Shown here in pieces: positions 1 to 64,000 of a DNA stretch of 64,000 nt. Source of the stretch: Blastocatellia bacterium (lineage in GTDB: Bacteria > Acidobacteriota > Blastocatellia > Chloracidobacteriales > Chloracidobacteriaceae); assembly GCA_019695185.1 (NCBI GenBank), contig JAIBAN010000001.1:186001-250000 (forward strand), read 5' to 3'. The translations under genes and the position numbers were made by a program. The stretch's first letter is position 1. Each line of letters opens with the position of its first letter. The notes beneath the pieces were generated by a model that did not search any database, had not been told where the DNA came from, and was given only the letters and a program-made list of their open reading frames with translations.

Positions 1-3000
1 AATAAACGGTTGTGTCGCGCCAGCCACCACCCCGAATCACCCGGAATGTACCGGTGACAGGTCCATGCGGGTTCGCTTGGGGGCTGTGCTGGTAATAGGT
101 TTCCTCAAACCAATCCAGGCACCACTCCCAGACATTTCCATGCATGTCATACAGGCCCCAGGCATTGGGCAGAAAACTTCCAACGAGGTGCGTTCGGAAG
201 CGTTCATCACCGATGGGGGCTGCGCTGTAGGGATACATGGTGTTAAAGGCCCCCCAGTTGGAAGTCATCTCTGGGCCAAAAGCAAAGGGGGTTGTCGTTC
301 CTGCTCGTGCTGCATATTCCCACTCGCTTTCGGTTGGCAATCGATAATGCCGTCCTGTCTTTTGTGTGAGCCGGGCGCAGAATTCTACTGCCTCAGCCCA
401 AGTAATTTGGTCAACTGGAAAATTGTCCCCTTTGAAAAACGAAGGATTGTACCCCATGACAGCCTGCCATTGAGCTTGAGTCACTTCATACTTGCTTATA
501 AAAAACGGGTCCAGCGTCACTTCATGTTGTGGGCCTTCATCCTCACTTCTGCCTTTTTCCTCTGGGGGAGACCCTTGGAGTAAGTTCCCTCCTGATAAAG
601 CAATCATCTCCAGAGTAACCCCAGGAGCCAGTTCTTCAGGATAAAACTGTCCTTTTTCTTTCCGACGTTCCAAAATCTCACCTTTTGCATCCAAAGACAC
701 GGTTTCGAACTCGAAAGTTTTCAACCGAAGGGGTTGTGGTAATGGTGGTATCCCACTGACCCTCGCTGCCAGGGTGTTACTTGGTTTGGCTGTCGGGCGG
801 GGTTTGACCGGAACTGTCAAGTCGGGATTGGGAGCCAGACGCTCACCAACCAACCGGACAGCCACCCGTTCAGTCAGAATCCTGGTAATTTCTTCGGGGT
901 TGCGGGTTTCCAGTTCGATTGGATATAGAAATGCCACTTGGTCCTGTCCAGCGGTGGCGATACGGCTTCCGTCCGGACTAAAGGTTACGCTCAAGAGGGG
1001 GGAATGGTCCTGATTGAACCAAAAGAGCAGTTTTCCGGTGGCAACATCCCAAACCCCAGCAGTTTGGTCAACACTGGCGGTCACCAGGAAGTGGCCATCG
1101 GGGTTGAAACAGACTTGGTTGACCTGTGATTTATGCCCGGTAAATTCGCCGACCACCTGACCGGTTTCGACTTGCCAGATACGGATGGTATTGTCTGCAC
1201 TGGCGGTTGCCACAATTTTTCCATCAGGACTGAAGACTGCCGAGGTGATTGCATTGTGATGCCCTGCAAAGGTCATCATCAATTGCCCTGACCAACTGTT
1301 CCAGATTTTTGCTGTTTGGTCAGAGCTGCCCGTCAAAATCTGGGACCCGTCCGGACTGAACCTGGCTGAGTTGAGGCTGCCTTGATGTCCAGTGATAGTC
1401 AGCAGGAGGTTTCCAGTCACGGCATCCCACACTCTGGCGGTGCGATCCAGTCCACTGGTGACAATCCGTTTTCCAGTTGGATCAAAGGTGGCAGTCGTAA
1501 CACTGCCTTGGTGACCTGCAATAGTCATAAGGACATGGCCGGTAGCATCCCACACTTTGGCGGTTCCATCATAGCTGGCAGTGACAACCCGCTTTCCATC
1601 CCGGCTGTATTCTGCTGTATTGACCGTGGCCTGGTGCCCTGCCAATGTGAGAACCACTTGCTTATCCGCTACATCCCAGACCTTGGCCGTGTTGTCCGCA
1701 CTGGCCGTGACCATGTGGGATCCATCCGGACTAAAGGCAACTGATTCCACAAAGTTTGCATGTCCTTCGTATCGCCTTGGCGGCACTTCTTCAATCTGAT
1801 TCAGACATTGTTTGAGCAAAAACCTGACGACACTGGAGTCATTTCCGCCACGATAGACTTGATCCAGATACGCCAGGGCATTTTCAAATTTCCCTTCAAG
1901 GCATTGTAAGCGGGCCTGCTCTTCATACTGTTTGAGGAGTTGGAGGCGGGCCTCCCGGCGCTGGGTTTCAGCTTCGGTTTTTTGGGTTTCAGCGATTTGC
2001 CGCTGCTCTTCGGCTTTCTTTTTTTGGGCTGTCACTTGTTGGCGTTGCTGCTCGGCGTCGGCGCGTTGCCGCTCGGCCAGTTTGCGCTGGTCTTCAGCTT
2101 CAGCGGTTTTGGCTTCGGCTTTTGTGGCATTGGCCCGGGCTTCCTCAAGTGCGGCTTGCAACTCAAGGTTTTTCCGGTCAAGTTCCGTTGATTTTTGATT
2201 CAAGGCAAAAGCGGTGAGGTCAGCCCGGTTCTTCTGCGTGAAGGCATAGGTAGTGAGGGCCGTCATCATGGCCACAATCAGGAAAGCCACTCCTGCCGCC
2301 CGCATCATTCCGCGCCGGAACGCTGCTTTTTGGCGCCGCACCTCGGCATCAGGCATGTTGGCATTGATCCATTCTGCATCAAAAACTTTCTGATAGATTC
2401 GGTTTCTGACACCCAAGGCACCGGTTTCCTGAATTCTAGAAATCCCGGAGAGCCGTAAGACATCAATCAGCGGGTTGGTTTCATCGTCTTTGATTCGCTT
2501 TTTTTTCCACATTTCACCATAGAGACCCAACAAACCAGCCAAATCCACCCCACTTTTCAACATCCGCTCGCGCACAAAAAGCAGATTGTCGTCCTGTTCA
2601 CGGGCACGGGAGGTGAAAAAAAGGCTTTCGCAGATGCGATCCACTTCCTGTGCTGTTGTCACCTCAGGTTGCTCGGCAACGGTTTTGCACAGCCGCTGGG
2701 TCAGGTACGGGTGTCCTCCGGTCCATTCGATGATTCGCGTGATCAGATGTTCCGCTGTTTCTTGTTTTCCCGGAAGCCCCTGGGCCAAGACGAGGGCTTC
2801 CTCTTTGCTAAAATCGGTTAATTCAACCCGGTGCCCGATGTTGAACGGGGTCAACCGGGTGTCCCGGATCAAGTCCGAAGGGGAGGCCACGCCAAACAAG
2901 GCAAAGCTCAACCGCCGCAGGTCCGGGTTGTGACTCCGGCGGTTGTAAAGTTCCCGCAGTCCGGCAAAAAATTCATCAGTGGAAAACGGAAGACTCTGGA

Positions 3001-3430
3001 CCACATCAATTTCATCCACAAAAATCAGTATTTGCCCGGTCCGGCTGGGCAAAACCAAATCGGTCAGGGCATTGAGCCAGCGAACCAGCGGGCCAACCTG
3101 CTGATGGCCATACCAGTAGGTTTCCACTTCATCTTCCAGGTCAAGCTGCTCCCCCACCAGATACAACATGCTCGAATACCATTGTTCCGCCGTCACATTC
3201 TGTCCCAGGCGGGTCAAATCCAGGAGAATAATCGTAGCCTGTTCTTCCCGTAGTTGGTTGGCAACATGCACCATCAGTGAGGATTTTCCCATCTGCCGTG
3301 AGGTCAGGACATAACAAAAATGCCCTTGTTTCAGACCCTGGTACAAATCTGTATCCGCCCGTCTCTTGACATAACAGGGGGCATCAGGCTGTAAGGTTCC
3401 GCCAGTGACATAAAAATTGTCAGGTGTCAT
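1..3430 (-). CDS. AAA (nSTAND-like) - TM - WD40 - FGE-sulfatase-like protein, C-terminus cut by window edge
   Basis: The frame is open on the minus strand from the ATG at 3430 to base 1 with no stop, so at least 1143 residues are visible and the end lies outside the window. Residues ~15-340 form an AAA-like ATPase of the AAA_35 type, with a P-loop SRQMGKSSL near residue 40, a Walker B IFVDEID, and the closing motif GGHPYLTQRL. A membrane segment follows at ~370-392, then a charged Ala/Glu/Gln/Arg-rich coiled coil at ~405-510. Seven WD40 repeats (each with GH and a WD-like end) at ~547-850 make one likely beta propeller. From ~945 to the edge is a formylglycine-generating-enzyme-like domain with LPTESEWEYAARAG and NVWEWCLDWF. 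The role is probably signalling or sensing; the substrate is unknown. Its AAA part is paralogous to that of the kinase gene 103 bp upstream (3533-5776), which suggests one operon. Confidence 0.9.
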   Translation of the reverse strand, partial: MTPDNFYVTGGTLQPDAPCYVKRRADTDLYQGLKQGHFCYVLTSRQMGKSSLMVHVANQLREEQATIILLDLTRLGQNVTAEQWYSSMLYLVGEQLDLEDEVETYWYGHQQVGPLVRWLNALTDLVLPSRTGQILIFVDEIDVVQSLPFSTDEFFAGLRELYNRRSHNPDLRRLSFALFGVASPSDLIRDTRLTPFNIGHRVELTDFSKEEALVLAQGLPGKQETAEHLITRIIEWTGGHPYLTQRLCKTVAEQPEVTTAQEVDRICESLFFTSRAREQDDNLLFVRERMLKSGVDLAGLLGLYGEMWKKKRIKDDETNPLIDVLRLSGISRIQETGALGVRNRIYQKVFDAEWINANMPDAEVRRQKAAFRRGMMRAAGVAFLIVAMMTALTTYAFTQKNRADLTAFALNQKSTELDRKNLELQAALEEARANATKAEAKTAEAEDQRKLAERQRADAEQQRQQVTAQKKKAEEQRQIAETQKTEAETQRREARLQLLKQYEEQARLQCLEGKFENALAYLDQVYRGGNDSSVVRFLLKQCLNQIEEVPPRRYEGHANFVESVAFSPDGSHMVTASADNTAKVWDVADKQVVLTLAGHQATVNTAEYSRDGKRVVTASYDGTAKVWDATGHVLMTIAGHQGSVTTATFDPTGKRIVTSGLDRTARVWDAVTGNLLLTITGHQGSLNSARFSPDGSQILTGSSDQTAKIWNSWSGQLMMTFAGHHNAITSAVFSPDGKIVATASADNTIRIWQVETGQVVGEFTGHKSQVNQVCFNPDGHFLVTASVDQTAGVWDVATGKLLFWFNQDHSPLLSVTFSPDGSRIATAGQDQVAFLYPIELETRNPEEITRILTERVAVRLVGERLAPNPDLTVPVKPRPTAKPSNTLAARVSGIPPLPQPLRLKTFEFETVSLDAKGEILERRKEKGQFYPEELAPGVTLEMIALSGGNLLQGSPPEEKGRSEDEGPQHEVTLDPFFISKYEVTQAQWQAVMGYNPSFFKGDNFPVDQITWAEAVEFCARLTQKTGRHYRLPTESEWEYAARAGTTTPFAFGPEMTSNWGAFNTMYPYSAAPIGDERFRTHLVGSFLPNAWGLYDMHGNVWEWCLDWFEETYYQHSPQANPHGPVTGTFRVIRGGGWRDTTVY

Positions 3431-3532
3431 AAGTATGCTCCAGAGGAAAAATCGGAAACCAGAGGCCCCGCAGGACAAACCAAGGCCAGTCGGACCGCTC
3501 CAGTATAGAAAAACTAAAGTCAACCGATGTTT

Positions 3533-5776
3533 TTAGAGCAAATGCCGTTTGAGGTATTGCTGATAGAGCAAACAGCGGGGGTGCATGGTTTCAACCGATT
3601 CACCAGCCATGACACCGGCACTCCGCAAACGGTAAAACAAACTGGAATCCTTGCAGGTTTGTCCTTTGAGAACAGTTTGAACCGCTTCGGCCATCGCTGA
3701 GTCCTGGTTAAGCAGAAAAACTATGCGTTTCAAATGGTCCCCCAACGGACCATCGTCATTTTCGGCCTGGGCTGCAAACCGATCCAAGGTGAGTTGATGC
3801 ACCACCATTTCATGGAGTCCCATCCGGACCAAATAGGGGTGCCCTCCAACCAGGCGGAAGAACCATTCCAATTCCCTGGTTGCGGAGAGCGGATTTTGAT
3901 ACCGCCGGTTCAACTCGCAGACCTGCTCAAAGGTAAAATCTGAAAGCATCACCCTGGTCCCGACATTAAAGGGGGATTGGTTCAAATCTGTCAGGAAAAG
4001 ATGTGCCTCAACGGCGTAAGCCATGGCTTGGGTCAGTCGCCGCCAGGGGCCTTGGGGGTCACCAGCCCGGGCGTTATGCCACGAACGGAAAAGCCCAAAG
4101 ATTTCACTGGCAAAGGGGCAGTTGAACAACCGGTCCACTTCATCCATTCCCCACACCAGGGGCGGCAATTCAGCCTTCAGAACGACATTTTTCAAGTACC
4201 AGTTAAAGTTGAGGGCCGGGCTGCGCATCGGTTTCCAAATTTCTTCTGGAGAAACTTCCAAACCTAACTGATCCTCCATCAGTTGTCCAAAAGCCAGCAG
4301 GACTGCCTTTGGAGATTCAAGCTGTTCGGCTAGTAGCGTTTGCAAATCAATAAAAACAACCCGTGAACCAGCCTGACGGGCGCGTTGGAGCCCTCTTGCC
4401 AAAAGCGAGGTCTTTCCCATTTGTCGGGCACCTTTGACAAGCACGATACTATCCCGGCGCAGAATCGCCTGATGGAACTCAGCATCAGTGGACCGTTCAA
4501 TATAAAACCTGGAATCCAGTGACATCCCGCCTCCTACCGGCTCCATCATTCCCAGAGTTTCCTGGGAAGGTGGTTTGCCTTGCAGTCTGGTGTCGTCAGG
4601 CAGGGTATTCAGGACCTCGGCTTTCGACGGTAAAACCGGAAGCGGGGTGGGTACCTGTGTTTCCGGAACCGGAGCATTTGTCTTCGGATGACAGGCGGCT
4701 GAAAAAGCAAGGTACAGTTCCTGCACTGTGGCAAACCGCTCCGCCCGGTTTTTGGCAAGTGCCTTCATGACAACCTGGGAAACCGGGAGGGGCAAGGCTG
4801 GAACCAATTCAACCAGGGCGGGTGGCAGGGTATTGACGTGAGCGTACATCAACCCCAGCATTTCATCATGGGCAAAGAGTCGGCGGCCACTCAGCATTTC
4901 ATAAAGAATGGCTCCCAGCGCATATAAGTCTGACCGCAGGTCCACAGCTTCCCCCGCGCATTGTTCAGGTGACATGTAGTGTGGGGAACCAAAAATCGTT
5001 CCCGGATGGGTGAACGTGCTCTCAAAAATATTGAACGCATTCGGTTTGGCAATTCCGAAATCCAGGATTTTGACAACTTCCACCATTCCTGGTTCCTGCT
5101 GGAAAAACACATTATCCGGTTTCAGGTCCCGGTGAATAATTCCTTTCTGGTGAATGAATTCAAGTGCTGCACTGATTTGGTGGAGAAAATCGAGCACTTC
5201 AGCCAGGGGAAGGGATTGGCGGCGGCGGAGTCGTTCCCCCAGTGTTTCACCTTCGAGGAACTCCATAACCAGATAGCAATTGGTTTGGAATGTCCCAAAA
5301 TCAAAAACCCGGACTGTATTTGGATGCACAATATTGGCTGCCAGACGGGCTTCACGGTGAAATCGTTCGAGTGTTTGGGGGGGGGATTCCTCAAATGGTC
5401 GCAACACTTTAATTGCCACCAGGGTGCCCAGGGAAAGATGCCGGGCTTGGTAAACCTTCCCCATGCCGCCTTGCCCGATTAACCGGAGAATTTCAAATTT
5501 ACCGAGGAATATGTCTCCCGCTGAAAACAGTTCTATTGCAGGGGTGGTCGGTTGAGTGGAAGACAAATCCCTTACACCCGACTGATTTAATTTCGCCCAG
5601 GCCGGTTTTTCAAGGAAGCTGTCCATTTCAGATTTGGCCAGGAGGAGCTGGCAAACCTCATAATAGAGGGTGCTATCTTCGGCACATACCGAAAGCAGGA
5701 ACGCCTGTCGTTGAGCTGGTTCCTGGGTCAGAGCCTGTTGAAACAGAAGTTTTACTTTTTGCCAGTCAGTTCTCAT
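3533..5776 (-). CDS. Ser/Thr protein kinase fused to AAA (nSTAND-like) ATPase
   Basis: This 747-residue protein begins with ~90 residues of helical leader, then a Hanks-type kinase at ~93-360. Visible are the glycine loop GQGGMGKVY, catalytic lysine in VAIKVL, HRDLKPDN, DFGIAKP and MSPEQ, so the kinase looks active. A Pro-rich linker leads to a C-terminal ATPase domain (~425-747) with P-loop GARQMGKTSLL, a Walker B-like LVWGMDEVD, and the motif GGHPYLVRMGL. The ATPase part resembles the N-terminal domain of the next gene (1-3430): both share SPFNVG-type and GGHPYL motifs. No membrane segment is visible. The likely role is a cytoplasmic signalling switch coupling phosphorylation to an NTP-dependent module. 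Whether it controls the NRPS upstream (gap 227 bp, same strand) is not shown by the sequence. Confidence 0.9.
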   Translation of the reverse strand: MRTDWQKVKLLFQQALTQEPAQRQAFLLSVCAEDSTLYYEVCQLLLAKSEMDSFLEKPAWAKLNQSGVRDLSSTQPTTPAIELFSAGDIFLGKFEILRLIGQGGMGKVYQARHLSLGTLVAIKVLRPFEESPPQTLERFHREARLAANIVHPNTVRVFDFGTFQTNCYLVMEFLEGETLGERLRRRQSLPLAEVLDFLHQISAALEFIHQKGIIHRDLKPDNVFFQQEPGMVEVVKILDFGIAKPNAFNIFESTFTHPGTIFGSPHYMSPEQCAGEAVDLRSDLYALGAILYEMLSGRRLFAHDEMLGLMYAHVNTLPPALVELVPALPLPVSQVVMKALAKNRAERFATVQELYLAFSAACHPKTNAPVPETQVPTPLPVLPSKAEVLNTLPDDTRLQGKPPSQETLGMMEPVGGGMSLDSRFYIERSTDAEFHQAILRRDSIVLVKGARQMGKTSLLARGLQRARQAGSRVVFIDLQTLLAEQLESPKAVLLAFGQLMEDQLGLEVSPEEIWKPMRSPALNFNWYLKNVVLKAELPPLVWGMDEVDRLFNCPFASEIFGLFRSWHNARAGDPQGPWRRLTQAMAYAVEAHLFLTDLNQSPFNVGTRVMLSDFTFEQVCELNRRYQNPLSATRELEWFFRLVGGHPYLVRMGLHEMVVHQLTLDRFAAQAENDDGPLGDHLKRIVFLLNQDSAMAEAVQTVLKGQTCKDSSLFYRLRSAGVMAGESVETMHPRCLLYQQYLKRHLL

Positions 5777-6003
5777 GAAGTGTCACGCAAACTTCAGATT
5801 TTCCCTGCCATGAAACAATAGGAACGTGTGTTTTCCAAGTACAAATCATGTTGTGAAGAAAACAATTCCATAAGGACGGAGGACTGGGGTTTCCTCGAAA
5901 TCCAGTGAAAATGGAGATATGGCGGTTGGCTTCACAAGCACAATCGTATCTGTTTCAAAAATGAATGACCAGTCCCAGTCAGGTGCCCTTCTGAGATAGT
6001 TTT

Positions 6004-9000
6004 TTACTGGGGCGGCAGCTTGCGGACCCGCCGTGCCTCCCGTGAGACGGGAATCAGGGCCGGTAAGGTGGAAGTAGCTGGAGCAGTCTTTTTCATTTCA
6101 TCCAGAACTTGGGCAAACTGTGCCAGCCTGTGGTGTTCAAAAAGAGCCCGGAGCGGAACCTCAAGGTGAAAGGTCCGGATAACTCTTGACAGTACCTGGG
6201 TGGCAAGCAGCGAATGACCTCCACGCTGGAAAAAATCATCGTCCCGGCCAACTTGGTCAACGTGAAGCACCTCACTCCAAATTTGTGCCAGTTTGATTTC
6301 AGTCTCAGTTTGTGGGGCGATAAAGGTTTGTGAATCCAGCAGGCTGTTGAAACCCGGAGCCGGCAGGGCCCGCCGGTCAAGTTTGCCATTGGCGGTCAAC
6401 GGAAGCTGATCCAGCCAAACCAGGGCAGCGGGAACCATATAGTCGGGAAGCCGTGACTTCAGAAAGTTGAGAACTGCGGATTGAAGTTCAACGGGTTCCC
6501 GGGCTGCACCGCAATCAGCCTCGGCGGATTGCAGGCGGGGGACGGCATAGGCCACCAGCCGCTGACTGCCGGGGATATCAGAGCGAAGTACCACGGCGAC
6601 CTGCTCGATTTCGGGGCATTCTCTCAGGCTGGCTTCGATTTCACCGAGTTCAATACGGTATCCATGCAGTTTGACCTGTTCATCCCGGCGGCCCAGAAAT
6701 TCCAGGATTCCGTCATTCCGGAACCTGCACAGGTCGCCGGTTCGATACCAGGTTTGCGGGCTGCGCATGCCGGACTCCGGCACTTGTCCCGCTTCTGCGG
6801 TTGTCCGCAATCCCTGCTTTCCGACATGCAGGGAAAGAAATTTTTCCATGGTGAGGTGCGGCTGGTTGAGATAACCACGGGCAACTCCTGTCCCGCCAAT
6901 AAAAAGCTCTCCGGCCACCCCGGCCGGAAGCAGATTGTGGTTCCGGTCCAGCACCAGCAGGTGCATGTTGGCAATGGGATTTCCAATTGGGATGGGACCC
7001 TGCGGGAGGTCGGCAGCAGTTACCTCATACACACAGCATCCGACCACTGTCTCTGTCGGGCCATATTCGTTGAAAATACGGGTGCCAGGGGCATGGGTGC
7101 GCCACAGGTCCAGGCTTTCCGCCAGCAACTGCTCTCCTCCAATAATGAGGGCATGGGTACTGGCAGCCAGGGTTTCCGGGGTCAGTTGATGTCGCAGCAG
7201 CTCAAAATGACTGGGGGTGAGCTTGACAAAACTGAACCCGCCATATTCGGTCAAGACGGTTGCCAGTCCCTCCAGCCCCAGTTCTTCCGGAACAATCCGG
7301 ATGGTTTTTCCAGTCAGCAGGGGAACAAAAAGGCTGGTGATGGTCAAATCAAAGGCGATGGATGAATGGAGGGGGGCACCGGTTCCGCTCGCAACCGGAT
7401 AGGCCTCCAGGCACCAGCGCAGGTAATTGATGAGCCCCTGATGTTCAATCATGGCCCCTTTGGGATTTCCGGTCGAACCGGATGTATAAATGATATAGGC
7501 CAGCCGGTCCGTGGGTTCAGCTTCCGATTGAGGGTTTTCCAGGCTGACTGTTGCATTCCGGATTTGGGATTGCGGGTCCAGTTCGTCAAGATAGACCACC
7601 TGGGCCTGATGATTGGGCAACCTGCCCGCGAGGGACCGATGAGTTACCACCACGGGGGTCTGGGTATCCTGTAAAATAAAAGCCAGCCGTGCCTTGGGAT
7701 AAACCGGATCCAGCGGGACAAACGCACCACCGGCTTTGAGGATTCCCACTATGCCGATGACCATCTCCAACGAGCGGGACAGGCAGATTCCCACCAGGAC
7801 TTCCGGTCTGACGCCAAGGGTTTTCAGGTGCCGGGCCAGATAATTCGCACATTGATTCAGTTCCCGATAGGTCAATTGCCGGGTTCCTTCAGCCACCGCC
7901 ACTGCCTCAGGTGTCCGCTCAACCTGGGCTTCCAACAAATGCTGCAAGAGTGCGACAGGTGGGTAGGAAACCGTTGTGGCGTTCCACTCAACCAGCAATT
8001 GCCGGGTTTCCTCCGGGGGCAGCAATGGTACATCAGCCAGCCAAGCAACTGTCTGAGAAGTCAATCCGTTAATCAAAGTCCGGAAGTGGCCGAGCATGCG
8101 GACAATCGTTTCCGCATCAAACCGCTGACAGTCGAACCCAATTTGCAGTTTGAGCGTGGCACCGGGCAGGACCGCCACGGTAAGCGGATAATTGGTTCGT
8201 TCCGCTACCTGCCGCCCGGTCAAACCCAATGCCTGTTCACGGGCCTCCAGCTCGGCATCTCTGGCAGGCAGGTTTTCAAACACCAGGATTGATTCAAATA
8301 AACCTTGGCCACGTGGCACGTCGCTCCAGCTTTGGACCGAGGCCAGCGGGCTGAATTCAAATTCCCGCACATCTGCCGTCTGTTGGTGCAAGGCCTGCAA
8401 CCAACTGGTGACGTTCTGCTGCGGGTTGATTTCCACCCGGAGCGGCAAGGTGTTGATACAGAGGCCCACCATTTGCTCAACCCCGGCAAGTTGGGCTGGA
8501 CGACCTGCCGTAGTAACGCCAAACACGACGTCCGGCTCGCCGCTGTAGCGATGCAGCAACAGCGCCCATGCGCCTTGCGCGATTGTGTTCAAGGTCACCT
8601 GTACCTGGCGGGCAAATACCTGCAAACGTTTTGTTTCCTGCTCCGAAAACACCAGTGACTGCTTGTCAAAACGGATTTCAGCCGCAAGTCTGTCGGCTGC
8701 CGGAAGGTCCACACCCAACGGGGTTGGGGCCGTAAACCCGGCCAGAGTCTTGCGCCAGAAGGCTTCCGCCGCTGGCATATCCTGCCGGTCCAACCAGGCT
8801 AGATAATTCCGGAAAGATGGCACAGGCGGCAGTGCGACTGCCTGGGCTGCCACTAATCCTTGGTAAACAGTCAGAAAATCACGCCAGACCAGCGGGCGGC
8901 TCCAGGCATCCATGAGCAGGTGGTGGCTGCTCCAGACGAAGGTAAAAGCTTCCTCCGTCATTTGAATCAGAGTCAGGCGGGCGAGCGGCGGTGCATCCAG

Positions 9001-12000
9001 TTGGAAATCTTGCGCCCGGTCCGTTGCCAGCAGTGCTTCCAAATGGTGGCTTTGGGTTGCTTCGTCCAGTTGCCGCCAATCATGGAACACCAGCGGGAGC
9101 CGGGTAGCGGGCAGCACCACTTGCAGCGGCGTATCCAGCCCTTTCCACAGAAAGGCGGTCCGGAAAATGGCATGCCGCTCGGCGATGCGTTGCCACGCCT
9201 GGGTAAAAGCCTCCACCTGGACCGCTTTTTCAATCCGATAGGTGACCTGTTCAAAGTAGAGGGCCGCGCCAGGACTGTGCAATGCATGAAAGAGCATGCC
9301 CTGTTGCATGGGAGAAAGCGGGTAGATGTCCTCCACTTGAGGAAACTGGGCCAGAATCCGGTCCAGGTGGGGCTGGGAAAGCCGCGCCAGCGGAAAGTCA
9401 GACAGGGTGACGCCCTGTGCTGAGGGTTGCAGGCAATGGGCAATCAAGGCCCGCAATCGGGTCAGGTACGCCTGGGTCAGCTCTTCAATTGCTTCCTGGG
9501 AAAAGAGCCGGGAGGCAAAGGTCCATTTGAACCGGAGCTTTCCGCTTTCAATCCGGCTTACCACATCAATCGGATAACGCCGCCAGGCGCGGGGACTGTG
9601 AATCCGTCCGGCGGACTCGCTTGCCGGACGCAACCACTCACAACCGGAAAACAGTTGGTCAAACTGCCCCAGATAGTTGAAAAGAATTTCAGGGCCCGGC
9701 AGTTCACGCCAGCTCCGAGCCAGCTCCGCATCCGGCTGGAGATAACGCAAGGCGCTGAATCCAAAACCGTTGCGGGGAATCCGCCGCAATTGCTCCTTGA
9801 TGGATTTGATGGTTTCACCCAACGGGGCCACCGGTTCCAGTTGCAGGGCCACCGGAAACACAGTGGTAAACCAGCCAACCGTCCGCGAAAGGTCCAGGTC
9901 GGCAAACAGGTCTTCCCGGCCATGACCTTCCAGGTCCAGCCGCAACATCGGGGTTCCGGTCCAATCAGCCCAGGCCAGAGCCAACGCGGTCAGCAGAATG
10001 TCATTGATATGAGTGCGATAGGCAGCCGGAACCTGCTGCAACAGGGCTTCGGTTTCAGTTTCAGAAAGTGTTACCCAGATTGTCTGGGCCAATTCTTCCC
10101 GATTGTTTGCAATGGCTTCCGGGGTGAGTTCAGAAAAGTGCCGGACGGGTGCCGGAGCGGGCTGGCTCAGAAAGGCTTGCCGGATGGCTTCCCAGTATGG
10201 AATTTCATCGGCAAAAGCACCACTTTGAACCTGCTCGCGCAAGCGCTCTGCCCATCGTTTGAACGACGTGGTTGGAGGCGGCAACTGCACTTGGTTTCCG
10301 GCCACCAGTTGTTCATAGGCGGTTGCCAAGTCATCCAACAGGATTCGCCAGGACACTCCATCCACCACCAGATGGTGAATGGCCAGCAGGAGCCGGGGTG
10401 GACGGTTTTCCCCACAGTCAAACCAGGCAAACCCTGCAAGCGGGCCGATTGTCAGGTTGAATCCGGATTGAAATTCCGTGGCCCTCGCTTCAATTTGGGG
10501 AACCAGCTCCTCGTCCGTCAGTTCCTTCAGGTCAAACCGGGCATGGAGCGGAGGAGTTTCAGTTTCTGCATAAAACTGCCGCCAGCCGCCAGCTTCGGCA
10601 CTAAAACGCAACCGCAAGGCATCGTGAACGCGAAGTACTTCCCGGATGGCCTGCTCCAGAGCCATACGAGTGGCTCCGGTCCCGATTTCAAACAATAAAG
10701 CCTGATTCCAATGATGCTGGTCGGTAAAACCTGCTTCAAAAAAGCGTTCCTGAATCGGGGTGAGCGGTACCGTTCCCCTCACGGGTTCGATTTCGGCCTG
10801 CCTGCCGGGAGTCTCGCCAATGACCGCCGCCAGCTCGCGGATTGTCTGAAATTGAAACATCTGGCGCGGCGTCAGGCGCAGCCCGGCCCGGTTGGCCCGA
10901 GACACAACCTGAATACTCAGGATGGAGTCACCACCCAGCGCAAAAAAATTGTCGGTGGCACCAATTGGCTTGACTCTGAGTACCTGACTCCAGATTTCGG
11001 CCAGCTTATGTTCCCATGCAGTTTGGGGCGGAACAAACCCATCCTCTTCCGTGCCCAAACCGGCTTTTGGAGCGGGTAATGCCCGGCGGTCAACCTTGCC
11101 ATTGGGCAAAAGCGGAAAGGCCGGGAGCACAATCAGTGCCGCTGGCACCATGTACTCCGGCAGGCGTTCCTTCAATAAGGTTTGCAGTTCTTCAGAGCCC
11201 GGAACCTGGGTTTTTAGTGTGACATATCCCACCAGTCGTCTGGTGCCGGGAACATCTTCCCGCACGACCACAATTGCCTGTTCAACCTGCGCCAGTTCCC
11301 GCAGGGCGGCTTCGATTTCACCCAATTCAATCCGGTACCCCCGGATTTTCACTTGGTCATCCGTTCGTCCCAGGAATTCGAGGCTGCCGTTGGAGAGGCG
11401 GCGGACCAAATCACCAGTGCGATACCAGCGAAGACTGTCTTGGGAGTCTTGGGAATCTTGGGAGTCTTGGGAGTCCAGCAGGCAACCCGGGAAGTCTGGC
11501 AAGGTTTCTTTGCCTTTTTGGGCTCCTGACTCCCTAGACTCCCAAGACTCCCAGGTCTTGAACCTCTCCACCGTCAGTTCCGGACGGTTCAGGTAGCCCC
11601 GTGCCACTCCCGCTCCGCCAATATGGAGTTCTCCCGGCACTCCCACCGGCAGCACCTGTCCACCGGCATCCAACACCAGGGTCTGGACATTGGGAATGGT
11701 CAGGCCCAGATTCGGTTTGGAACCGGGGGTGATGCGGGCGACAGTCGCATCCACCGTGCATTCGGTTGGGCCGTAGACATTGAAAAAAGCGATGCTTGAA
11801 GCACCCGCAAGCTGTTCCCATAGTTGTTCGTCAATTGCTTCACCACCCACCAGTACCAGCCGCAGGGGCAGCCCGCTGTGTTTAAGCAACCCTCCTTCGA
11901 GCAAAATCCGCAATTGCGAAGGGGTCAGGTCCAGTACCGCAACCTGATGCCGGACAAGGTAGGCCAGCAATGCTTCACAGTCGTACCGGAGTTCCTCCGG

Positions 12001-15000
12001 AATGACACACAAGGCATGTCCGAAGGCAAGCTGGACCAATTGTTTCACCGAGGTGTCAAATGAAAGCGACCCGTTGACCCCGACCCGCAACGGTTCCACT
12101 GCAAATTCCGCATAAACACGTTCCCTGAGGGCAAAAGCCAGATTGACAACCGAAGCATGCTCAATCACAACGCCTTTGGCCTGACCCGTGGAGCCGCTGG
12201 TATAAATTACATAAGCCGGATGACGGGCTGTGACGCCTGTCACGGGATTTTCAACCGGCTCGGCCAGCAGTTCGGGTTGTTCCAGGTCGAGTACCGGAAA
12301 AGCCGAATCCTTCCACTCCTGCTGGAAATGGGTTTGGGTGACCAGGGCCACAAGCCGGGCATCGTCAACCATGAATCGCAATCGTTCTCTGGGATAGGCC
12401 GGGTCCAACGGCACATAGGCCGCACCCGTTTTGAGAATTCCCAGCAGTCCCACAATCATGGCGGCGGACCGCTCGACACACAGCCCGACCAGGGTTTCCG
12501 GTCCTGCACCCCGGCGCTGCAACCAGTGGGCGACCCGGTTGGCCCGGCGGTTCAACTCAGCAAAGGTCAGGGTTTCCAGGTCCGACACCACTGCCACGGC
12601 TTCCGGCTGCCTGTCCGCCTGTTCTTCAATCAACTGATGGAGCGTCACCCCGGTGCGAAACACCTGTTCAGTGGCATTCCAAGCAGCCAGTTGGACGGTT
12701 TCAGCCGAAGTCAGCAGCGGTGCTTCCCAAACGGGGCAATCCGGATTGGCCGCCAGACTGGCAAGAAGTGTTTGCCAATGCCCTGCGAACCGTTCAATTG
12801 TGGTCCGGTCAAACAAATCCGTATTGTATTCCAGAGTTCCGGCAAAGCCCTCGGCGGTTTCCACCAGTGAAACCGTCAGGTCAAACTTGGCGGTCCGGTT
12901 ATCCACCCGCATCCGGCTGACGGTCACATCGGACAGTTTTTGCACCGGTTGCGGAGCGTTCTGAAGCACAAACAGAACCTGAAAGAAGGGGGACCGGCTG
13001 GGGTCGCGTTCCGGTTGCAGGGTCTGGACCAGCTTTTCAAACGGTACATCCTGGTGGGCATAGGCTCCCAGGGCTGCCTTCCGGACCCGCTCCAGCACGG
13101 TGCGAAAGGTTGGATTCCCAGCAAAATCGGTCCGCAAAATCAGCGTATTGACAAAAAAACCAATCAGTCGTTCGATTTCAAGCTGATTCCGATTCGCTAT
13201 GACAGAACCCAGCACGATGTCCGTCTGCCCACTGTAACGGGCCAGCAGGGTTTGCAATCCGGCCAGCAAGACCATAAAGACCGTGACGTGTTCCTGCTGG
13301 CACACCCTGGTCAGCTCCTGGGCCAGTTCTTTGGGGAATGTGAAAGCCACATCCGCGCCGTGAAACGTCTGAACCGGCGGACGGGGCCGGTCGGCGGGCA
13401 ATTCCACCACCGGGAGCGGCCCCGCCAATTGGTGTTTCCAGTATGCAAGCTGGCGTGACAGTCGTTCGCCTTCCAGGTACTGATGCTGCCAAACCGCATA
13501 ATCAGCGTATTGCACCGGCAAGTCCGGCAGCGGGAATGGTTCTCCTGCGGCCAGTGCGCGGTAGAGCGCCACGAGTTCATCCACAAAAACCCCAACCGAC
13601 CAGCCATCCGAAATCACGTGGTGCATGGTGGCCAGCAGGACATGCAAGGTGGGCGTGGCTTGCAGGAGCGTGGTTCGGAACAACGGACCACGCTCCAGGT
13701 CAAACGGACGTTGGGCTTCCTGGGCAGCCAGCGATTCCAGTTGACTTTCAAGAACTGGCACTGGTGCAAGTTTTACGGCACATGAGGGGGAAACCTGCTG
13801 CACCGGTTCACCAGTGAAGGAAGGAAAGGTGGTGCGCAAGGTTTCATGCCGCCGGATGATTTCCGTCAGGGCGGATTCCAACACGTCTGTCCGGAGATTG
13901 CCTTCCAGCCGCAAGGCAATCGGCAGATTATAGGCGGCGCTCTGCGGGTCAAGCTGGTGCAAAAACCAGAGTCGTTGCTGGGCGTAGGAAAGGGGCATCC
14001 GTTCACCACGTGTGGTGGCCTGCAAGGGAATTGCCTCGGCTGGGGACACGCCGGTTTCCATCCAGATTGCCAGCCCGGCCACCGTGGGTGTTTCAAACAG
14101 TTGCTGGACTGGAAGTTCGGTCCGAAACGTCTGGCGTACCCGTGAAACCACCTGGGTGGCAGAGAGGGAATGTCCTCCCAGAGCGAAAAAATTGTCATGG
14201 ATCCCAATCGGTTCAAGCTTGAGCACGTCGCTCCAGATTTGCGCCAGCCGGATTTCTCTTTCCGTGCGCGGAGCGACAAAGGTCGCCTGTCGTGACAATG
14301 CCATCCAATCAGGTTCGGGCAGGGCAGTCCGGTCCAGTTTGCCGTTGGGAGTGCGTGGCAGTGCAGCCAGTTCCACCACCGTTGCCGGAATCATATAGAC
14401 CGGCAAACGTTCTTGAAGAAAAGACTGAAGACTTTGAAGAAAGGACTGCGGACTGCGGACTGCGGACTGCGGTGCATCCGTCCTGGCAATATAGGCTACC
14501 AGTCGGGGCTCCCCATCCGGTCCGGTTTGGGCTGTGACAACGGCTTCCCGAATGTCAGGGGTTTCCCGCAGACAGGCTTCGATTTCGCCTGGTTCAATCC
14601 GAAACCCGCGAATTTTGAGCCGGTTATCCGCACGTCCGACAAATTCCAGAATGCCATCCAGGCGTTGCCGGGCAACGTCGCCGGTTTTGTACCAAATTTG
14701 GGACCCCCAGACGCTTTCTGGCTGAGAAGGAGAACCCTGAACCTTGAACCCTGAACCCTGAATCCGAAGAAACTTCGCTTCCGTCAGTTCAACGGAGCGG
14801 AGATATTCCCGTGCCAGATTCGGACCACCGACGTAGAGCACACCGCTTTCACCAGGTGCCACGGGTTGCAAATCCTCATCCAGCAACAGCACTTCCCGGT
14901 CGGAAACCGGCAGTCCAACGGGCAGGATTCCATCTCCGGCTGGAAGCTGTTCCGGGATGGGATAGCTTGTCACCACTCCGGCGGTTTCGGTTTGGGCATA

Positions 15001-16050
15001 CACGTTGAAAAGCCGGGCGGGATGTCCAAATGATTGCCATCGCCGGACAATTCCAGCCGTCAATGGTTCACCCACTGACAAAATCAATCGGACTTGATTG
15101 GCCAGAAGGTCTTCCCGTCGGGCTGGTTCAAGGGCAGCCAGTGTTTGTCCCAGCATGCGCCAATAGGAAGGCACGATATCAAGCACGCTGACTTGCTGCT
15201 GCTTCATCAGGTGCAACAGGAGCAACGGGTCGGCGATGTGTTCCGGCCGAGCCAGCACGACTGCCCCTCCGAGCGTGAGCGGCACCATCATTTGCCGAAC
15301 CGAAACTGAAAAGGAAAACGAGGCGGTGTGAAGGTAATGGTCTTTGGCGGTTAATTCGAAAGCGGTACAGGTTGCCGCAATCGAACCAGCCAGGGCCCGA
15401 TGGGGAATGACAACACCTTTGGGGGGGCCGGTCGAGCCGGAGGTATACATCACATAGGCGGTATTTTCCGGTTGTGCCACCGGTTTGGGATTCTCTTCGC
15501 TGTGACGGTCAAATTCCGCGCCGTCACGGTCCAGGCACACCAGATTGCCGCCCCAGGCAGGCAATTTTGCAATCAGGTGCCCGTGTGTCACCAACACCGA
15601 AATCCGGGCATCATGAAGCATGAAAGCCAATCGTTCCGCCGGATAATCCGGGTCGAGCGGGACATATGCGCCGCCAGCTTTAAGGATGCCTAGAATTCCC
15701 ACCAACATGTCCGGCGTTCGCTCCAGACAAATACCCACCAGGCTTTCAGCCGTCACACCAATCCGCCGCAGATGGTGGGCCAGTTGGTTGGCACGAGCGT
15801 TGAGTTCACGGTAGGTTACAAAACCAGTATCAGTCAGAATGGCCCGTGCCGCCGGTCGGTGTTGGACGCACGTTTCAAACTGGTGGTGCAAACACATTGT
15901 CGAACGGGGAGGCGCTCCCTCCGATTTTGAATACGGCATAACGATGTCAATTTGGAGAAATTTGAGAAAGACAGAAGGAGTGAACCCGCCCACCCAGTGC
16001 AGTACGGGTGATTGAACCCGGCAGTTGAGATTCATCCGGTTGACGGTCAT
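6004..16050 (-). CDS. Non-ribosomal peptide synthetase, A-PCP-C-A-PCP-E-C-A-PCP
   Basis: At 3348 residues this has three modules: A1 ~52-585, PCP1 GGHSL near 623, C1 ~685-1120 with HHVISDG, A2 ~1135-1670, PCP2 GGDSI near 1708 (the form seen before epimerases), E ~1755-2205 with HHLVVDG, C2 ~2225-2690 with HHLLMDA (Ala for the usual Gly), A3 ~2700-3230, and PCP3 GGHSL near 3278. Reading the ten-residue specificity codes by alignment to GrsA gives A1 S-V-R-D-L-V-V-G-V-K, A2 D-T-K-D-L-G-V-V-D-K (Glu-like), A3 D-L-T-K-I-G-E-V-G-K (Asn-like). The inferred chain is X - D-Glu - Asn. There is no starter C and no thioesterase or reductase, so loading and release may need other proteins. Start is uncertain: ATGs lie at 16050, 16035 and 15939 and none has a good ribosome site. 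Repeats are inserted in the A domains (see repeat entries). It starts 24 bp after the TPR gene stop, so probably the same transcript. Confidence 0.95.
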   Translation of the reverse strand: MTVNRMNLNCRVQSPVLHWVGGFTPSVFLKFLQIDIVMPYSKSEGAPPRSTMCLHHQFETCVQHRPAARAILTDTGFVTYRELNARANQLAHHLRRIGVTAESLVGICLERTPDMLVGILGILKAGGAYVPLDPDYPAERLAFMLHDARISVLVTHGHLIAKLPAWGGNLVCLDRDGAEFDRHSEENPKPVAQPENTAYVMYTSGSTGPPKGVVIPHRALAGSIAATCTAFELTAKDHYLHTASFSFSVSVRQMMVPLTLGGAVVLARPEHIADPLLLLHLMKQQQVSVLDIVPSYWRMLGQTLAALEPARREDLLANQVRLILSVGEPLTAGIVRRWQSFGHPARLFNVYAQTETAGVVTSYPIPEQLPAGDGILPVGLPVSDREVLLLDEDLQPVAPGESGVLYVGGPNLAREYLRSVELTEAKFLRIQGSGFKVQGSPSQPESVWGSQIWYKTGDVARQRLDGILEFVGRADNRLKIRGFRIEPGEIEACLRETPDIREAVVTAQTGPDGEPRLVAYIARTDAPQSAVRSPQSFLQSLQSFLQERLPVYMIPATVVELAALPRTPNGKLDRTALPEPDWMALSRQATFVAPRTEREIRLAQIWSDVLKLEPIGIHDNFFALGGHSLSATQVVSRVRQTFRTELPVQQLFETPTVAGLAIWMETGVSPAEAIPLQATTRGERMPLSYAQQRLWFLHQLDPQSAAYNLPIALRLEGNLRTDVLESALTEIIRRHETLRTTFPSFTGEPVQQVSPSCAVKLAPVPVLESQLESLAAQEAQRPFDLERGPLFRTTLLQATPTLHVLLATMHHVISDGWSVGVFVDELVALYRALAAGEPFPLPDLPVQYADYAVWQHQYLEGERLSRQLAYWKHQLAGPLPVVELPADRPRPPVQTFHGADVAFTFPKELAQELTRVCQQEHVTVFMVLLAGLQTLLARYSGQTDIVLGSVIANRNQLEIERLIGFFVNTLILRTDFAGNPTFRTVLERVRKAALGAYAHQDVPFEKLVQTLQPERDPSRSPFFQVLFVLQNAPQPVQKLSDVTVSRMRVDNRTAKFDLTVSLVETAEGFAGTLEYNTDLFDRTTIERFAGHWQTLLASLAANPDCPVWEAPLLTSAETVQLAAWNATEQVFRTGVTLHQLIEEQADRQPEAVAVVSDLETLTFAELNRRANRVAHWLQRRGAGPETLVGLCVERSAAMIVGLLGILKTGAAYVPLDPAYPRERLRFMVDDARLVALVTQTHFQQEWKDSAFPVLDLEQPELLAEPVENPVTGVTARHPAYVIYTSGSTGQAKGVVIEHASVVNLAFALRERVYAEFAVEPLRVGVNGSLSFDTSVKQLVQLAFGHALCVIPEELRYDCEALLAYLVRHQVAVLDLTPSQLRILLEGGLLKHSGLPLRLVLVGGEAIDEQLWEQLAGASSIAFFNVYGPTECTVDATVARITPGSKPNLGLTIPNVQTLVLDAGGQVLPVGVPGELHIGGAGVARGYLNRPELTVERFKTWESWESRESGAQKGKETLPDFPGCLLDSQDSQDSQDSQDSLRWYRTGDLVRRLSNGSLEFLGRTDDQVKIRGYRIELGEIEAALRELAQVEQAIVVVREDVPGTRRLVGYVTLKTQVPGSEELQTLLKERLPEYMVPAALIVLPAFPLLPNGKVDRRALPAPKAGLGTEEDGFVPPQTAWEHKLAEIWSQVLRVKPIGATDNFFALGGDSILSIQVVSRANRAGLRLTPRQMFQFQTIRELAAVIGETPGRQAEIEPVRGTVPLTPIQERFFEAGFTDQHHWNQALLFEIGTGATRMALEQAIREVLRVHDALRLRFSAEAGGWRQFYAETETPPLHARFDLKELTDEELVPQIEARATEFQSGFNLTIGPLAGFAWFDCGENRPPRLLLAIHHLVVDGVSWRILLDDLATAYEQLVAGNQVQLPPPTTSFKRWAERLREQVQSGAFADEIPYWEAIRQAFLSQPAPAPVRHFSELTPEAIANNREELAQTIWVTLSETETEALLQQVPAAYRTHINDILLTALALAWADWTGTPMLRLDLEGHGREDLFADLDLSRTVGWFTTVFPVALQLEPVAPLGETIKSIKEQLRRIPRNGFGFSALRYLQPDAELARSWRELPGPEILFNYLGQFDQLFSGCEWLRPASESAGRIHSPRAWRRYPIDVVSRIESGKLRFKWTFASRLFSQEAIEELTQAYLTRLRALIAHCLQPSAQGVTLSDFPLARLSQPHLDRILAQFPQVEDIYPLSPMQQGMLFHALHSPGAALYFEQVTYRIEKAVQVEAFTQAWQRIAERHAIFRTAFLWKGLDTPLQVVLPATRLPLVFHDWRQLDEATQSHHLEALLATDRAQDFQLDAPPLARLTLIQMTEEAFTFVWSSHHLLMDAWSRPLVWRDFLTVYQGLVAAQAVALPPVPSFRNYLAWLDRQDMPAAEAFWRKTLAGFTAPTPLGVDLPAADRLAAEIRFDKQSLVFSEQETKRLQVFARQVQVTLNTIAQGAWALLLHRYSGEPDVVFGVTTAGRPAQLAGVEQMVGLCINTLPLRVEINPQQNVTSWLQALHQQTADVREFEFSPLASVQSWSDVPRGQGLFESILVFENLPARDAELEAREQALGLTGRQVAERTNYPLTVAVLPGATLKLQIGFDCQRFDAETIVRMLGHFRTLINGLTSQTVAWLADVPLLPPEETRQLLVEWNATTVSYPPVALLQHLLEAQVERTPEAVAVAEGTRQLTYRELNQCANYLARHLKTLGVRPEVLVGICLSRSLEMVIGIVGILKAGGAFVPLDPVYPKARLAFILQDTQTPVVVTHRSLAGRLPNHQAQVVYLDELDPQSQIRNATVSLENPQSEAEPTDRLAYIIYTSGSTGNPKGAMIEHQGLINYLRWCLEAYPVASGTGAPLHSSIAFDLTITSLFVPLLTGKTIRIVPEELGLEGLATVLTEYGGFSFVKLTPSHFELLRHQLTPETLAASTHALIIGGEQLLAESLDLWRTHAPGTRIFNEYGPTETVVGCCVYEVTAADLPQGPIPIGNPIANMHLLVLDRNHNLLPAGVAGELFIGGTGVARGYLNQPHLTMEKFLSLHVGKQGLRTTAEAGQVPESGMRSPQTWYRTGDLCRFRNDGILEFLGRRDEQVKLHGYRIELGEIEASLRECPEIEQVAVVLRSDIPGSQRLVAYAVPRLQSAEADCGAAREPVELQSAVLNFLKSRLPDYMVPAALVWLDQLPLTANGKLDRRALPAPGFNSLLDSQTFIAPQTETEIKLAQIWSEVLHVDQVGRDDDFFQRGGHSLLATQVLSRVIRTFHLEVPLRALFEHHRLAQFAQVLDEMKKTAPATSTLPALIPVSREARRVRKLPPQ
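11433..11560. repeat. In-frame 9-bp tandem repeats with facing arms inside NRPS A2
   Basis: Arm 1 at 11437-11472 has four copies of GTCTTGGGA (one with A first), and arm 2 at 11528-11554 has three copies of the reverse complement, separated by about 55 bases. The unit length is three codons, so on the coding strand arm 1 reads Asp-Ser-Gln repeats and arm 2 reads Trp-Glu-Ser/Arg-Glu-Ser. It sits just before the WYRTGD motif of A2 and keeps the frame open. The same 9-bp word occurs between genes at 49689-49835 and 61041-61131. Confidence 0.9.
14408..14472. repeat. In-frame heptad repeat GGACTGC inside NRPS A1 C-terminal part
   Basis: Four exact head-to-tail copies of GGACTGC occupy 14443-14470, preceded by degenerate GAAGACT-like copies from 14408. 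On the coding strand they read as Gln-Ser-Ala-Val-Arg-Ser-Pro repeats, placed between the YIAR strand and the LPVYMIP motif of A1. Three heptads make 21 bases, so the repeat can keep the reading frame. Confidence 0.85.
14732..14766. repeat. In-frame heptad repeat GAACCCT inside NRPS A1
   Basis: Four to five head-to-tail copies of GAACCCT (with GAACCTT and GAATCCG variants) encode a Gly-Phe-Lys-Val-Gln-Gly-Ser type repeat. It lies just upstream of the WYKTGD motif of A1, the same site at which A2 carries its 9-bp repeats. The same heptad in the other orientation makes the intergenic repeat at 33882-34000. Confidence 0.85.
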
Positions 16051-16074
16051 TCCGCTGCCAACCGGGTCTGGTCC

Positions 16075-17706
16075 TCAGTATTGGGAAAGCAAGGTCAGTA
16101 GGGTGGATGTTGCCTGCCCAGCATCCTTGTCTTTGCTTCCTGACAATTCATAGGCTTTCGCCATTTCCCGCAACGCTCCGTTCCAGTCCCCCCCACTGAA
16201 ATAGGCTCGCCCCGCCGCATAACGAACATCAGCAATATCTTTCACCTCATCCGCCAAGTCTTCATAACGACTCAGCACATCCAACATGGCATCACCGCTG
16301 GAGGCTCCTTTCTCCGGTTTTTTGCGTGGTGCGGAAGTTGTCTTGGGTGCCGGTGTTTTGGATTTCCGCAGGTTCCCCGGATTGGCTGCCCGGCTTTGCT
16401 CGTTGCCAATCAGGAACCGGTCACGGTCGTCAAGCAAGGTCGAAATCATGTTTTCGATAGTTTCAAACGAGGTTCCGTCGGATTGGTCAATCGCCGTGCG
16501 ATATTCAGCAAAGGCTTCGGTTTTATTGCCTTTGAAGGTCAGTGCAATTGCCAGATGTTCGTGTGCCAGCGGATAGAACTTATCCCGTTGCTCAATGGCT
16601 TTACGATAGGCAGTGATGGCCTGGTCAAATTCGTTGGTGTCGCGCAACGTGCTGCGTAAAAGGTAGAGGTTTCCCAAGGTTAGGAAGGCTTCAGGAAAAT
16701 TGGACTGTTGGTTGACGGCTGTCTGGCATTCTTTGATGGCATCATCATACTTGGTCGGCCCCAGCGCCATATACAGCCGTCCCAGGTTGTAATGAGCCAA
16801 CGGATAGGCGGCCCGCTGGGTGACGGCGGCCCGAAACTGTTCGCCCGCTTTTTCAAGGTTGCCCGTTGCCTCGTAAATCAGCCCCAGGTTGTTGGCTGCT
16901 TCGGGAAAGTTTTTGTTGCGTTGGACGAGTGCCGTTTGATATTCGCCAATCGCTTCCTCAAATTTGCCCTGGTGGGCATAGGCAATTCCCAAATTGTAGT
17001 GGGCTTCAGGTTGTTGTTTCTGTTTTTCCAGCACCCGGTTGTATTGCTGGATGGCGTCGTCAATCCGCCCGGTGCGATAGAGTGCCACTCCGAACCCAAG
17101 TTCCAAATCGGGATTATTGGGGTTTTGGGCAATGGCTTCCTGGAACTTGCGGGTGGCGGAATCCAAATCCCCTGAACGGATATAGGCTTCGCTTAGGCCC
17201 GCATAGGCGTTGACCAGCTTGGGGTTTTTAGCCAGAGCCTGGTTATACAAATCAATGGCCTGGGAAAACTGTTCCTGGTCCAGCAGTTTGTCGGCTTTTT
17301 CACATTGCAGTTCCGGGCCGCTCAACGCTGGCTTTGCTGGGGCTTTGCGTTCGAACCGGGCCACGGCTTCACCCACCTGCTGGACTCCCAGCCGCTGACC
17401 CAATTCGGTCATGTTTAATCGCAGGGTAGCCGAAGAGGAGGACCGAAGCGGGCTGCTGACATTCAGTCGGAGGGAAAGACTTCCGCTCGAACCTGATTTC
17501 GGCGTATTGGCGTCGAGTCGTAAGGAAGAGGATCCCTGCTGGGGTTTCTCACCTGGACCCGGCAACCGTTTGGAAGATTGGGGCAAATTGCCCAAGGCCA
17601 GAGCCGTTGACGGAAAAACCAGCAGCAAGCTGCCTAAAAATGCCATTCCCAAACGGCAATGCTTGAAAATGGCAGGCTGATTGGGAAAACGAAGTGAATC
17701 CGACAT
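16075..17706 (-). CDS. Secreted tetratricopeptide-repeat protein
   Basis: The frame is open to an ATG at 17814, but the ATG at 17706 (protein 543 residues) is preferred because it is followed at once by a signal peptide: polar start, hydrophobic LGMAFLGSLLLVF, then ALALG as cleavage region, and a G-rich stretch lies about 7 bases upstream. After a Ser-rich low-complexity part with three LRL-type repeats come at least seven TPR units in the middle (for example PEAHYNLGIAYAHQGKFEEA), then a Pro/Lys-rich linker and a short helical C-terminal domain. TPR proteins of this kind serve as binding scaffolds; the partner is unknown. It is 24 bp upstream of the NRPS and likely co-transcribed with it, though a role in peptide synthesis is only an inference. 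Confidence 0.85.
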   Translation of the reverse strand: MSDSLRFPNQPAIFKHCRLGMAFLGSLLLVFPSTALALGNLPQSSKRLPGPGEKPQQGSSSLRLDANTPKSGSSGSLSLRLNVSSPLRSSSSATLRLNMTELGQRLGVQQVGEAVARFERKAPAKPALSGPELQCEKADKLLDQEQFSQAIDLYNQALAKNPKLVNAYAGLSEAYIRSGDLDSATRKFQEAIAQNPNNPDLELGFGVALYRTGRIDDAIQQYNRVLEKQKQQPEAHYNLGIAYAHQGKFEEAIGEYQTALVQRNKNFPEAANNLGLIYEATGNLEKAGEQFRAAVTQRAAYPLAHYNLGRLYMALGPTKYDDAIKECQTAVNQQSNFPEAFLTLGNLYLLRSTLRDTNEFDQAITAYRKAIEQRDKFYPLAHEHLAIALTFKGNKTEAFAEYRTAIDQSDGTSFETIENMISTLLDDRDRFLIGNEQSRAANPGNLRKSKTPAPKTTSAPRKKPEKGASSGDAMLDVLSRYEDLADEVKDIADVRYAAGRAYFSGGDWNGALREMAKAYELSGSKDKDAGQATSTLLTLLSQY

Positions 17707-17985
17707 AGGCAACCCCCGCAGGTAAATCACACCAGGATGTGGTTTCGGGCTTTGAGTTTCGGGTTTTACTGCACATGCTTGAGTGCAGGTGTTCGGAAAC
17801 CGTTTCCCCGACAACAGGTTTTCAAAACCCAGATCCCGGCGGATGTTACCTATCGTAGCACAGAAATTGAGTATTGACGGTTGAGAGGCGATAGCCGGTG
17901 GGCGCAGGAACCTGCTTTGAGGTGAATGGCGTGCAGCCAGGTGCGGCCATTCACCTTCGATCAGGTTCCGGTTGGCATGTGACTG

Positions 17986-19164
17986 TCAGCGAGCCAGGAA
18001 TATGACTGCAACCCCGACAATGATCAACAAAACCACCACGCCCACAATGATCATGGTATTGCTGGATGACCCGCCTTCGGTTTGGGTTGTCATCGAACCC
18101 GAAGGTGTTGTGTCAGGCTTGGGAGGGCTGGCCGGGGCCGGGCTGGCAACTTTTGCCGGTGGCTTGGCTGGCTCCGAGGCAGTGGGGCGGGCAGCTTCTT
18201 TGGATGAGGCCACGGCCACGTTCTGCACCGTTGGCATGACGGCAATTGCCCCTGCATTGGCCGGCAAGGTGCCTGTCGCCACATTGGAAACATCCGGCGG
18301 GCTGAGTTTGGCCGCCACTTTCTTGAGATCAGCCAAAAATTCGTGAACGTTCTGGTACCGTTTATCAAGCTGGGAAGCCAACACCTTTTGCAACACCTCA
18401 TCAAGTTCCTTGGGCAGGAAAGAATAAATCCCGGAGGGTGCCGGCAGTGGTTTCATCTTCATTTCAAACAGCTTGCGCAAATCATCGCTGTCCATGGGTA
18501 ATTTGCCGGTGAGCATCATGTAGGTAATCACACCCAGACTGTAAATATCGGCAGTGGGGCCAACCGACAGTCCCATCAAATGCTCGGGAGCCATATAAAT
18601 CGGCGTTCCAAACACTTCGCCGACAGCGGTCAGGGCCGAGACATGCTCATCCGGTTGCAGCAACTTGACGATTCCGAAATCCAGCAATTTGACAATGGTA
18701 TGATCCTTTTTGGTGCTGATCATGATATTGGCTGGCTTCAGGTCCCGGTGCAGAATGTTCTGCTCGTGCGCCACACTGAGGGCATCGCATAAGGGTTCAA
18801 TGATTTCCAGGGTGCGTTGCAGGGAAAGTGGCCCTGAGCGGGTCAGGTAGTTGTCGAGCGTTTCCCCTTCCAGGTATTCCATGACCATGAAGAGGATGCC
18901 GTCTTCGGTTTTCCCGAAATCGCTGACCTTGATGATGTTCGGATGGGTCAGGGCCCAGCCGACCTTGGCCTCCCGTTGGAAGCGCTTGATAAGGTTCGGG
19001 TCATCGGCGTAATGCGGGGCCAAGACCTTGATGGCCACATCATTTCCCAGGTGCAAATGCTTGGCCCGAAAGACCGACCCCATGCCTCCACTCCCGAGAA
19101 GTTTCTCGATTCGGTAGGTCCGATTGATCTCTTGGCCAATTAAATTTTCGAAATACTCATCCAT
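17986..19164 (-). CDS. Tail-anchored Ser/Thr protein kinase
   Basis: This 392-residue protein has a full Hanks kinase at ~15-280: GSGGMGSVF glycine loop, lysine in VAIKVL, HRDLKPANI, DFGIVKL and YMAPEH. A flexible Ala/Pro/Lys-rich linker (~290-365) precedes a single C-terminal membrane segment, VGVVVLLIIVGVAVIFLA, with almost nothing after it, so the kinase would face the cytoplasm and be held by its tail with no external sensor. It starts 20 bp after the stop of the neighbouring kinase (19185-20921), which implies an operon. Targets are unknown. Confidence 0.93.
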   Translation of the reverse strand: MDEYFENLIGQEINRTYRIEKLLGSGGMGSVFRAKHLHLGNDVAIKVLAPHYADDPNLIKRFQREAKVGWALTHPNIIKVSDFGKTEDGILFMVMEYLEGETLDNYLTRSGPLSLQRTLEIIEPLCDALSVAHEQNILHRDLKPANIMISTKKDHTIVKLLDFGIVKLLQPDEHVSALTAVGEVFGTPIYMAPEHLMGLSVGPTADIYSLGVITYMMLTGKLPMDSDDLRKLFEMKMKPLPAPSGIYSFLPKELDEVLQKVLASQLDKRYQNVHEFLADLKKVAAKLSPPDVSNVATGTLPANAGAIAVMPTVQNVAVASSKEAARPTASEPAKPPAKVASPAPASPPKPDTTPSGSMTTQTEGGSSSNTMIIVGVVVLLIIVGVAVIFLAR

Positions 19165-19184
19165 GCAGTCTTTGCCGCCTCCGC

Positions 19185-20921
19185 TTAATTCCCGTCACAT
19201 GCAACCCGGAAACTTAAATTATCCTGTGTGAAATCCGGTGTTTGAAACGAACGAAACGTGTTCGGATCCACTTTTTTATGGTCGGGGTCTTCCCGCTCAC
19301 CCCGGAAAATTTTGGCTTTGGCCAGATCGGGACGATCCGCCGGAATTTGCCACGAGGCACCTGGATAAGGCTTCAGGGGAGAGCCGGTCCATTCCAGGTT
19401 CTTGTCCAGCACTTCGGCCAAGCCAAAATGGGTGGCATCCCGTGCAATCATTTCCCACTCCGGTTCAGTCAGCAACCTGAACGCCCTGCCGGTTTCACGC
19501 GCCAGCCACTGGCAGTAATCATTGGCGTCATCCCAACTGACATTGGTCACGGGCTTGTCCATGATTTCACCTGGCGGTGTCACGCCGCGCCAATGAACTG
19601 GCGCACGATGATTGGTCCGTTTGACAAATTCAGCATATTGGCGATTGGTGACAAGAAATTTGGCTGCCTGAAAGGCTTTGCATTCAACCTGATGCTCAGG
19701 TTTGCTGGTCGTGTCACCTTTATTGTCGCCCATCTGAAATTTCCCGCTGGATAAGGTAATAGTTTGCGGGATGAGGGTCGCATCCAATTTGGTGTTGGCG
19801 GCATTGGACGGTGGAGTAAACAATTCCCGAAATTGGGGAACAAACGCCCACAACCCGCCCAACCCACCGGCCAGCACCACCACCACGCCCAAAAAGGCAA
19901 TTCCGGCCCGGCTTTTAGCCGGGGCATCCGGAACCCGAACCGGCAGATTGGGGTCGGTGGCGGTCATGGTCCGATTGGCTAGGGTTTGGCGATTGGCCAC
20001 GTTTGAAGCTTCGAGGATTTTGGTGCGCTTGGAAAGCTCTGATTCAACCAGGGCATCCTGTTCCATGTTTTCCAGGTCGCGCCGCAGGTCGAGAGCTGTT
20101 TGGTACCGTTCGTCGGGCTCTTTGGAAATCGCCTTGAAAATAATGTCGCTCAGGCGGGGCGTGGTGTCTGGTCGGAGTTCCGACACCGCTTTGACTTTTG
20201 ACATCAGGACCAGGGGTAAAATGCCGGTCAGCATTTCGTACATCATGAGGCCGATGGCAAAAATGTCTGCCCGCGCATCCACTTTGGTGCCAAACATCTG
20301 CTCCGGAGCCATGTATTTGGGGGTCCCAGGCATTCCGGCTCCGGTCAATGACTCTCCTTCATTGTTTTCACCAGGACGTTCCAGGAGTTTGGCGATGCCG
20401 AAATCAAGCACCCGTGCCATGACCTCCCCATCAGGGAGCTTTTGAACCATGACGTTTTCAGGCTTCAAGTCACGATGGACAATGCTTTGGGTATGAGCGG
20501 CATGGAGGCCGGCACAGATTTGCCGGGTGATTTGCAGGACATGCTTTTCAGGCAGCTTCGAGGTTTCTTTCATCATCTGCCGCAGGGTTGTGCCCTCGAT
20601 GAATTCCATCACGATGTAGGGCATTTCCTCCGGCGGCAAAAACCCGAAGTCGGTTACCATGACGACGTTCGGGTGATTGATTTTGACCAGCACCTCCACT
20701 TCGCGTTTGAACCGAACAATCTGGCTGTTGGCTGTGGATTCGACACTTCCGCTGGTCGCGGTGCGCTCAAAGTGCATGATTTTGAGCGCAAAAACCTTGT
20801 TGAGCTGGAGGTGGGTGGCCTTATACACCTTTCCCATTCCACCTTTTCCAATCAACGAGTCAATGCGATATTTACCGTCAATTACGGTTCCAATTAAATC
20901 GGCTGTTGGCGTCTCATTCAT
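19185..20921 (-). CDS. Ser/Thr protein kinase with membrane segment and external FGE-sulfatase-like domain
   Basis: At 578 residues it has a cytoplasmic kinase at ~18-285 (GKGGMGKVY, FALKIM lysine, HRDLKPENV, DFGIAKL, YMAPEQ), a juxtamembrane linker, one membrane segment near 337-362 (FLGVVVVLAGGLGGLWAF), and an extracytoplasmic domain from ~390 to the end. That domain has the formylglycine-generating-enzyme fold signature: FQMGDN, VTNVSWDDANDYCQWLA and LLTEPEWEMIARD. Such domains on bacterial kinases (Pkn1-like) are usually regarded as ligand-binding or degenerate; catalysis is not shown here. The layout is that of a receptor kinase. It is the first gene of the minus-strand block, so its promoter should lie in 20922-21374. 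Confidence 0.92.
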   Translation of the reverse strand: MNETPTADLIGTVIDGKYRIDSLIGKGGMGKVYKATHLQLNKVFALKIMHFERTATSGSVESTANSQIVRFKREVEVLVKINHPNVVMVTDFGFLPPEEMPYIVMEFIEGTTLRQMMKETSKLPEKHVLQITRQICAGLHAAHTQSIVHRDLKPENVMVQKLPDGEVMARVLDFGIAKLLERPGENNEGESLTGAGMPGTPKYMAPEQMFGTKVDARADIFAIGLMMYEMLTGILPLVLMSKVKAVSELRPDTTPRLSDIIFKAISKEPDERYQTALDLRRDLENMEQDALVESELSKRTKILEASNVANRQTLANRTMTATDPNLPVRVPDAPAKSRAGIAFLGVVVVLAGGLGGLWAFVPQFRELFTPPSNAANTKLDATLIPQTITLSSGKFQMGDNKGDTTSKPEHQVECKAFQAAKFLVTNRQYAEFVKRTNHRAPVHWRGVTPPGEIMDKPVTNVSWDDANDYCQWLARETGRAFRLLTEPEWEMIARDATHFGLAEVLDKNLEWTGSPLKPYPGASWQIPADRPDLAKAKIFRGEREDPDHKKVDPNTFRSFQTPDFTQDNLSFRVACDGN

Positions 20922-21374
20922 TCAGGTCACCGCGTTGGTCGGGTTGCGTATGTGCTGGCTGTTACGGGCTGGAACCGACTCAACCCCACCTTTCGAAATT
21001 GTGCCCTCACTCATTCGAAAAAGCTTTGTGCGACAGTTTCCTGACAGGGAGCTTCATTTGTTGTCACAAGACCACCGCTGACGGTTTTCAGTCAAATGAA
21101 CGTTCCACCGGATAAAAAAGACATGATAGCGTGAAAAGTGCTGGTTCGGGTACCAACTGAAAGCGGATTGAAAAGTCTTGTCAAAAGTGGCACACCGGTC
21201 AAGAAACTGCCAAGCGACTCTAGCGCATACCGTTGACACTTTTCAACAAGTGAGTTTGGCCGCAGGGTGTTTTTCCATCCCGAACCGGGTGGATTTACAA
21301 AAATTTCGAAGCCTGATACCAGTACCGACTGGTTCTTCGGGAAGGTGGCTGAACCTTTTTGTGCAGAGAAATTT
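20922..21374. other. Intergenic region between divergent genes
   Basis: This 453-bp stretch separates the kinase gene (minus) from the TPR gene (plus) and should carry both promoters. I see no gene and no heptad repeat here. A TTGACA at 21233 lies inside a small dyad GTTGA-N6-TCAAC at 21232-21247, but there is no clear -10 box at the right distance, so I do not call a promoter. Confidence 0.5.
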
Positions 21375-22064
21375 ATGGCAAATTCACACCCATTGTTGCA
21401 AGCCTGTGACGAAGCTTATGCCCGGCGGGGAACTCCTGGCCAGATTACGGACATGTTGGCGCAGCTTGCCTCTCTGGCAGAGCCGGACCTGGGTTTTGAC
21501 CGTTGCTGGCGGCAGGCGCAGGGAGCTTTTTTTCTTGGTTCTGTCGCAACCAGCCGGGAGTCTCGGTCCGAGTGGTATGAGCAGGGTGTGCTGTGGGCGG
21601 TTCAGGCTGTCCAACTCGCCCCCGAACGGGTGGAAGGGCATCTGTGGCAGGGCATCAATCTGGCTTTGCTGGCCGAATCCATCCAGTCCCGGTGGAAGGC
21701 CCCGTTTCTGATCTGGAAAGCCAGATGGAAACTCCTACGGGCGGCGGATTGCGACCCGACGTTTCACGGAGCGGCGGCGTTTCGGGTTTTGGGACGCATC
21801 GCCCACAAGGCACCATTCTGGTTGGGTGGCGGCTTGCGCCAGAGCCGGGCGTATTTTGAAAGGGCGCTCCGGCTTGCACCGGATAACCCTGTGACCCTGC
21901 TTTATTTGGCTGAACTGTTGTGCGACCTCCCTCAGGCCGGTATTGATGAAGCCCGGCCGATTTTGGAGCGCCTGGCGGATTTGCCGGCTGCGCCAGGGTG
22001 GGAATATGAGCTTGAACGCGACCGGCAACAGGCGCGGAACGCTCTTTTGGAGCGGCGCTTTTAG
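21375..22064 (+). CDS. TPR protein, TatT-like
   Basis: The frame opens at 21267 but the ATG at 21375 (229 residues, MANSHPLLQ) is preferred: it has AGAGAA about 7 bases upstream and the 36 extra residues look unstructured. The body is all helical. The segment GRIAHKAPFWLGGGLRQS followed by FERALRLAPDNPVTLLYLAE resembles TRAP-transporter T-component (TatT) and related TPR proteins. No signal peptide or lipobox is visible, unlike true periplasmic TatT lipoproteins. Function is unknown. It is followed 157 bp later by the TonB-dependent receptor on the same strand. Confidence 0.75.
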   Translation: MANSHPLLQACDEAYARRGTPGQITDMLAQLASLAEPDLGFDRCWRQAQGAFFLGSVATSRESRSEWYEQGVLWAVQAVQLAPERVEGHLWQGINLALLAESIQSRWKAPFLIWKARWKLLRAADCDPTFHGAAAFRVLGRIAHKAPFWLGGGLRQSRAYFERALRLAPDNPVTLLYLAELLCDLPQAGIDEARPILERLADLPAAPGWEYELERDRQQARNALLERRF

Positions 22065-22221
22065 GCAATCCCGTTTTTCAGCACCAGCCCGGAAATCGTT
22101 TGGAAACAAAACCGGCGGTTGTGTTTTATGGCCACTTGGCAGTATTTTTAACGCCCTGCAAAACAAAAAAAGATTCACAACCGGCACAGTACGACCCACA
22201 TTCCACTACTTGGGAGGCACC

Positions 22222-25200
22222 ATGCCTGAGCTTTGTCGTCTGTTGAAGAAACAACCCCATGTTTGTCTTTGCAGCACTGTTTTTTGGCTGCTGCTCAGTT
22301 TTTTCTGCGGGATTTCCGGTGCGGAACCCGGCTGGTCCCAAACAACTTCGGGCACATTGATTGGAACGGTGATTGACCCCGATGGAAAACCCCTGGCGGA
22401 TTCGATTGTGACGGTGGTCAATGTGGACAACGGAACCACCCGCGCAACCCGGACGAAAGTGGATGGTTCCTACCGAATGCCGTTTCTGGAACCGGGGCGC
22501 TATATTGTCAAAGCCGAACGGGGGGGCTATCAGCCCAACCAAAGCGAAGAGGTCCGGATTCCGCTCAATGTTGTGACCCCACTCACGGTGCCGCCGATTC
22601 GGTTGTTTCCAGTGGGAGTGACCCCAACGGCGAACACTCCGCCGACCGAAGCCAGCAGTGTCAACCCGACCGATGCCACCATTCGCGGCAATATTGATTC
22701 GCAAACGTTGCTGGCTTTGCCCATTGGTGGTATCCGCACTTTTGATGCGATGGCGTTTTTGTTCCCCGGTGTGACACCGCCGCCGGCGACCTACGGAGCC
22801 AGCGGACCGGGACTGGGGCCGGGGGTGGGAACGTCGGGCCAGTTTTCCGTCAACGGCCAGCGGGGCCGGGCCAACAATTTCACTGTGGATGGTTCGGACA
22901 ACAACGACCAGGATGTCGGTGTGCGGCGGCAGGGCTTTGTGGCACTGGTTTCCCAATCCATTGAAAGCATCAACGAATTTCAGATTTCAACCCTGCTGGC
23001 TGATGCAGAGGCTGGACGCAACTTTGGCGGACAGGTCAACGTCGTTTCGCGCTCAGGCGGGAACGGCATTCACGGCAGCATCCATAACTTTTTCACGACG
23101 GATGGACTCCAGGCCCGGAATTTCTTTGATCTGACGGGCGGACCGGCGGGCGACAAGGACAAAAACCGGCGTAATCAATTTGGCATCACGGTTGGGGCAC
23201 CGCTCGTCAAGGACCGGACCCATGTCTTTTTCTCGTTCGAGCGACAGGACCTGCAACGGAACCAGGAAAACCATTTTTCCGTGCCACGGGCGGCAGAACG
23301 GATCTCAACGCTCTTTTCGACCCAATTGGCACGCGACCTGTTTGACTTGTTTCCGCTGCCCAATCATCCCGGCGGACCCTATGGGGCCAATACCTTTACC
23401 CGGATTCTGCCGGCTGACGCCCACGGCACGCTCTTTTCCGGACGCCTTTCACACCAGATGAGACTGCTGGGCAAAGACCATGCCTTCACCGGGCGCTATA
23501 ACCTGACCGACGACGAAACCATCATCCCGGCGGTCGGGGGCGGGCTGAATGCCTCCATCAATTCCCGTACCCGGACCCAAAACATTTCACTCTATCTCGA
23601 CACTACGCTGACTGCTTCTTCCTTTAATCAGGTGCGGGTTTCCTATGGCCGGACCACGCTTGGATTTGACGAACAGCCGGGCAGTCCCTATGTCTTTCAG
23701 TCGCGGCCCATCCGGGATGTCAACGGTGACGGAGTGGCGGATGGTTTGACCGGCCCGCTCGGACAGTTGACCGTTTCGCCGTTCAGCCCGATTGGCGTGG
23801 ATGTCTATACTTTTCCGCAAGGCCGGACGAACAACACCTTTCAGTATGCCGACACCTTTGTAACCACCATCGGCAAGCACGCCATCAAATTCGGAGCGGA
23901 TATTCGCCGGCTGCAATTCAACAGTTTTCTGGACCGGAACTATCGGGCTCAAGCGACCTTTACACCCGGATTTGTAGTGTCAGTCGGCACCTCCCGGATT
24001 GGCACCGGAGCCGAGTTTGTCAATTTCGGGGTTCCGTCCAATATCTTCCAGTCTTTTGCCGTCACGCCTGATTCGACCCTGGGCTTACGGCAGGCCGAAC
24101 TGGATTTCTTTTTTACCGACAGTTGGCGGATTCATCCACGCCTGACCTTGAGCTATGGGGTGCGCTACGAATACAACACGGTTCCCAAGGAAGTAAATGG
24201 ACGCATTGAGCGTACTTTCGGGCTGAAAATCGGCGATTTGCCGCCGGGCGACCCCAGCCTGAGCAGTTTTTCCAAAATTTTTGAAGACTCCTTAAATGCC
24301 TACACGAACTATGTCAGCGGTCGAAAAAGCATTTTTGACCGTGACGGCAACAATTTTGCCCCTCGTGTCGGTGTCGCCTGGAGTCCGTTTGCCAAACGGC
24401 AGTTTGTCATTCGGGGTGGCTATGGGCTTGCTTACGACCCGTTGCTGGGCAGCCTGACCAGCCAGTCGCGCAATGTGTTTCCGGCCTTTATTCCGGTAAA
24501 CTTCGGGGCCTCGACGATTTTGCTGGGCGGCGTAACCAGCGGGCGGTTTATTAACCCGGCGTTCCTCTTTGTCGGTAGCAGTCAAACACCGGTGGTCCGG
24601 CCCGGAACGGTCAACACGATTGGATTACCATCAAATCTGTTTGTGCCGGGCATCGGGAGCCTCTTCAGTTTGCAGGCAGCCAATCCAGGGCTGGCTTTTA
24701 CGCTGCCGGTCAAGGATTTACGCACGCCCTACACGCATCAGTTTGGCGCTCAGGTTGAATCCACGATTGGCAAAAACTATGTGGTTAGTGTTGGTTATGT
24801 GGGTTCGCGCAGTCGCAGCCTGATTCGGTTCCGGTCCCCTAATCTGGGGCCGAATTCGATTTACCAGGCTTTGGTGATTCCGGGGCAGGCTCCGGTGGTG
24901 GTGGCTCCCAAAATCAAGCGGGCCATCCCGCAACTGGGTGCCTTCACGACTTTTGATAATTCGGCTGCCGGTGAATATGACTCGTTGCAGGTGCGGATGG
25001 ACCGGCAATACTCCCGTGGTTTCAAACTGGGCATGGCTTATACGTTTAGCCGGGCGGATGACGATGTGTCCGACCTGTTTGACCTGACCGGGGCCTTTGC
25101 TTTTGTGCAGGATGAACAGAATCCGGCGGCTGACCGGGGACCGGCAAATTTTGACGTGCGGCACCGGTTTGTCACCCATTTTGTCTATGACCTGCCGCTT

Positions 25201-25683
25201 TGGCAAAAACACAAACTGCTGGGAGGCTGGCAGGTGGCCGGAATCGTGACGTTGCAGACCGGACAACCCTACACGGTTAACACCCAGCTTGATGTCAATC
25301 TGGACGGACTGCTCACCGACCGCCTGAACACCACCCAGGGGTTGGTGTTTTCTGACAGTGGCCGCACCCGGATTGCCCTGGCACCCGGAACCACGATTGA
25401 TTCCCTGCGGGCTCCCTTTAATGTGGATAGCCCAACCAGCGGAGCCGTCGGGCGAAACTCCTTTCGGGCGGCCGGAATTGCCAATCTGGATGTTGTGGTG
25501 ACCAAGAACTTTTCCTTTGGCGAACGACAGAAACTCATCTTCCGGGCTGAGTGTTATAACCTGTTTAACCGCACCCATTTTGGCGTTCCGGTGCGGATTC
25601 TGGAATCGCCTGCCTTTGGCCAGGCCGTGAACACAGCGCTCCCCGCCCGATTGGTGCAACTGGCGGTGAAGTATCAATTTTAA
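22222..25683 (+). CDS. TonB-dependent receptor, Oar-like, with N-terminal carboxypeptidase-regulatory domain
   Basis: The long frame begins at 21943 within the previous gene, but the ATG at 22222 has GGAGG four bases upstream and is followed by a signal peptide (hydrophobic TVFWLLLSFFCGISG), giving 1153 residues. After the signal comes a carboxypeptidase-regulatory-like beta sandwich (GTLIGTVIDPDGKPLADS to about residue 115). Next is a plug-like region with FSVNGQRGRANNFTVDGSDN and NVVSRSGGNGIHGSIHNFF, then a long outer-membrane barrel that ends in an aromatic residue (VKYQF). This architecture is characteristic of the many large receptors in Acidobacteriota and of myxobacterial Oar. The ligand is unknown. 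The next gene starts 2 bp after the stop, so the receptor and the CHAT protein are almost certainly co-transcribed. Confidence 0.92.
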   Translation: MPELCRLLKKQPHVCLCSTVFWLLLSFFCGISGAEPGWSQTTSGTLIGTVIDPDGKPLADSIVTVVNVDNGTTRATRTKVDGSYRMPFLEPGRYIVKAERGGYQPNQSEEVRIPLNVVTPLTVPPIRLFPVGVTPTANTPPTEASSVNPTDATIRGNIDSQTLLALPIGGIRTFDAMAFLFPGVTPPPATYGASGPGLGPGVGTSGQFSVNGQRGRANNFTVDGSDNNDQDVGVRRQGFVALVSQSIESINEFQISTLLADAEAGRNFGGQVNVVSRSGGNGIHGSIHNFFTTDGLQARNFFDLTGGPAGDKDKNRRNQFGITVGAPLVKDRTHVFFSFERQDLQRNQENHFSVPRAAERISTLFSTQLARDLFDLFPLPNHPGGPYGANTFTRILPADAHGTLFSGRLSHQMRLLGKDHAFTGRYNLTDDETIIPAVGGGLNASINSRTRTQNISLYLDTTLTASSFNQVRVSYGRTTLGFDEQPGSPYVFQSRPIRDVNGDGVADGLTGPLGQLTVSPFSPIGVDVYTFPQGRTNNTFQYADTFVTTIGKHAIKFGADIRRLQFNSFLDRNYRAQATFTPGFVVSVGTSRIGTGAEFVNFGVPSNIFQSFAVTPDSTLGLRQAELDFFFTDSWRIHPRLTLSYGVRYEYNTVPKEVNGRIERTFGLKIGDLPPGDPSLSSFSKIFEDSLNAYTNYVSGRKSIFDRDGNNFAPRVGVAWSPFAKRQFVIRGGYGLAYDPLLGSLTSQSRNVFPAFIPVNFGASTILLGGVTSGRFINPAFLFVGSSQTPVVRPGTVNTIGLPSNLFVPGIGSLFSLQAANPGLAFTLPVKDLRTPYTHQFGAQVESTIGKNYVVSVGYVGSRSRSLIRFRSPNLGPNSIYQALVIPGQAPVVVAPKIKRAIPQLGAFTTFDNSAAGEYDSLQVRMDRQYSRGFKLGMAYTFSRADDDVSDLFDLTGAFAFVQDEQNPAADRGPANFDVRHRFVTHFVYDLPLWQKHKLLGGWQVAGIVTLQTGQPYTVNTQLDVNLDGLLTDRLNTTQGLVFSDSGRTRIALAPGTTIDSLRAPFNVDSPTSGAVGRNSFRAAGIANLDVVVTKNFSFGERQKLIFRAECYNLFNRTHFGVPVRILESPAFGQAVNTALPARLVQLAVKYQF

Positions 25684-25685
25684 CT

Positions 25686-28600
25686 ATGAACACGATTTTG
25701 GGTTTTTCCTGGGTTCGATTATTGGGGCTGGCTGCCTGCTTGGTTGGGGGGATTTTCTGGTCCCAGCCGGGCAGTCTGGTTCAGGGGCAAACCCCCGCCA
25801 ACGCCCCTCCAATCAATACAAAAAAGCTGCTTCCGGGCCAGAAGTTTGGTCCGCAACGCATTCAAGGAGGGGAACCGCATGTCTTTCAGATAGAGCTTGC
25901 CCCAGGGCAATATTGTGAAGGAGTTGTGGTGCAGGATGGGGTTGACCTGGTGGTCAGGGTTTTTCAACCGGATGGCCATTTACTGAATGAGGTTGACAGC
26001 CCGAATTCCACCGAAGGCCCGGAACCGATTGGTTTTATTGCCCGCATGGAAGGCGTACACAGAATTGAAATTCAGGCGCTTGACCCCAAAGCAGCAGGCG
26101 GAACCTATGAAGTGACGGTGACTGCCCTTCGACCGGCGACTGAGGCTGACCAAGCCCGGTTACAGGCTCTGGGAGCAGGGTTGGCTGCCTTCAATCAAGG
26201 CCAGGCATTGCAGGCTCAGGGAACAAAAGAAGGACTGGTTCAGGCCCGAACCAAATATGAAACCGCCCGCGAGCTTTTTCAGCAGGCAGGGGACCGTTGC
26301 TGGGAAGCGACGACTGTGAAAACAATCGGAGACCTGGGGACTGCCGTGCAGTCGGTGGATGACATCCTTAATCAGTATCAACAGGCCCTGGCCATGTTTG
26401 AATCCATCCAATGCCGGTTTGGAATGGCCAACACGTTCCTGGCCCTCGGAACGGTATACCGAATTCACCGGGGAAGGATGGATTTGGCTGCTCAGGTATA
26501 TGAGCAAGCGAAGGAACTGTTTCACACCCTCAATGATGAGCCCAACGAAATGACGGCACTCAATAACGTCGCGGTGATGGAGCTGTATCAGGAAAAGGCC
26601 ATCCAGGCGTTGCCCCGGCTGGACCTGCTGTTAGGGTATTACCGGCGAGGGGGACCGCCTGCCACTTTGGCACAGACGTTGAACAATCTCGGAGGAGCCT
26701 ATAGCAAACTGGGCGAATATGAACGCGCCCTGGAACTGTATCAGGAAGCTTTGCAACTTCGCCGGAAATTGAATAATGCGGCAGGGCAGGCTGAAACCCT
26801 GCAAAACATGGGGATGGTATATTCACTCTTGTTTGAGCCGCGCCAGGCCCGCACCTTTTTTGAGGAAGCGCTGCCGTTGTGGCAAAAGATTGGCGACCGA
26901 CGAAGTGAGGTGGTCACGCTCACCAGCATTGGTGGAACCTATGGTGCGTTCACACAGCCGGAAAAAGTGCTGGAGTACAGTCAGCGGGCCTTGGCAATGT
27001 ATCGTCAATTGGGCGACCTGAGAGGGGAAGCGAGTATTCTTCGGCGCTTTGCCCTGTTCCACCTTTTTCGGTCGGAATGGTCCGAGGCGTTGAAATTTGC
27101 GGAACAGGCCGTAATTTTAAGCCAAACCCTCAAAGATACAGGCGCAGAAGCTGAGGCCCTCACTCGGAAAGGTTCAGCCTATGTGGGGCTGCACCAATAT
27201 GACCTTGCCCTGACTGTCTTTCGGGATGTATTGACCAAGTATCAACAGATTGACAATCAGCTTGGGACAGCCGCAATCCAAGGGGGATTATCAATAGTCT
27301 CGGCAGAACTCCAGGACTTGAAACAAGCCCGGTTCGAAGTGGAAGAAGCCATCCGGTTTGCTGAAACACGTCGGTCAAAGATGGCATTACAAAACAACCA
27401 GATTTCCTTACAAACAACCTTGCATCCGATTTACCAGAATCAGGTTTATGTGTATGTAAAATCATACCAAGAGGATCCATCCGGGGGGTATGAGGAAAAA
27501 ATTTTCGCAGCCTGTGAGTTGCTGCGGGCACGGGCTTTGAATGAAGCCATTAGCGAGAATCAGGATGTTTGGTTCCAGACCATTGACCCGGAAAGTGCCC
27601 GGCAAATCCGGGAAATCAGGCAGGAAATCAATCAACGGGCCGCTCAGGCATTGAGAGCCAAAGCGGCAGGCGAAAAAGCAACGGTGCAAACCCTGGAATC
27701 TGAAATAGACCGCCTGCAAACCACTCTCAATGGAATGGAAATGCAACTGCGGCGGCGGAACCCACGCTGGTTTGCCTATACCCAGTCGCCTCCGGTTTCA
27801 TTGCAACGGGTCCAATCGGAGTTGTTGGCCCCGGATGCCCTGCTGGTGGAATTTTGTCTGGTTTCAGGCCGGATAGCTGTGATTTCCGTGACCAAACAGG
27901 ATTTTGCCGTCGCGCTCATTGAAATCACTGAAGCTCAACTGGTGCAGGCCGTCCAACGGTTGAATGAGAGCCTCACTGCCCGCAATCAGGTTGTGGCGGG
28001 AGAAACCCTCGTCCAGCAGCAGGCCCGGATTGCAGCGGCTGATGCCCGGTGGATGCAGGAAGCAGCCCAGGTCAGCTCCCTGTTGCTTGGCCCGATTGCC
28101 GGGAAGTTAAAACGCTATCCCAAAGTTTTGATTGTGGCTGATGGCATTTTGCAAAATCTGGCGTTTGGGGTTCTTCCCAATCCCAATACTGCCTCGAATC
28201 AACCCTCACAACCGCTGATTGTGACCCATGAAGTAACCATGCTTCCTTCCGCCACCACGCTGGAGCTACTGCGTTCCGGAATTACCTCCGCCTCTCCCTC
28301 TGAGCAATCCATCGCCATTGTGGCTGACCCGGTGTTTTCTGCTGACGACCAGCGATTGAAAGCACCGGGTTCCCTACAGCCGCCAGTCAACCAAAATCAA
28401 AGCCAGGTGGCAATGCTCAGGCCACGGGATATTGGTTTGGCCCAGGAGGCTGGCGTTACCGAAAAAGAGAATTTACGCATCCGGCGGCTGCCTGGCACCC
28501 GGCAGGAGGCAACCGCAATAGCCCAACTCTTTCCTGCCCGGCAAACCACCTTGTGGCTGGATTTCAACGCCTCGCGTGAAGCCGTCTTGCATCTTGAGCC

Positions 28601-29057
28601 GGGAAAATACCGGTTTTTGCATTTCGCCACGCATGGATTGGTCAATAACACCCATCCGGCCTTGTCCGGATTGATTTTTTCCACGCTGGACCCCAACGGG
28701 AAACCGCAAGAAGCATTTTTGCGGGTTCATGACATTTCCAACTTGAAGCTTCCGGCAGAACTGACGGTACTCAGTGCCTGCCAAACAGCTTTGGGTGCCA
28801 ATATTCAGGGTGAAGGGATTGTCGGGTTGGCACGGGGTTTTATGTGTGCGGGGTCCAAGCGGGTGATTGCCAGTTTGTGGTCGGTCAATGATGCCTCCAC
28901 AGCCAGACTGATGACTGAGTTCTACCGGATCATGGTCAAACAGAAAAAATCCCCGGCGGCGGCACTCCGGTTAGCTCAAATTGCCATGTGGAAACAAAAT
29001 CCCAAACAAAATCCCTATTATTGGGGCGGATTTGTGTTGCAAGGTGAATATCAATAA
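25686..29057 (+). CDS. Secreted TPR-CHAT domain protein (caspase-like peptidase family)
   Basis: The 1123-residue product starts with a signal-type segment (LLGLAACLVGGIFW, then GSLVQGQ). A beta-rich domain of the bacterial pre-peptidase type follows at ~55-145, then a long run of TPR units at ~150-560, a coiled-coil region at ~620-690, and a CHAT domain from ~780 to the end. The CHAT catalytic pair is present: His in LHFATHG near residue 985 and Cys in VLSACQTALG near residue 1031. CHAT domains are caspase/separase-like cysteine peptidases, so an active protease is plausible. The start is 2 bp after the TonB-receptor stop. The signal peptide places it outside the cytoplasm, in contrast to the cytoplasmic CHAT effectors of defence systems. 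Substrate unknown. Confidence 0.92.
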   Translation: MNTILGFSWVRLLGLAACLVGGIFWSQPGSLVQGQTPANAPPINTKKLLPGQKFGPQRIQGGEPHVFQIELAPGQYCEGVVVQDGVDLVVRVFQPDGHLLNEVDSPNSTEGPEPIGFIARMEGVHRIEIQALDPKAAGGTYEVTVTALRPATEADQARLQALGAGLAAFNQGQALQAQGTKEGLVQARTKYETARELFQQAGDRCWEATTVKTIGDLGTAVQSVDDILNQYQQALAMFESIQCRFGMANTFLALGTVYRIHRGRMDLAAQVYEQAKELFHTLNDEPNEMTALNNVAVMELYQEKAIQALPRLDLLLGYYRRGGPPATLAQTLNNLGGAYSKLGEYERALELYQEALQLRRKLNNAAGQAETLQNMGMVYSLLFEPRQARTFFEEALPLWQKIGDRRSEVVTLTSIGGTYGAFTQPEKVLEYSQRALAMYRQLGDLRGEASILRRFALFHLFRSEWSEALKFAEQAVILSQTLKDTGAEAEALTRKGSAYVGLHQYDLALTVFRDVLTKYQQIDNQLGTAAIQGGLSIVSAELQDLKQARFEVEEAIRFAETRRSKMALQNNQISLQTTLHPIYQNQVYVYVKSYQEDPSGGYEEKIFAACELLRARALNEAISENQDVWFQTIDPESARQIREIRQEINQRAAQALRAKAAGEKATVQTLESEIDRLQTTLNGMEMQLRRRNPRWFAYTQSPPVSLQRVQSELLAPDALLVEFCLVSGRIAVISVTKQDFAVALIEITEAQLVQAVQRLNESLTARNQVVAGETLVQQQARIAAADARWMQEAAQVSSLLLGPIAGKLKRYPKVLIVADGILQNLAFGVLPNPNTASNQPSQPLIVTHEVTMLPSATTLELLRSGITSASPSEQSIAIVADPVFSADDQRLKAPGSLQPPVNQNQSQVAMLRPRDIGLAQEAGVTEKENLRIRRLPGTRQEATAIAQLFPARQTTLWLDFNASREAVLHLEPGKYRFLHFATHGLVNNTHPALSGLIFSTLDPNGKPQEAFLRVHDISNLKLPAELTVLSACQTALGANIQGEGIVGLARGFMCAGSKRVIASLWSVNDASTARLMTEFYRIMVKQKKSPAAALRLAQIAMWKQNPKQNPYYWGGFVLQGEYQ

Positions 29058-29131
29058 GAATTTGAACGAGTCGTTTCAAGCAGAATTGCCCAAAGCTGTA
29101 CTCTCTGGCAGGATGGCAAACCAGTCAGGAA

Positions 29132-29995
29132 TCAGGCGGAGCCTCGATGGCGGCTTCGCTCAAGTTGGACGATGGCATGCCACAGTGCGAAGGGTGAAAC
29201 TCCGGCATAGCCGCTTTCCTGTCCGTCGTTGCACTCAATGACAATCCATCGGCCCTCCTGGGTTTGGGCGACATCCACCACCAGGAAGGGCACCTGCAAC
29301 CGGGCGGCAGCCGTCCGGGCGACGGCCAGGGCCGCAACCTCTTCGGCTTTGGTCCATTGATACGAGGCGGCGGCGGCCCAATAGGGGCCGGCTCCGACAC
29401 ATTCGCCAAACCACCAGAAGGTGCGGAATTCAAAGCTGGGCGGGATTTTTTCACCGGTTTCCCCGGAAACTTTGCGCAACGGCACAAATTCGCGGCAGAC
29501 AAAGGACTGCCACTGGAGAATTGGATTGTTGCAGTAAGCATCAGTGACCGTTTCCAATTGTTCCGGCGTCCGGACAATCGAAAGCACGGCATTGTGGCGG
29601 CTGGTCTGACGGCTGCCTTTGACAAAAACGGGGAATTGGAAATGCTGTTCCACTTCGGACAACGAAGGCGGAACGGCAAACCAGACACTGTTCGGGGTCA
29701 GGTCTGACAAAAGCGGGTACCATTCGGTCAGTTCGCTGGCCCGCAGGTACTGGGCGGGCGTATGAATCAGCTCTACTCCGGTTGCGGCAAGCTGTTCGTA
29801 CAGTTCGGCATAATTGGTGGTCACGCCAAACCGGCCAATGGCTGTCAGCCGCTCAGGCCGTTCCCAGGGGCGACGGCAGGGGAAAAACCGTTCAAAAGGA
29901 AAGTCGTAAACCGTCAGCCCGGTTTCCGCATGGGCCAGCCACAGAATTTCCTCAAGCAAAAAGATATCAAGCGCATCTGGTTGAACCACCGGCAT
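29132..29995 (-). CDS. ATP-grasp domain protein (DUF4343-like)
   Basis: This 287-residue protein looks like a small ATP-grasp enzyme: FPVFVKGSRQTSRHN carries the typical nucleotide-binding lysine, FEFRTFWWFG a central strand, and VVDVAQTQEGRWIVIECND the acidic metal-binding end (Asp, Glu, Asn-Asp). The closest family I recognise is DUF4343/ATP-grasp_3, whose members are thought to form amide or related bonds; the substrates are not known. It is convergent with the CHAT gene and divergent from trpS. A second, weaker relative lies at 39805-40542. Confidence 0.8.
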   Translation of the reverse strand: MPVVQPDALDIFLLEEILWLAHAETGLTVYDFPFERFFPCRRPWERPERLTAIGRFGVTTNYAELYEQLAATGVELIHTPAQYLRASELTEWYPLLSDLTPNSVWFAVPPSLSEVEQHFQFPVFVKGSRQTSRHNAVLSIVRTPEQLETVTDAYCNNPILQWQSFVCREFVPLRKVSGETGEKIPPSFEFRTFWWFGECVGAGPYWAAAASYQWTKAEEVAALAVARTAAARLQVPFLVVDVAQTQEGRWIVIECNDGQESGYAGVSPFALWHAIVQLERSRHRGSA

Positions 29996-30220
29996 AGGGC
30001 TTTCTGACCTCCTGAAAAAGTTAAAAACAGTTCTTTTTTTTGGAATTTATTGACGGATGACCGCATTTTCAAATTCGGCTGGCTGAAAGGACAATTCCTG
30101 GAAATTTTTCTGAAATTTTCCAGGCGGGAATTGTTGAAGTTTGAGCCAGTCGGCGGTTATTCTGAAGATTCGACACCAAGCCAGAAAATCTCAACCTCGA
30201 ACTCAAAAACATAAAACCCT

Positions 30221-31204
30221 ATGACCCAACCTTCTCGTCGGACCCGGCTGCTGTCAGGTGTGCAGCCATCGGGAAAACTGCATATCGGCAACTATTTTGG
30301 TGCCATTCAACAGCATATCGCCATGCAGGAAAAAGGCGAATGCTACTATTTTATTGCCAATTTTCATGCCTTGACGACCATCAATGACGCCCAACAACTG
30401 CGCGAACACACCCTTGATGTGGCGCTCAGTTATCTGGCCCTGGGGCTTGACCCGGAACGGGCGGTGTTCTTTCGCCAGTCGGATGTCCCCGAAGTCACGG
30501 AACTGGCCTGGATTCTTTCGTCTCTGACAGGGATGGGACTGCTGGAACGCGCCCATGCCTACAAGGACAAAGTTGCCCGTGGAATTCCAGCACGGGTCGG
30601 ACTGTTTTATTACCCGGTCCTCATGGCGGCGGATATTTTGATTTACCGCCCAACGCACGTTCCGGTCGGAGCCGACCAGGTGCAGCATGTGGAAATGACC
30701 CGTGATATGGCCGGGTATTTTAACAACACCTATGGCGATGTATTTGTCATGCCCGAAGCCCAAATCAATGAGGCCACCAAAGTCGTTCCCGGCACCGACG
30801 GGCAGAAAATGAGCAAATCCTATCAAAACACGATTGATATTTTTGCCGAAGGCAACGCCTTGAAAAAATCGGTCATGGGCATCGTGACGGACTCAACTCC
30901 CGTCGAAGACCCCAAAGACCCGACCACAAACACCATTTTTCAACTCTACAGTCTGGTGGCATCTGAAGCCGAAACGGCAGCTATGGCCGAAAAGTACCGG
31001 GCGGGTGGCTACGGGTATGGAGCTGCGAAAAAGGAACTGTTGGGAAAACTCGATGCCTATTTTGCTCCGGCGCGGGCCAGGCGCAAGGAGCTGGAAAAAA
31101 ATCTGGACTATGTTGAACAGGTTTTACAAAACGGGGCACAGCGCGCCCGCGAAGTTGCGCACCAGACCATGACCGACACGCGCCGGGCGTGCGGGCTGAT
31201 TTAA
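30221..31204 (+). CDS. trpS: Tryptophan--tRNA ligase
   Basis: A class I aminoacyl-tRNA synthetase of 327 residues, a normal length for bacterial TrpS. The HIGH-type motif is seen in GVQPSGKLHIGNYFGAI at residues ~9-25 and the KMSKS motif in GQKMSKSYQN near 194. GADQVQHVEMTRD is the family's tryptophan/ATP-site signature. It charges tRNA-Trp with tryptophan in the cytoplasm. There is no clear ribosome site before the ATG. No T-box or trp leader is visible in the 225-bp gap upstream. Confidence 0.97.
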   Translation: MTQPSRRTRLLSGVQPSGKLHIGNYFGAIQQHIAMQEKGECYYFIANFHALTTINDAQQLREHTLDVALSYLALGLDPERAVFFRQSDVPEVTELAWILSSLTGMGLLERAHAYKDKVARGIPARVGLFYYPVLMAADILIYRPTHVPVGADQVQHVEMTRDMAGYFNNTYGDVFVMPEAQINEATKVVPGTDGQKMSKSYQNTIDIFAEGNALKKSVMGIVTDSTPVEDPKDPTTNTIFQLYSLVASEAETAAMAEKYRAGGYGYGAAKKELLGKLDAYFAPARARRKELEKNLDYVEQVLQNGAQRAREVAHQTMTDTRRACGLI

Positions 31205-31244
31205 TCTGCCGGGTTCAACCAAACAAACGAAGGAGTTCCACACT

Positions 31245-32618
31245 ATGCCGACCGCACGGGCCCTGACGACACGTCGTTTTTCAATTTTTTCGCTTTTGGT
31301 GCTGCTTTTATTCACCCAGATAGTCTGGGCACAGCAGCCGGGTGGTCCGGTTGGCGGTGATACCCGGACGGCTCCTGCACCAAACGATGCACAATTGGGC
31401 ATCATGCCGCCCCCGCTCACCATGCTCGATGTGGTTGAGGGGCGGCTGGCTGCCTATACTAAATCCGACCTGCCGCATGGGATTTACTTTGAGGATTTGA
31501 AGGGCAAGAGCGTGCTTGACATCAACGCCGACCAGTATTTCAACCCGGCTTCGGTCACCAAAGTGATGACAAGTCTGGCCGTGCTGGAACGCTATGGCAC
31601 GCAATATCGCTACACGACCCGCGTTTGGTACACCGGAGAATTTGACAAGGAACGGCGGGCGATTACGGGAGACCTGATTGTTGAAGGCGATGCCGACCCG
31701 TCATTTGTGAATGAAAGCGCTTTTTCGATTGGGGAAAAACTGCGTGAGGCCGGAATTGAAAAAGTCGAGGGGAATCTGCTGGTGGGCAACGGGCTGTCGC
31801 TCAACCTGCGCCGTGCCGCCCTGCCTGCGGGAGCCCAATTCCTGGCTTTGGTGGACCGGGCCCGCTGGAACCGCGTTTCGGAAAACGCCTGGAATTTTTT
31901 CGAACAGGTGCGGACGTATGGAACCGCCTTGAAAAGCATTCCGATTCAGTATGAGGGAGTTGGTTTTCCCAATGCCAAGGTGCTGCCGGATGATGGCCGC
32001 CAGCCGCGCAAAATGCTGCTGGAATACCGGTCGGCCCCGCTCGTCAAAATCGTGAAAGTGATGAATGCCTTCAGCAACAATGACATGGCCCATTGGCTGG
32101 GCGGTATGGTGGGCGGTGCCTACGGAGTGCGGGAATACGTGATTTCAAAAATCAAACTGGCTCCGGAGGAAATTCGGCTGGAAACCACTTCCGGCCTTGG
32201 CAACAATGCAGTGACGGCGCGGGCCATGGTCAAAATTCTGCGCTATGCCTTGGGGTGGTGTGAGAAAAACAAGGTGGCCCTGACGGATTTGCTTCCGATT
32301 GGCGGAGTGGATGTGGGTACGCTGGCCGGACGATTCAAACAGCCGGAACTGGTGGGCAGTGTGGTCGCCAAAACCGGAACCCTCAACCGGGTCAGTGCGC
32401 TGGCCGGTGTGCTGTACACCCGCAGTCGCGGACCGGTGCTGTTTGCCATTCTGGAACGGGGGTTGCCGAATTCCTTGCGTGTGCTCCAGGAAGAAATCAT
32501 CGGCATCGTAGCCACCGAATGCGGCGGCACACAGGCTGTGGCGTTTGGCACTGAAATGGGGCCATCCCTCATCGAAGACGCCCAAATCCGGGTGGCGGTT
32601 GACCGGACGCATAACTAA
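31245..32618 (+). CDS. dacB: D-alanyl-D-alanine carboxypeptidase/endopeptidase (PBP4-type, S13)
   Basis: The 457-residue product has an N-terminal signal segment (FSIFSLLVLLLFTQIVWAQQ) and the penicillin-binding active-site motifs of family S13: SVTK in NPASVTKVMTSLAV, SNN in FSNNDMAHWLGG, and KTG in VVAKTGTLNRVSALAG. It should trim or cleave peptidoglycan cross-links in the periplasm. AAGGAG precedes the start by about nine bases. The TAA stop at 32616-32618 is followed one base later by the heptad repeat. Confidence 0.93.
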   Translation: MPTARALTTRRFSIFSLLVLLLFTQIVWAQQPGGPVGGDTRTAPAPNDAQLGIMPPPLTMLDVVEGRLAAYTKSDLPHGIYFEDLKGKSVLDINADQYFNPASVTKVMTSLAVLERYGTQYRYTTRVWYTGEFDKERRAITGDLIVEGDADPSFVNESAFSIGEKLREAGIEKVEGNLLVGNGLSLNLRRAALPAGAQFLALVDRARWNRVSENAWNFFEQVRTYGTALKSIPIQYEGVGFPNAKVLPDDGRQPRKMLLEYRSAPLVKIVKVMNAFSNNDMAHWLGGMVGGAYGVREYVISKIKLAPEEIRLETTSGLGNNAVTARAMVKILRYALGWCEKNKVALTDLLPIGGVDVGTLAGRFKQPELVGSVVAKTGTLNRVSALAGVLYTRSRGPVLFAILERGLPNSLRVLQEEIIGIVATECGGTQAVAFGTEMGPSLIEDAQIRVAVDRTHN

Positions 32619-32619
32619 A

Positions 32620-32794
32620 ACTGAGGACTGAGGACTGAGGACTGAGGACTGAGCAAAATCAATTTCGGGCTCCAGTTGGCGAAAGAGTTTCTGTGATGCC
32701 AACCAAGTGGTTGGAAAACGTGCACGCTCCCTGTTTTGAATGAAAACTCAGTCCTCAGTCCTCAGTCCTCAGTCCTGGATTTGTCCTCAGTCCT
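32620..32794. repeat. Paired-arm heptad repeat (ACTGAGG) between convergent genes
   Basis: Arm 1 (32620-32653) has about five copies of ACTGAGG. Arm 2 (32747-32776) has four copies of the reverse complement, and a further partial copy sits at 32784-32794. About 90 bases of unrelated sequence lie between the arms. In RNA from either strand this would fold into a stem of about 30 bp. There is no U-tract, so it is not a classical terminator, though it lies between two convergent stop codons. Confidence 0.9.
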
Positions 32795-32796
32795 GT

Positions 32797-33327
32797 TCAG
32801 GCCGTAACCACCGTCAACTCAATATCAAAATTCTCCTGTTCACCCAGCGCTGAAAACTGAGCGCGCAGGCGTGCCAGATTGACACTTTCAGGCACCGAGA
32901 GATTGGCTTCAAAGCGGAACATCGGGGTGCCGCTCCAGGGCGCGCTGTAGGTTTTGGTCTCCATCGAATCAATATTGATACCGGCTTCGGAAAGTTCGCT
33001 CGTCAAACGGAGCACAATCCCCGGATGGTCCAACGACGAGGCGACCAGCTTGCAGGGCAGCATGGGCCGTTCATAGGGTTTTTCCGAAGGTGTGCGGAAG
33101 AAAATATGCAAACTGGTCCGGGCGCTCAACTCGGACTGGGCGGCAACCAGACCCTGCAACTTTTCCGGATTTCCCGAAAGCAGCATGATGATGGCAAATT
33201 CGCCGCTGAAAACAGCCATTTTGCTGTCTTCGATATTGGCCTGTTGTTCAGCGATAAAAGCGGAAATCTTTTGTACCAGCCCGACCTGGTCCGGACCGAT
33301 GGCACTTAAAACGAGATGGCTCGACAT
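32797..33327 (-). CDS. ACT-domain protein, GcvR-like
   Basis: At 176 residues it is two ACT-type domains in tandem: residues 1-75 begin LVLSAIGPDQVGLVQKIS and residues ~90-175 contain ASSLDHPGIVLRLTSELSEA. This pattern is that of the glycine-cleavage regulator GcvR family. ACT domains bind small ligands such as amino acids; the ligand here and any partner like GcvA are not evident. The TGA stop lies 3 bases from the neighbouring repeat. The gene is divergent from gatC. Confidence 0.8.
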   Translation of the reverse strand: MSSHLVLSAIGPDQVGLVQKISAFIAEQQANIEDSKMAVFSGEFAIIMLLSGNPEKLQGLVAAQSELSARTSLHIFFRTPSEKPYERPMLPCKLVASSLDHPGIVLRLTSELSEAGINIDSMETKTYSAPWSGTPMFRFEANLSVPESVNLARLRAQFSALGEQENFDIELTVVTA

Positions 33328-33353
33328 GGCAGTGTGGATTCCTTTGGAAATTG

Positions 33354-33478
33354 GCTTTCAGCTTTCAGCTTTCAGCTTTCAGCTTTCAGCCATCAGCCGG
33401 GAAATGCTGTTGGGAATGACTGCGGTAAAAAGAAGAATTCCGATATGATGCAAGGCTGAAGGCTGAAGGCTGATAGCT
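33354..33478. repeat. Paired-arm heptad repeat (GCTTTCA / GGCTGAA) between divergent genes
   Basis: Arm 1 (33354-33388) is five exact copies of GCTTTCA followed by GCCATCAGCC. Arm 2 (33454-33478) is three copies of GGCTGAA, the last ending GGCTGAT. The arms differ by one base per unit; that change still allows a G-U pair in RNA. About 55 bases lie between them. This copy lies between two gene starts, which argues against a role only in transcription termination. Confidence 0.88.
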
Positions 33479-33581
33479 TTTGGTAGCAGATTTTCGCCTT
33501 GAACCGCAAGACGGTTCTTCGCTAGGCTGGGCTTTCGCACCTCAAACATTTGAATCTGAAACAGAAAGGGACTGTATTTTC

Positions 33582-33875
33582 ATGGAGATTACCAAGAAAA
33601 CAGTTGAAAAAATCGCAGCTTTGGCGAGTCTGGAACTGACCGAAGAAGAAAAAGAACGTTTCACGGGACAAATGGACGCCATTGTTCATTACTTTGACAA
33701 GCTCAACGAATTAAACACCGACGAGGTTGAACCGATGTCACACAGCAACCTGGGCGATGACCCGACCGCCTCACAGCGCGAAGATGTGCTGATTCCGTCA
33801 CTCGGAACCGAAGCCGCCTTGAGCAATGCCCCGCAACCGGGTGCCGGGCATTTCAAAGTTCCGCGGGTGCTGTAA
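33582..33875 (+). CDS. gatC: Aspartyl/glutamyl-tRNA(Asn/Gln) amidotransferase subunit C
   Basis: The frame opens upstream, but family alignment sets the start at the ATG at 33582 (97 residues, MEITKKTVEKIAALASLEL) with AGAAAGGG about 11 bases before it. The C-terminal FKVPRVL is the conserved GatC tail. GatC stabilises the GatA-GatB amidotransferase that makes Gln-tRNA(Gln) or Asn-tRNA(Asn). gatA and gatB are not in this window, so the gene is separate from its partners. Confidence 0.95.
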   Translation: MEITKKTVEKIAALASLELTEEEKERFTGQMDAIVHYFDKLNELNTDEVEPMSHSNLGDDPTASQREDVLIPSLGTEAALSNAPQPGAGHFKVPRVL

Positions 33876-33881
33876 GAAATT

Positions 33882-34000
33882 AGGGTTCAGGGTTCAGGGT
33901 TCAGGGTTTGAAATCCGTTTTATTAGGTGTCGTCGAAAGAACAGTTTACAATAGAAATGACAAAACCCTGAGCCCTGAACCCTGAACCCCGAACCCTGAA
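33882..34000. repeat. Paired-arm heptad repeat (AGGGTTC) between gatC and the AddB-like gene
   Basis: Arm 1 (33882-33910) has four copies of AGGGTTC (last one AGGGTTT). Arm 2 (33961-34000) has about five copies of the reverse complement GAACCCT with single-base variants. About 50 bases separate them. Arm 2 ends only five bases before the start codon at 34006, in the place where a ribosome-binding site would be expected. Confidence 0.9.
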
Positions 34001-34005
34001 AAGTT

Positions 34006-37000
34006 ATGACCACTCCCCTTCGAGAAATCTGGCTGGGACCGGCCCTTGGCAGGCAGCGTGAATTACTCATTGAGCGTTGCCGCGAACATTTGCGGCAGGG
34101 AAGCGGGAACGAAATCCTCTATCTGGCCGCCTCGCGTCCGCTGATGCTGGAAGTATACGACCGGATGGTGGATGGGCGTGAAATCCGGGGCAATCTGGGA
34201 GCGCTTCCCATCCACCTGTTTACCGGTTTTATTGCCCAGGTGTTGAAAAGCGCGCGGTTGGTGGAGCCGGATGGAATGGAAATCCCCTTGCCCCGCCGTG
34301 ACCGGATTGATGTGGACATCCGTCCTTTGCAACGCCCCCTGCTTTCCCAGGTCATGATGGGGCTGGCTGCCAACGGGCGGATTCCGCATTTTGGCGCATT
34401 GGCCAAATCCGACGGCTGTGTCGAATCGGTGGCTGATTTGATAGGCGAAATCCAGCGGGCAGGGAAGACTTCAGCCGCCTTTCGGACGATTGTCGAAGAC
34501 CGGATTTACAAGGCGCTGGAAAGTTCGCCCATGCCCGATTCGGAGGATGAGCTGCAAAACGGCCTGCCACCGGATGTGGACGACGCCTATGGCTATGAGC
34601 GCGATGTGGCGTTGATTTACGAATGTTACCAGCGGGCGCTCCACCGGAATGGCTTGACTGAAATCAACGAAGACCATTTGCGGGTGCTGCGGGTGCTGGA
34701 AGGCGAATACGAAGGCACACCCTGTGTTGTCCCCTACATTAAACCGGTGCAGATGCTGGTGGTGGACGGTTTTTTCGACTTTACCCCGGCTCAGGGCGAA
34801 ATTCTCAAACGGCTGATTGCCCGCATTCCCGAAGTCATCTTCAACTTTGACTTTGATGTGAATAACGTGGATGTCTTCCGCCCGATTGAAGACACCATCG
34901 AACATGTCGAAAAGATGGCCGACACGTTCGAACGAAAGGTCTTTCACCATCACGTGACCACGGCGCTGCCCATCGAAATCGAGGAAACCCACCCGGATTT
35001 GGAACCGATTCGACAGGGACTCTTCAATACTCAATGGGTAACACCCATCCATGAGCCGGATTTCGACCCGGCGGCCTCGACGATTCCGGTCTTTCGGATT
35101 GAAACGCCGGACCGCGAGCGTGAAATCCGCACGATTGCCAAGGAAATCAAAAATCTGGTTTTGCTCGAAGGGTTCAAACCCAGCGAAATTGCCGTGGCGT
35201 TGCGCGAAAAAACTTCCTACGGGGCGGATGTGCGGCGGGTTTTTACCGAAGAAGGCATCACGTTTTCCTTTGACGAACGGCTGAAAGTGGCGGATGTCCC
35301 GGCGGTGCGGGCAGTCCGAAAGCTGCTTGATGCGACTGCTTCGCGCCTGCCTGAAGACGAACCCGGAAAAGTGCCGCATATCCCGGTGGCCAAACTGGTC
35401 GGCGTGCTCAAAAGCGATTATTTCCACTTGCCGGGGATTGCCGGGTTTACTTCCGAAAACACCTTCGCCGGGATGTTTGCCGCCGAAGTCACGGTGGACG
35501 ATATTGAAAACGTCGTCGCCTACGTTGGCCAGCAGCTTCATCTGGATGACTGGCTGGCACGGGCGGCACGGTTGCTGGGCAAACCCGATTCGCTCCTGAC
35601 CGGAACCAAGGCGGTGGTGGAAAACAGCCAGACTTCGCTGCCTTTTGAAGAAATTGCGCTCCACCAGGACATGCTTGATGAACTGCCCGAAACGGTCATG
35701 GAAACCGGCGGGCCGAAAAAAGTTCAGGCTGATGCCATCGGGCCGAATCAAATCCTGGTCACGGCCCGTATTCTGGCCACCCTGGGGCAGACGCTGCTGG
35801 TGATTCCCTATGAAGCCGAAGTCGCGGAAACCGCCGCCGGGTTTGAAAAAGTCCTGCAATCCTTACGGTTTAAGGAAATCCTGGAACAGAGCATCAAAAA
35901 CGCCCACAGCGACCCGGAAAAAATGCTGCGGGCCACGCTTGACCTGCGCGGGTTGGAAGCCATCTCGCGGGGTGTGGCTGCCGTGCAGGATGCGGTGCGC
36001 TTTGCTTGGGGTCTCGGGTCTGGGGTCTCGGGTCTGGCAACTGAATCTCAGTCCTTGGAGGAATCTCAGTCTTCAGTCCTCAGTCCTCAGTCCTCAATTC
36101 GGGTAGGGGTTTTCCGCGACGAACTGGGACGCTCGCTGGAAACCCAACAGTTGCGGGTGCAGCCGGAAACCTTTGGGGCAGTCCGTATTCTGGAAGTCAC
36201 CGACCTGCGCGGTTTGACGTTCCGTTGCATCTTTGTGCCGGGCCTCATCGAAGGCGGTTTTCCGATGCGCGGACGGGCCGACTGGATTTATCCGCCTGCC
36301 GAACGGGAGAGCCTCAAGGAATACGGTTTGACGCTCGAAGACATTTCTCCCGCCGTCATTCGCAAGGAAGAACATTACTTTTACCAGGCTACCGTGCGGG
36401 CCACGGAAAAACTCTATTTGACCCGGCCAAAAAGCACGGATGACGAGACGGAAACGGTCATGTCCTACTTTTTGGCGGAACTCGAACGGGTCTATCCACC
36501 CGGACTTTTCCAGGAAAAGGAAGGCGAATCACGCCTCAATATCCGTTCAGTCCAGAAAGGCTATGACGGTTCATCGTTTCTGGATTCCACCTCGGCACGG
36601 GAACTGGCCCGCACGCTGGCAGCCGTCCGGCGGCGGTTGAAACAGGGCGAACCAGTGGAAACCTTCGCCTTGCCGTTTGGCGTGCTGTCGCCCCGTGAAG
36701 TGGTGGAAACGGTTGATAAATTCTCCAATGAAAAAGGATATGTGACCAATTCGGCCCACCGGCGGCTGGATGTGGAAGCCGAACGTTACGGCAAAGGGTA
36801 CGGCATTTTTGACGGCCTTTTGGATGATGAAGACGTGCGGGCGGCAACCACCGCCCAATTTGGAGCGGAACGGGTTTTCAGCGCGACGGAATTCAACGAA
36901 TACGGTCAATGTCCCTTCCGGTTTTTTGCCCACCGGGTGCTCAATCTGCGCCCCAGAGTCGAAGCCGCGCTTGACTTGCAAAGCCAGGACCGGGGGCTTC

Positions 37001-37848
37001 TGCTTCACGAGGTATTGCGCGAGTTCTTTGACAAAGAACGCGGCAAGCCGCTGACAGGAAGGAACATCCAGGAACTGCGCTGGCGCTTGCAACAGGCTGC
37101 CGAGCGGGTGTTTGAACGGTTTGAACGCCGCCTGCCGCCGCTCAATCCAAAGCTCTGGGAAATTGAACGGTCGGTGTTGATGTTGCAACTTGAACGTCTG
37201 CTCGATTACGAAATCGAAACCGAGAGCGCGACCGCTCAACCCATGCGGCCCCGGTTTGGTGAAGTCGCCTTCGGGATGAAGTCCTTTTCGAAACATCAGG
37301 ACCCGGCTTCGATTCGGGAACCGCTGGTGTTGCGCAACGAGGGCGGGGAAATGATTCGTCTGCGCGGCCAGATTGACCGGGTGGATGCTTCGGGGGATGG
37401 AAAACTGCTGGCCTACGATTATAAAAGCTCACGCGGGCCGTCGTTGCAGGACATGAAAGCCGGGCGCGACGTGCAGTTGGCGATTTACCTCGAAGCCCTG
37501 GAACATCTCTTTGCCCGCGACGGCGAAGAGGTCATCGGAGGCGGCTATTACGCGCTCCGGGGCGGGACCGAGCGCCGGAACAACGGCTTGTATCGGGCCG
37601 AATATGCGGGGTATACCGGCATCAGCAGTCAGGTCGGTTCCAGCCTGTCCAATGAGGAATGGAAGGAACTGCGCCAACAAATGGTCGGGTTCATCTGGGA
37701 GTATTGGCAGCGGATTCGCTCCGGTGATTTCCGGGTCAAACCAGCCCAAAACGAAACCACCTGTCAATATTGCGATTACAAAGTGGTCTGCCGGTTTGAC
37801 CGGTACCGGATTCAGAGAAAAAGAAAAAGTTCTGAGTTCCGCCTTTAG
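34006..37848 (+). CDS. AddB-like helicase/nuclease with PD-(D/E)XK domain and Fe-S cysteines
   Basis: This 1280-residue protein ends in a RecB-family nuclease domain: LRGQIDRVD and YDYKSS supply the Asp and Asp-x-Lys of the PD-(D/E)XK site. Four cysteines, one in YGQCPFRFF near residue 970 and three in TTCQYCDYKVVCRF near 1250, match the iron-sulfur staple of AddB. The middle has FRCIFVPGLIEGGFPMR, the UvrD-like C-terminal motif of the family. The N-terminus (LGPALGRQRELLIE) sits where AddB has its P-loop, but the usual GKT is missing. It should act in double-strand break processing with an AddA partner, which is not in the window. A repeat-derived insert lies at residues ~667-698. No ribosome site is visible; the repeat arm abuts the start. 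Confidence 0.88.
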   Translation: MTTPLREIWLGPALGRQRELLIERCREHLRQGSGNEILYLAASRPLMLEVYDRMVDGREIRGNLGALPIHLFTGFIAQVLKSARLVEPDGMEIPLPRRDRIDVDIRPLQRPLLSQVMMGLAANGRIPHFGALAKSDGCVESVADLIGEIQRAGKTSAAFRTIVEDRIYKALESSPMPDSEDELQNGLPPDVDDAYGYERDVALIYECYQRALHRNGLTEINEDHLRVLRVLEGEYEGTPCVVPYIKPVQMLVVDGFFDFTPAQGEILKRLIARIPEVIFNFDFDVNNVDVFRPIEDTIEHVEKMADTFERKVFHHHVTTALPIEIEETHPDLEPIRQGLFNTQWVTPIHEPDFDPAASTIPVFRIETPDREREIRTIAKEIKNLVLLEGFKPSEIAVALREKTSYGADVRRVFTEEGITFSFDERLKVADVPAVRAVRKLLDATASRLPEDEPGKVPHIPVAKLVGVLKSDYFHLPGIAGFTSENTFAGMFAAEVTVDDIENVVAYVGQQLHLDDWLARAARLLGKPDSLLTGTKAVVENSQTSLPFEEIALHQDMLDELPETVMETGGPKKVQADAIGPNQILVTARILATLGQTLLVIPYEAEVAETAAGFEKVLQSLRFKEILEQSIKNAHSDPEKMLRATLDLRGLEAISRGVAAVQDAVRFAWGLGSGVSGLATESQSLEESQSSVLSPQSSIRVGVFRDELGRSLETQQLRVQPETFGAVRILEVTDLRGLTFRCIFVPGLIEGGFPMRGRADWIYPPAERESLKEYGLTLEDISPAVIRKEEHYFYQATVRATEKLYLTRPKSTDDETETVMSYFLAELERVYPPGLFQEKEGESRLNIRSVQKGYDGSSFLDSTSARELARTLAAVRRRLKQGEPVETFALPFGVLSPREVVETVDKFSNEKGYVTNSAHRRLDVEAERYGKGYGIFDGLLDDEDVRAATTAQFGAERVFSATEFNEYGQCPFRFFAHRVLNLRPRVEAALDLQSQDRGLLLHEVLREFFDKERGKPLTGRNIQELRWRLQQAAERVFERFERRLPPLNPKLWEIERSVLMLQLERLLDYEIETESATAQPMRPRFGEVAFGMKSFSKHQDPASIREPLVLRNEGGEMIRLRGQIDRVDASGDGKLLAYDYKSSRGPSLQDMKAGRDVQLAIYLEALEHLFARDGEEVIGGGYYALRGGTERRNNGLYRAEYAGYTGISSQVGSSLSNEEWKELRQQMVGFIWEYWQRIRSGDFRVKPAQNETTCQYCDYKVVCRFDRYRIQRKRKSSEFRL
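36006..36096. repeat. In-frame heptad repeats inside the AddB-like gene
   Basis: Two repeat families follow each other: alternating GGTCTCG/GGTCTGG units at ~36010-36037, then CAGTCCT-type units at ~36050-36096 (three near-exact at the end). They encode a Gly/Ser-rich then Ser-Val-Leu-Ser-Pro-Gln-Ser segment and keep the frame open. The second word is the same as in intergenic repeats at 32620, 41600 and 46132. Only one orientation is present here. Confidence 0.85.
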
Positions 37849-37858
37849 GCGGAACTCA
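37833..37858 (+). promoter_or_regulatory. Perfect 11-bp hairpin with the AddB-like stop codon in its loop
   Basis: TGAGTTCCGCC (37833-37843) and GGCGGAACTCA (37848-37858) are exact reverse complements around the loop TTTA, and the stop codon TAG spans 37846-37848. The next gene starts 9 bases after the stem. There is no U-tract, so it looks less like a terminator than a structure that a ribosome finishing the first gene would open. Its function is an inference. Confidence 0.75.
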
Positions 37859-37867
37859 AAACAAGTA

Positions 37868-38662
37868 ATGATTCAACACGACATTGACCCCGAAAAAATG
37901 CTCCATTTGACCTACGTGTATGGCCCGGTGCCGTCCCGGAGGCTGGGGACGAGTCTGGGCATCAACCCGCTTCCGGTTGAAACAAAGGTCTGTAATTTCG
38001 ACTGTCCTTATTGCGAATGCGGCTGGACCGTTTCGGACCGTCCGGCTGGCAAAATGCCAACCGTTGAACAAATTGCAGAGGAACTGCGGCTCAAACTGGC
38101 GGAATGCCGCACCTACGGGATTGAGCTGGCTTCCATCACCTTTGCCGGAAACGGCGAACCGACGCTGCATCCAAAGTTTGAGGAACTGATTGACCTGGCC
38201 GGCAGGCTGCGCGATGAACTGGCTCCGACTGCCAAAGTGACGGTGCTGACCAACGCCACCCGGCTGCAAAAAAGCCACGTCCGGCGGGGACTCTTAAAAG
38301 CCGACGTGCGGCAGTTCAAACTGGATGCCGGAACGGAGGCGGCCTTTCGGCAGGTGGACCGGCCTTTTGGCAAACTGACCTTGGCGGGAATCGTCACCGA
38401 TATATGCAATTTCGGTGCGCCGGTGATGCTCCAGAGCATGTTTTTTCGCGGGCTGATTGATGGTGAAGTCATTGACAACACCACGCCGCAGGAGGTCGCC
38501 GCCTGGCTGGAACACGTCAAACGGATTGCGCCCACGGCGGTCCACCTTTACAGTTTGGACCGCCCCACCGCCGCCACCGGGTTGAGCCGGGTGACGCCTG
38601 CCGAACTGGAGGCAATTGCCGGGCAGGTGCGGCAAATGGGTATTCCGGCAGAATGTTTCTAA
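37868..38662 (+). CDS. Radical SAM protein (COG0731-like)
   Basis: The frame extends far upstream inside the previous gene; the ATG at 37868 (264 residues) fits because the conserved core VYGPVPSRRLGTSLGIN begins at about residue 17. The iron-sulfur motif CNFDCPYC (CxxxCxxC) is intact and FAGNGEPTLHPKFEEL is the SAM-binding GNGEPT segment. This family is related to the Fe-S oxidoreductases once grouped with wyosine-base enzymes; the reaction in bacteria is not established. It is 19 bp after the AddB-like stop and 6 bp before ribD, so part of a plus-strand operon. Confidence 0.9.
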   Translation: MIQHDIDPEKMLHLTYVYGPVPSRRLGTSLGINPLPVETKVCNFDCPYCECGWTVSDRPAGKMPTVEQIAEELRLKLAECRTYGIELASITFAGNGEPTLHPKFEELIDLAGRLRDELAPTAKVTVLTNATRLQKSHVRRGLLKADVRQFKLDAGTEAAFRQVDRPFGKLTLAGIVTDICNFGAPVMLQSMFFRGLIDGEVIDNTTPQEVAAWLEHVKRIAPTAVHLYSLDRPTAATGLSRVTPAELEAIAGQVRQMGIPAECF

Positions 38663-38668
38663 ACACTT

Positions 38669-39808
38669 ATGGATGATCAACATTTTATCAAAGAGGCGCT
38701 TGCTCTGGCGGCTCAAGGATTGGGACAGGTCAGCCCAAACCCGATGGTGGGCGCAGTCATTGTCAAAGACGGTGAAATCGTCGGACGGGGGTTTCATCGT
38801 TTTTTGGACCGTCGCCATGCGGAAGTCGTGGCCATCGAAGAAGCCGGAGCACGGGCGCGCGGCGCAACCATGTACACCAATCTGGAGCCCTGCTCGCATT
38901 TCGGGCGGACGCCGCCCTGCACCGAAGCCATCATCAATGCGGGAATTGTGCGGGTGGTTTCGGCCATGCGCGACCCGAATCCAAAAGTGCTGGGACGCGG
39001 GTTTGAACAATTGCGCGGAGCCGGCATTGAAGTCAGCGTTGGGCTGGGAGAAAAGGAAAGCCTCAAACTGAATGAAGTGTTTGTCACCTATTTTGCAAAA
39101 AGCCGTCCGTTTGTTCATCTGAAAACAGCCATGAGCCTGGACGGACGCATTGCCACCCGCACGGGCGATACGCAATGGATAACCGGCGAACCGGCGCGGC
39201 AGGCCGTGCAGGAACTTCGTCACCGGTACGATGCCATTCTGGTTGGGATTGTCACCGCCCTGGCTGACAATCCGGCCCTCACGTACCGGGGCAATTTGAC
39301 CCGGCACAAACCGCTGATTCGCATCATTTTGGATTCAAAGCTCCGCCTGCCGCTGCATTCAAGGCTGGCCCAAACGACGGCGGAAGCTCCGGTCTGGGTT
39401 TTTACCGCTGCCGACCAGCCGGAAATACCGCTTGATGAACGGAAATCCGAAAAACGTGAGCAATTGGAAAAGCTCGGTGTCCGTGTGATTGATGTTCCGA
39501 CCATGCCCAATCCGGAATCCGGTGAGCCCCGGATTGACCTGCGGGCGGTTTTGACCGAACTGGCTGCTGATAAAGTCACCAGTGTCATGGTCGAGGGCGG
39601 GGCCGAGGTCGCCGGTTCCTTCCTGACGGCGAAGCTGATTGATAAGGCCACGTTTTTCATTGCACCGGTTTTGATTGGCGGACGGGCCGCCATCAGCGCA
39701 CTTGGCGGCGACGGCTTTGCCACGCTCAACGATGCGCCCCGGTTGCTCAATGTCGAAGTCAAACACGTGGGACGGGACGTGATGATTACCGGGTACCCTC
39801 CGGCATGA
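38669..39808 (+). CDS. ribD: Bifunctional riboflavin deaminase/reductase
   Basis: The 379-residue protein has an N-terminal cytidine-deaminase-like zinc domain (HAEVVAIEEAG, then LEPCSHFGRTPPCTEAI giving one His and two Cys ligands) and a C-terminal NADPH-dependent reductase (~150-370) with TAMSLDGRIATRTGDTQWI and VMVEGGAEVAGSFL. It carries out the second and third steps of riboflavin synthesis from the GTP-derived pyrimidine. No FMN riboswitch is seen upstream, as the gene lies within an operon. The stop overlaps the next start by 4 bases (ATGA). Confidence 0.96.
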   Translation: MDDQHFIKEALALAAQGLGQVSPNPMVGAVIVKDGEIVGRGFHRFLDRRHAEVVAIEEAGARARGATMYTNLEPCSHFGRTPPCTEAIINAGIVRVVSAMRDPNPKVLGRGFEQLRGAGIEVSVGLGEKESLKLNEVFVTYFAKSRPFVHLKTAMSLDGRIATRTGDTQWITGEPARQAVQELRHRYDAILVGIVTALADNPALTYRGNLTRHKPLIRIILDSKLRLPLHSRLAQTTAEAPVWVFTAADQPEIPLDERKSEKREQLEKLGVRVIDVPTMPNPESGEPRIDLRAVLTELAADKVTSVMVEGGAEVAGSFLTAKLIDKATFFIAPVLIGGRAAISALGGDGFATLNDAPRLLNVEVKHVGRDVMITGYPPA

Positions 39809-40542
39809 AAACCCTCATTCTGTCACCGCGCTACACGCCGGATTCAATTGCGCTGGCCGGGGCCGCAGTCGAAGCCGGATGGAATGTCGAGCGGTTTCTT
39901 TCCTGGCGTGTTCCGCAGCATTTTTCGGGCGTGGAACCGGTTCTCTACGGCGAATCCCTTTTTGTTGCCGCCATTGCCGAACAGCTTTCCCTCACGCTGG
40001 TTGCACCTCCGCTTGATTGGCTGGCGCGGTTGCCGGTTGAACTCTGTAAACGCAAGGTTGAGTTTTCAACTTTGGGTCAGGCCAAAGCCGGATGTTTTCC
40101 GGCTTTTGTCAAACCGGCAGACGAAAAATGTTTTCCGGCACGGGTCTATGAAACCGGCGAACACTTGGCGGTTGCGGCACTGGTGGAGGATGAAACCCCG
40201 GTTCTGGTCGCGGAGCCTGTGGAGTGGGACATCGAATTCCGCTGTTTTGTGTGCCACGGCGAAGTGATGACACTTTCACCTTACAGCCGTCATGGGGTTT
40301 TGCTCCAAACTGAAACCGGTGAATGGCCGGCCAGCGAAACCGAATGGCAATCCGCCGGGGAATTTGCCCGGCTGGTTCTAGGGCAAACTGAAAGCCCGCT
40401 GCCGGTTGCGGCAGTGCTCGACGTAGGGTTTCTTCCCGAACGAGGTTGGGCCGTGGTCGAGGCCAATCCCGCCTGGGGTTCCGGTATTTACGGCTGCGAC
40501 CCTGTGTTGGTACTGGAAACCTTGGCGGCTTCGGTTATGTAA
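39805..40542 (+). CDS. ATP-grasp domain protein (DUF4343-like), second copy
   Basis: At 245 residues this looks like a shortened ATP-grasp protein: FPAFVKPADEKCFPARVY carries the nucleotide-binding lysine, WDIEFRCFVCHGEV the central strand, and VVEANPAWGSGIYG the metal-binding acidic end. It resembles the protein at 29132-29995, but sequence identity appears low. The start overlaps the ribD stop, which implies translational coupling. Substrate unknown; involvement with riboflavin is not supported by anything beyond position. Confidence 0.75.
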   Translation: MKTLILSPRYTPDSIALAGAAVEAGWNVERFLSWRVPQHFSGVEPVLYGESLFVAAIAEQLSLTLVAPPLDWLARLPVELCKRKVEFSTLGQAKAGCFPAFVKPADEKCFPARVYETGEHLAVAALVEDETPVLVAEPVEWDIEFRCFVCHGEVMTLSPYSRHGVLLQTETGEWPASETEWQSAGEFARLVLGQTESPLPVAAVLDVGFLPERGWAVVEANPAWGSGIYGCDPVLVLETLAASVM

Positions 40543-40544
40543 GA

Positions 40545-40640
40545 AATTTTCACCGCAGAGGCGCAGAGGTTTCGCTGAGTTTACGCAGAGTTGTTTGAGT
40601 TGTACTCTGCGAGACCTCTGCGCCTCTGCGGTGAAAAATT
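40545..40640. repeat. Paired-arm repeat with GCAGAGGC core
   Basis: Arm 1 (40545-40570) and arm 2 (40614-40640) are reverse complements apart from one extra A: each contains two copies of an 8-bp CGCAGAGG word and a flanking TTTTCACC. About 43 bases lie between, and an inner pair (CGCAGAGT at 40584 and ACTCTGCG at 40604) extends the hairpin. It begins 2 bases after the ATP-grasp stop. I recall similar CGCAGAGG repeats from many unrelated genomes. Confidence 0.88.
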
Positions 40641-40673
40641 GGAAAAGCACCTCACCATATTTGGAATCTGAGC

Positions 40674-41567
40674 ATGACAAACGACATCTCCCTGGGTGAA
40701 CTGCTTCGCCAAGGGACCGAAATTTTTCGCAACACGCTGGTTCCGCAACCACAACAGACCGCTTCGCTGTTGGTGCGGGCTTTGTTAAAGCTGGATTTGG
40801 CCACGCTGATTGCCCATCCCGAACGACCGGTTGCGGAGGCCGACGCCGAACGGGTCCGTGCGGCTTTTGACCGCCGCGCCGATGGCGAACCGGCCCAATA
40901 CATTATTGGAGTGCAGGAATTTTACGGCCTTGAATTCAAGGTCACGCCGGATGTTCTGATTCCGCGTCCGGAAACCGAATTTCTGGTGGAAATTGCCGTG
41001 GAGTTCTGCCAGGAGCGAAATCTGGCTGCACCCCGCATTCTGGATGTCGGAACCGGTTCCGGCTGTATTGCGATTTCAATTGCTCATGCACTGCCCCAGG
41101 CACAGGTCTGGGCGTGCGATATTTCACCAGGAGCACTGGCCGTGGCGCGGGAAAATGCGCTCCGCAATGGTGTTGCCGAACGCCTGAAGTTTGTTGAGAG
41201 CGACTATCTTTCCGCCTTTTTAGGCAACGCCTCAGGGTTTTCAGCGTCAGACCGGTTGGATGTGATTGTTTCGAATCCACCGTATGTCGCTGAACATGAA
41301 CTTTCCGGGCTTCAGCGTGAAGTTCGTGATTTCGAACCGGTCACATCCTTAGTTGGCGGACCGGAAGGCATCGAAGGCTACGTTAACCTGCTCGAAACCG
41401 CTCCTGCCATCCTTGCCCCACAAGGAATTTTTGCCTGCGAAGTGGGCTTCACCCAAGCCGAACGTATCTCCCAAATTGCCCAGACCCTGGGCTGGACCTG
41501 CCTCAAAATGACTGATGATTTGCAAGGCATCCCTCGGATACTGACTTTCAAAAGGACTGAGCACTGA
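40674..41567 (+). CDS. prmC: Peptide chain release factor N5-glutamine methyltransferase
   Basis: This 297-residue protein has the PrmC/HemK layout: a helical N-terminal domain (~1-85) and a Rossmann methyltransferase with the SAM-binding ILDVGTGSGCIAISIA and the substrate motif VSNPPYVAEHEL. It methylates the Gln of the GGQ motif in release factors RF1 and RF2. The last codons and the stop are not family sequence: after LTFK the reading runs into ACTGAG repeat units and ends RTEH and TGA, so the repeat supplies the C-terminus. Confidence 0.95.
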   Translation: MTNDISLGELLRQGTEIFRNTLVPQPQQTASLLVRALLKLDLATLIAHPERPVAEADAERVRAAFDRRADGEPAQYIIGVQEFYGLEFKVTPDVLIPRPETEFLVEIAVEFCQERNLAAPRILDVGTGSGCIAISIAHALPQAQVWACDISPGALAVARENALRNGVAERLKFVESDYLSAFLGNASGFSASDRLDVIVSNPPYVAEHELSGLQREVRDFEPVTSLVGGPEGIEGYVNLLETAPAILAPQGIFACEVGFTQAERISQIAQTLGWTCLKMTDDLQGIPRILTFKRTEH

Positions 41568-41705
41568 GGACTCCAAACAGCACTGAGGACTCCAAACAGG
41601 ACTGAGGACTGAGGACTGAGGACTGAGGCGGAGACGGAACTTTTTCCCTTCTGTGGTGTCAAACCCCGCAAACACTCAGTCCTCAGTCCTCAGTCCTCAG
41701 TCCTG
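41553..41705. repeat. Paired-arm heptad repeat (GGACTGA) overlapping the prmC stop
   Basis: Two diverged copies at 41553-41590, split by AAACAG spacers, include the prmC stop codon. Arm 1 proper (41597-41627) has four exact copies of GGACTGA, and arm 2 (41674-41705) has four of the reverse complement. The loop is 46 bases. Arm 2 ends 10 bases before the ankyrin gene start. Confidence 0.92.
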
Positions 41706-41715
41706 TTTTGGCCTT

Positions 41716-42933
41716 ATGAAAGTCAAATCCGAATTCCCACCGACCCGGTGTGAGGTTTGTCACCAGACCGACTGTTTTGACCCCGAACGGAATTTTTGTG
41801 CCCGTTGTGACGGAATTTCCCCGACTGGGTTGGCAACAGGTTGGGGTGGGGGAAGGGCTTCGGCGCAAATCTACTTCCCGGCAAATCACAGTTTGGGGCG
41901 AACGGTATTCTTTGCCCCGTTGTGTCCTGCCCTCGGGATTCTGGTCGTAGGAGCCGTGACAGTTCCTTTGGGTTGGGGGTTTTTCTCTGAACATTTGTAC
42001 CAGTTGACGATTTATTGGCTGGCTTGTGCCTGGATAGCCATCCTGACCGTACAAGATGCCGAAATGGCGCTCCTGCCTGATTGCCACCGTGGCTGTCAGT
42101 CACTGGCACATCGCTTTCTGAAGCTGTTTGCTTCGTTCCCGGTCTATTTTCTGATTGCCATCGTGGGCGGCTGGCTGGGCGGCTGGTTTCTCTGCCGCAC
42201 CTGGCCTGTTGATGTTGTTTATAAAGCGGCGTTGCACAGTGATGCGGCCTTGAAAGTCGTGCTTAAACTGGGAGTGGCTGTCAATTCCCGCGATGGTTTC
42301 GGTCGGACTGCGTTGTTTTATGCCGTCCGAGATGGAAGTCCCCAAAGTATCGAACAATTGGCCAGCCAAGGAGCTTGGGCTGAAAACCCTGAGTGCGGGT
42401 CTTTTCTGACAATGGCTTTTCACCGAAGGGATTCGGAAATTGTGGAAGCTGTCCTTAAAGCCGGTCTGGATGGAAAAGTGGGGCCCACCAGCATTGATTT
42501 AATTCGGGCAGTTGAAGCGGGGGATTACGAGTGTGTCCGGTTTTATCTGGAATTGGTACCAAGGGAAAAACCGGATAGTAGCGGTACTGCACAATTTCAG
42601 CCCAGAGTTGCGGCGCACGCGATTGACTGGGACCGTGATGTCACTGCCCTTATGCTGGCTGTCTGGAAGAGTGACCGGCGGATAGTAGAACTCCTTTTGG
42701 AGGCAGGTGCTGAAACGGGTTTTGCCAACTATCCAACCGGAGTTGATGCCTATGCACTGGCTGTCTATCGGAATGACGAGGACATGCAAAACCTCCTGCT
42801 GCGGTACGGAGCCCGGCGAAGTCAAGTCAAACCAGCCCAACTCAAAGAAATCGAAAAGATTTTCCAGCCCGTCGCAAAAGCAATCACAGACAGCGGAACT
42901 GAGGATTTCAGCGAGGCTGACATGCTCAGGTGA
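41716..42933 (+). CDS. Ankyrin-repeat membrane protein with N-terminal Cys cluster (copy 1)
   Basis: The ATG at 41716 (405 residues, MKVKSEFPPTRCEVCHQ) is chosen over an upstream start because the extension translates repeat DNA and the paralogue at 42970 starts at the same point. Residues ~12-31 hold CEVCHQTDCFDPERNFCARC, a five-Cys cluster that may bind zinc. Three or four hydrophobic segments lie between ~75 and 165, then degenerate ankyrin repeats (GRTALFYAVRDGSPQSIEQL; DVTALMLAVWKSDRRIVELL). The Cys cluster should face the cytoplasm or be a rubredoxin-like knuckle. Function unknown; 36 bp before copy 2. Confidence 0.82.
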   Translation: MKVKSEFPPTRCEVCHQTDCFDPERNFCARCDGISPTGLATGWGGGRASAQIYFPANHSLGRTVFFAPLCPALGILVVGAVTVPLGWGFFSEHLYQLTIYWLACAWIAILTVQDAEMALLPDCHRGCQSLAHRFLKLFASFPVYFLIAIVGGWLGGWFLCRTWPVDVVYKAALHSDAALKVVLKLGVAVNSRDGFGRTALFYAVRDGSPQSIEQLASQGAWAENPECGSFLTMAFHRRDSEIVEAVLKAGLDGKVGPTSIDLIRAVEAGDYECVRFYLELVPREKPDSSGTAQFQPRVAAHAIDWDRDVTALMLAVWKSDRRIVELLLEAGAETGFANYPTGVDAYALAVYRNDEDMQNLLLRYGARRSQVKPAQLKEIEKIFQPVAKAITDSGTEDFSEADMLR

Positions 42934-42969
42934 TAATTTTTTGCCTTTTGGGGGTAACAGGAGCCTGCC

Positions 42970-44730
42970 ATGAAAGTTATTGCCGAAGCCCTTCCCACCC
43001 GTTGCGAAGTCTGCCACCAGAGCGATTGTTTTGACCCCAAACGGAATTTTTGCTCCCGCTGCGAAGATGTTTCCGAAACATTGCTGGAAATGGAGCAATT
43101 GGAAACCCCCATCCGGATGCCTTTTTTGGCGACCTACGGCGAAGAAAAGTCATCATTCACCACCGGGGTTGCCCAGACCCTGGTGATTTGGGGTGCCAGC
43201 GTCTTGCTCCTGATGGGTGGCTGGTACCTGACCGGAGTGGTGGTTTACGCTTGTTTGTTCTGGCTTGTGAGCGGTTGTCTGGTGGTGGCTGTGGTCAAGC
43301 TGGTTCCTGTGCCGATTGGAACCCATCGGTTCGCTTTTGAAAATGCCTGGACGGACCACCTCAGCCGGTATTTGACCCGGATTGGCACATTTGGGCTGGC
43401 ACTCGGCATCGGAGGCTTTTGTGGCATCTGGTTCATTGTCATCAGCCAAACTGCTACCTGTGTTGCCCTGGCTGCCCGGTACAATGACACGGCACTGGGG
43501 TTTGTCCTGAACCTGGGAGCCACGGTTGAAGCCCGTGACGAACTTCAGCGAACTCCGCTCATGCTGGTCATCCAGGACAATCAGGCGGTGCAACGGCTGG
43601 TTGAACATGGGGCGGATGTGAATGCTTCCGATAGCAAGGACTGCACACCCCTGATGCTGGCTGCTTCGGGAACCGACGGGGGAATTCTGGCCTACCTGCA
43701 TCATCGAGGTGCCCGCCTCGATGCCCGTGACCGGGAAGGAAACACGGCCCTGTTTTATGCCGCCGCACATAATCAGTTCCCGGCGGTGCGATATCTGAAC
43801 CGCTCGGAAGCCCTTATCAATGCGGAAAATGATGAGGGCTTGACTGCGCTCAATCTGGCTATTCGGAAAAAAGCTGACCCAATCCTCATCTGGTATTTGC
43901 TGGATGCTGGGGCTGACTACGATGGCGGACGACCGGCCTTGATTGAGGCAGTTTCCTCCAACAATCTTGAATTGGCAGGGTTGGTGCTCAATTGGGAAGC
44001 ATCACTGGCTTCTATTCCTGACCTCAAAACAGGGAAGTGGAGGTCGGGTTGGTGGCCGAAAGTCAATATTCACGCCACCGACCCCAAAACCGGAGACACG
44101 GCCTTGATGATTGCCGCCCAAAAAGGAAATCCGGCCATGGTCAAACTGCTCCTGGAGCGTTTTGTGGCACCCCACACCGTCAATTATCGCACTGGAACAA
44201 CTGCCCTCATGTATGCCGCCAAAACGGGAAATCTGAAATCCGTCCAACTGATTCTGGAACGACTGGCTGAAATGGAATATGCCATGCGCAAATTTCAGGG
44301 AAAGGAAGGGCCGCTGTCGAGGATGGAGCGAAACATGTTCGAAATGTCATCCAAGCGGCTTTTCGAAATACCTGACTGGTCGGTCAAACTTCATTTGAAC
44401 CAGCCTGACAAAAGCGGGCACACGTTGTTGATGTATGCAGTTTGCAACAGCGACACGCCGTCACGCCGGGAAATTGTCCCGCTTTTGGTTGAAAAAGGTG
44501 CAGAGGTTGAGGTGGCAGACCGTCAGGGGTATACGCCTTGGGTTTATGCCGGGCTGTGCCAGGATACCTACACCATGAAACTCCTGGAAAAAAATGGAGC
44601 GAAGCCCTTGAATCAGGTTCTGCTGGAAGCCAGAGACCGAAATCCGTTCCCGTGGAGGTTCACAACCCAGGTTGGAAATCAGGGAAGCCAGGGCGAGGAT
44701 TTTTCCCTGCTGGGTCTGCTCAAAAAATGA
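42970..44730 (+). CDS. Ankyrin-repeat membrane protein with N-terminal Cys cluster (copy 2)
   Basis: At 586 residues this is a longer paralogue of the previous gene. The N-terminus shares the same cluster, CEVCHQSDCFDPKRNFCSRC, and again hydrophobic segments (TLVIWGASVLLLMGGWYL; VVVYACLFWLVSGCLVVAVV; GLALGIGGFCGIWFIVI) separate it from a C-terminal run of about eight ankyrin repeats (for example GDTALMIAAQKGNPAMVKLL). Ankyrin repeats bind other proteins. AGGAG lies ~10 bases before the start. The gene is convergent with the HD hydrolase. Tandem duplication followed by loss of repeats in copy 1 is the simplest history. Confidence 0.85.
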   Translation: MKVIAEALPTRCEVCHQSDCFDPKRNFCSRCEDVSETLLEMEQLETPIRMPFLATYGEEKSSFTTGVAQTLVIWGASVLLLMGGWYLTGVVVYACLFWLVSGCLVVAVVKLVPVPIGTHRFAFENAWTDHLSRYLTRIGTFGLALGIGGFCGIWFIVISQTATCVALAARYNDTALGFVLNLGATVEARDELQRTPLMLVIQDNQAVQRLVEHGADVNASDSKDCTPLMLAASGTDGGILAYLHHRGARLDARDREGNTALFYAAAHNQFPAVRYLNRSEALINAENDEGLTALNLAIRKKADPILIWYLLDAGADYDGGRPALIEAVSSNNLELAGLVLNWEASLASIPDLKTGKWRSGWWPKVNIHATDPKTGDTALMIAAQKGNPAMVKLLLERFVAPHTVNYRTGTTALMYAAKTGNLKSVQLILERLAEMEYAMRKFQGKEGPLSRMERNMFEMSSKRLFEIPDWSVKLHLNQPDKSGHTLLMYAVCNSDTPSRREIVPLLVEKGAEVEVADRQGYTPWVYAGLCQDTYTMKLLEKNGAKPLNQVLLEARDRNPFPWRFTTQVGNQGSQGEDFSLLGLLKK

Positions 44731-44765
44731 GCTTTGAGAAAAAACCGGTTCCCTGCAACCGTTCA

Positions 44766-46124
44766 TCAGTTTTCAGATTCCTCCGAAGCAAAGGTAAACA
44801 TCAGTTGGCCGCGTGACTGGCGCGGCAGCATGGTGGGAAACCCGAACGTGTCTTCGCACCAGTGGACGGCTTTGGCAAACCGGTCGGCTGCGGTGGCTGG
44901 CAGCAAAACCGACAACCGCCACAAGGCCCGGTGTTTGCGCAAGAGGACTTCGATTTCCGAATGGCGCAGGGTATCAAGTGAACAGATGGCTCCGTCGTCA
45001 ATCCTGACCTGAACTCTGGCCTCCTTGAGCGCCATGGCTGCCGCAGGGCAATAGATAATGCAGCTTCCATGCGGCAGTTTGAGCGCCCGGCACAGGGCTG
45101 ACTCGGCTTTGGTGCGGGCGTTTCCCTGATTGAAATGATATTTCTGTTCGAGTTCGGCAATTTGGGCTTCGCTTAAACGGTCGTCAAATTCACCCCGGCT
45201 CAACAGATACACCCGTTTGTAGAGGGCCCGTCGCTCCAGCGCCTCCAAAATGCCTCGAATCGCCGGGAATGCCTGGCTGCGTTCCCGCAAAACATGCAGA
45301 AAACTTTCATCACCTAGTTCAAAGAGTTCCGGGTAGGCAAACATCCTTTCAGTCAACGCCATTTCCAGTGCTTTGGAAAGCATGGCTCCGGCGGCCACCT
45401 TGGTGTGGTGGTAATAGACACGTTCGGTCAAGCCGTAGCGCAGCCGCAGTACATGGACCAGTTCCGAAAGCGCATCGTGGCGAAACAGGCCGTCCCGTTG
45501 TAAATCAAGCGCCAGTCGCTGGTTGGCCTCGATGAAAAGTGAAAACACACGGTCGTCAAAATTCTGGTTGAGGCCGCAAAAAAAGGCATCCCGCCGCACA
45601 TAATCAAGCAAATCGGCGCAAATCGTTCCGGCCACCACTTCATAGCGGAAAGGCCGTTCCACTGCCTCCTTTTTTTTGAGCAGCAGACCGCAGACTTCCT
45701 GATACAGTCCTTGGGCGCGCAACTCATCCCCCAGACCGCCGGCTTCCAGGATGTGTTCCAGCCGGTCGGCATCCCGGTCATGACGTTCGAAAATCCGTCG
45801 TTCATCCTCAAACGTGTGGCCAAACGGAACATGGGTGATGTCATGGAGCAAGGCTGCTGCCCGAACCACCCGCCGGTCTTCGGCAGCGATGGGCATCCCT
45901 CCGTTATGCTCAACGGCCTGCAAAATCCGTTCTGCCATGGCACAGGTTCCGAGCGAATGTTCAAAGCGGGAATGAACCGCAGACGGATAGACCAGCGAGG
46001 ACATTCCCAACTGCTTGATGCCGCGCAGGCGCTGAAAGGCTTTGGTATCAACCAGACGCATTTCGTCTTTGGTTAAAATGAGGTCGCCATGAACCGCGTC
46101 ACGGATGGTTTTGGTCGTTCGCAT
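44766..46124 (-). CDS. HD-domain phosphohydrolase
   Basis: This 452-residue protein carries an N-terminal HD domain: HSRFEHSLGTCAMAERIL and LLHDITHVPFGHTFEDE supply the His, His-Asp and later Asp metal ligands. It belongs with COG1078-type proteins related to dGTP triphosphohydrolases (the SAMHD1-like group). Hydrolysis of a nucleotide is likely but the substrate cannot be read from sequence. The stop lies 35 bp from the stop of the convergent ankyrin gene. A perfect-arm repeat separates its start from the next, divergent gene. Confidence 0.88.
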   Translation of the reverse strand: MRTTKTIRDAVHGDLILTKDEMRLVDTKAFQRLRGIKQLGMSSLVYPSAVHSRFEHSLGTCAMAERILQAVEHNGGMPIAAEDRRVVRAAALLHDITHVPFGHTFEDERRIFERHDRDADRLEHILEAGGLGDELRAQGLYQEVCGLLLKKKEAVERPFRYEVVAGTICADLLDYVRRDAFFCGLNQNFDDRVFSLFIEANQRLALDLQRDGLFRHDALSELVHVLRLRYGLTERVYYHHTKVAAGAMLSKALEMALTERMFAYPELFELGDESFLHVLRERSQAFPAIRGILEALERRALYKRVYLLSRGEFDDRLSEAQIAELEQKYHFNQGNARTKAESALCRALKLPHGSCIIYCPAAAMALKEARVQVRIDDGAICSLDTLRHSEIEVLLRKHRALWRLSVLLPATAADRFAKAVHWCEDTFGFPTMLPRQSRGQLMFTFASEESEN

Positions 46125-46131
46125 AATCTTT

Positions 46132-46267
46132 TAAGGACTGAGGACTGAGGACTGAGGACTGAGTTTTATAATCCAAATTTCACTGAAATCATCAAAAATC
46201 TTCGCAACGTGTTATTCCGGCTTTGATTTCCGAAACTCAGTCCTCAGTCCTCAGTCCTCAGTCCTTA
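46132..46267. repeat. Paired-arm heptad repeat (GGACTGA), arms perfectly matched over 35 bp
   Basis: Arm 1 is 46132-46166 and arm 2 is 46233-46267; each has four exact units plus flanking TAA and GTTT, and the two are exact reverse complements over 35 bases with a 66-base spacer. It lies between two divergent gene starts, so transcripts of the HD gene may begin within or next to it. Confidence 0.93.
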
Positions 46268-46458
46268 CTGGTCACTGGCCCTTTTCTGAAGCGACAACCC
46301 TTGACTTTCCAGATACTTGCACAAGGCGTTTGCTTGACAGTCAAAGGCTTGGGGTGGTAGCGTTCGGCACGCATATCTCAAGCCCTGTCAGCCTAAAACA
46401 GCACAATTTCGATTCACTCAACCAACACGAATCACCTCATTATTTCGGGAGGCCGCAG

Positions 46459-49400
46459 ATGGGACGCAAAATCCTGCTTGCCGACGACAGCATTACAATT
46501 CAAAAAGTCGTGAATCTGACTTTTTCCGACGAAGGAATTGATGTTGTCACCGTCGGGAATGGAGAACTGGCGGTTCATAAGCTTGAAGATGTTCGGCCTG
46601 ATTTAGTGCTGGCCGACATTTTTATGCCGGGCCGCAATGGCTATGAAGTCTGTGCCTACATCAAAGAAACGCCGCATTTGAAACATATTCCAGTGCTGCT
46701 TTTGGTTGGAGCTTTTGAACCCTTTGATAAAAACGAGGCCGCCCGAGTTCGTGCTGATGGTCATTTGACCAAGCCTTTTGAGTCAAGAACATTGGTGGCA
46801 ACCGTCAAAAAACTGCTTGAACAGATTGCACCGCCACCGCCACCGCCACCGCCACCGCCGGTGGTTGCGTTGCCGCCCCAATTGGCCAACATGCCGGTTT
46901 CGGAAAGCGGAATTCCGCCGACGATTCGGGTTGGCAATATTCCGGATTTGCCGTCGGCTGCCTTTATGACCAGCTCTGGTCCGATTACTCCGGTGGGATT
47001 TGAAACCCAATCTGGTACTCTGGGGCAAACCCAGAATGTGGGTGGACAGGCCGCAGCAGGAGGGGATGTGGGCTTTACCTTTGAAACTGCCCCGCCACCA
47101 CCACCAGTCGTGCAGCTTCCACCTCAACCGGTTTTTACCTCGGAACCCTTGATGCCGCAGCCCATGCCGAGCACCATGATTGACGATGGGCAGAAGCCCG
47201 ATTTGGCCCCGCTTGAGCCGCCGGTCAGGGAAGCCGCCCCACCGCCACCGCCACCGTTTCTGCCGCCAATTACGCCGGTGACACCAGCGCAGGTGACATA
47301 TCCGCAGCCAACGGTTCCCCAGGTTTTCGATACCCAGAAATCAGCCCCGGCAACACCGTCACCAGCCACTATGGGAGCCTCCCAAGTGGTTTCCTATCAA
47401 TCGGTTGATACCCAATCGCCGCTTGAATTGGAGGACTACGAATATACCTCTGCTGAAAGTGGCGGCGATGTATTGGAGAACGCCCGCGACCCGCTTTTGG
47501 ACACCTTCGCCGATGTCACTGCTTCGACAGCTTCAATTCATGGGAAGTTCGATGCCTCTGTGGAAACAACCGCCTTGCCTGGAACTCAGGCCGCAGTGGT
47601 TTCCATTGTGGATACCCCGGCAGTACCGGCTGCTCCACAGGGGGTGGTGATTCCTTCCGGATTTGCCACTGAAATGCCGGCTGAAGCCATGGTGACCCAG
47701 GGCATGGGATGGTCTGCTCCACCACCAGCCCCAGTGCCACCCCCGCCAACGGTTGAATTGGCGTCGCCGCCACCCTTTGAATTGACACCTGAACCGGTCG
47801 AAGAAATTCAACCCATGGAATTCGTGCCACCGCCACCGCCGGCTACGATTGCCATGGATTCCGCCCCTGTGGTGGAAGCCATTGTTTCTGCCCCACCAGT
47901 TTCGCCAGTAGTCTATGGGGAGGTCGTGACACCCAGTGTTGTGGAACCGCCTGCGGCTGAACCTGTGGCCGTGGTTGAACCAGTGATGACTGCCGAGCCT
48001 GCTTTTGTGTTGGAACCAGTGGTTGAGCCTGTGGCCGTGGCTGAACCTGTAGCCGCTCCTGAGCCAGTTGTTGCGGCTGAAGCCATGACAGTGGCTGAAC
48101 CGGTGGCAGCCCCTGAGCCAGTGCCAATGGCCGAACCAGTGGCAGTGGCCGAACCAGTGTTTGCCCCTGAACCAATGCCTGAACCAATGGCAGCGGCTGA
48201 ACCGGTGGCAGGTCCTGAATCAGTGGCTCCGATTGCACCCGTGACCGCTGAACCAGCTTCTGTGGCAGCTCCTGTTTTCGAATTGCCGCCGGATGAAGGC
48301 CAACTGGATACAACCGGCATGGAATTTTTGCCACCGGAGCTTCAGGCTGCCATGACTGCCAAACGGGAAACGGTTTCGGTTGCACCGGCACCGGAACCCG
48401 TGCCTGCTCCGGCAGCCGAAGCCCCAATGTTCGAATTGCCACCTGAACCGGTTTCAGGTGAATATCCGTCGGTTTCATTTGAACCTCCGGTTGGGGAGGC
48501 TCCGGCTGCTGTTCCTGTGGAAGCTGCGCCAATTGAACCTGAGGCAGTGGCTGCTCCGGAACCGTCGTTTGAGCCACCAGTGATGGAACCGGCATTTGAG
48601 CCACCTGCTCCGGAACCGGTTTATACGGCTCCGGAACCGGCGTTTGAACCGCCTCCAGCAGTTCAGGAAGTCGTGCCAGCCTCGGCTTTCGAGGTTCTTC
48701 CGCCACCGGCTGAACCTGTGTTTGAAGCTCCGGCCCCAGTGCCACAAACTGTCTCGGAACCCGTGTTTGAAGCTCCGCCCCCGGTCATGGCTGCGCCGGA
48801 ACCGGTGTTGGCAGCTCCAGTCGCTGAACCTGCTCCGGCAGTTCCGGTGGTTGAAGCAATTGAACCGGTTGTGGAAGCGGAGCCCGCTGTATTGATGGCC
48901 GAACCGGCAGCCGCAGTGACGCCTGTGGCAGCCCCGGCTCCGGTGGAAGTGGGTGAAGTCCCGGTGGCCGAAGCTCCACCAGTTCCTTTCGTTGCCGAAC
49001 CGGAACCACAGCCCGAACTGTCAGCCCCGGAAGCGTATGAACAACCAGGACGAACCACGGCAGAGTTGGCATCTCCGGCTGAATCACAGGGATTGGAGGA
49101 AGTGACTGCCACCCAAACCGCCATGCCGGTGTTGGGGGCTGTTTCCGCTGTGGTGGCGACCGTCGCTGGTGTCGCGGCCTTGGCTGAACCTGCTGCGGCT
49201 CCGGAACCGGAAGCCGCAGCACCAGTGGTTGCGGAAATGCCAGTTGAAGCCGCTCCGGAACCTCAACCGGAATCGGAAGCCCAACCTGTGGCAGAGGTTC
49301 AGCCAATGGTGGAAGAACCTCCGGCTGAGGTGGCCGTGGCCGCTCCGGTGGCCGCTCCGGTGGTCATTTCGGCAGCCACCATTACCGACATTGACCAATT

Positions 49401-49560
49401 GCCACAGGCCGTGGTGGACCAGATTGTGCAACGCGCCATGACTCAGCTTTCTGAACAAATCATTCGTGAAATAGCCTGGGAAGTTGTGCCGGACTTGGCG
49501 GAACTTCTCATCCGGAAACATATTGCCAACGGCGTGGCCGATAGGGACGTAGTACGCTGA
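46459..49560 (+). CDS. Receiver-domain protein with very long Pro/Glu/Ala/Val-rich region
   Basis: The ATG at 46459 has GGGAGG 6 bases upstream and begins a receiver domain (MGRKILLADDSITIQKVV), giving 1033 residues. Acidic Asp9-Asp10, phospho-acceptor Asp53 (LVLADIFMPG) and Lys105 (HLTKPFE) are present, but the conserved Thr/Ser position reads LLLVGAF, so switching may be altered. From ~118 to ~960 is low complexity: polyproline stretches, then repeats such as EPVAVAEPV. The last ~55 residues form a structured tail with EIAWEVVPDLAELLIR, a motif I recall from response regulators of Acidobacteriota and delta-proteobacteria. It looks like a cytoplasmic scaffold or hub. A strong terminator follows. 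Confidence 0.88.
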   Translation: MGRKILLADDSITIQKVVNLTFSDEGIDVVTVGNGELAVHKLEDVRPDLVLADIFMPGRNGYEVCAYIKETPHLKHIPVLLLVGAFEPFDKNEAARVRADGHLTKPFESRTLVATVKKLLEQIAPPPPPPPPPPVVALPPQLANMPVSESGIPPTIRVGNIPDLPSAAFMTSSGPITPVGFETQSGTLGQTQNVGGQAAAGGDVGFTFETAPPPPPVVQLPPQPVFTSEPLMPQPMPSTMIDDGQKPDLAPLEPPVREAAPPPPPPFLPPITPVTPAQVTYPQPTVPQVFDTQKSAPATPSPATMGASQVVSYQSVDTQSPLELEDYEYTSAESGGDVLENARDPLLDTFADVTASTASIHGKFDASVETTALPGTQAAVVSIVDTPAVPAAPQGVVIPSGFATEMPAEAMVTQGMGWSAPPPAPVPPPPTVELASPPPFELTPEPVEEIQPMEFVPPPPPATIAMDSAPVVEAIVSAPPVSPVVYGEVVTPSVVEPPAAEPVAVVEPVMTAEPAFVLEPVVEPVAVAEPVAAPEPVVAAEAMTVAEPVAAPEPVPMAEPVAVAEPVFAPEPMPEPMAAAEPVAGPESVAPIAPVTAEPASVAAPVFELPPDEGQLDTTGMEFLPPELQAAMTAKRETVSVAPAPEPVPAPAAEAPMFELPPEPVSGEYPSVSFEPPVGEAPAAVPVEAAPIEPEAVAAPEPSFEPPVMEPAFEPPAPEPVYTAPEPAFEPPPAVQEVVPASAFEVLPPPAEPVFEAPAPVPQTVSEPVFEAPPPVMAAPEPVLAAPVAEPAPAVPVVEAIEPVVEAEPAVLMAEPAAAVTPVAAPAPVEVGEVPVAEAPPVPFVAEPEPQPELSAPEAYEQPGRTTAELASPAESQGLEEVTATQTAMPVLGAVSAVVATVAGVAALAEPAAAPEPEAAAPVVAEMPVEAAPEPQPESEAQPVAEVQPMVEEPPAEVAVAAPVAAPVVISAATITDIDQLPQAVVDQIVQRAMTQLSEQIIREIAWEVVPDLAELLIRKHIANGVADRDVVR

Positions 49561-49617
49561 AGTCTCAGACTCAGCACCCGATTCGTGAACGAGAAGGTAA
49601 ACTGAACAACACACGTG

Positions 49618-49660
49618 GGGCGGGTCAAACAATACCGGTTGACCTGCCCTTTTTATTTTT
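49618..49660 (+). terminator. Rho-independent terminator after the receiver gene
   Basis: An 11-bp stem, GGGCGGGTCAA (49618-49628) with TTGACCTGCCC (49639-49649), has one G-U pair and a 10-base loop, and is followed directly by TTTTTATTTTT. It lies 57 bases after the receiver gene stop and is the clearest terminator in the window. Confidence 0.9.
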
Positions 49661-49667
49661 AAGCTAT

Positions 49668-49835
49668 GAGGACTGAGGACTGAAATTAAGTCTCGGGAGT
49701 CTCGGGGGGCTCGGGAGTCTTGGGAGTCAAAAGTAGGAAATGATGACAGGTATCCGGTAATGGAACTGTTTTCTTGTCACATGTACCCTGGCTTTGACTC
49801 CCAAGACTCTCAAGACTCCCAAGACTCTCAAGACT
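49668..49835. repeat. Paired-arm 9-bp repeat (AGTCTTGGG) upstream of valS
   Basis: Two GAGGACT heptads at 49668-49684 are followed by arm 1 (49689-49731) and arm 2 (49793-49835), each 43 bases, built of 9-bp units and reverse complementary with several transitions. The spacer is 61 bases. The arms have begun to diverge, unlike those at 52594-52751. The valS start is 24 bases after arm 2. Confidence 0.88.
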
Positions 49836-49859
49836 GGGTTCAACTCCTGGAAAGAACTT

Positions 49860-52589
49860 ATGAGTGAAACCGAAGCCACCAAACCACAATCCGCAACCGA
49901 AATTCCGAAGGCGTACGACCCTTCGCAGATTGAACATACCTGGTATCCGTTCTGGGAAAAAAACGGGTACTTTGCTCCGCAAGGTGACGGCAAGTCCTAT
50001 TGCATTGTCATTCCGCCGCCCAATGTGACCGGTTATTTGCACATGGGACATGCTTTGCAGCATTCGCTGATGGATACACTGACCCGCTGGCGACGGATGC
50101 AGGGGCGCAAAGCTCTGTGGCTGCCGGGAACCGACCATGCCGGCATTGCCACCCAGATGATTGTTGAAAAACAACTTGCAGAGCAGAAAATCCGGCGCAC
50201 TGACCTGGGCCGCGAAGCCTTTGAAAAAAAGGTGTGGGAATGGAAAGAGCATTCCGGCGGCACAATTCAAAAGCAAATGCGGATTGAAGGCGTAAGTGTG
50301 GATTGGTCCCGCGAGCGGTTTACTCTGGATGAAGGACTAAGCAACGCTGTCCGCGAGGTGTTTGTGCGCTTGTATCGGGAGGGACTGATTTATCGTGGTT
50401 CCTATATGGTCAACTGGTCGCCCAAACTTAATACGGCTGTGTCGGACCTCGAAGTGGTGATGAAAGAGGTCAAAGGGAAGCTCTATCACATCAGATATCC
50501 GGTGGCAGGAACCGATGAACAGATTGTGGTGGCCACCACTCGCCCGGAAACCATGCTGGGGGATACGGGAGTGGCGGTTCATCCGAATGATGAGCGATAC
50601 AAGGCGTTTCACGGTAAAAAAGCCATGCTGCCTCTGGTCGGGCGCGAAATTCCGTTTATTCAGGATGAAATCGTTGAAATGGAATTCGGCACCGGGGTGG
50701 TCAAAGTTACGCCCTCGCATGACCCCAACGACTTTGAAATGGGCAAGCGGCACGGATTGGAATTCATTTCCGTGATTGGCAAGGACGCCCACATGACCGA
50801 AGCCGCCGGCGCGGATTTTGCCGGGCTGGATCGTTACGAAGCCCGTGCCAAAGTCGTGCAAATGCTTGAAGAACAGGGGTATCTGGTCAAAATTGAGGAG
50901 TACACCCACAAAGTTGGGCACTGCCAGCGCTCCGACGTGGCAATCGAACCGATTGTTTCCGACCAGTGGTTTTTGAATGTGAAAAACATGGCGGAAAAAT
51001 CCATCCAGGCCGTGAAAGACGGGCGGACCCGGTTCGTGCCGGACAACTGGGAAAAAGTGTTCTTTGATTGGCTGGAAAACATCCGCCCCTGGTGTATCTC
51101 GCGGCAACTCTGGTGGGGACACCGGATTCCTGCATGGTTTACGCCGGACGGGACCTGCATCGTGGCCCATTCGGAGGCGGAGGCACAGGCCGAAGCCGGG
51201 GCAGGCGTGCAGCTTACCCAGGAAACCGACGTACTTGACACGTGGTTTTCGTCGGCACTCTGGCCGTTTTCAACGCTGGGTTGGCCCGACCAGACGGAGG
51301 ATTTGAAAACCTTTTACCCGACGGATGTGCTGGTGACCGGGTTTGACATCATCTTTTTCTGGGTGGCCCGAATGATGATGACGGGGCTGCACTTTATGGA
51401 CGAAGTGCCGTTCCGGACCGTCTTTATTACCGGCCTGGTGCGATTGGGCAACGACAAAATGTCAAAAACCAAAGGGAATGTGATTGACCCTTTGGAAGTT
51501 TTTAATCGCTATGGCACCGATGCAGTACGGTTTACGCTGACTTCGGCGGTGACCGGAAGCAATGACATCAAACTGCTCGAAACCAAAAAGAAAGACCAGC
51601 CGAGCGATTATCCCCAGATGGAAGCCGCCCGCAACTTCGCCAACAAAATCTGGAATGCCACCAGATTTGTCTCGCTCAACCTGACGGAAACCGGTTTTGC
51701 CTCGGAAACTCTGGAGCCGGCGGCGGAAACCCTTTCCGACCGCTGGATTATTTCGCGGCTCAATCAAACCGCGCTGGATGTCAATACCGCCCTGGAAAAC
51801 TTCAGATTTCACGATGCGGCGAAAAATCTGTACAAGTTCTTCTGGAATGATTTCTGCGATTGGTATATCGAGCTTTCCAAGGGACTGGTGACTGCCACAG
51901 AAACGACCCCGGACGTGCATGCCGCACGGGTGCGGATTGTGTCTGTCCTGGAGCAATCGCTGCGTCTGCTGCATCCGATTATGCCTTTCATCACCGAGGA
52001 ACTGTGGCAGCGTCTGCGCGAGTGGCGGCTGGCCAATGGTGAAACCAACATTCCCGAAAGCATCTGTATCGCTCCGTACCCGATGGGCGACCCGGATGCC
52101 ATTGATGCGGAAGCAGTCAGTGAAATGGAAACACTCATTGAAGTCATTACCAGGGTGCGCAATATCCGCTCGGAAATGAACATCCCGCCTTCAATCAGGT
52201 TTAACCTGCATTTGGCTGTGACGGATGAACCACTGGCAGAGGTGATGCGCAGTCATGAATGGGCGATTCAACGGCTGGCCAGAGTGGAACAGGTTTCAAT
52301 TGCAGCAGAACTGCCACAGCTTGGTTTTGCCGCCAAAGGTGTGCTGACCAAACTGGAATTGGCAATTCCTTTGGAAGGCATCATTGACCCTGAAAAAGAA
52401 CGGACCCGCCTGGAACGTGAAATTGCCAAGCGCCAGGAGGAACTGGAAAAGAAAGTGATTGCGCAATTGAATGCTCCCGGCTTTGCCGAAAAAGCGCCGC
52501 CGGAACGGGTTGCCGAGGTGCAGGCCCGGCGAGAGGAACTGTCTGAGCAAATCGCCAAACTTCAGGAAACACTGGCGATGATGGGATAA
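49860..52589 (+). CDS. valS: Valine--tRNA ligase
   Basis: The frame opens at 49794 within the repeat, whose translation gives Lys-Thr-Pro-Lys repeats; the ATG at 49860 (909 residues, [10 protein letters not shown]) with GGAAAG about 6 bases upstream is preferred. The HIGH motif is in [14 protein letters not shown] and the KMSKS motif in [14 protein letters not shown]. The editing domain ([17 protein letters not shown]) and the C-terminal coiled coil ([17 protein letters not shown]) are complete. It charges tRNA-Val with valine and edits mischarged Thr. Confidence 0.97.
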
Positions 52590-52593
52590 GAGA

Positions 52594-52751
52594 AAAGTCT
52601 GGGGAGTCTGGGGAGTCTGGGGAGTCTGGGGAGTCAAAATCAATTTGGGTCGCAGGTCCAAAAACAAACTTCAAATCAGCCCGACTCCTAAGACTGTTGT
52701 TTGGGTTTCGACTCCCCAGACTCCCCAGACTCCCCAGACTCCCCAGACTTT
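52594..52751. repeat. Paired-arm 9-bp repeat (GTCTGGGGA), arms perfectly matched over 42 bp
   Basis: Arm 1 is 52594-52635 and arm 2 is 52710-52751: exact reverse complements of 42 bases with four units each. The 74-base spacer holds a lone half-unit (GACTCC at 52683). It begins 4 bases after the valS stop, between two convergent genes, and could form a very stable hairpin in either transcript, but it lacks a U-tract. Confidence 0.93.
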
Positions 52752-52759
52752 CTTCATCC

Positions 52760-53554
52760 TCAGTCCTGGGAAATAATGATTCGCTCATCGGCTTCCGTGA
52801 GGTTTGGTCGTTGCCATTGCAGAAAAAAACGGGTTACCACTTCATCGGGAACAGTGCGGGCACGGTTTTGATTTCGTGCCAGAGCAATCTGCAACGGGGT
52901 ATCAAACACAACCGCCACCCGGCGGGCGTGACAGGTGGTGGCAATTCTCCAGGCGACAGAACGGTGTTTTCGTAAAATGCCGGTGGCATCAAACACAACC
53001 GAACACCCTTGCCGCAACTGCTGGCGGACTGCTCGGTAGGCGAGGGCAAAGATTTCCGCATTCCGGCTTTGGTCCTTGGCATCTCCCAAGAGGCTGGCCC
53101 GTAATTCGTCGGTTGAGACACACACAACCTGATTGTCTTTTGCCGCAAGCTGTGTTTCAATCCAAGTGCTTTTTCCACTCCCAGGTATTCCTGAAACAAC
53201 AAACAAAACAGGCTGTGACTGCATTTCCTCCTGCCCTGAAATGACATCCAGACTGGTTTCCGGAAGCCGAAAAAAGCGTTCAATGGTGGTTTCACGAAAT
53301 GTATAGGATGTGCGGTGCGGTCCGGTTGCTGCCGAACCATCAGCCACAGATTGGTCCAAAGCCTCCCACAAAAGGCTGCGGGCAATCTGCCTGAGCGGGG
53401 TGTCAGCCATTTCCGGAAATGACTGAAGTTTTCGTGCCTGCTTGAGCAAAAGCTGAAAGAACTGCCCGGCAGTCAATGTTTGTGCTTTCCATATCCGAGC
53501 CAGGACAGCACCTTGTTCAAGGGTTTGGCAAGTCAGTGGCGAGACAGGTTCCAC
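52760..53554 (-). CDS. P-loop kinase-like ATPase (AAA_33)
   Basis: The only start that fits is the GTG at 53554, placed directly after an in-frame TAG and preceded by GGAGG 8 bases upstream, which gives 264 residues. The first ~115 residues are helical and unassigned. The rest is a P-loop kinase fold: FVVSGIPGSGKSTWIE (Walker A), VVCVSTDELRASLLGD, and VVFDATGILRKHRSVAW. This resembles polynucleotide-kinase-like or zeta-toxin-like phosphotransferases; the substrate is unknown. The last codons CAG GAC TGA come from a repeat word, so the stop is repeat-derived. Confidence 0.82.
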   Translation of the reverse strand: MEPVSPLTCQTLEQGAVLARIWKAQTLTAGQFFQLLLKQARKLQSFPEMADTPLRQIARSLLWEALDQSVADGSAATGPHRTSYTFRETTIERFFRLPETSLDVISGQEEMQSQPVLFVVSGIPGSGKSTWIETQLAAKDNQVVCVSTDELRASLLGDAKDQSRNAEIFALAYRAVRQQLRQGCSVVFDATGILRKHRSVAWRIATTCHARRVAVVFDTPLQIALARNQNRARTVPDEVVTRFFLQWQRPNLTEADERIIISQD

Positions 53555-53768
53555 CGGCTAATCCTCCATTGGTTTGTCAATGAATGTTCCAGATTTCAGT
53601 TTTATTTTTACGGTAGTTCCTCCGTGCAAGGAGGGCAGGGCACCTGTAGAATGACTGAAATAATCCGTCACATAATTTTAGCAGAATTTTCTTGTTATCG
53701 CAGTAGCATAAACAGATGAAGTTGTACTAGATTACCGGTGGCATGACCCTCCGGAAACCAGATTGAGC

Positions 53769-53786
53769 GAAAGACAGTTGTCTTTC
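53769..53786. promoter_or_regulatory. 8-bp dyad upstream of cutA
   Basis: GAAAGACA and TGTCTTTC are exact reverse complements around GT, 29 bases before the cutA start in a 261-bp gap. It could be an operator or a small hairpin. There is no other evidence for function. Confidence 0.35.
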
Positions 53787-53815
53787 CTCCAGTTTTATTC
53801 AATATTTGTTATTCT

Positions 53816-54154
53816 ATGAGCACTGCATCCGATTTGCGTGTTGTTTTAATTTCGATTGACAGTATTGAGGCCGGTCGGGAATTGGCAACCTTTCTGGTTG
53901 AAGCAAAACTGGCCGCATGTGTCAATCTCATCCCGCACATCGAATCCATCTACCGGTGGCAGGGAACGATTCACCACGATCCGGAAATCCTCCTCATTGC
54001 CAAAACTACAGCCGAAGCCTTTCCGCAACTGGAAGCTGCGGTCAAGGCCAAACATACCTATTCGACGCCGGAAATCCTGGCTTTACCAGCCGCAAGTGTG
54101 TCACAGGCATACGGTGCCTGGGTTTTTCAAGAGGTCACAACACAGCTCAACTGA
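53816..54154 (+). CDS. cutA: Divalent cation tolerance protein CutA
   Basis: At 112 residues this is a typical CutA1 length. AACVNLIPHIESIYRWQG and LLIAKTTAEAFPQLE are family signatures, and KHTYSTPEILALP matches the C-terminal part. CutA1 proteins form stable trimers and are linked to copper tolerance, but their exact role is unsettled. There is no clear ribosome site before the ATG. Fifty bp separate it from the next gene on the same strand. Confidence 0.95.
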   Translation: MSTASDLRVVLISIDSIEAGRELATFLVEAKLAACVNLIPHIESIYRWQGTIHHDPEILLIAKTTAEAFPQLEAAVKAKHTYSTPEILALPAASVSQAYGAWVFQEVTTQLN

Positions 54155-54204
54155 AAGAAACAAACAGGTCAGATTTTACCTTGAAGTCGTAAAGGACATT
54201 GTTC

Positions 54205-54987
54205 ATGTCAAGCCGCCCTGATGCTGATGGGGTCATTTTAGATGCGGAGCTGCTGATTAAATATCGGATGTTTGATCGTGCGCTTGCCACCCTGGAAGGG
54301 GCACTTGCGGAGTTGCCTCGCAGCATTCCTTTGCGCGAAAAACTATGTGAACTCTGTTTGGACCAAGGCTATCGGGACAAAGCCATTGAACAGTTGCTGG
54401 CTCTTTCAACCCTCTATCTGGAGGGTGGCAAACTTGATAAAGCCAACCATGCGTTGCTCCAAGCCAAACGTCTCAATCCGCAACTTTCCATTACGGCCCG
54501 GCTGAATGCCATCAAAGAAGCTGAAAATCCACGCCCTCGGATGCCTGCCACTCCGGCGGGTATCATGATGCCAGGCTATGCCGCTCCCATCATGATGCCG
54601 CCAGGGATGTATGGTCGCCCTGCCAGTGTTAAAGTGATTTCCGGCGACCTGAGCAGCGTGAGCCTGTTCGATATTGTCCAGGTTATAGAAAACAGCCGGA
54701 TTTCAGGTATTCTGGGGATTCATTCGCCGCAAATCTCAGGACGGATTTATTTTAACAGTGGCCAGATTGCAGATGCCGATACAGGGAATTTGCGTGGAAT
54801 CGAAGCCTTCAGAAAGTTTGTAGACATCAACGAAGGCATGTTCGAAGTCGAAAAATCACCGGTTGAGTTCAAACAAAATATCAATGCCCTCAGCAATACC
54901 AATCTGATTTTGGACGTACTGCGCGAACTTGATGAAGAACGTTCCGGCATGACAGGCGGCGAGCAGATGGAAGGAACCGTCCATTGA
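54205..54987 (+). CDS. TPR - DUF4388 (PATAN) domain protein
   Basis: The ATG at 54205 has AAAGGA 8 bases upstream (a TTG six bases earlier is unlikely), giving 260 residues. Residues ~10-110 are TPR-like helices (FDRALATLEGALAELP; DKAIEQLLALSTLYLEGG). A Met/Pro-rich linker leads to a DUF4388 domain at ~140-245 with SGDLSSVSLFDIVQVIENSR and GRIYFNSGQIADADTG. Such domains occur in two-component and surface-motility signalling proteins of Acidobacteriota, Myxococcota and cyanobacteria. Its partner here is unknown. Confidence 0.85.
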   Translation: MSSRPDADGVILDAELLIKYRMFDRALATLEGALAELPRSIPLREKLCELCLDQGYRDKAIEQLLALSTLYLEGGKLDKANHALLQAKRLNPQLSITARLNAIKEAENPRPRMPATPAGIMMPGYAAPIMMPPGMYGRPASVKVISGDLSSVSLFDIVQVIENSRISGILGIHSPQISGRIYFNSGQIADADTGNLRGIEAFRKFVDINEGMFEVEKSPVEFKQNINALSNTNLILDVLRELDEERSGMTGGEQMEGTVH

Positions 54988-54990
54988 AAG

Positions 54991-55104
54991 GAATTGAGAA
55001 TTGAGAATCCAATTTCAGACTTACTATCGTTTGAGGCTGGCAAAAGCCTGACCATTTTTGAAAATCAGATTGAAACAATTTCTCAATTCTCAATTCTCAA
55101 TTAA
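54991..55104. repeat. Paired-arm heptad repeat (TTGAGAA) overlapping the prmA stop
   Basis: Arm 1 has two TTGAGAA units (54994-55007) and arm 2 has about three of the reverse complement (55080-55103), with ~72 bases between them. Arm 2 contains the last three codons and the stop of prmA, which runs toward it on the minus strand. Confidence 0.88.
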
Positions 55105-55980
55105 AAGAGCCCGCCATTCACCGGCAGCCTGAATAACCGGATTCCTTCCTCCGGCTGCCACAATTGCATCCCTGACCGCTTCAATCTGAAAATCAAGAAT
55201 CCCCGACACGATCAAACACCCGCCAGGGCGAAGGGACCGAACCAGACCTTCGGCCAATGGGGTGATGACATCTGCGGTCAAATTTGCCAAGGTGACATCG
55301 TACGAATGAGCCGGGTAATCGCCAACACTGGCTGTCCGGAGCCTCACTTGTTGAACAAGTCCATTTTTTTCAAGGTTTTCGGTGGCCACCTGAATGGCTT
55401 CCGGGTCATTGTCACAGGCGTCAATCACCGCGCTTGGGAAGAGTTTGGCAGCCGCAAAAGCCAGAATTCCGGTTCCCGTTCCTACATCCAGAACCTGCTG
55501 GACCGGTGTGGAAACGGTTTCCAGCAATTCCAGACAGAGTTGGGTGGTTTCATGCGTTCCAGTGCCAAAGGCCATGCCGGGGTCAATTTCAATCCAAAAC
55601 CGGTCGCTCCAGTCAGGGTTGGCATGGGCTTCCGTCTGTCGCCAGGACGGAACAATCAACCATCGTTGGCCAATCGGGACACAGGAATAGGTTTTTTTCC
55701 AGTTTTCCAGCCAGTCCTGGTTTTCCACGGTTCCGACCTGGAGGGAAAGCAGCGCCGTGGGGGATTCTTCAAACTGTTCCAGAGCCATGCGGATGGTGGA
55801 TTCGAGTTCCGGCAAGGTTTCTGCGGTTTCAAAAAAAGCCCTCAAGTGGGTGGTGTGTTCGGTTTCAGCAACCGTTTCAATGCCCTGGGCAGCCGCATCC
55901 CACAAGGCGGAGGAAACAATTTCCGCAACCTGCGGCAGGACGATAACATCAACGGACGACCAGACTTTGGGTGAATTCAT
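55090..55980 (-). CDS. prmA: Ribosomal protein L11 methyltransferase
   Basis: An upstream ATG at 56025 would add 15 residues translated from repeat DNA (QPSVLSPT), so the start at 55980 (296 residues, MNSPKVWSSVD) is preferred. The SAM-binding motif is VLDVGTGTGILAFAAAKLFP and the substrate-side motif DVTLANLTADVITPLAEGL (PrmA's NILA-type loop). It trimethylates ribosomal protein L11. The protein ends LLIEN with the stop TGA; codons for Ile-Glu-Asn and the stop are TTGAGAA repeat sequence. Confidence 0.94.
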   Translation of the reverse strand: MNSPKVWSSVDVIVLPQVAEIVSSALWDAAAQGIETVAETEHTTHLRAFFETAETLPELESTIRMALEQFEESPTALLSLQVGTVENQDWLENWKKTYSCVPIGQRWLIVPSWRQTEAHANPDWSDRFWIEIDPGMAFGTGTHETTQLCLELLETVSTPVQQVLDVGTGTGILAFAAAKLFPSAVIDACDNDPEAIQVATENLEKNGLVQQVRLRTASVGDYPAHSYDVTLANLTADVITPLAEGLVRSLRPGGCLIVSGILDFQIEAVRDAIVAAGGRNPVIQAAGEWRALLIEN

Positions 55981-55991
55981 AAGTATTTTTG

Positions 55992-56079
55992 TAGGACTGA
56001 GGACTGAGGGCTGAGGAAACACCATAGTCCGAAGGCACTCAATTTTACTCGGCCCTCAGCCCTCAGTCCTCAGTCCTGA
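55992..56079. repeat. Paired-arm heptad repeat with a shared variant unit, overlapping the era stop
   Basis: Arm 1 reads GGACTGA (55994), GGACTGA (56001), GGGCTGA (56008), then GG. Arm 2 (56053-56078) read on the other strand has the same order including the GGGCTGA variant at the mirrored position. The spacer is ~36 bases. The era stop codon TGA (56072-56070) is inside arm 2. Confidence 0.92.
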
Positions 56080-57092
56080 TTGGTTTCAATCCCCATCAAG
56101 TCGAGCATTTTCTCATCATTGCGCCAATGCTGTTGAACCTTGACGAAGAGTTCGAGAAATACCCGAGTTTCCATCATTTTTTCGATATTTTTGCGGGCCT
56201 GGGTGGCAATTTGTTTAATTCGGTCACCCCCCCGACCCAGGACAATCGCCCGTTGTGACTCGCGTTCAACGTAAATCACACAGGACAATTTCAAAACGCC
56301 ATTGGGTTGGGTTTCCCAACGCTCCGTAAGAACCGCTGTGGCAAATGGAAGTTCCTCTGAAAGCTGATTGAGCAACTGCTCCCGGACCAGTTCCGCCACC
56401 AGTGTGCGTTCGGTTTGGTCGGTCAGCGCATCCTCTTCAAACAAGTAGGGGCCTTCGGGCAAATGTTCCAGAATCTTTCGGGTCAAAAGGTTGAGGTTAT
56501 CCCCCTTCAATGCAGAAAGAGGGATGTATTCCAGAAAATCGTATTCGGCCTTATACCATTCCAGCAGCGGCAGCAGGGCGGATTTGTCTTCCAGTTTGTC
56601 GGTTTTGTTGAGCAGCAGAAAAGTCGGACGGGCCGCTTCTTTAACCAAATTCAAAACATAGCGGTCACCGTTGCCGGTCGGGGCCGATGCGTCCCGCAGG
56701 AGCAACACCACATCAACCGTTGCCAGCGTGTCCTGTACTGCCTGCATCATGCGTTTATTGAGCTTATAACCCGGTTTATGAATTCCCGGCGTATCAACAA
56801 AGATGATTTGCCCTTCGGGGTTGGTCACAATGCCCTGGATGCGGGTGCGGGTGGTCTGTGGTTTGTTGGAAACGGCAGCGATTTTTTCTCCCACCAGTCG
56901 GTTTAAGAGGGTGGACTTGCCTGCGTTGGGGCGACCCAGAATACCGGCGAACCCACTGCGGGTTCCCGCAACGTTCGAAGGTTGGAGTTCGAATTGAGAA
57001 TCCTCCGCTTGTGAGTTCTGTGACTGTTCCGGAACAGGGGCGTGCGTTTCAGTTATGGTCGTTGGCAAGGGTGTTTTTTCTCTCTTGGGCAT
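56070..57092 (-). CDS. era: GTPase Era
   Basis: The ATG at 57092 (340 residues) is used; a TTG two codons upstream lies in repeat DNA. After a ~45-residue low-complexity lead that is unusual for Era come the G1 motif GRPNAGKSTLLNRL, G2 loop PQTTRTRIQG, G3 DTPG and G4 NKTD, then a C-terminal KH domain with VERESQRAIVLGRGGDRIKQ. Era binds the 3' end of 16S rRNA and helps small-subunit assembly. The last codons CAG GAC TGA are repeat sequence. The gene lies directly after plsC with only repeat units between. Confidence 0.95.
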   Translation of the reverse strand: MPKREKTPLPTTITETHAPVPEQSQNSQAEDSQFELQPSNVAGTRSGFAGILGRPNAGKSTLLNRLVGEKIAAVSNKPQTTRTRIQGIVTNPEGQIIFVDTPGIHKPGYKLNKRMMQAVQDTLATVDVVLLLRDASAPTGNGDRYVLNLVKEAARPTFLLLNKTDKLEDKSALLPLLEWYKAEYDFLEYIPLSALKGDNLNLLTRKILEHLPEGPYLFEEDALTDQTERTLVAELVREQLLNQLSEELPFATAVLTERWETQPNGVLKLSCVIYVERESQRAIVLGRGGDRIKQIATQARKNIEKMMETRVFLELFVKVQQHWRNDEKMLDLMGIETNQD

Positions 57093-57119
57093 TCTCAATT
57101 CTCAATTCTCAATTCTCAA
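57092..57119. repeat. Four exact TTGAGAA heptads filling the plsC-era gap
   Basis: On the minus strand the plsC stop TAA (57122-57120) is followed by exactly four TTGAGAA units (57119-57092), and the last A of the fourth unit is the first base of the era ATG. No other intergenic base exists. Only one arm is present. GAGAA in the units could pair weakly with the ribosome. Confidence 0.93.
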
Positions 57120-57953
57120 TTATTCAGAGGCCGGATGTTCTTCCGGGAGGTCGGTTTTAACGCTTTCCAGAACTCCATTCAGCCCGTTGGCCACCGATTC
57201 AAACGAAGAAATCTGGATTTCAGCCGGTACCGGTTCTTTGATTTTGGCCACAGCGTTCAGTTCGTAGTACATATCAATGACCCGGTGCCAGCAGGCACGG
57301 GCAAATTGTTCCCGATTGGGGTAATCGGCGCATTTGAGTGGTTCCCCGACTTTGATACTGACATCGGCATGCCAGACCCGCAGGACCCGTTGTGAGCCAT
57401 GAATCGCCATCGGAACCACATCAATATTTTGGTCCCAGGCTGCCCAAATCATGGCCATGTAGGGATCCATTTTAGGAATTCCGTTGCGACTGCGGGTTCC
57501 TTCGGGGAAGATGTAAATCGAATTAACTTCCTTGATGCGGCGCAGGGTTTCTTTGAGGGCATATTTACGGGCTGTCGGGTTGGAGCGGTCAAAGACAATG
57601 TTGCCGGAGAGCCAGCCGGCCTGCCCGATGATGGGGACTTTCATGGTTTCACGCTTGGCCACAAACGGGAGCGGAAAAACCGAAACCAGCAGCGGAATGT
57701 CAGCCACGCTTAAATGATTGCAAATAAACAAGTGGCCATTTTCATATTTCCCACCGGTAAATTGTTTTCCTTCGACCGTGACCGAAGCCCCAAAGATGAA
57801 GCGTAGGCCATGAGCAAAGACAAACCAGGGATAAAACATCACCTTGCGTCGCCAGGGTTCCGAAAGCGGTAAGGCAATTGCCATCGGAAGCAGAAAACAG
57901 GCTGCTGCCCAAAGCATCATCAAAACAACCCGCAACGCAGTAATAATTTTCAT
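57120..57953 (-). CDS. plsC: 1-acyl-sn-glycerol-3-phosphate acyltransferase
   Basis: This 277-residue membrane enzyme has a hydrophobic start (VLMMLWAAACFLLPMAIALP) and the acyltransferase motifs NHLSVADIP (H-x4-D) at ~89-97, and FPEGTRSRNG at ~150-159. It adds the second acyl chain to lysophosphatidic acid in phospholipid synthesis. Order surE-plsC-era on the minus strand suggests one transcript, with repeats in both gaps. The C-terminal ~40 residues are not conserved family sequence. Confidence 0.92.
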   Translation of the reverse strand: MKIITALRVVLMMLWAAACFLLPMAIALPLSEPWRRKVMFYPWFVFAHGLRFIFGASVTVEGKQFTGGKYENGHLFICNHLSVADIPLLVSVFPLPFVAKRETMKVPIIGQAGWLSGNIVFDRSNPTARKYALKETLRRIKEVNSIYIFPEGTRSRNGIPKMDPYMAMIWAAWDQNIDVVPMAIHGSQRVLRVWHADVSIKVGEPLKCADYPNREQFARACWHRVIDMYYELNAVAKIKEPVPAEIQISSFESVANGLNGVLESVKTDLPEEHPASE

Positions 57954-57970
57954 GTAAGCCCCCTTACTTT

Positions 57971-58041
57971 AATTGAGAATTGAGAATCCGTTTGGCAATC
58001 AAAGCAAAGAATTCTCAATTCTCAATTCTCAATTCTCAATT
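57971..58041. repeat. Paired-arm heptad repeat (TTGAGAA) overlapping the surE stop
   Basis: Arm 1 (57973-57986) has two TTGAGAA units and arm 2 (58012-58039) has four units of the reverse complement, with a short 25-base spacer. The surE stop and its last two to three codons lie within arm 2. Arm 1 ends 20 bases upstream of the plsC start. Confidence 0.92.
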
Positions 58042-58784
58042 TGGATTTCGTCCCAATGTTTCAGCTCCGCCAGGGCTCGATGGTCGGTCAAGTCGTTACG
58101 AAGCGGTGTAATTGAGATATATCCTTGGTGAATGGCCTCGTAATCAACGCCCGGCACTTCATGCCAAGTGGCGCTGTCTTCCCCAATCCAGTAATAACGT
58201 CGCCCGCGCGGGTCCCGGCCCTCAACAATGCGAGTTTCAGCCACTTTGGTTCCGGTGGGCGTTATGCGGACCCCTCGAATCTCACCGGGTGGAACATTGA
58301 CATTGAGCAATGTGCCCTTGGGCAGACCTTCAGCCAAAACCTTTTGGACCAGTTGAGCGGCAAACCTCCCAGCCGGTTCAAAATGAAAAGGTTCGCGTCC
58401 GACAACTGAAACAGCAATACTTGGCAACCCGTAAATGGAACCTTCCAGAGCCCCGGCAACTGTGCCCGAATAGGTCACATTGTCACCTAAATTTGCACCG
58501 TGATTGATTCCCGAAACGACAAGATCAGGCCGGGGACCGTTTTTCAAAATATGACTAAGCGCCAGCATGACGCAGTCGGTGGGTGTGCCATCCACTTTAT
58601 ACCAGTTTTCTTTGAGTTTCGTAATGCGTAACGGACGCGTCAAGGTCAGGGAATGTGACGTGGCGCTTTGTTCTGAAGAGGGAGCCACGACCACCACTTC
58701 ACCAACGGTTTGCAAATGCGCTGCCAAGGCCGTTATGCCTTCTGAATAAATGCCGTCGTCGTTTGTGACCAGAATTCGAGTCAT
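58029..58784 (-). CDS. surE: 5'/3'-nucleotidase SurE
   Basis: The ATG at 58784 (251 residues, MTRILVTNDDGIYSEG) has GAGGAA about 5 bases upstream; a start 12 bases further is less likely. The Asp-Asp metal site (NDDG), PSSEQSATSHSLT and SGINHGANLGDNVTYSGTV are SurE signatures. It dephosphorylates nucleoside monophosphates and possibly short polyphosphate. The C-terminus reads QIEN then TGA, of which Ile-Glu-Asn-stop is TTGAGAA repeat DNA. Confidence 0.96.
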   Translation of the reverse strand: MTRILVTNDDGIYSEGITALAAHLQTVGEVVVVAPSSEQSATSHSLTLTRPLRITKLKENWYKVDGTPTDCVMLALSHILKNGPRPDLVVSGINHGANLGDNVTYSGTVAGALEGSIYGLPSIAVSVVGREPFHFEPAGRFAAQLVQKVLAEGLPKGTLLNVNVPPGEIRGVRITPTGTKVAETRIVEGRDPRGRRYYWIGEDSATWHEVPGVDYEAIHQGYISITPLRNDLTDHRALAELKHWDEIQIEN

Positions 58785-58886
58785 ACTGTTCCTCAAAAAG
58801 TAAAATCGTTACCAAGTGACACAAGAGATGGTTTCCATATAAGCAGATCAATTCCATTTTATATTTCAAACCCTAAGGAGTTTACT

Positions 58887-59540
58887 ATGGAAAAAATGGC
58901 TTTGATCGAATGTTTGCACTGCAAGAAACTCGTTCAGAAAAAACTCCGAAGATTTAATGAATCACTAAAAAATGGTTGGAATTTCTATTGTTCATGGTCG
59001 TGCCGATACAAACATCAGGAGAACAATCTTGAATTATTATGCACTCAATGTGGTAAGCCAATTCAAAAGACTCCTGGAGAATTAAGAAAAGTAAAAAAGC
59101 ATGTATTTTGCTCAAAATCCTGTGCAGCGAGTTATAATAACAGTCATAAAAAATACGATACAAGACGATCAAAACTTGAGCAGTATATTGAACAAAAAAT
59201 TAAAGAAACCTTTGCGAATTTACTTGTAGAATACAATAGCAGTCAGCCAATTGGGGTTGAACTTGATTTGTTTTTTCCTGAACTTAAATTAGCAATTGAG
59301 GTGAATGGAATTGTCCGCTTCAGGCCAATTTTTGGTGCAGAAAAGCTCCAACAAATCCAGCTCCTTGATAAACACAAAGCTGAAGCCTGTACCAGAAATG
59401 CAATCGAATTGCTGATTGTTAATACTTCTGAAGATAGATATTTGGCAGAGAAAGTAAAGGAGAAACACTGGGGGAAAGTTAAGGAATTCGTCGCCTTAGC
59501 ATTAAGGCGTGCAGACCACACCAACGAGCAGGTTCCTTAA
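58887..59540 (+). CDS. AT-rich Vsr-like (PD-(D/E)XK) endonuclease with two Cys-rich fingers
   Basis: The 217-residue product has two N-terminal zinc-finger-like modules: CLHCKK with FYCSWSCRYKH, and CTQCGK with VFCSKSCAASYNN. A nuclease-like C-terminal part contains GVELDLFFPELKLAIEVNG, with Asp and Glu placed as in Vsr-type and phage homing endonucleases, and a downstream DKHKAEACTRN helix. Base composition is clearly more AT-rich than the neighbours and an ideal AAGGAG lies 6 bases before the ATG, unlike most genes here. Ten bp separate its stop from the 3' end of tRNA-Pro. These point to recent transfer. The exact target is unknown. Confidence 0.75.
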   Translation: MEKMALIECLHCKKLVQKKLRRFNESLKNGWNFYCSWSCRYKHQENNLELLCTQCGKPIQKTPGELRKVKKHVFCSKSCAASYNNSHKKYDTRRSKLEQYIEQKIKETFANLLVEYNSSQPIGVELDLFFPELKLAIEVNGIVRFRPIFGAEKLQQIQLLDKHKAEACTRNAIELLIVNTSEDRYLAEKVKEKHWGKVKEFVALALRRADHTNEQVP

Positions 59541-59550
59541 ATCGTGGTCC

Positions 59551-59624
59551 TCGGGACGACTGGATTTGAACCAGCGACCTCACGCACCCCAAGCGTGCGC
59601 GCTACCAGGCTGCGCCACGTCCCG
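59551..59624 (-). tRNA. tRNA-Pro (anticodon GGG)
   Basis: The 74-base minus-strand sequence folds as a full cloverleaf: acceptor CGGGACG/CGTCCCG, D stem GCGC/GCGC, anticodon stem CACGC/GCGTG with loop TTGGGGT, T stem GCTGG/CCAGT with one G-U pair and loop TTCAAAT. The anticodon is GGG, read with U33 before it. Discriminator base is A, and CCA is not encoded directly after it. Confidence 0.95.
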
Positions 59625-59678
59625 TCAAAACAAACTCGATCAAAGAGCAAAACTTTTGGGGTGCGGGTGTATAGCACC

Positions 59679-60203
59679 CTAGCGGAGGATTGTCAACAAG
59701 GCTTCCAACTCTGTCCGCACCCGCCGGAGGGCAGCCTTGGCTTCGGGCGGCAGACCTAACGGTTCTGAGATGGTCTGAATGGTTGATTCCGGAGCGGTTA
59801 TTTCAAGCGGTGACAGCGGACCGGTTTCGAGCGAAGCCACCAGAACCCCAACCACATCAGGTTCCGGTTCGACCACTGCCGGTGCAACAATTTCAGCCAC
59901 TGGTTCCACGGGCCGCTCCATAGGAACCACTTTTAATTTGGATGAAGCCCGCATCTCCGAAGCCAGCCGTTTTTTGGCTCCGGCAATGGTAAACCCTTCC
60001 TCCTCGCGCAAGGCTTTGATGCGCATGGCAATTTCCACATCGCGCCGCCGATAGACTCGTTGACCGGCCCGGTTTTTCTGGGGAGTCAATTGGGAAAACT
60101 CCTGTTCCCAATAGCGCAATACGTGTGGTTCAACCTCGACCAATTCACACACTTCACCAATTTTGAAAAAAAGTTTTTCAGGAATCACTTTTTTTGCCTG
60201 CAT
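59679..60203 (-). CDS. MerR-family transcriptional regulator
   Basis: The 174-residue protein begins with a winged-helix MerR domain at ~10-85: [23 protein letters not shown] and [20 protein letters not shown] are its two signatures. The remaining ~90 residues are Pro/Glu/Val-rich with a short helical end and lack the Cys or ligand-binding features of metal or drug sensors. This short type is widespread in Acidobacteriota and delta-proteobacteria with unknown targets. The stop lies 55 bp from the tRNA 5' end. Confidence 0.88.
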
Positions 60204-60505
60204 GGATTGTGTGCCCTCTCACCTGACGAAAATCTTTTGGGTTTGCCTTGGAAGAACCGGCTTCAAACAGGAAGATTTGAGCCTAAAGCTGGATTGAACA
60301 GGATGTTACGGACAGTCCGGAAAATTGTCAATCGGAAACAATGGCGGGTTTGTCCTTTGCTTACAGCGGGTTTCACCCCATTTCCGGGATTTTGCTTTCG
60401 CAAAGAGGACGGATCCATTGTAAAAGAAAGGAACAGGTGTCAGTGCCTCCTTTCAGTTGGAAGGCACCTGCCTGTGACATCATTTTTTCGTCCAAAGGAC
60501 ATGAT
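60204..60505. other. Intergenic region between merR-like and glutaredoxin-like genes
   Basis: This 302-bp stretch lies between divergent starts. I see no gene. A weak dyad occurs at ~60440-60471 (GTGCCT and AGGCAC around ~20 bases, extended by partial pairing of flanks). No heptad repeat and no clear promoter boxes are visible. Confidence 0.4.
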
Positions 60506-61033
60506 ATGCAGGAAGCAATTTTTATTTACTTTGACAGTGCGCAAATTGTCCGCCCTGATTCGCTCGCCGCTTTTTTTACAAGTTACGGTATGGCTCCGGC
60601 TCTGGTGGACATCAATCAAAACCCTGCGGCCCAGGAAGAAACAGCCAAATGGACCGATGGCCGAACCGACGTATTTCCGCTTGTGCGGGTGGGTGATAAA
60701 ATCCGGGCCTTGTTTTTCAACCCGACGCCGGAAGCCTTGAAGCCAATCTTCGACACCATGGCAACTGCCGATGCGGCAACTCTCGGCAATCTGCCCGTGA
60801 CGGTTTTGAGTGCCGATTGGTGCCCGGACTGTCGTCGCTTGGAAGGTTATTTCGACCGAAAAGCCAAGCCCTTTACCAAAATCAATATTGAAACCACCCC
60901 TGGCGCTCCTGAGAAAATCATCCGCTGGAGCGGTGGCCGCAGAGTTGTCCCCACCATTCGCATTGGAGAGGATGTGCTTTTTTTCAACCCGCCACCGCAC
61001 GTGATTGGTAAGTTTTTAGGACTGGAAAATTAA
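60506..61033 (+). CDS. Tandem glutaredoxin-like protein, one half without cysteines
   Basis: The ATG at 60506 has AAAGGA 6 bases upstream and gives 175 residues; longer frames start in non-family sequence. Two halves align: residues ~1-85 (IFIYFDSAQIVRPDSLAAFF to IRALFFNPTPEAL) and ~95-175 (VTVLSADWCPDCRRLEGYF to EDVLFFNPPPHVI). The second half has the redox motif CPDC and a cis-Pro in VVPTIRIG, so it is a likely thiol-disulfide protein. The first half has neither Cys and keeps only the fold and the FFNP strand. No signal peptide; cytoplasmic. Confidence 0.82.
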   Translation: MQEAIFIYFDSAQIVRPDSLAAFFTSYGMAPALVDINQNPAAQEETAKWTDGRTDVFPLVRVGDKIRALFFNPTPEALKPIFDTMATADAATLGNLPVTVLSADWCPDCRRLEGYFDRKAKPFTKINIETTPGAPEKIIRWSGGRRVVPTIRIGEDVLFFNPPPHVIGKFLGLEN

Positions 61034-61040
61034 GAAAACA

Positions 61041-61131
61041 GTCTTGAGAGTCTTGGGAGTCTTGGGAGTCTTGGGAGTCTTGGGAGTCTTGGGAGTTTGG
61101 GGAGTCCTGGGAGTCTTGAGACTCTCAAGAC
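61041..61131. repeat. Nine 9-bp units (GTCTTGGGA) ending in a short palindrome
   Basis: Nine head-to-tail 9-bp units run from 61041 to 61121: five are exact GTCTTGGGA, and the first and last are GTCTTGAGA. They are followed at once by CTCTCAAGAC (61122-61131), which can pair with either of the GTCTTGAGA units. One arm is therefore long and the other very short. The array lies between the glutaredoxin-like stop and the next start. Confidence 0.92.
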
Positions 61132-61150
61132 TTTCTGAAATTGGAGGTGT

Positions 61151-62014
61151 ATGCAAACCATTCTCATCGCTGGAGCCACTGGACAGCTTGGCCGCCATGT
61201 TGTCCGCGAAGCCAAAGAACATGGGTTTCGGACCCGGATTTTAGCCCGGAACTCAGCCAAGGCGGCTGAACTGAAACCCTTTGCCGATGAAATTGTTCAT
61301 GCTGACTTGCGTTTCCCCATCCAACTGAAAAGCGTCTGCACAGGGGTTGACGTTGTTTTTTCCTGTGCCGGAGCTTCGCTCGACATCAACAACCTGCGGG
61401 ACCGCACGACCTATACCGAACTTGATTTCCAGGGCAATGCCAATCTGCTGGACGCAGCCCAGAATTCAGGCGTACCCAAATTTGTTTTTGTGTCGCTGTT
61501 TAACGCTCAGAAACTGCTCCATACGGAATATTCGGCGGCCCATGAACGGTTTGTCGAAAAGCTGCGGGCAGCAAAAATGCCAGCCACAGTGATTCGTCCG
61601 ACCGGTTTTTTCTATATTTTCAACGAATTCCTCAAAATGGCCCAGAAAAACCGGGGTATGCTCATTGGTTCGGGCGAATGTCGGACCAACCCGATTCACG
61701 AAGCGGATTTGGCGCAGGTCTGTGTGCAGGCACTTGAGGGGAATGAAACGGAAATCAATGTGGGCGGGCCGGAAATCTTCACCCGGCGGCAAATTGTTGA
61801 AATGTGCTTTGAGGTGTTAGGCAAACAACCGAAAATCTCGGTTGTTTCACCGGCTATTGTCCGGTCTGCACTGCCGCTGGTGCGGCTTTTTCATCGGCGC
61901 ATGGCCAATCTGGTTCATTTCGGCATGGAGGTTGGTTTAACTGAAGTGGTGGCACCAACTTACGGGAAACGTACCCTGCGGCAGTATTTTGAGGAGGCCG
62001 CCAGGAAACTGTGA
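61151..62014 (+). CDS. NAD(P)-binding atypical SDR (NmrA-like)
   Basis: The 287-residue protein begins with a Rossmann dinucleotide site IAGATGQLGRHVVREA and has the SDR-like substrate region VFSCAGASLDINNLRDRT. FNAQKLL replaces the usual YxxxK, and there is no clear catalytic Tyr, which is typical of atypical SDRs of the NmrA/complex I NDUFA9 type. VIRPTGFFYIFNEFLKM is a family motif. It may act as a redox sensor or sugar-nucleotide-like enzyme; substrate unknown. GGAGG lies 3-4 bases before the ATG. The stop overlaps an ATG of the maf frame. Confidence 0.85.
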   Translation: MQTILIAGATGQLGRHVVREAKEHGFRTRILARNSAKAAELKPFADEIVHADLRFPIQLKSVCTGVDVVFSCAGASLDINNLRDRTTYTELDFQGNANLLDAAQNSGVPKFVFVSLFNAQKLLHTEYSAAHERFVEKLRAAKMPATVIRPTGFFYIFNEFLKMAQKNRGMLIGSGECRTNPIHEADLAQVCVQALEGNETEINVGGPEIFTRRQIVEMCFEVLGKQPKISVVSPAIVRSALPLVRLFHRRMANLVHFGMEVGLTEVVAPTYGKRTLRQYFEEAARKL

Positions 62015-62064
62015 TGGTTTCAAGCCACTCCTCTCTTCAATTTTTTACGATTGGATGCTCTCTC

Positions 62065-62637
62065 ATGAAACTTATCCTGGCTTCCGGCTCACCCCGTCGT
62101 GCTGAAATTATGCGGGCAGCCGGTTACACGTTTGAAATTTCGGTGGCGGATGTGGATGAAACGCCGCTTTTGGGTGAAAATCCGGCTGACTATGTGGTGC
62201 GGTTGGCCCGTACCAAAGCTGCTGCGATTGCTGCCGCCGAACCGTCTTTGGTTGTCGGGGCGGATACCACGGTTGTGGTGGACAATGAAATTCTGGCCAA
62301 ACCGCTTGACCCGGAAGACGCAGCCCGGATGCTGCGGGCATTAAGCGGACGCAGTCACGAGGTGCTGACAGGAGTAGCCGTTTTTCATACCCAAACCGGC
62401 GCGTTGCATTCAGGGCTGGAGCGCTCAACCGTTTGGTTTGACCAGCTTCCCGAAAACTGGATTGCTGAATATGTGGCCAGTGGCGAGCCGATGGACAAGG
62501 CCGGTGCATATGCCATTCAAGGTCGTGCGGCACTGTATATTGACCGGATTGAAGGAAATTACCTTAATATTGTCGGATTACCGCTGCCCTTGGTGCGCCG
62601 CTTGCTTGCGGTGGCGACTGAAAAAAACGCTGGCTGA
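62065..62637 (+). CDS. maf: Maf-like nucleoside triphosphate pyrophosphatase
   Basis: Family alignment puts the start at the ATG at 62065 (190 residues, MKLILASGSPRRAEIM), though an ATG at 62014 overlaps the previous stop and has AGGA 7 bases before it, so a 17-residue longer coupled product is possible. VVGADTTVVVDNEILAKP and LSGRSHEVLTGVAV are Maf signatures, and KAGAYAIQGRAALYIDRIEG completes the site. These enzymes hydrolyse non-canonical or free NTPs such as dTTP and UTP. Confidence 0.94.
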   Translation: MKLILASGSPRRAEIMRAAGYTFEISVADVDETPLLGENPADYVVRLARTKAAAIAAAEPSLVVGADTTVVVDNEILAKPLDPEDAARMLRALSGRSHEVLTGVAVFHTQTGALHSGLERSTVWFDQLPENWIAEYVASGEPMDKAGAYAIQGRAALYIDRIEGNYLNIVGLPLPLVRRLLAVATEKNAG

Positions 62638-62663
62638 AGGTTGATAACTTTCAGCCGGCGCGG

Positions 62664-64000
62664 TCACTGATGATTTCCGATGGCATTCAGGAACAGTCGG
62701 AAAGTTGCGTGCGACTGACCCCGGAATTGTGGACGAAAGCCAAACAAAATGACATTGCCTGAGCCTTGTTTGATGGAAACCAAGGCTGCTTTCCCGGCCA
62801 GGAACTGGTCTCCCCGCAGCCAACCGGAGCGCAACGGCTTGGTTTCGGCATACCGGGCGGCAATGTGAACCTGAGCAGTTGCGGAGGCCGGTTCAAAGGC
62901 TTCGCCCTGCGCAAAAAAGGCATGTGAAGAGGCGGGCATTCCCTGTGCCAGCGGACTATCGGCGGTCAGGTCTATGGCCAGCAGAGAGCCTGGGCAAAAA
63001 AATTCGCTGGTCGGCAGTCCTTTCAGAACATTCCGCACCGGAAGCTCCAGTTGTTCAATGGCAAAATCAGTTGCCTGCCCCAGGCAAATCATGGTGCCGC
63101 CTTTGGCAATAAACGACTGCAAGGTGACAATTCCTGTTTTTCCAATTCCTTGCAGCCGATAGCCGGTCACGCTTCCATTACGCCAGCCATTCAGCAACCC
63201 AAAAGGCGACTGGCTGGGGAAGATGATTTTCGTGACACCAGCCAGATTTTTTTCATCCTGGAGCATTTCCGGGCGGATAATGCGATAGGGAATGCGCTCC
63301 ATGTCGAGCAGCCAACGGGTCCAGCCTTCATCTTCATTGGAGCCGTTTTGATAGATTCCCAGGGGAGCGGCAGCCTGTGCAGCCGCGACCAGTGGTTGTT
63401 TCTGCTCGACCCAGCGGGCGGCTTCAGGGAGTAAGGTCCGCCGGGGTTCGGTTTCAATCGCTGCAAGGGATTGGGTGGTTTCAAAGGCTTCGACACCCAT
63501 CAACAAGGGGAGCGTCCAGCCGGTGATGTCATAGGGTGGTTCGGCTGCGCCGGTCGTGGTGTTGCGGTCCGGATAACGTTGGATTTCAAGCAGTGCCTTG
63601 ACGCAGGCGCGATAGGGTTGGCGGAGCGGAATCACAAAACTGCCTGCCGGAATGAGTTTGTCACCCAGGGTACATTCACGTTGTACGGTCTGAATTTCGA
63701 TTCCCTGGGCAAGCAGCATGTTCATCATTCGCTGGGTTGCCTCCGGGTTGAGTTGAGGGGCTGGAATCACCCAGGCCGTGGGGCTTCCCGGTTCCGATGG
63801 GGCCACCGCCTGTTCACCCAGGCGGAGTTGCTGGTCCAGAATATCCCGGCGATAGTGGGCGGCATAGCGCAGAAGCGAAAGACAGGCGGTGCGCTCCATC
63901 GCCGCAATCGTTTCGGGTCGCCAGATACCACCGGTCCAGGGTTCGGGAAACGTCGAGGACCGCTCGGTGGCACTGGCAAATCCGCGACTGCGCTCAATCA
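62664..64000 (-). CDS. M14-type zinc carboxypeptidase C-terminal part, N-terminus cut by window edge
   Basis: The frame is open from base 64000 to the stop at 62664, so at least 445 residues are seen and the start lies outside the window; the ATG at 63899 is internal. The visible part is the C-terminal region of large bacterial M14-like peptidases: PWTGGIWRPETIAAM near the edge, SFVIPLRQPYRACVKALLE, and NEDEGWTRWLLD, followed by a flavodoxin-like beta-alpha domain (AKGGTMICLGQATDFAI). The zinc ligands would be in the missing N-terminal part, so activity cannot be judged. It is convergent with maf (26 bp apart). Confidence 0.75.
   Translation of the reverse strand, partial: IERSRGFASATERSSTFPEPWTGGIWRPETIAAMERTACLSLLRYAAHYRRDILDQQLRLGEQAVAPSEPGSPTAWVIPAPQLNPEATQRMMNMLLAQGIEIQTVQRECTLGDKLIPAGSFVIPLRQPYRACVKALLEIQRYPDRNTTTGAAEPPYDITGWTLPLLMGVEAFETTQSLAAIETEPRRTLLPEAARWVEQKQPLVAAAQAAAPLGIYQNGSNEDEGWTRWLLDMERIPYRIIRPEMLQDEKNLAGVTKIIFPSQSPFGLLNGWRNGSVTGYRLQGIGKTGIVTLQSFIAKGGTMICLGQATDFAIEQLELPVRNVLKGLPTSEFFCPGSLLAIDLTADSPLAQGMPASSHAFFAQGEAFEPASATAQVHIAARYAETKPLRSGWLRGDQFLAGKAALVSIKQGSGNVILFGFRPQFRGQSHATFRLFLNAIGNHQ

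Follow-up and report, generated by a model that had tools for sequence, protein, structure and literature searches.

Heptamer repeats that encode the last residues and the stop codon of genes in a Blastocatellia bacterium

Introduction

In a 64,000-nt stretch of DNA from a Blastocatellia bacterium (here referred to as the window), the stop codons of five genes, namely, prmC, a gene for an AAA_33 protein, prmA, era, and surE, lie inside units of short intergenic repeats. An earlier note on this DNA pointed out that the units contain TGA and proposed that a repeat growing into a gene end would close the reading frame safely, which could explain why such words persist at gene ends. This raises the question of whether the stop codon is the reason that the repeats are found at gene ends or a property that makes their presence there tolerable. 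Here we address this question with a survey of the repeats in the host genome and a comparison with a relative from another genus.

Materials and methods

The window corresponds to positions 186001 to 250000 of its contig, and the host genome has a size of 8.33 Mb in 222 contigs. For the array survey, 1.86 Mb of this genome was read, in which a simple Markov caller predicted 1223 genes; gene identities were assigned with Pfam and NCBIfam. Arrays were listed as perfect tandem runs of at least about three units. The nearest relative found belongs to the same family but to another genus, and 794 kb of its genome was examined; the comparison covered one genome from each of the two genera. Orthologous gaps were compared at 27 conserved adjacent gene pairs. 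As a placement null, each array was re-placed at random within its own gap with an intrusion of up to 22 nt into the gene permitted; this limit was taken from the data, and the null is limited by it. The test on stop-bearing words used arrays that lie no more than 40 nt from a 3' end and turn their G strand toward the gene; an array was counted as deep if it extends 3 nt or more past the gene end.

Results

All five termini read as claimed in the earlier note, with the final two to four codons and the stop codon of each gene being repeat sequence (Table 1). The prmC stop falls where the outer part of the array is degenerate (AGGACTGAGCACTGAGGACT), and the stop of the AAA_33 gene is provided by an isolated unit (CCTCAGTCC, 52758-52766) beside a 9-mer array and not by a tandem array. 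The stops reported to lie just outside repeats were found as described as well: the distance is 1 nt for dacB and about 6 nt for gatC, plsC abuts a repeat, the ACT/gcvR-like gene ends about 2 nt from a lone AGGACTGAGGAC, and the ATP-grasp gene ends about 5 nt from an inverted repeat of a different kind. No known RNA family was matched at the repeats within the window, where the sole RNA family match was a tRNA.

Table 1. Repeats of the window and the genes whose ends they form or adjoin (window coordinates)
Feature	Position	Strand	Remark
prmC	40674-41567	+	ends FKRTEH*; RTEH* from repeat; stop codon 41565-41567
prmC left heptamer arm	41553-41628	+	AGGACTG units, degenerate outer part; contains prmC stop
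prmC pair, right arm	41675-41708	-	CTCAGTC units; RNA hairpin z = -11.5
AGGACTG inverted pair	46134-46265	.	arms 46134-46163 and 46236-46265; upstream of HD-domain gene
Period-9 inverted pair (AGTCTYGGG)	49689-49835	.	upstream of valS
Period-9 inverted pair (AGTCTGGGG)	52596-52749	.	between valS stop (TAA, 52587-52589) and AAA_33 gene end
Single heptamer unit	52758-52768	-	contains AAA_33 gene stop (CAG GAC TGA)
AAA_33 gene	52760-53554	-	ends IIISQD*
AATTGAG inverted pair	54991-55102	.	between prmA and the DUF4388 gene, whose stop is a few nt away; right arm contains prmA stop
prmA	55090-55980	-	ends LLIEN*; IEN* from repeat; stop TGA 55090-55092
AGGACTG inverted pair	55993-56077	.	between prmA start and era stop; right arm contains era stop
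era	56070-57068	-	ends ETNQD*; QD* from repeat; stop TGA 56070-56072
AATTGAG x4 single array	57091-57121	-	follows plsC stop (TAA, 57120-57122) immediately; located between plsC and era
AATTGAG inverted pair	57971-58041	.	between plsC start and surE stop; right arm contains surE stop
surE	58029-58784	-	ends IQIEN*; IEN* from repeat; stop TGA 58029-58031

The terminal residues are translated repeat and not family sequence, as had been proposed. Orthologues do not share them; QD and IEN are absent there, and hence these are not termini that the families have in common. Across 7 to 22 relatives, the orthologue tails vary in both length and sequence. The matches to NCBIfam models come within 0 to 4 positions of the model end for UvrA, FabF (407/407), MoaC (148/148), KdsB, SurE, PrmC, Era, and others. 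For example, TIGR03534 is followed to position 252 of 253 at residue 290 of 297 of the prmC product, and NF000908 is followed to position 290 of 291 at residue 326 of 332 of the era product. The models for a phosphoglycolate phosphatase, a leukotriene-A4-hydrolase-like peptidase, and a 2-oxoglutarate decarboxylase are likewise matched to the end or to within a few positions of it. Beyond the models there are short repeat-coded tails, such as RIEN, GLRTED, and KD. In the relative from the other genus, the orthologues of SurE, Era, and the AAA_33 protein end no more than 1 residue from the end seen here, the surE product being 1 residue shorter than its counterpart. The earlier note had envisaged a loss of native C-terminal residues; no loss of a conserved residue was apparent from the models or from the comparison of orthologues. 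As far as the models show, the conserved cores are intact, and what the repeats encode is limited to a few residues of variable tail.

The repeats of the window belong to a class with hundreds of members in the surveyed DNA, which are short tandem arrays in intergenic gaps that often form word-matched inverted pairs. Among 592 arrays with periods of 5 to 12, the period is 7 in 458 and 9 in 52. Read on the G-rich strand, the main words are GGACTGA (144 arrays), GAGAATT (103 arrays, the second largest family, with no GG), CAGGGTT (88 arrays), and GGGAGTCTT (29 arrays), and there are some 20 minor words. Three to four copies is the commonest size; GGACTGA array lengths peak at 30 and 23 nt, which corresponds to four or three units plus AG. 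In gaps with at least two arrays, the G-rich strands of the outermost arrays point inward in 135 cases and are reversed in 1. Of these 135 inward pairs, 96 have one word in both arms, compared with 28 +- 4 for shuffled partners, as do 21 of 43 inward pairs in the relative, compared with 4 for shuffled partners. The loop between paired arms usually measures 30 to 110 nt.

With regard to position, 422 of 506 arrays lie between genes and 20 within them; a 3' end is overlapped by 64 arrays and a 5' end by none. The 64 stops touched by an array (among 1223 genes) comprise 38 (about 3%) that are wholly inside the array and 26 that share just 1 or 2 bases with it. These short overlaps, T+AA in TAATTGAG and T+AG in TAGGGTTC, say little, as they can be chance matches with native TAA or TAG. 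At stops, the gene-facing edges of the arrays cluster between 22 nt inside and 10 nt beyond the stop; at starts, most of them are found at a distance of about 5 to 25 nt on the upstream side. Whether repeats lie near stops more often than expected by chance, a check suggested in the earlier note, has a divided answer. In comparison with the placement null, arrays lie close to stops in 173 instances (97 +- 8 expected), while the overlap with stops is at the level of uniform placement (63 observed, 64.8 +- 7.2 expected), indicating that the stop codon itself is not specially targeted. Starts are never overlapped (0 observed, 42 +- 6 expected). A stop inside an array is therefore the tail of a stop-hugging distribution and not a favored position.

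Intrusion into genes depends on the word. In this genome, 38 of 161 arrays of stop-bearing words intrude deeply into the gene that they face, compared with 1 of 77 arrays of stop-free words (Fisher p = 1.3e-6). The single stop-free intrusion is a read-through case and was counted against the claim. The relative uses largely other words (CAGTAGT, AGTGGTT, AAGAATG, and ACAGGGTG), and the corresponding fractions are 11 of 59 and 1 of 23 (p = 0.16 alone; p = 4e-7 for the two genomes together). The stop-free words CAGGGTT and GGGAGTCTT pack against gene ends too, halting short of the stop. Within genes, the two commonest words are read in the stop-free direction only, with ACTGAGG being template oriented in 9 of 9 and AACCCTG coding oriented in 4 of 4 cases. 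Among the deep ACTGAGG and AATTCTC cases, the first in-frame stop falls in unit 1, 2, or 3 in 16, 13, and 3 instances, respectively, and longer foreign tails are accordingly rarer.

Discussion

The five stops of the window are probably edge cases of a class of intergenic arrays that is trimmed by selection, with the stop codon being a permissive by-product, that is, a filter on which arrays survive. Replication slippage or another copying process would generate the arrays in gaps and cause their turnover, and purifying selection would trim them at gene borders and keep starts clear. At 3' ends, the lack of conservation of protein tails may allow arrays to pass the stop. If a 7-nt unit contains a stop codon in the gene-facing direction, its array presents this codon in all frames within 21 nt, so that a stop-bearing array would close any frame after no more than about 7 foreign residues and be tolerated; stop-bearing words may trespass on tails because every frame gets closed. 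A stop-free word would lead to read-through into the hairpin and would hence stay outside the stop, as is seen for all but one read-through case per genome. In the best reading of the data, the stop codon is not the reason that the arrays are present.

The most interesting alternative is that the pairs are RNA hairpins selected as terminators or 3'-end protectors after stops, with the pairing being what counts and the word being free. We regard this as a real, if less probable, possibility, which can be compatible with the stop codon acting as a filter. Paired arms fold as RNA into long hairpins (z-scores of -3.8 to -11.6), and the pairs may play a hairpin role at transcript borders. The share of gaps of at least 100 nt with arrays declines from 47% for convergent to 35% for tandem and 14% for divergent gene pairs, although promoter avoidance alone could explain the depletion in divergent gaps. 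The arms are matched in word without sharing variant units (13 shared, compared with 12.4 after shuffling); as a test for arm-to-arm copying, this comparison has limited power, since the arrays had been chosen as perfect runs. Sites also tend to be conserved between the two genera: among the 27 compared gaps, arrays are present in both genomes in 9, in one genome only in 5 and 2, and in neither in 11 (p = 0.018 before any correction for gap length, which could account for the conservation). On the other hand, 133 of 282 array-bearing gaps contain a single detected array, arrays hug starts too, and no U-tract was noted in a non-systematic examination.

The words differ in 9 of the 9 gaps that have arrays in both genera, and particular words hence do not persist across genera; array sites tend to stay while words turn over. 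In the relative, too, the end of prmC is formed by a heptamer (AAG AGC GAG TAG, with the word GCGAGTA, followed by TGAGATAGCGAGTAGCGAGTAG), and plsC and era, which are separated by the AATTGAG x4 array in this genome, adjoin or overlap there. It is conceivable, but in our estimation doubtful, that hairpins at certain gene borders are maintained by a lineage-wide process that swaps their word and writes the same heptamer on both sides without copying variants, so that gene ends are rewritten repeatedly.

That words were selected for their stop codons, with the arrays serving as frame closers at gene ends, is a strong form of the idea put forward in the earlier note, and we consider it unlikely. 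The dependence of intrusion on the word agrees with it, and the part of the proposal that TGA-bearing units close frames safely holds as a description of a filter; as a cause of the presence of the repeats, it does not. Stop codons are found in as many words as after shuffling in this genome (11 of 23; 11.1 expected) but in more words than that in the relative (10 of 15; 6.6 expected; P = 0.02), and stop-bearing words favor 3' over 5' sides weakly (p = 0.09 and 0.07). However, stop-free words abut gene ends too, arrays line 5' ends as well, where a stop codon is useless, and 26 of the 64 overlaps comprise just 1 or 2 bases. That stop content explains why words would persist at gene ends is thus not supported.

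Slightly less likely still is an origin from MITE- or REPIN-like mobile elements with heptameric terminal repeats that were inserted at, and truncated, gene ends. Loops with another copy are found for AACCCTG (10 of 16), and arrays have a preferred outer phase that begins with A, both of which would fit such elements. In contrast, most loops of ACTGAGG and AATTCTC pairs are unique, another copy being found for 6 of 36 and 1 of 36, respectively, no core residues have been lost, and the flanks outside the arms are not clearly mirrored (0.39 versus 0.29 at the first base and little farther out). Since copying between arms went undetected and loops other than those of AACCCTG are mostly unique, a mobile element is argued against for most pairs. 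Lastly, that stops land in repeats at random is very improbable, as only the overlap at the uniform-in-gap level speaks for it, while about 10 stop codons inside arrays are expected under random genome-wide placement and both the avoidance of starts with closeness to stops and the strong word dependence speak against it.

Abundant extragenic inverted repeats are also a feature of REP/REPIN and MITE families, whose defining features are a conserved element body and dependence on a transposase; unlike in these, the loops here are mostly unique, and a body shared across copies is not seen for ACTGAGG and AATTCTC pairs and is partly seen for AACCCTG pairs only. Heptanucleotide tandem arrays that are spread through the genome, as observed here, are known from the STRR heptamers of heterocystous cyanobacteria. 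TAACTGA heptamer direct repeats have been described for Beggiatoaceae, Cyanobacteria, and Bacteroidetes (MacGregor 2015, PMC4679880). The forward word provides stops in all three frames, an overlap with the stop codon of an upstream gene is stated for 13 sets, and sets that lie inside ORFs are in reverse orientation (PMC4679880). Our arrays resemble them in being intergenic heptamer arrays, in the stops that a word can provide in every frame, and in the stop-free direction of the commonest words inside ORFs. However, TAACTGA is one word that for the most part forms direct sets a short way upstream of starts, with one inverted repeat (PMC4679880), whereas here many words occur in word-matched inverted pairs.

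A close likeness in arrangement is seen with the G-rich GGGAATC/GGGGAYT repeats known from Xanthomonas and Nostoc (Rehm 2015, PMC4692102). In these, the G strand is coding downstream of genes and noncoding upstream; convergent pairs, four units as the most frequent size, positions near or overlapping stops, and scarcity in divergent gaps were reported, and positions are mostly conserved between species (PMC4692102). Our arrays share the polarity, the convergent pairs, the four-unit mode, the stop overlap, the divergent scarcity, and the conservation of sites. That study concerns one G-quadruplex word (PMC4692102); here there are several words, including GAGAATT without a GG run, and the word at a given gap changes from one genus to the other. 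With a 7-nt unit, intergenic location, polarity with convergent pairs, and stop overlap, they fall into the heptamer repeat class of these two studies; GAGAATT arrays lack the at least four G-runs (GG or GGG) per array of a G-quadruplex repeat. Stop overlap, polarity, and convergent pairs were therefore known already (PMC4679880, PMC4692102). As far as our limited literature search goes, the presence of many words per genome with word-matched arms, the dependence of intrusion on the word, and the change of word between two genera at corresponding gaps are new.

Taken together, intergenic repeats can end genes harmlessly, and this explains odd C-terminal tails (RTED, RIEN, and QD) that are common to unrelated proteins of one genome. 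It also provides a simple rule for where a repeat is permitted, given by the stop content of its word in the gene-facing direction. Furthermore, the combination of stable sites and changing words makes it testable whether the pairs are selected hairpins or slippage products. The AGGACTG word is found in many phyla, and in a collection of long ORFs from these that near an AGGACTG array (within 40 nt; the choice of ORFs was crude), 19 of 33 end at least 3 nt inside the array, which is suggestive of intrusion there as well.

AACCCTG and other intergenic repeats

Among the heptamer words of the genome under study, AACCCTG is the sole family whose arrays have similar loops, with 10 of the 16 loops resembling other copies and an inner flank that reads TTTTCGAATA...; it is also the main word common to this genome and the nearest relative found, which belongs to another genus of the same family. 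In contrast to the remaining words, the AACCCTG family may be a mobile or duplicated element.

Nested hairpins occur in some gaps, with outer arms made of one word and a loop that holds other heptamer arrays, as in the gap between genes 130 and 131 of contig C72 (ACCCTAG, AATTCTC, and AACCCTG x4). Thirteen gaps contained at least 3 arrays and more than one word.

In a relative from another family (loci L247 and L256), CGGAAC-rich inverted repeats follow prmC and era, and the stop codon is itself part of the arms (AGAGATAACGG... / ...CCGTTATCTCTC). The exact word AGGACTG, in at least 3 copies, was found in many phyla, including Proteobacteria, Cyanobacteria, Chloroflexi, Planctomycetes, and Nitrospira (loci L029 to L108), where long ORFs frequently appear to terminate within the array.

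Within the window, the imperfect inverted repeat beside the R2K ATP-grasp gene is a separate repeat family that is placed like the heptamer arrays. The two adjacent ankyrin-like genes look like a tandem duplication.

Positions of individual repeats and genes
Feature	Location	Description
AACCCTG arrays (examples)	C4:48402; C72:125062	
Inverted repeat	window 40547-40637	TTTTCACCGCAGAGGCGCAGAGG ... CCTCTGCGCCTCTGCGGTGAAAA; begins ~5 nt past R2K ATP-grasp gene stop
Ankyrin-like genes	window 41653-42933; 42970-44730	both begin with similar cysteine motif, TRCEVC...CFDP.RNFC.RC
Receiver-domain-like protein	window 46459-49560	tail is a very long repeat rich in proline/alanine/valine/glutamate
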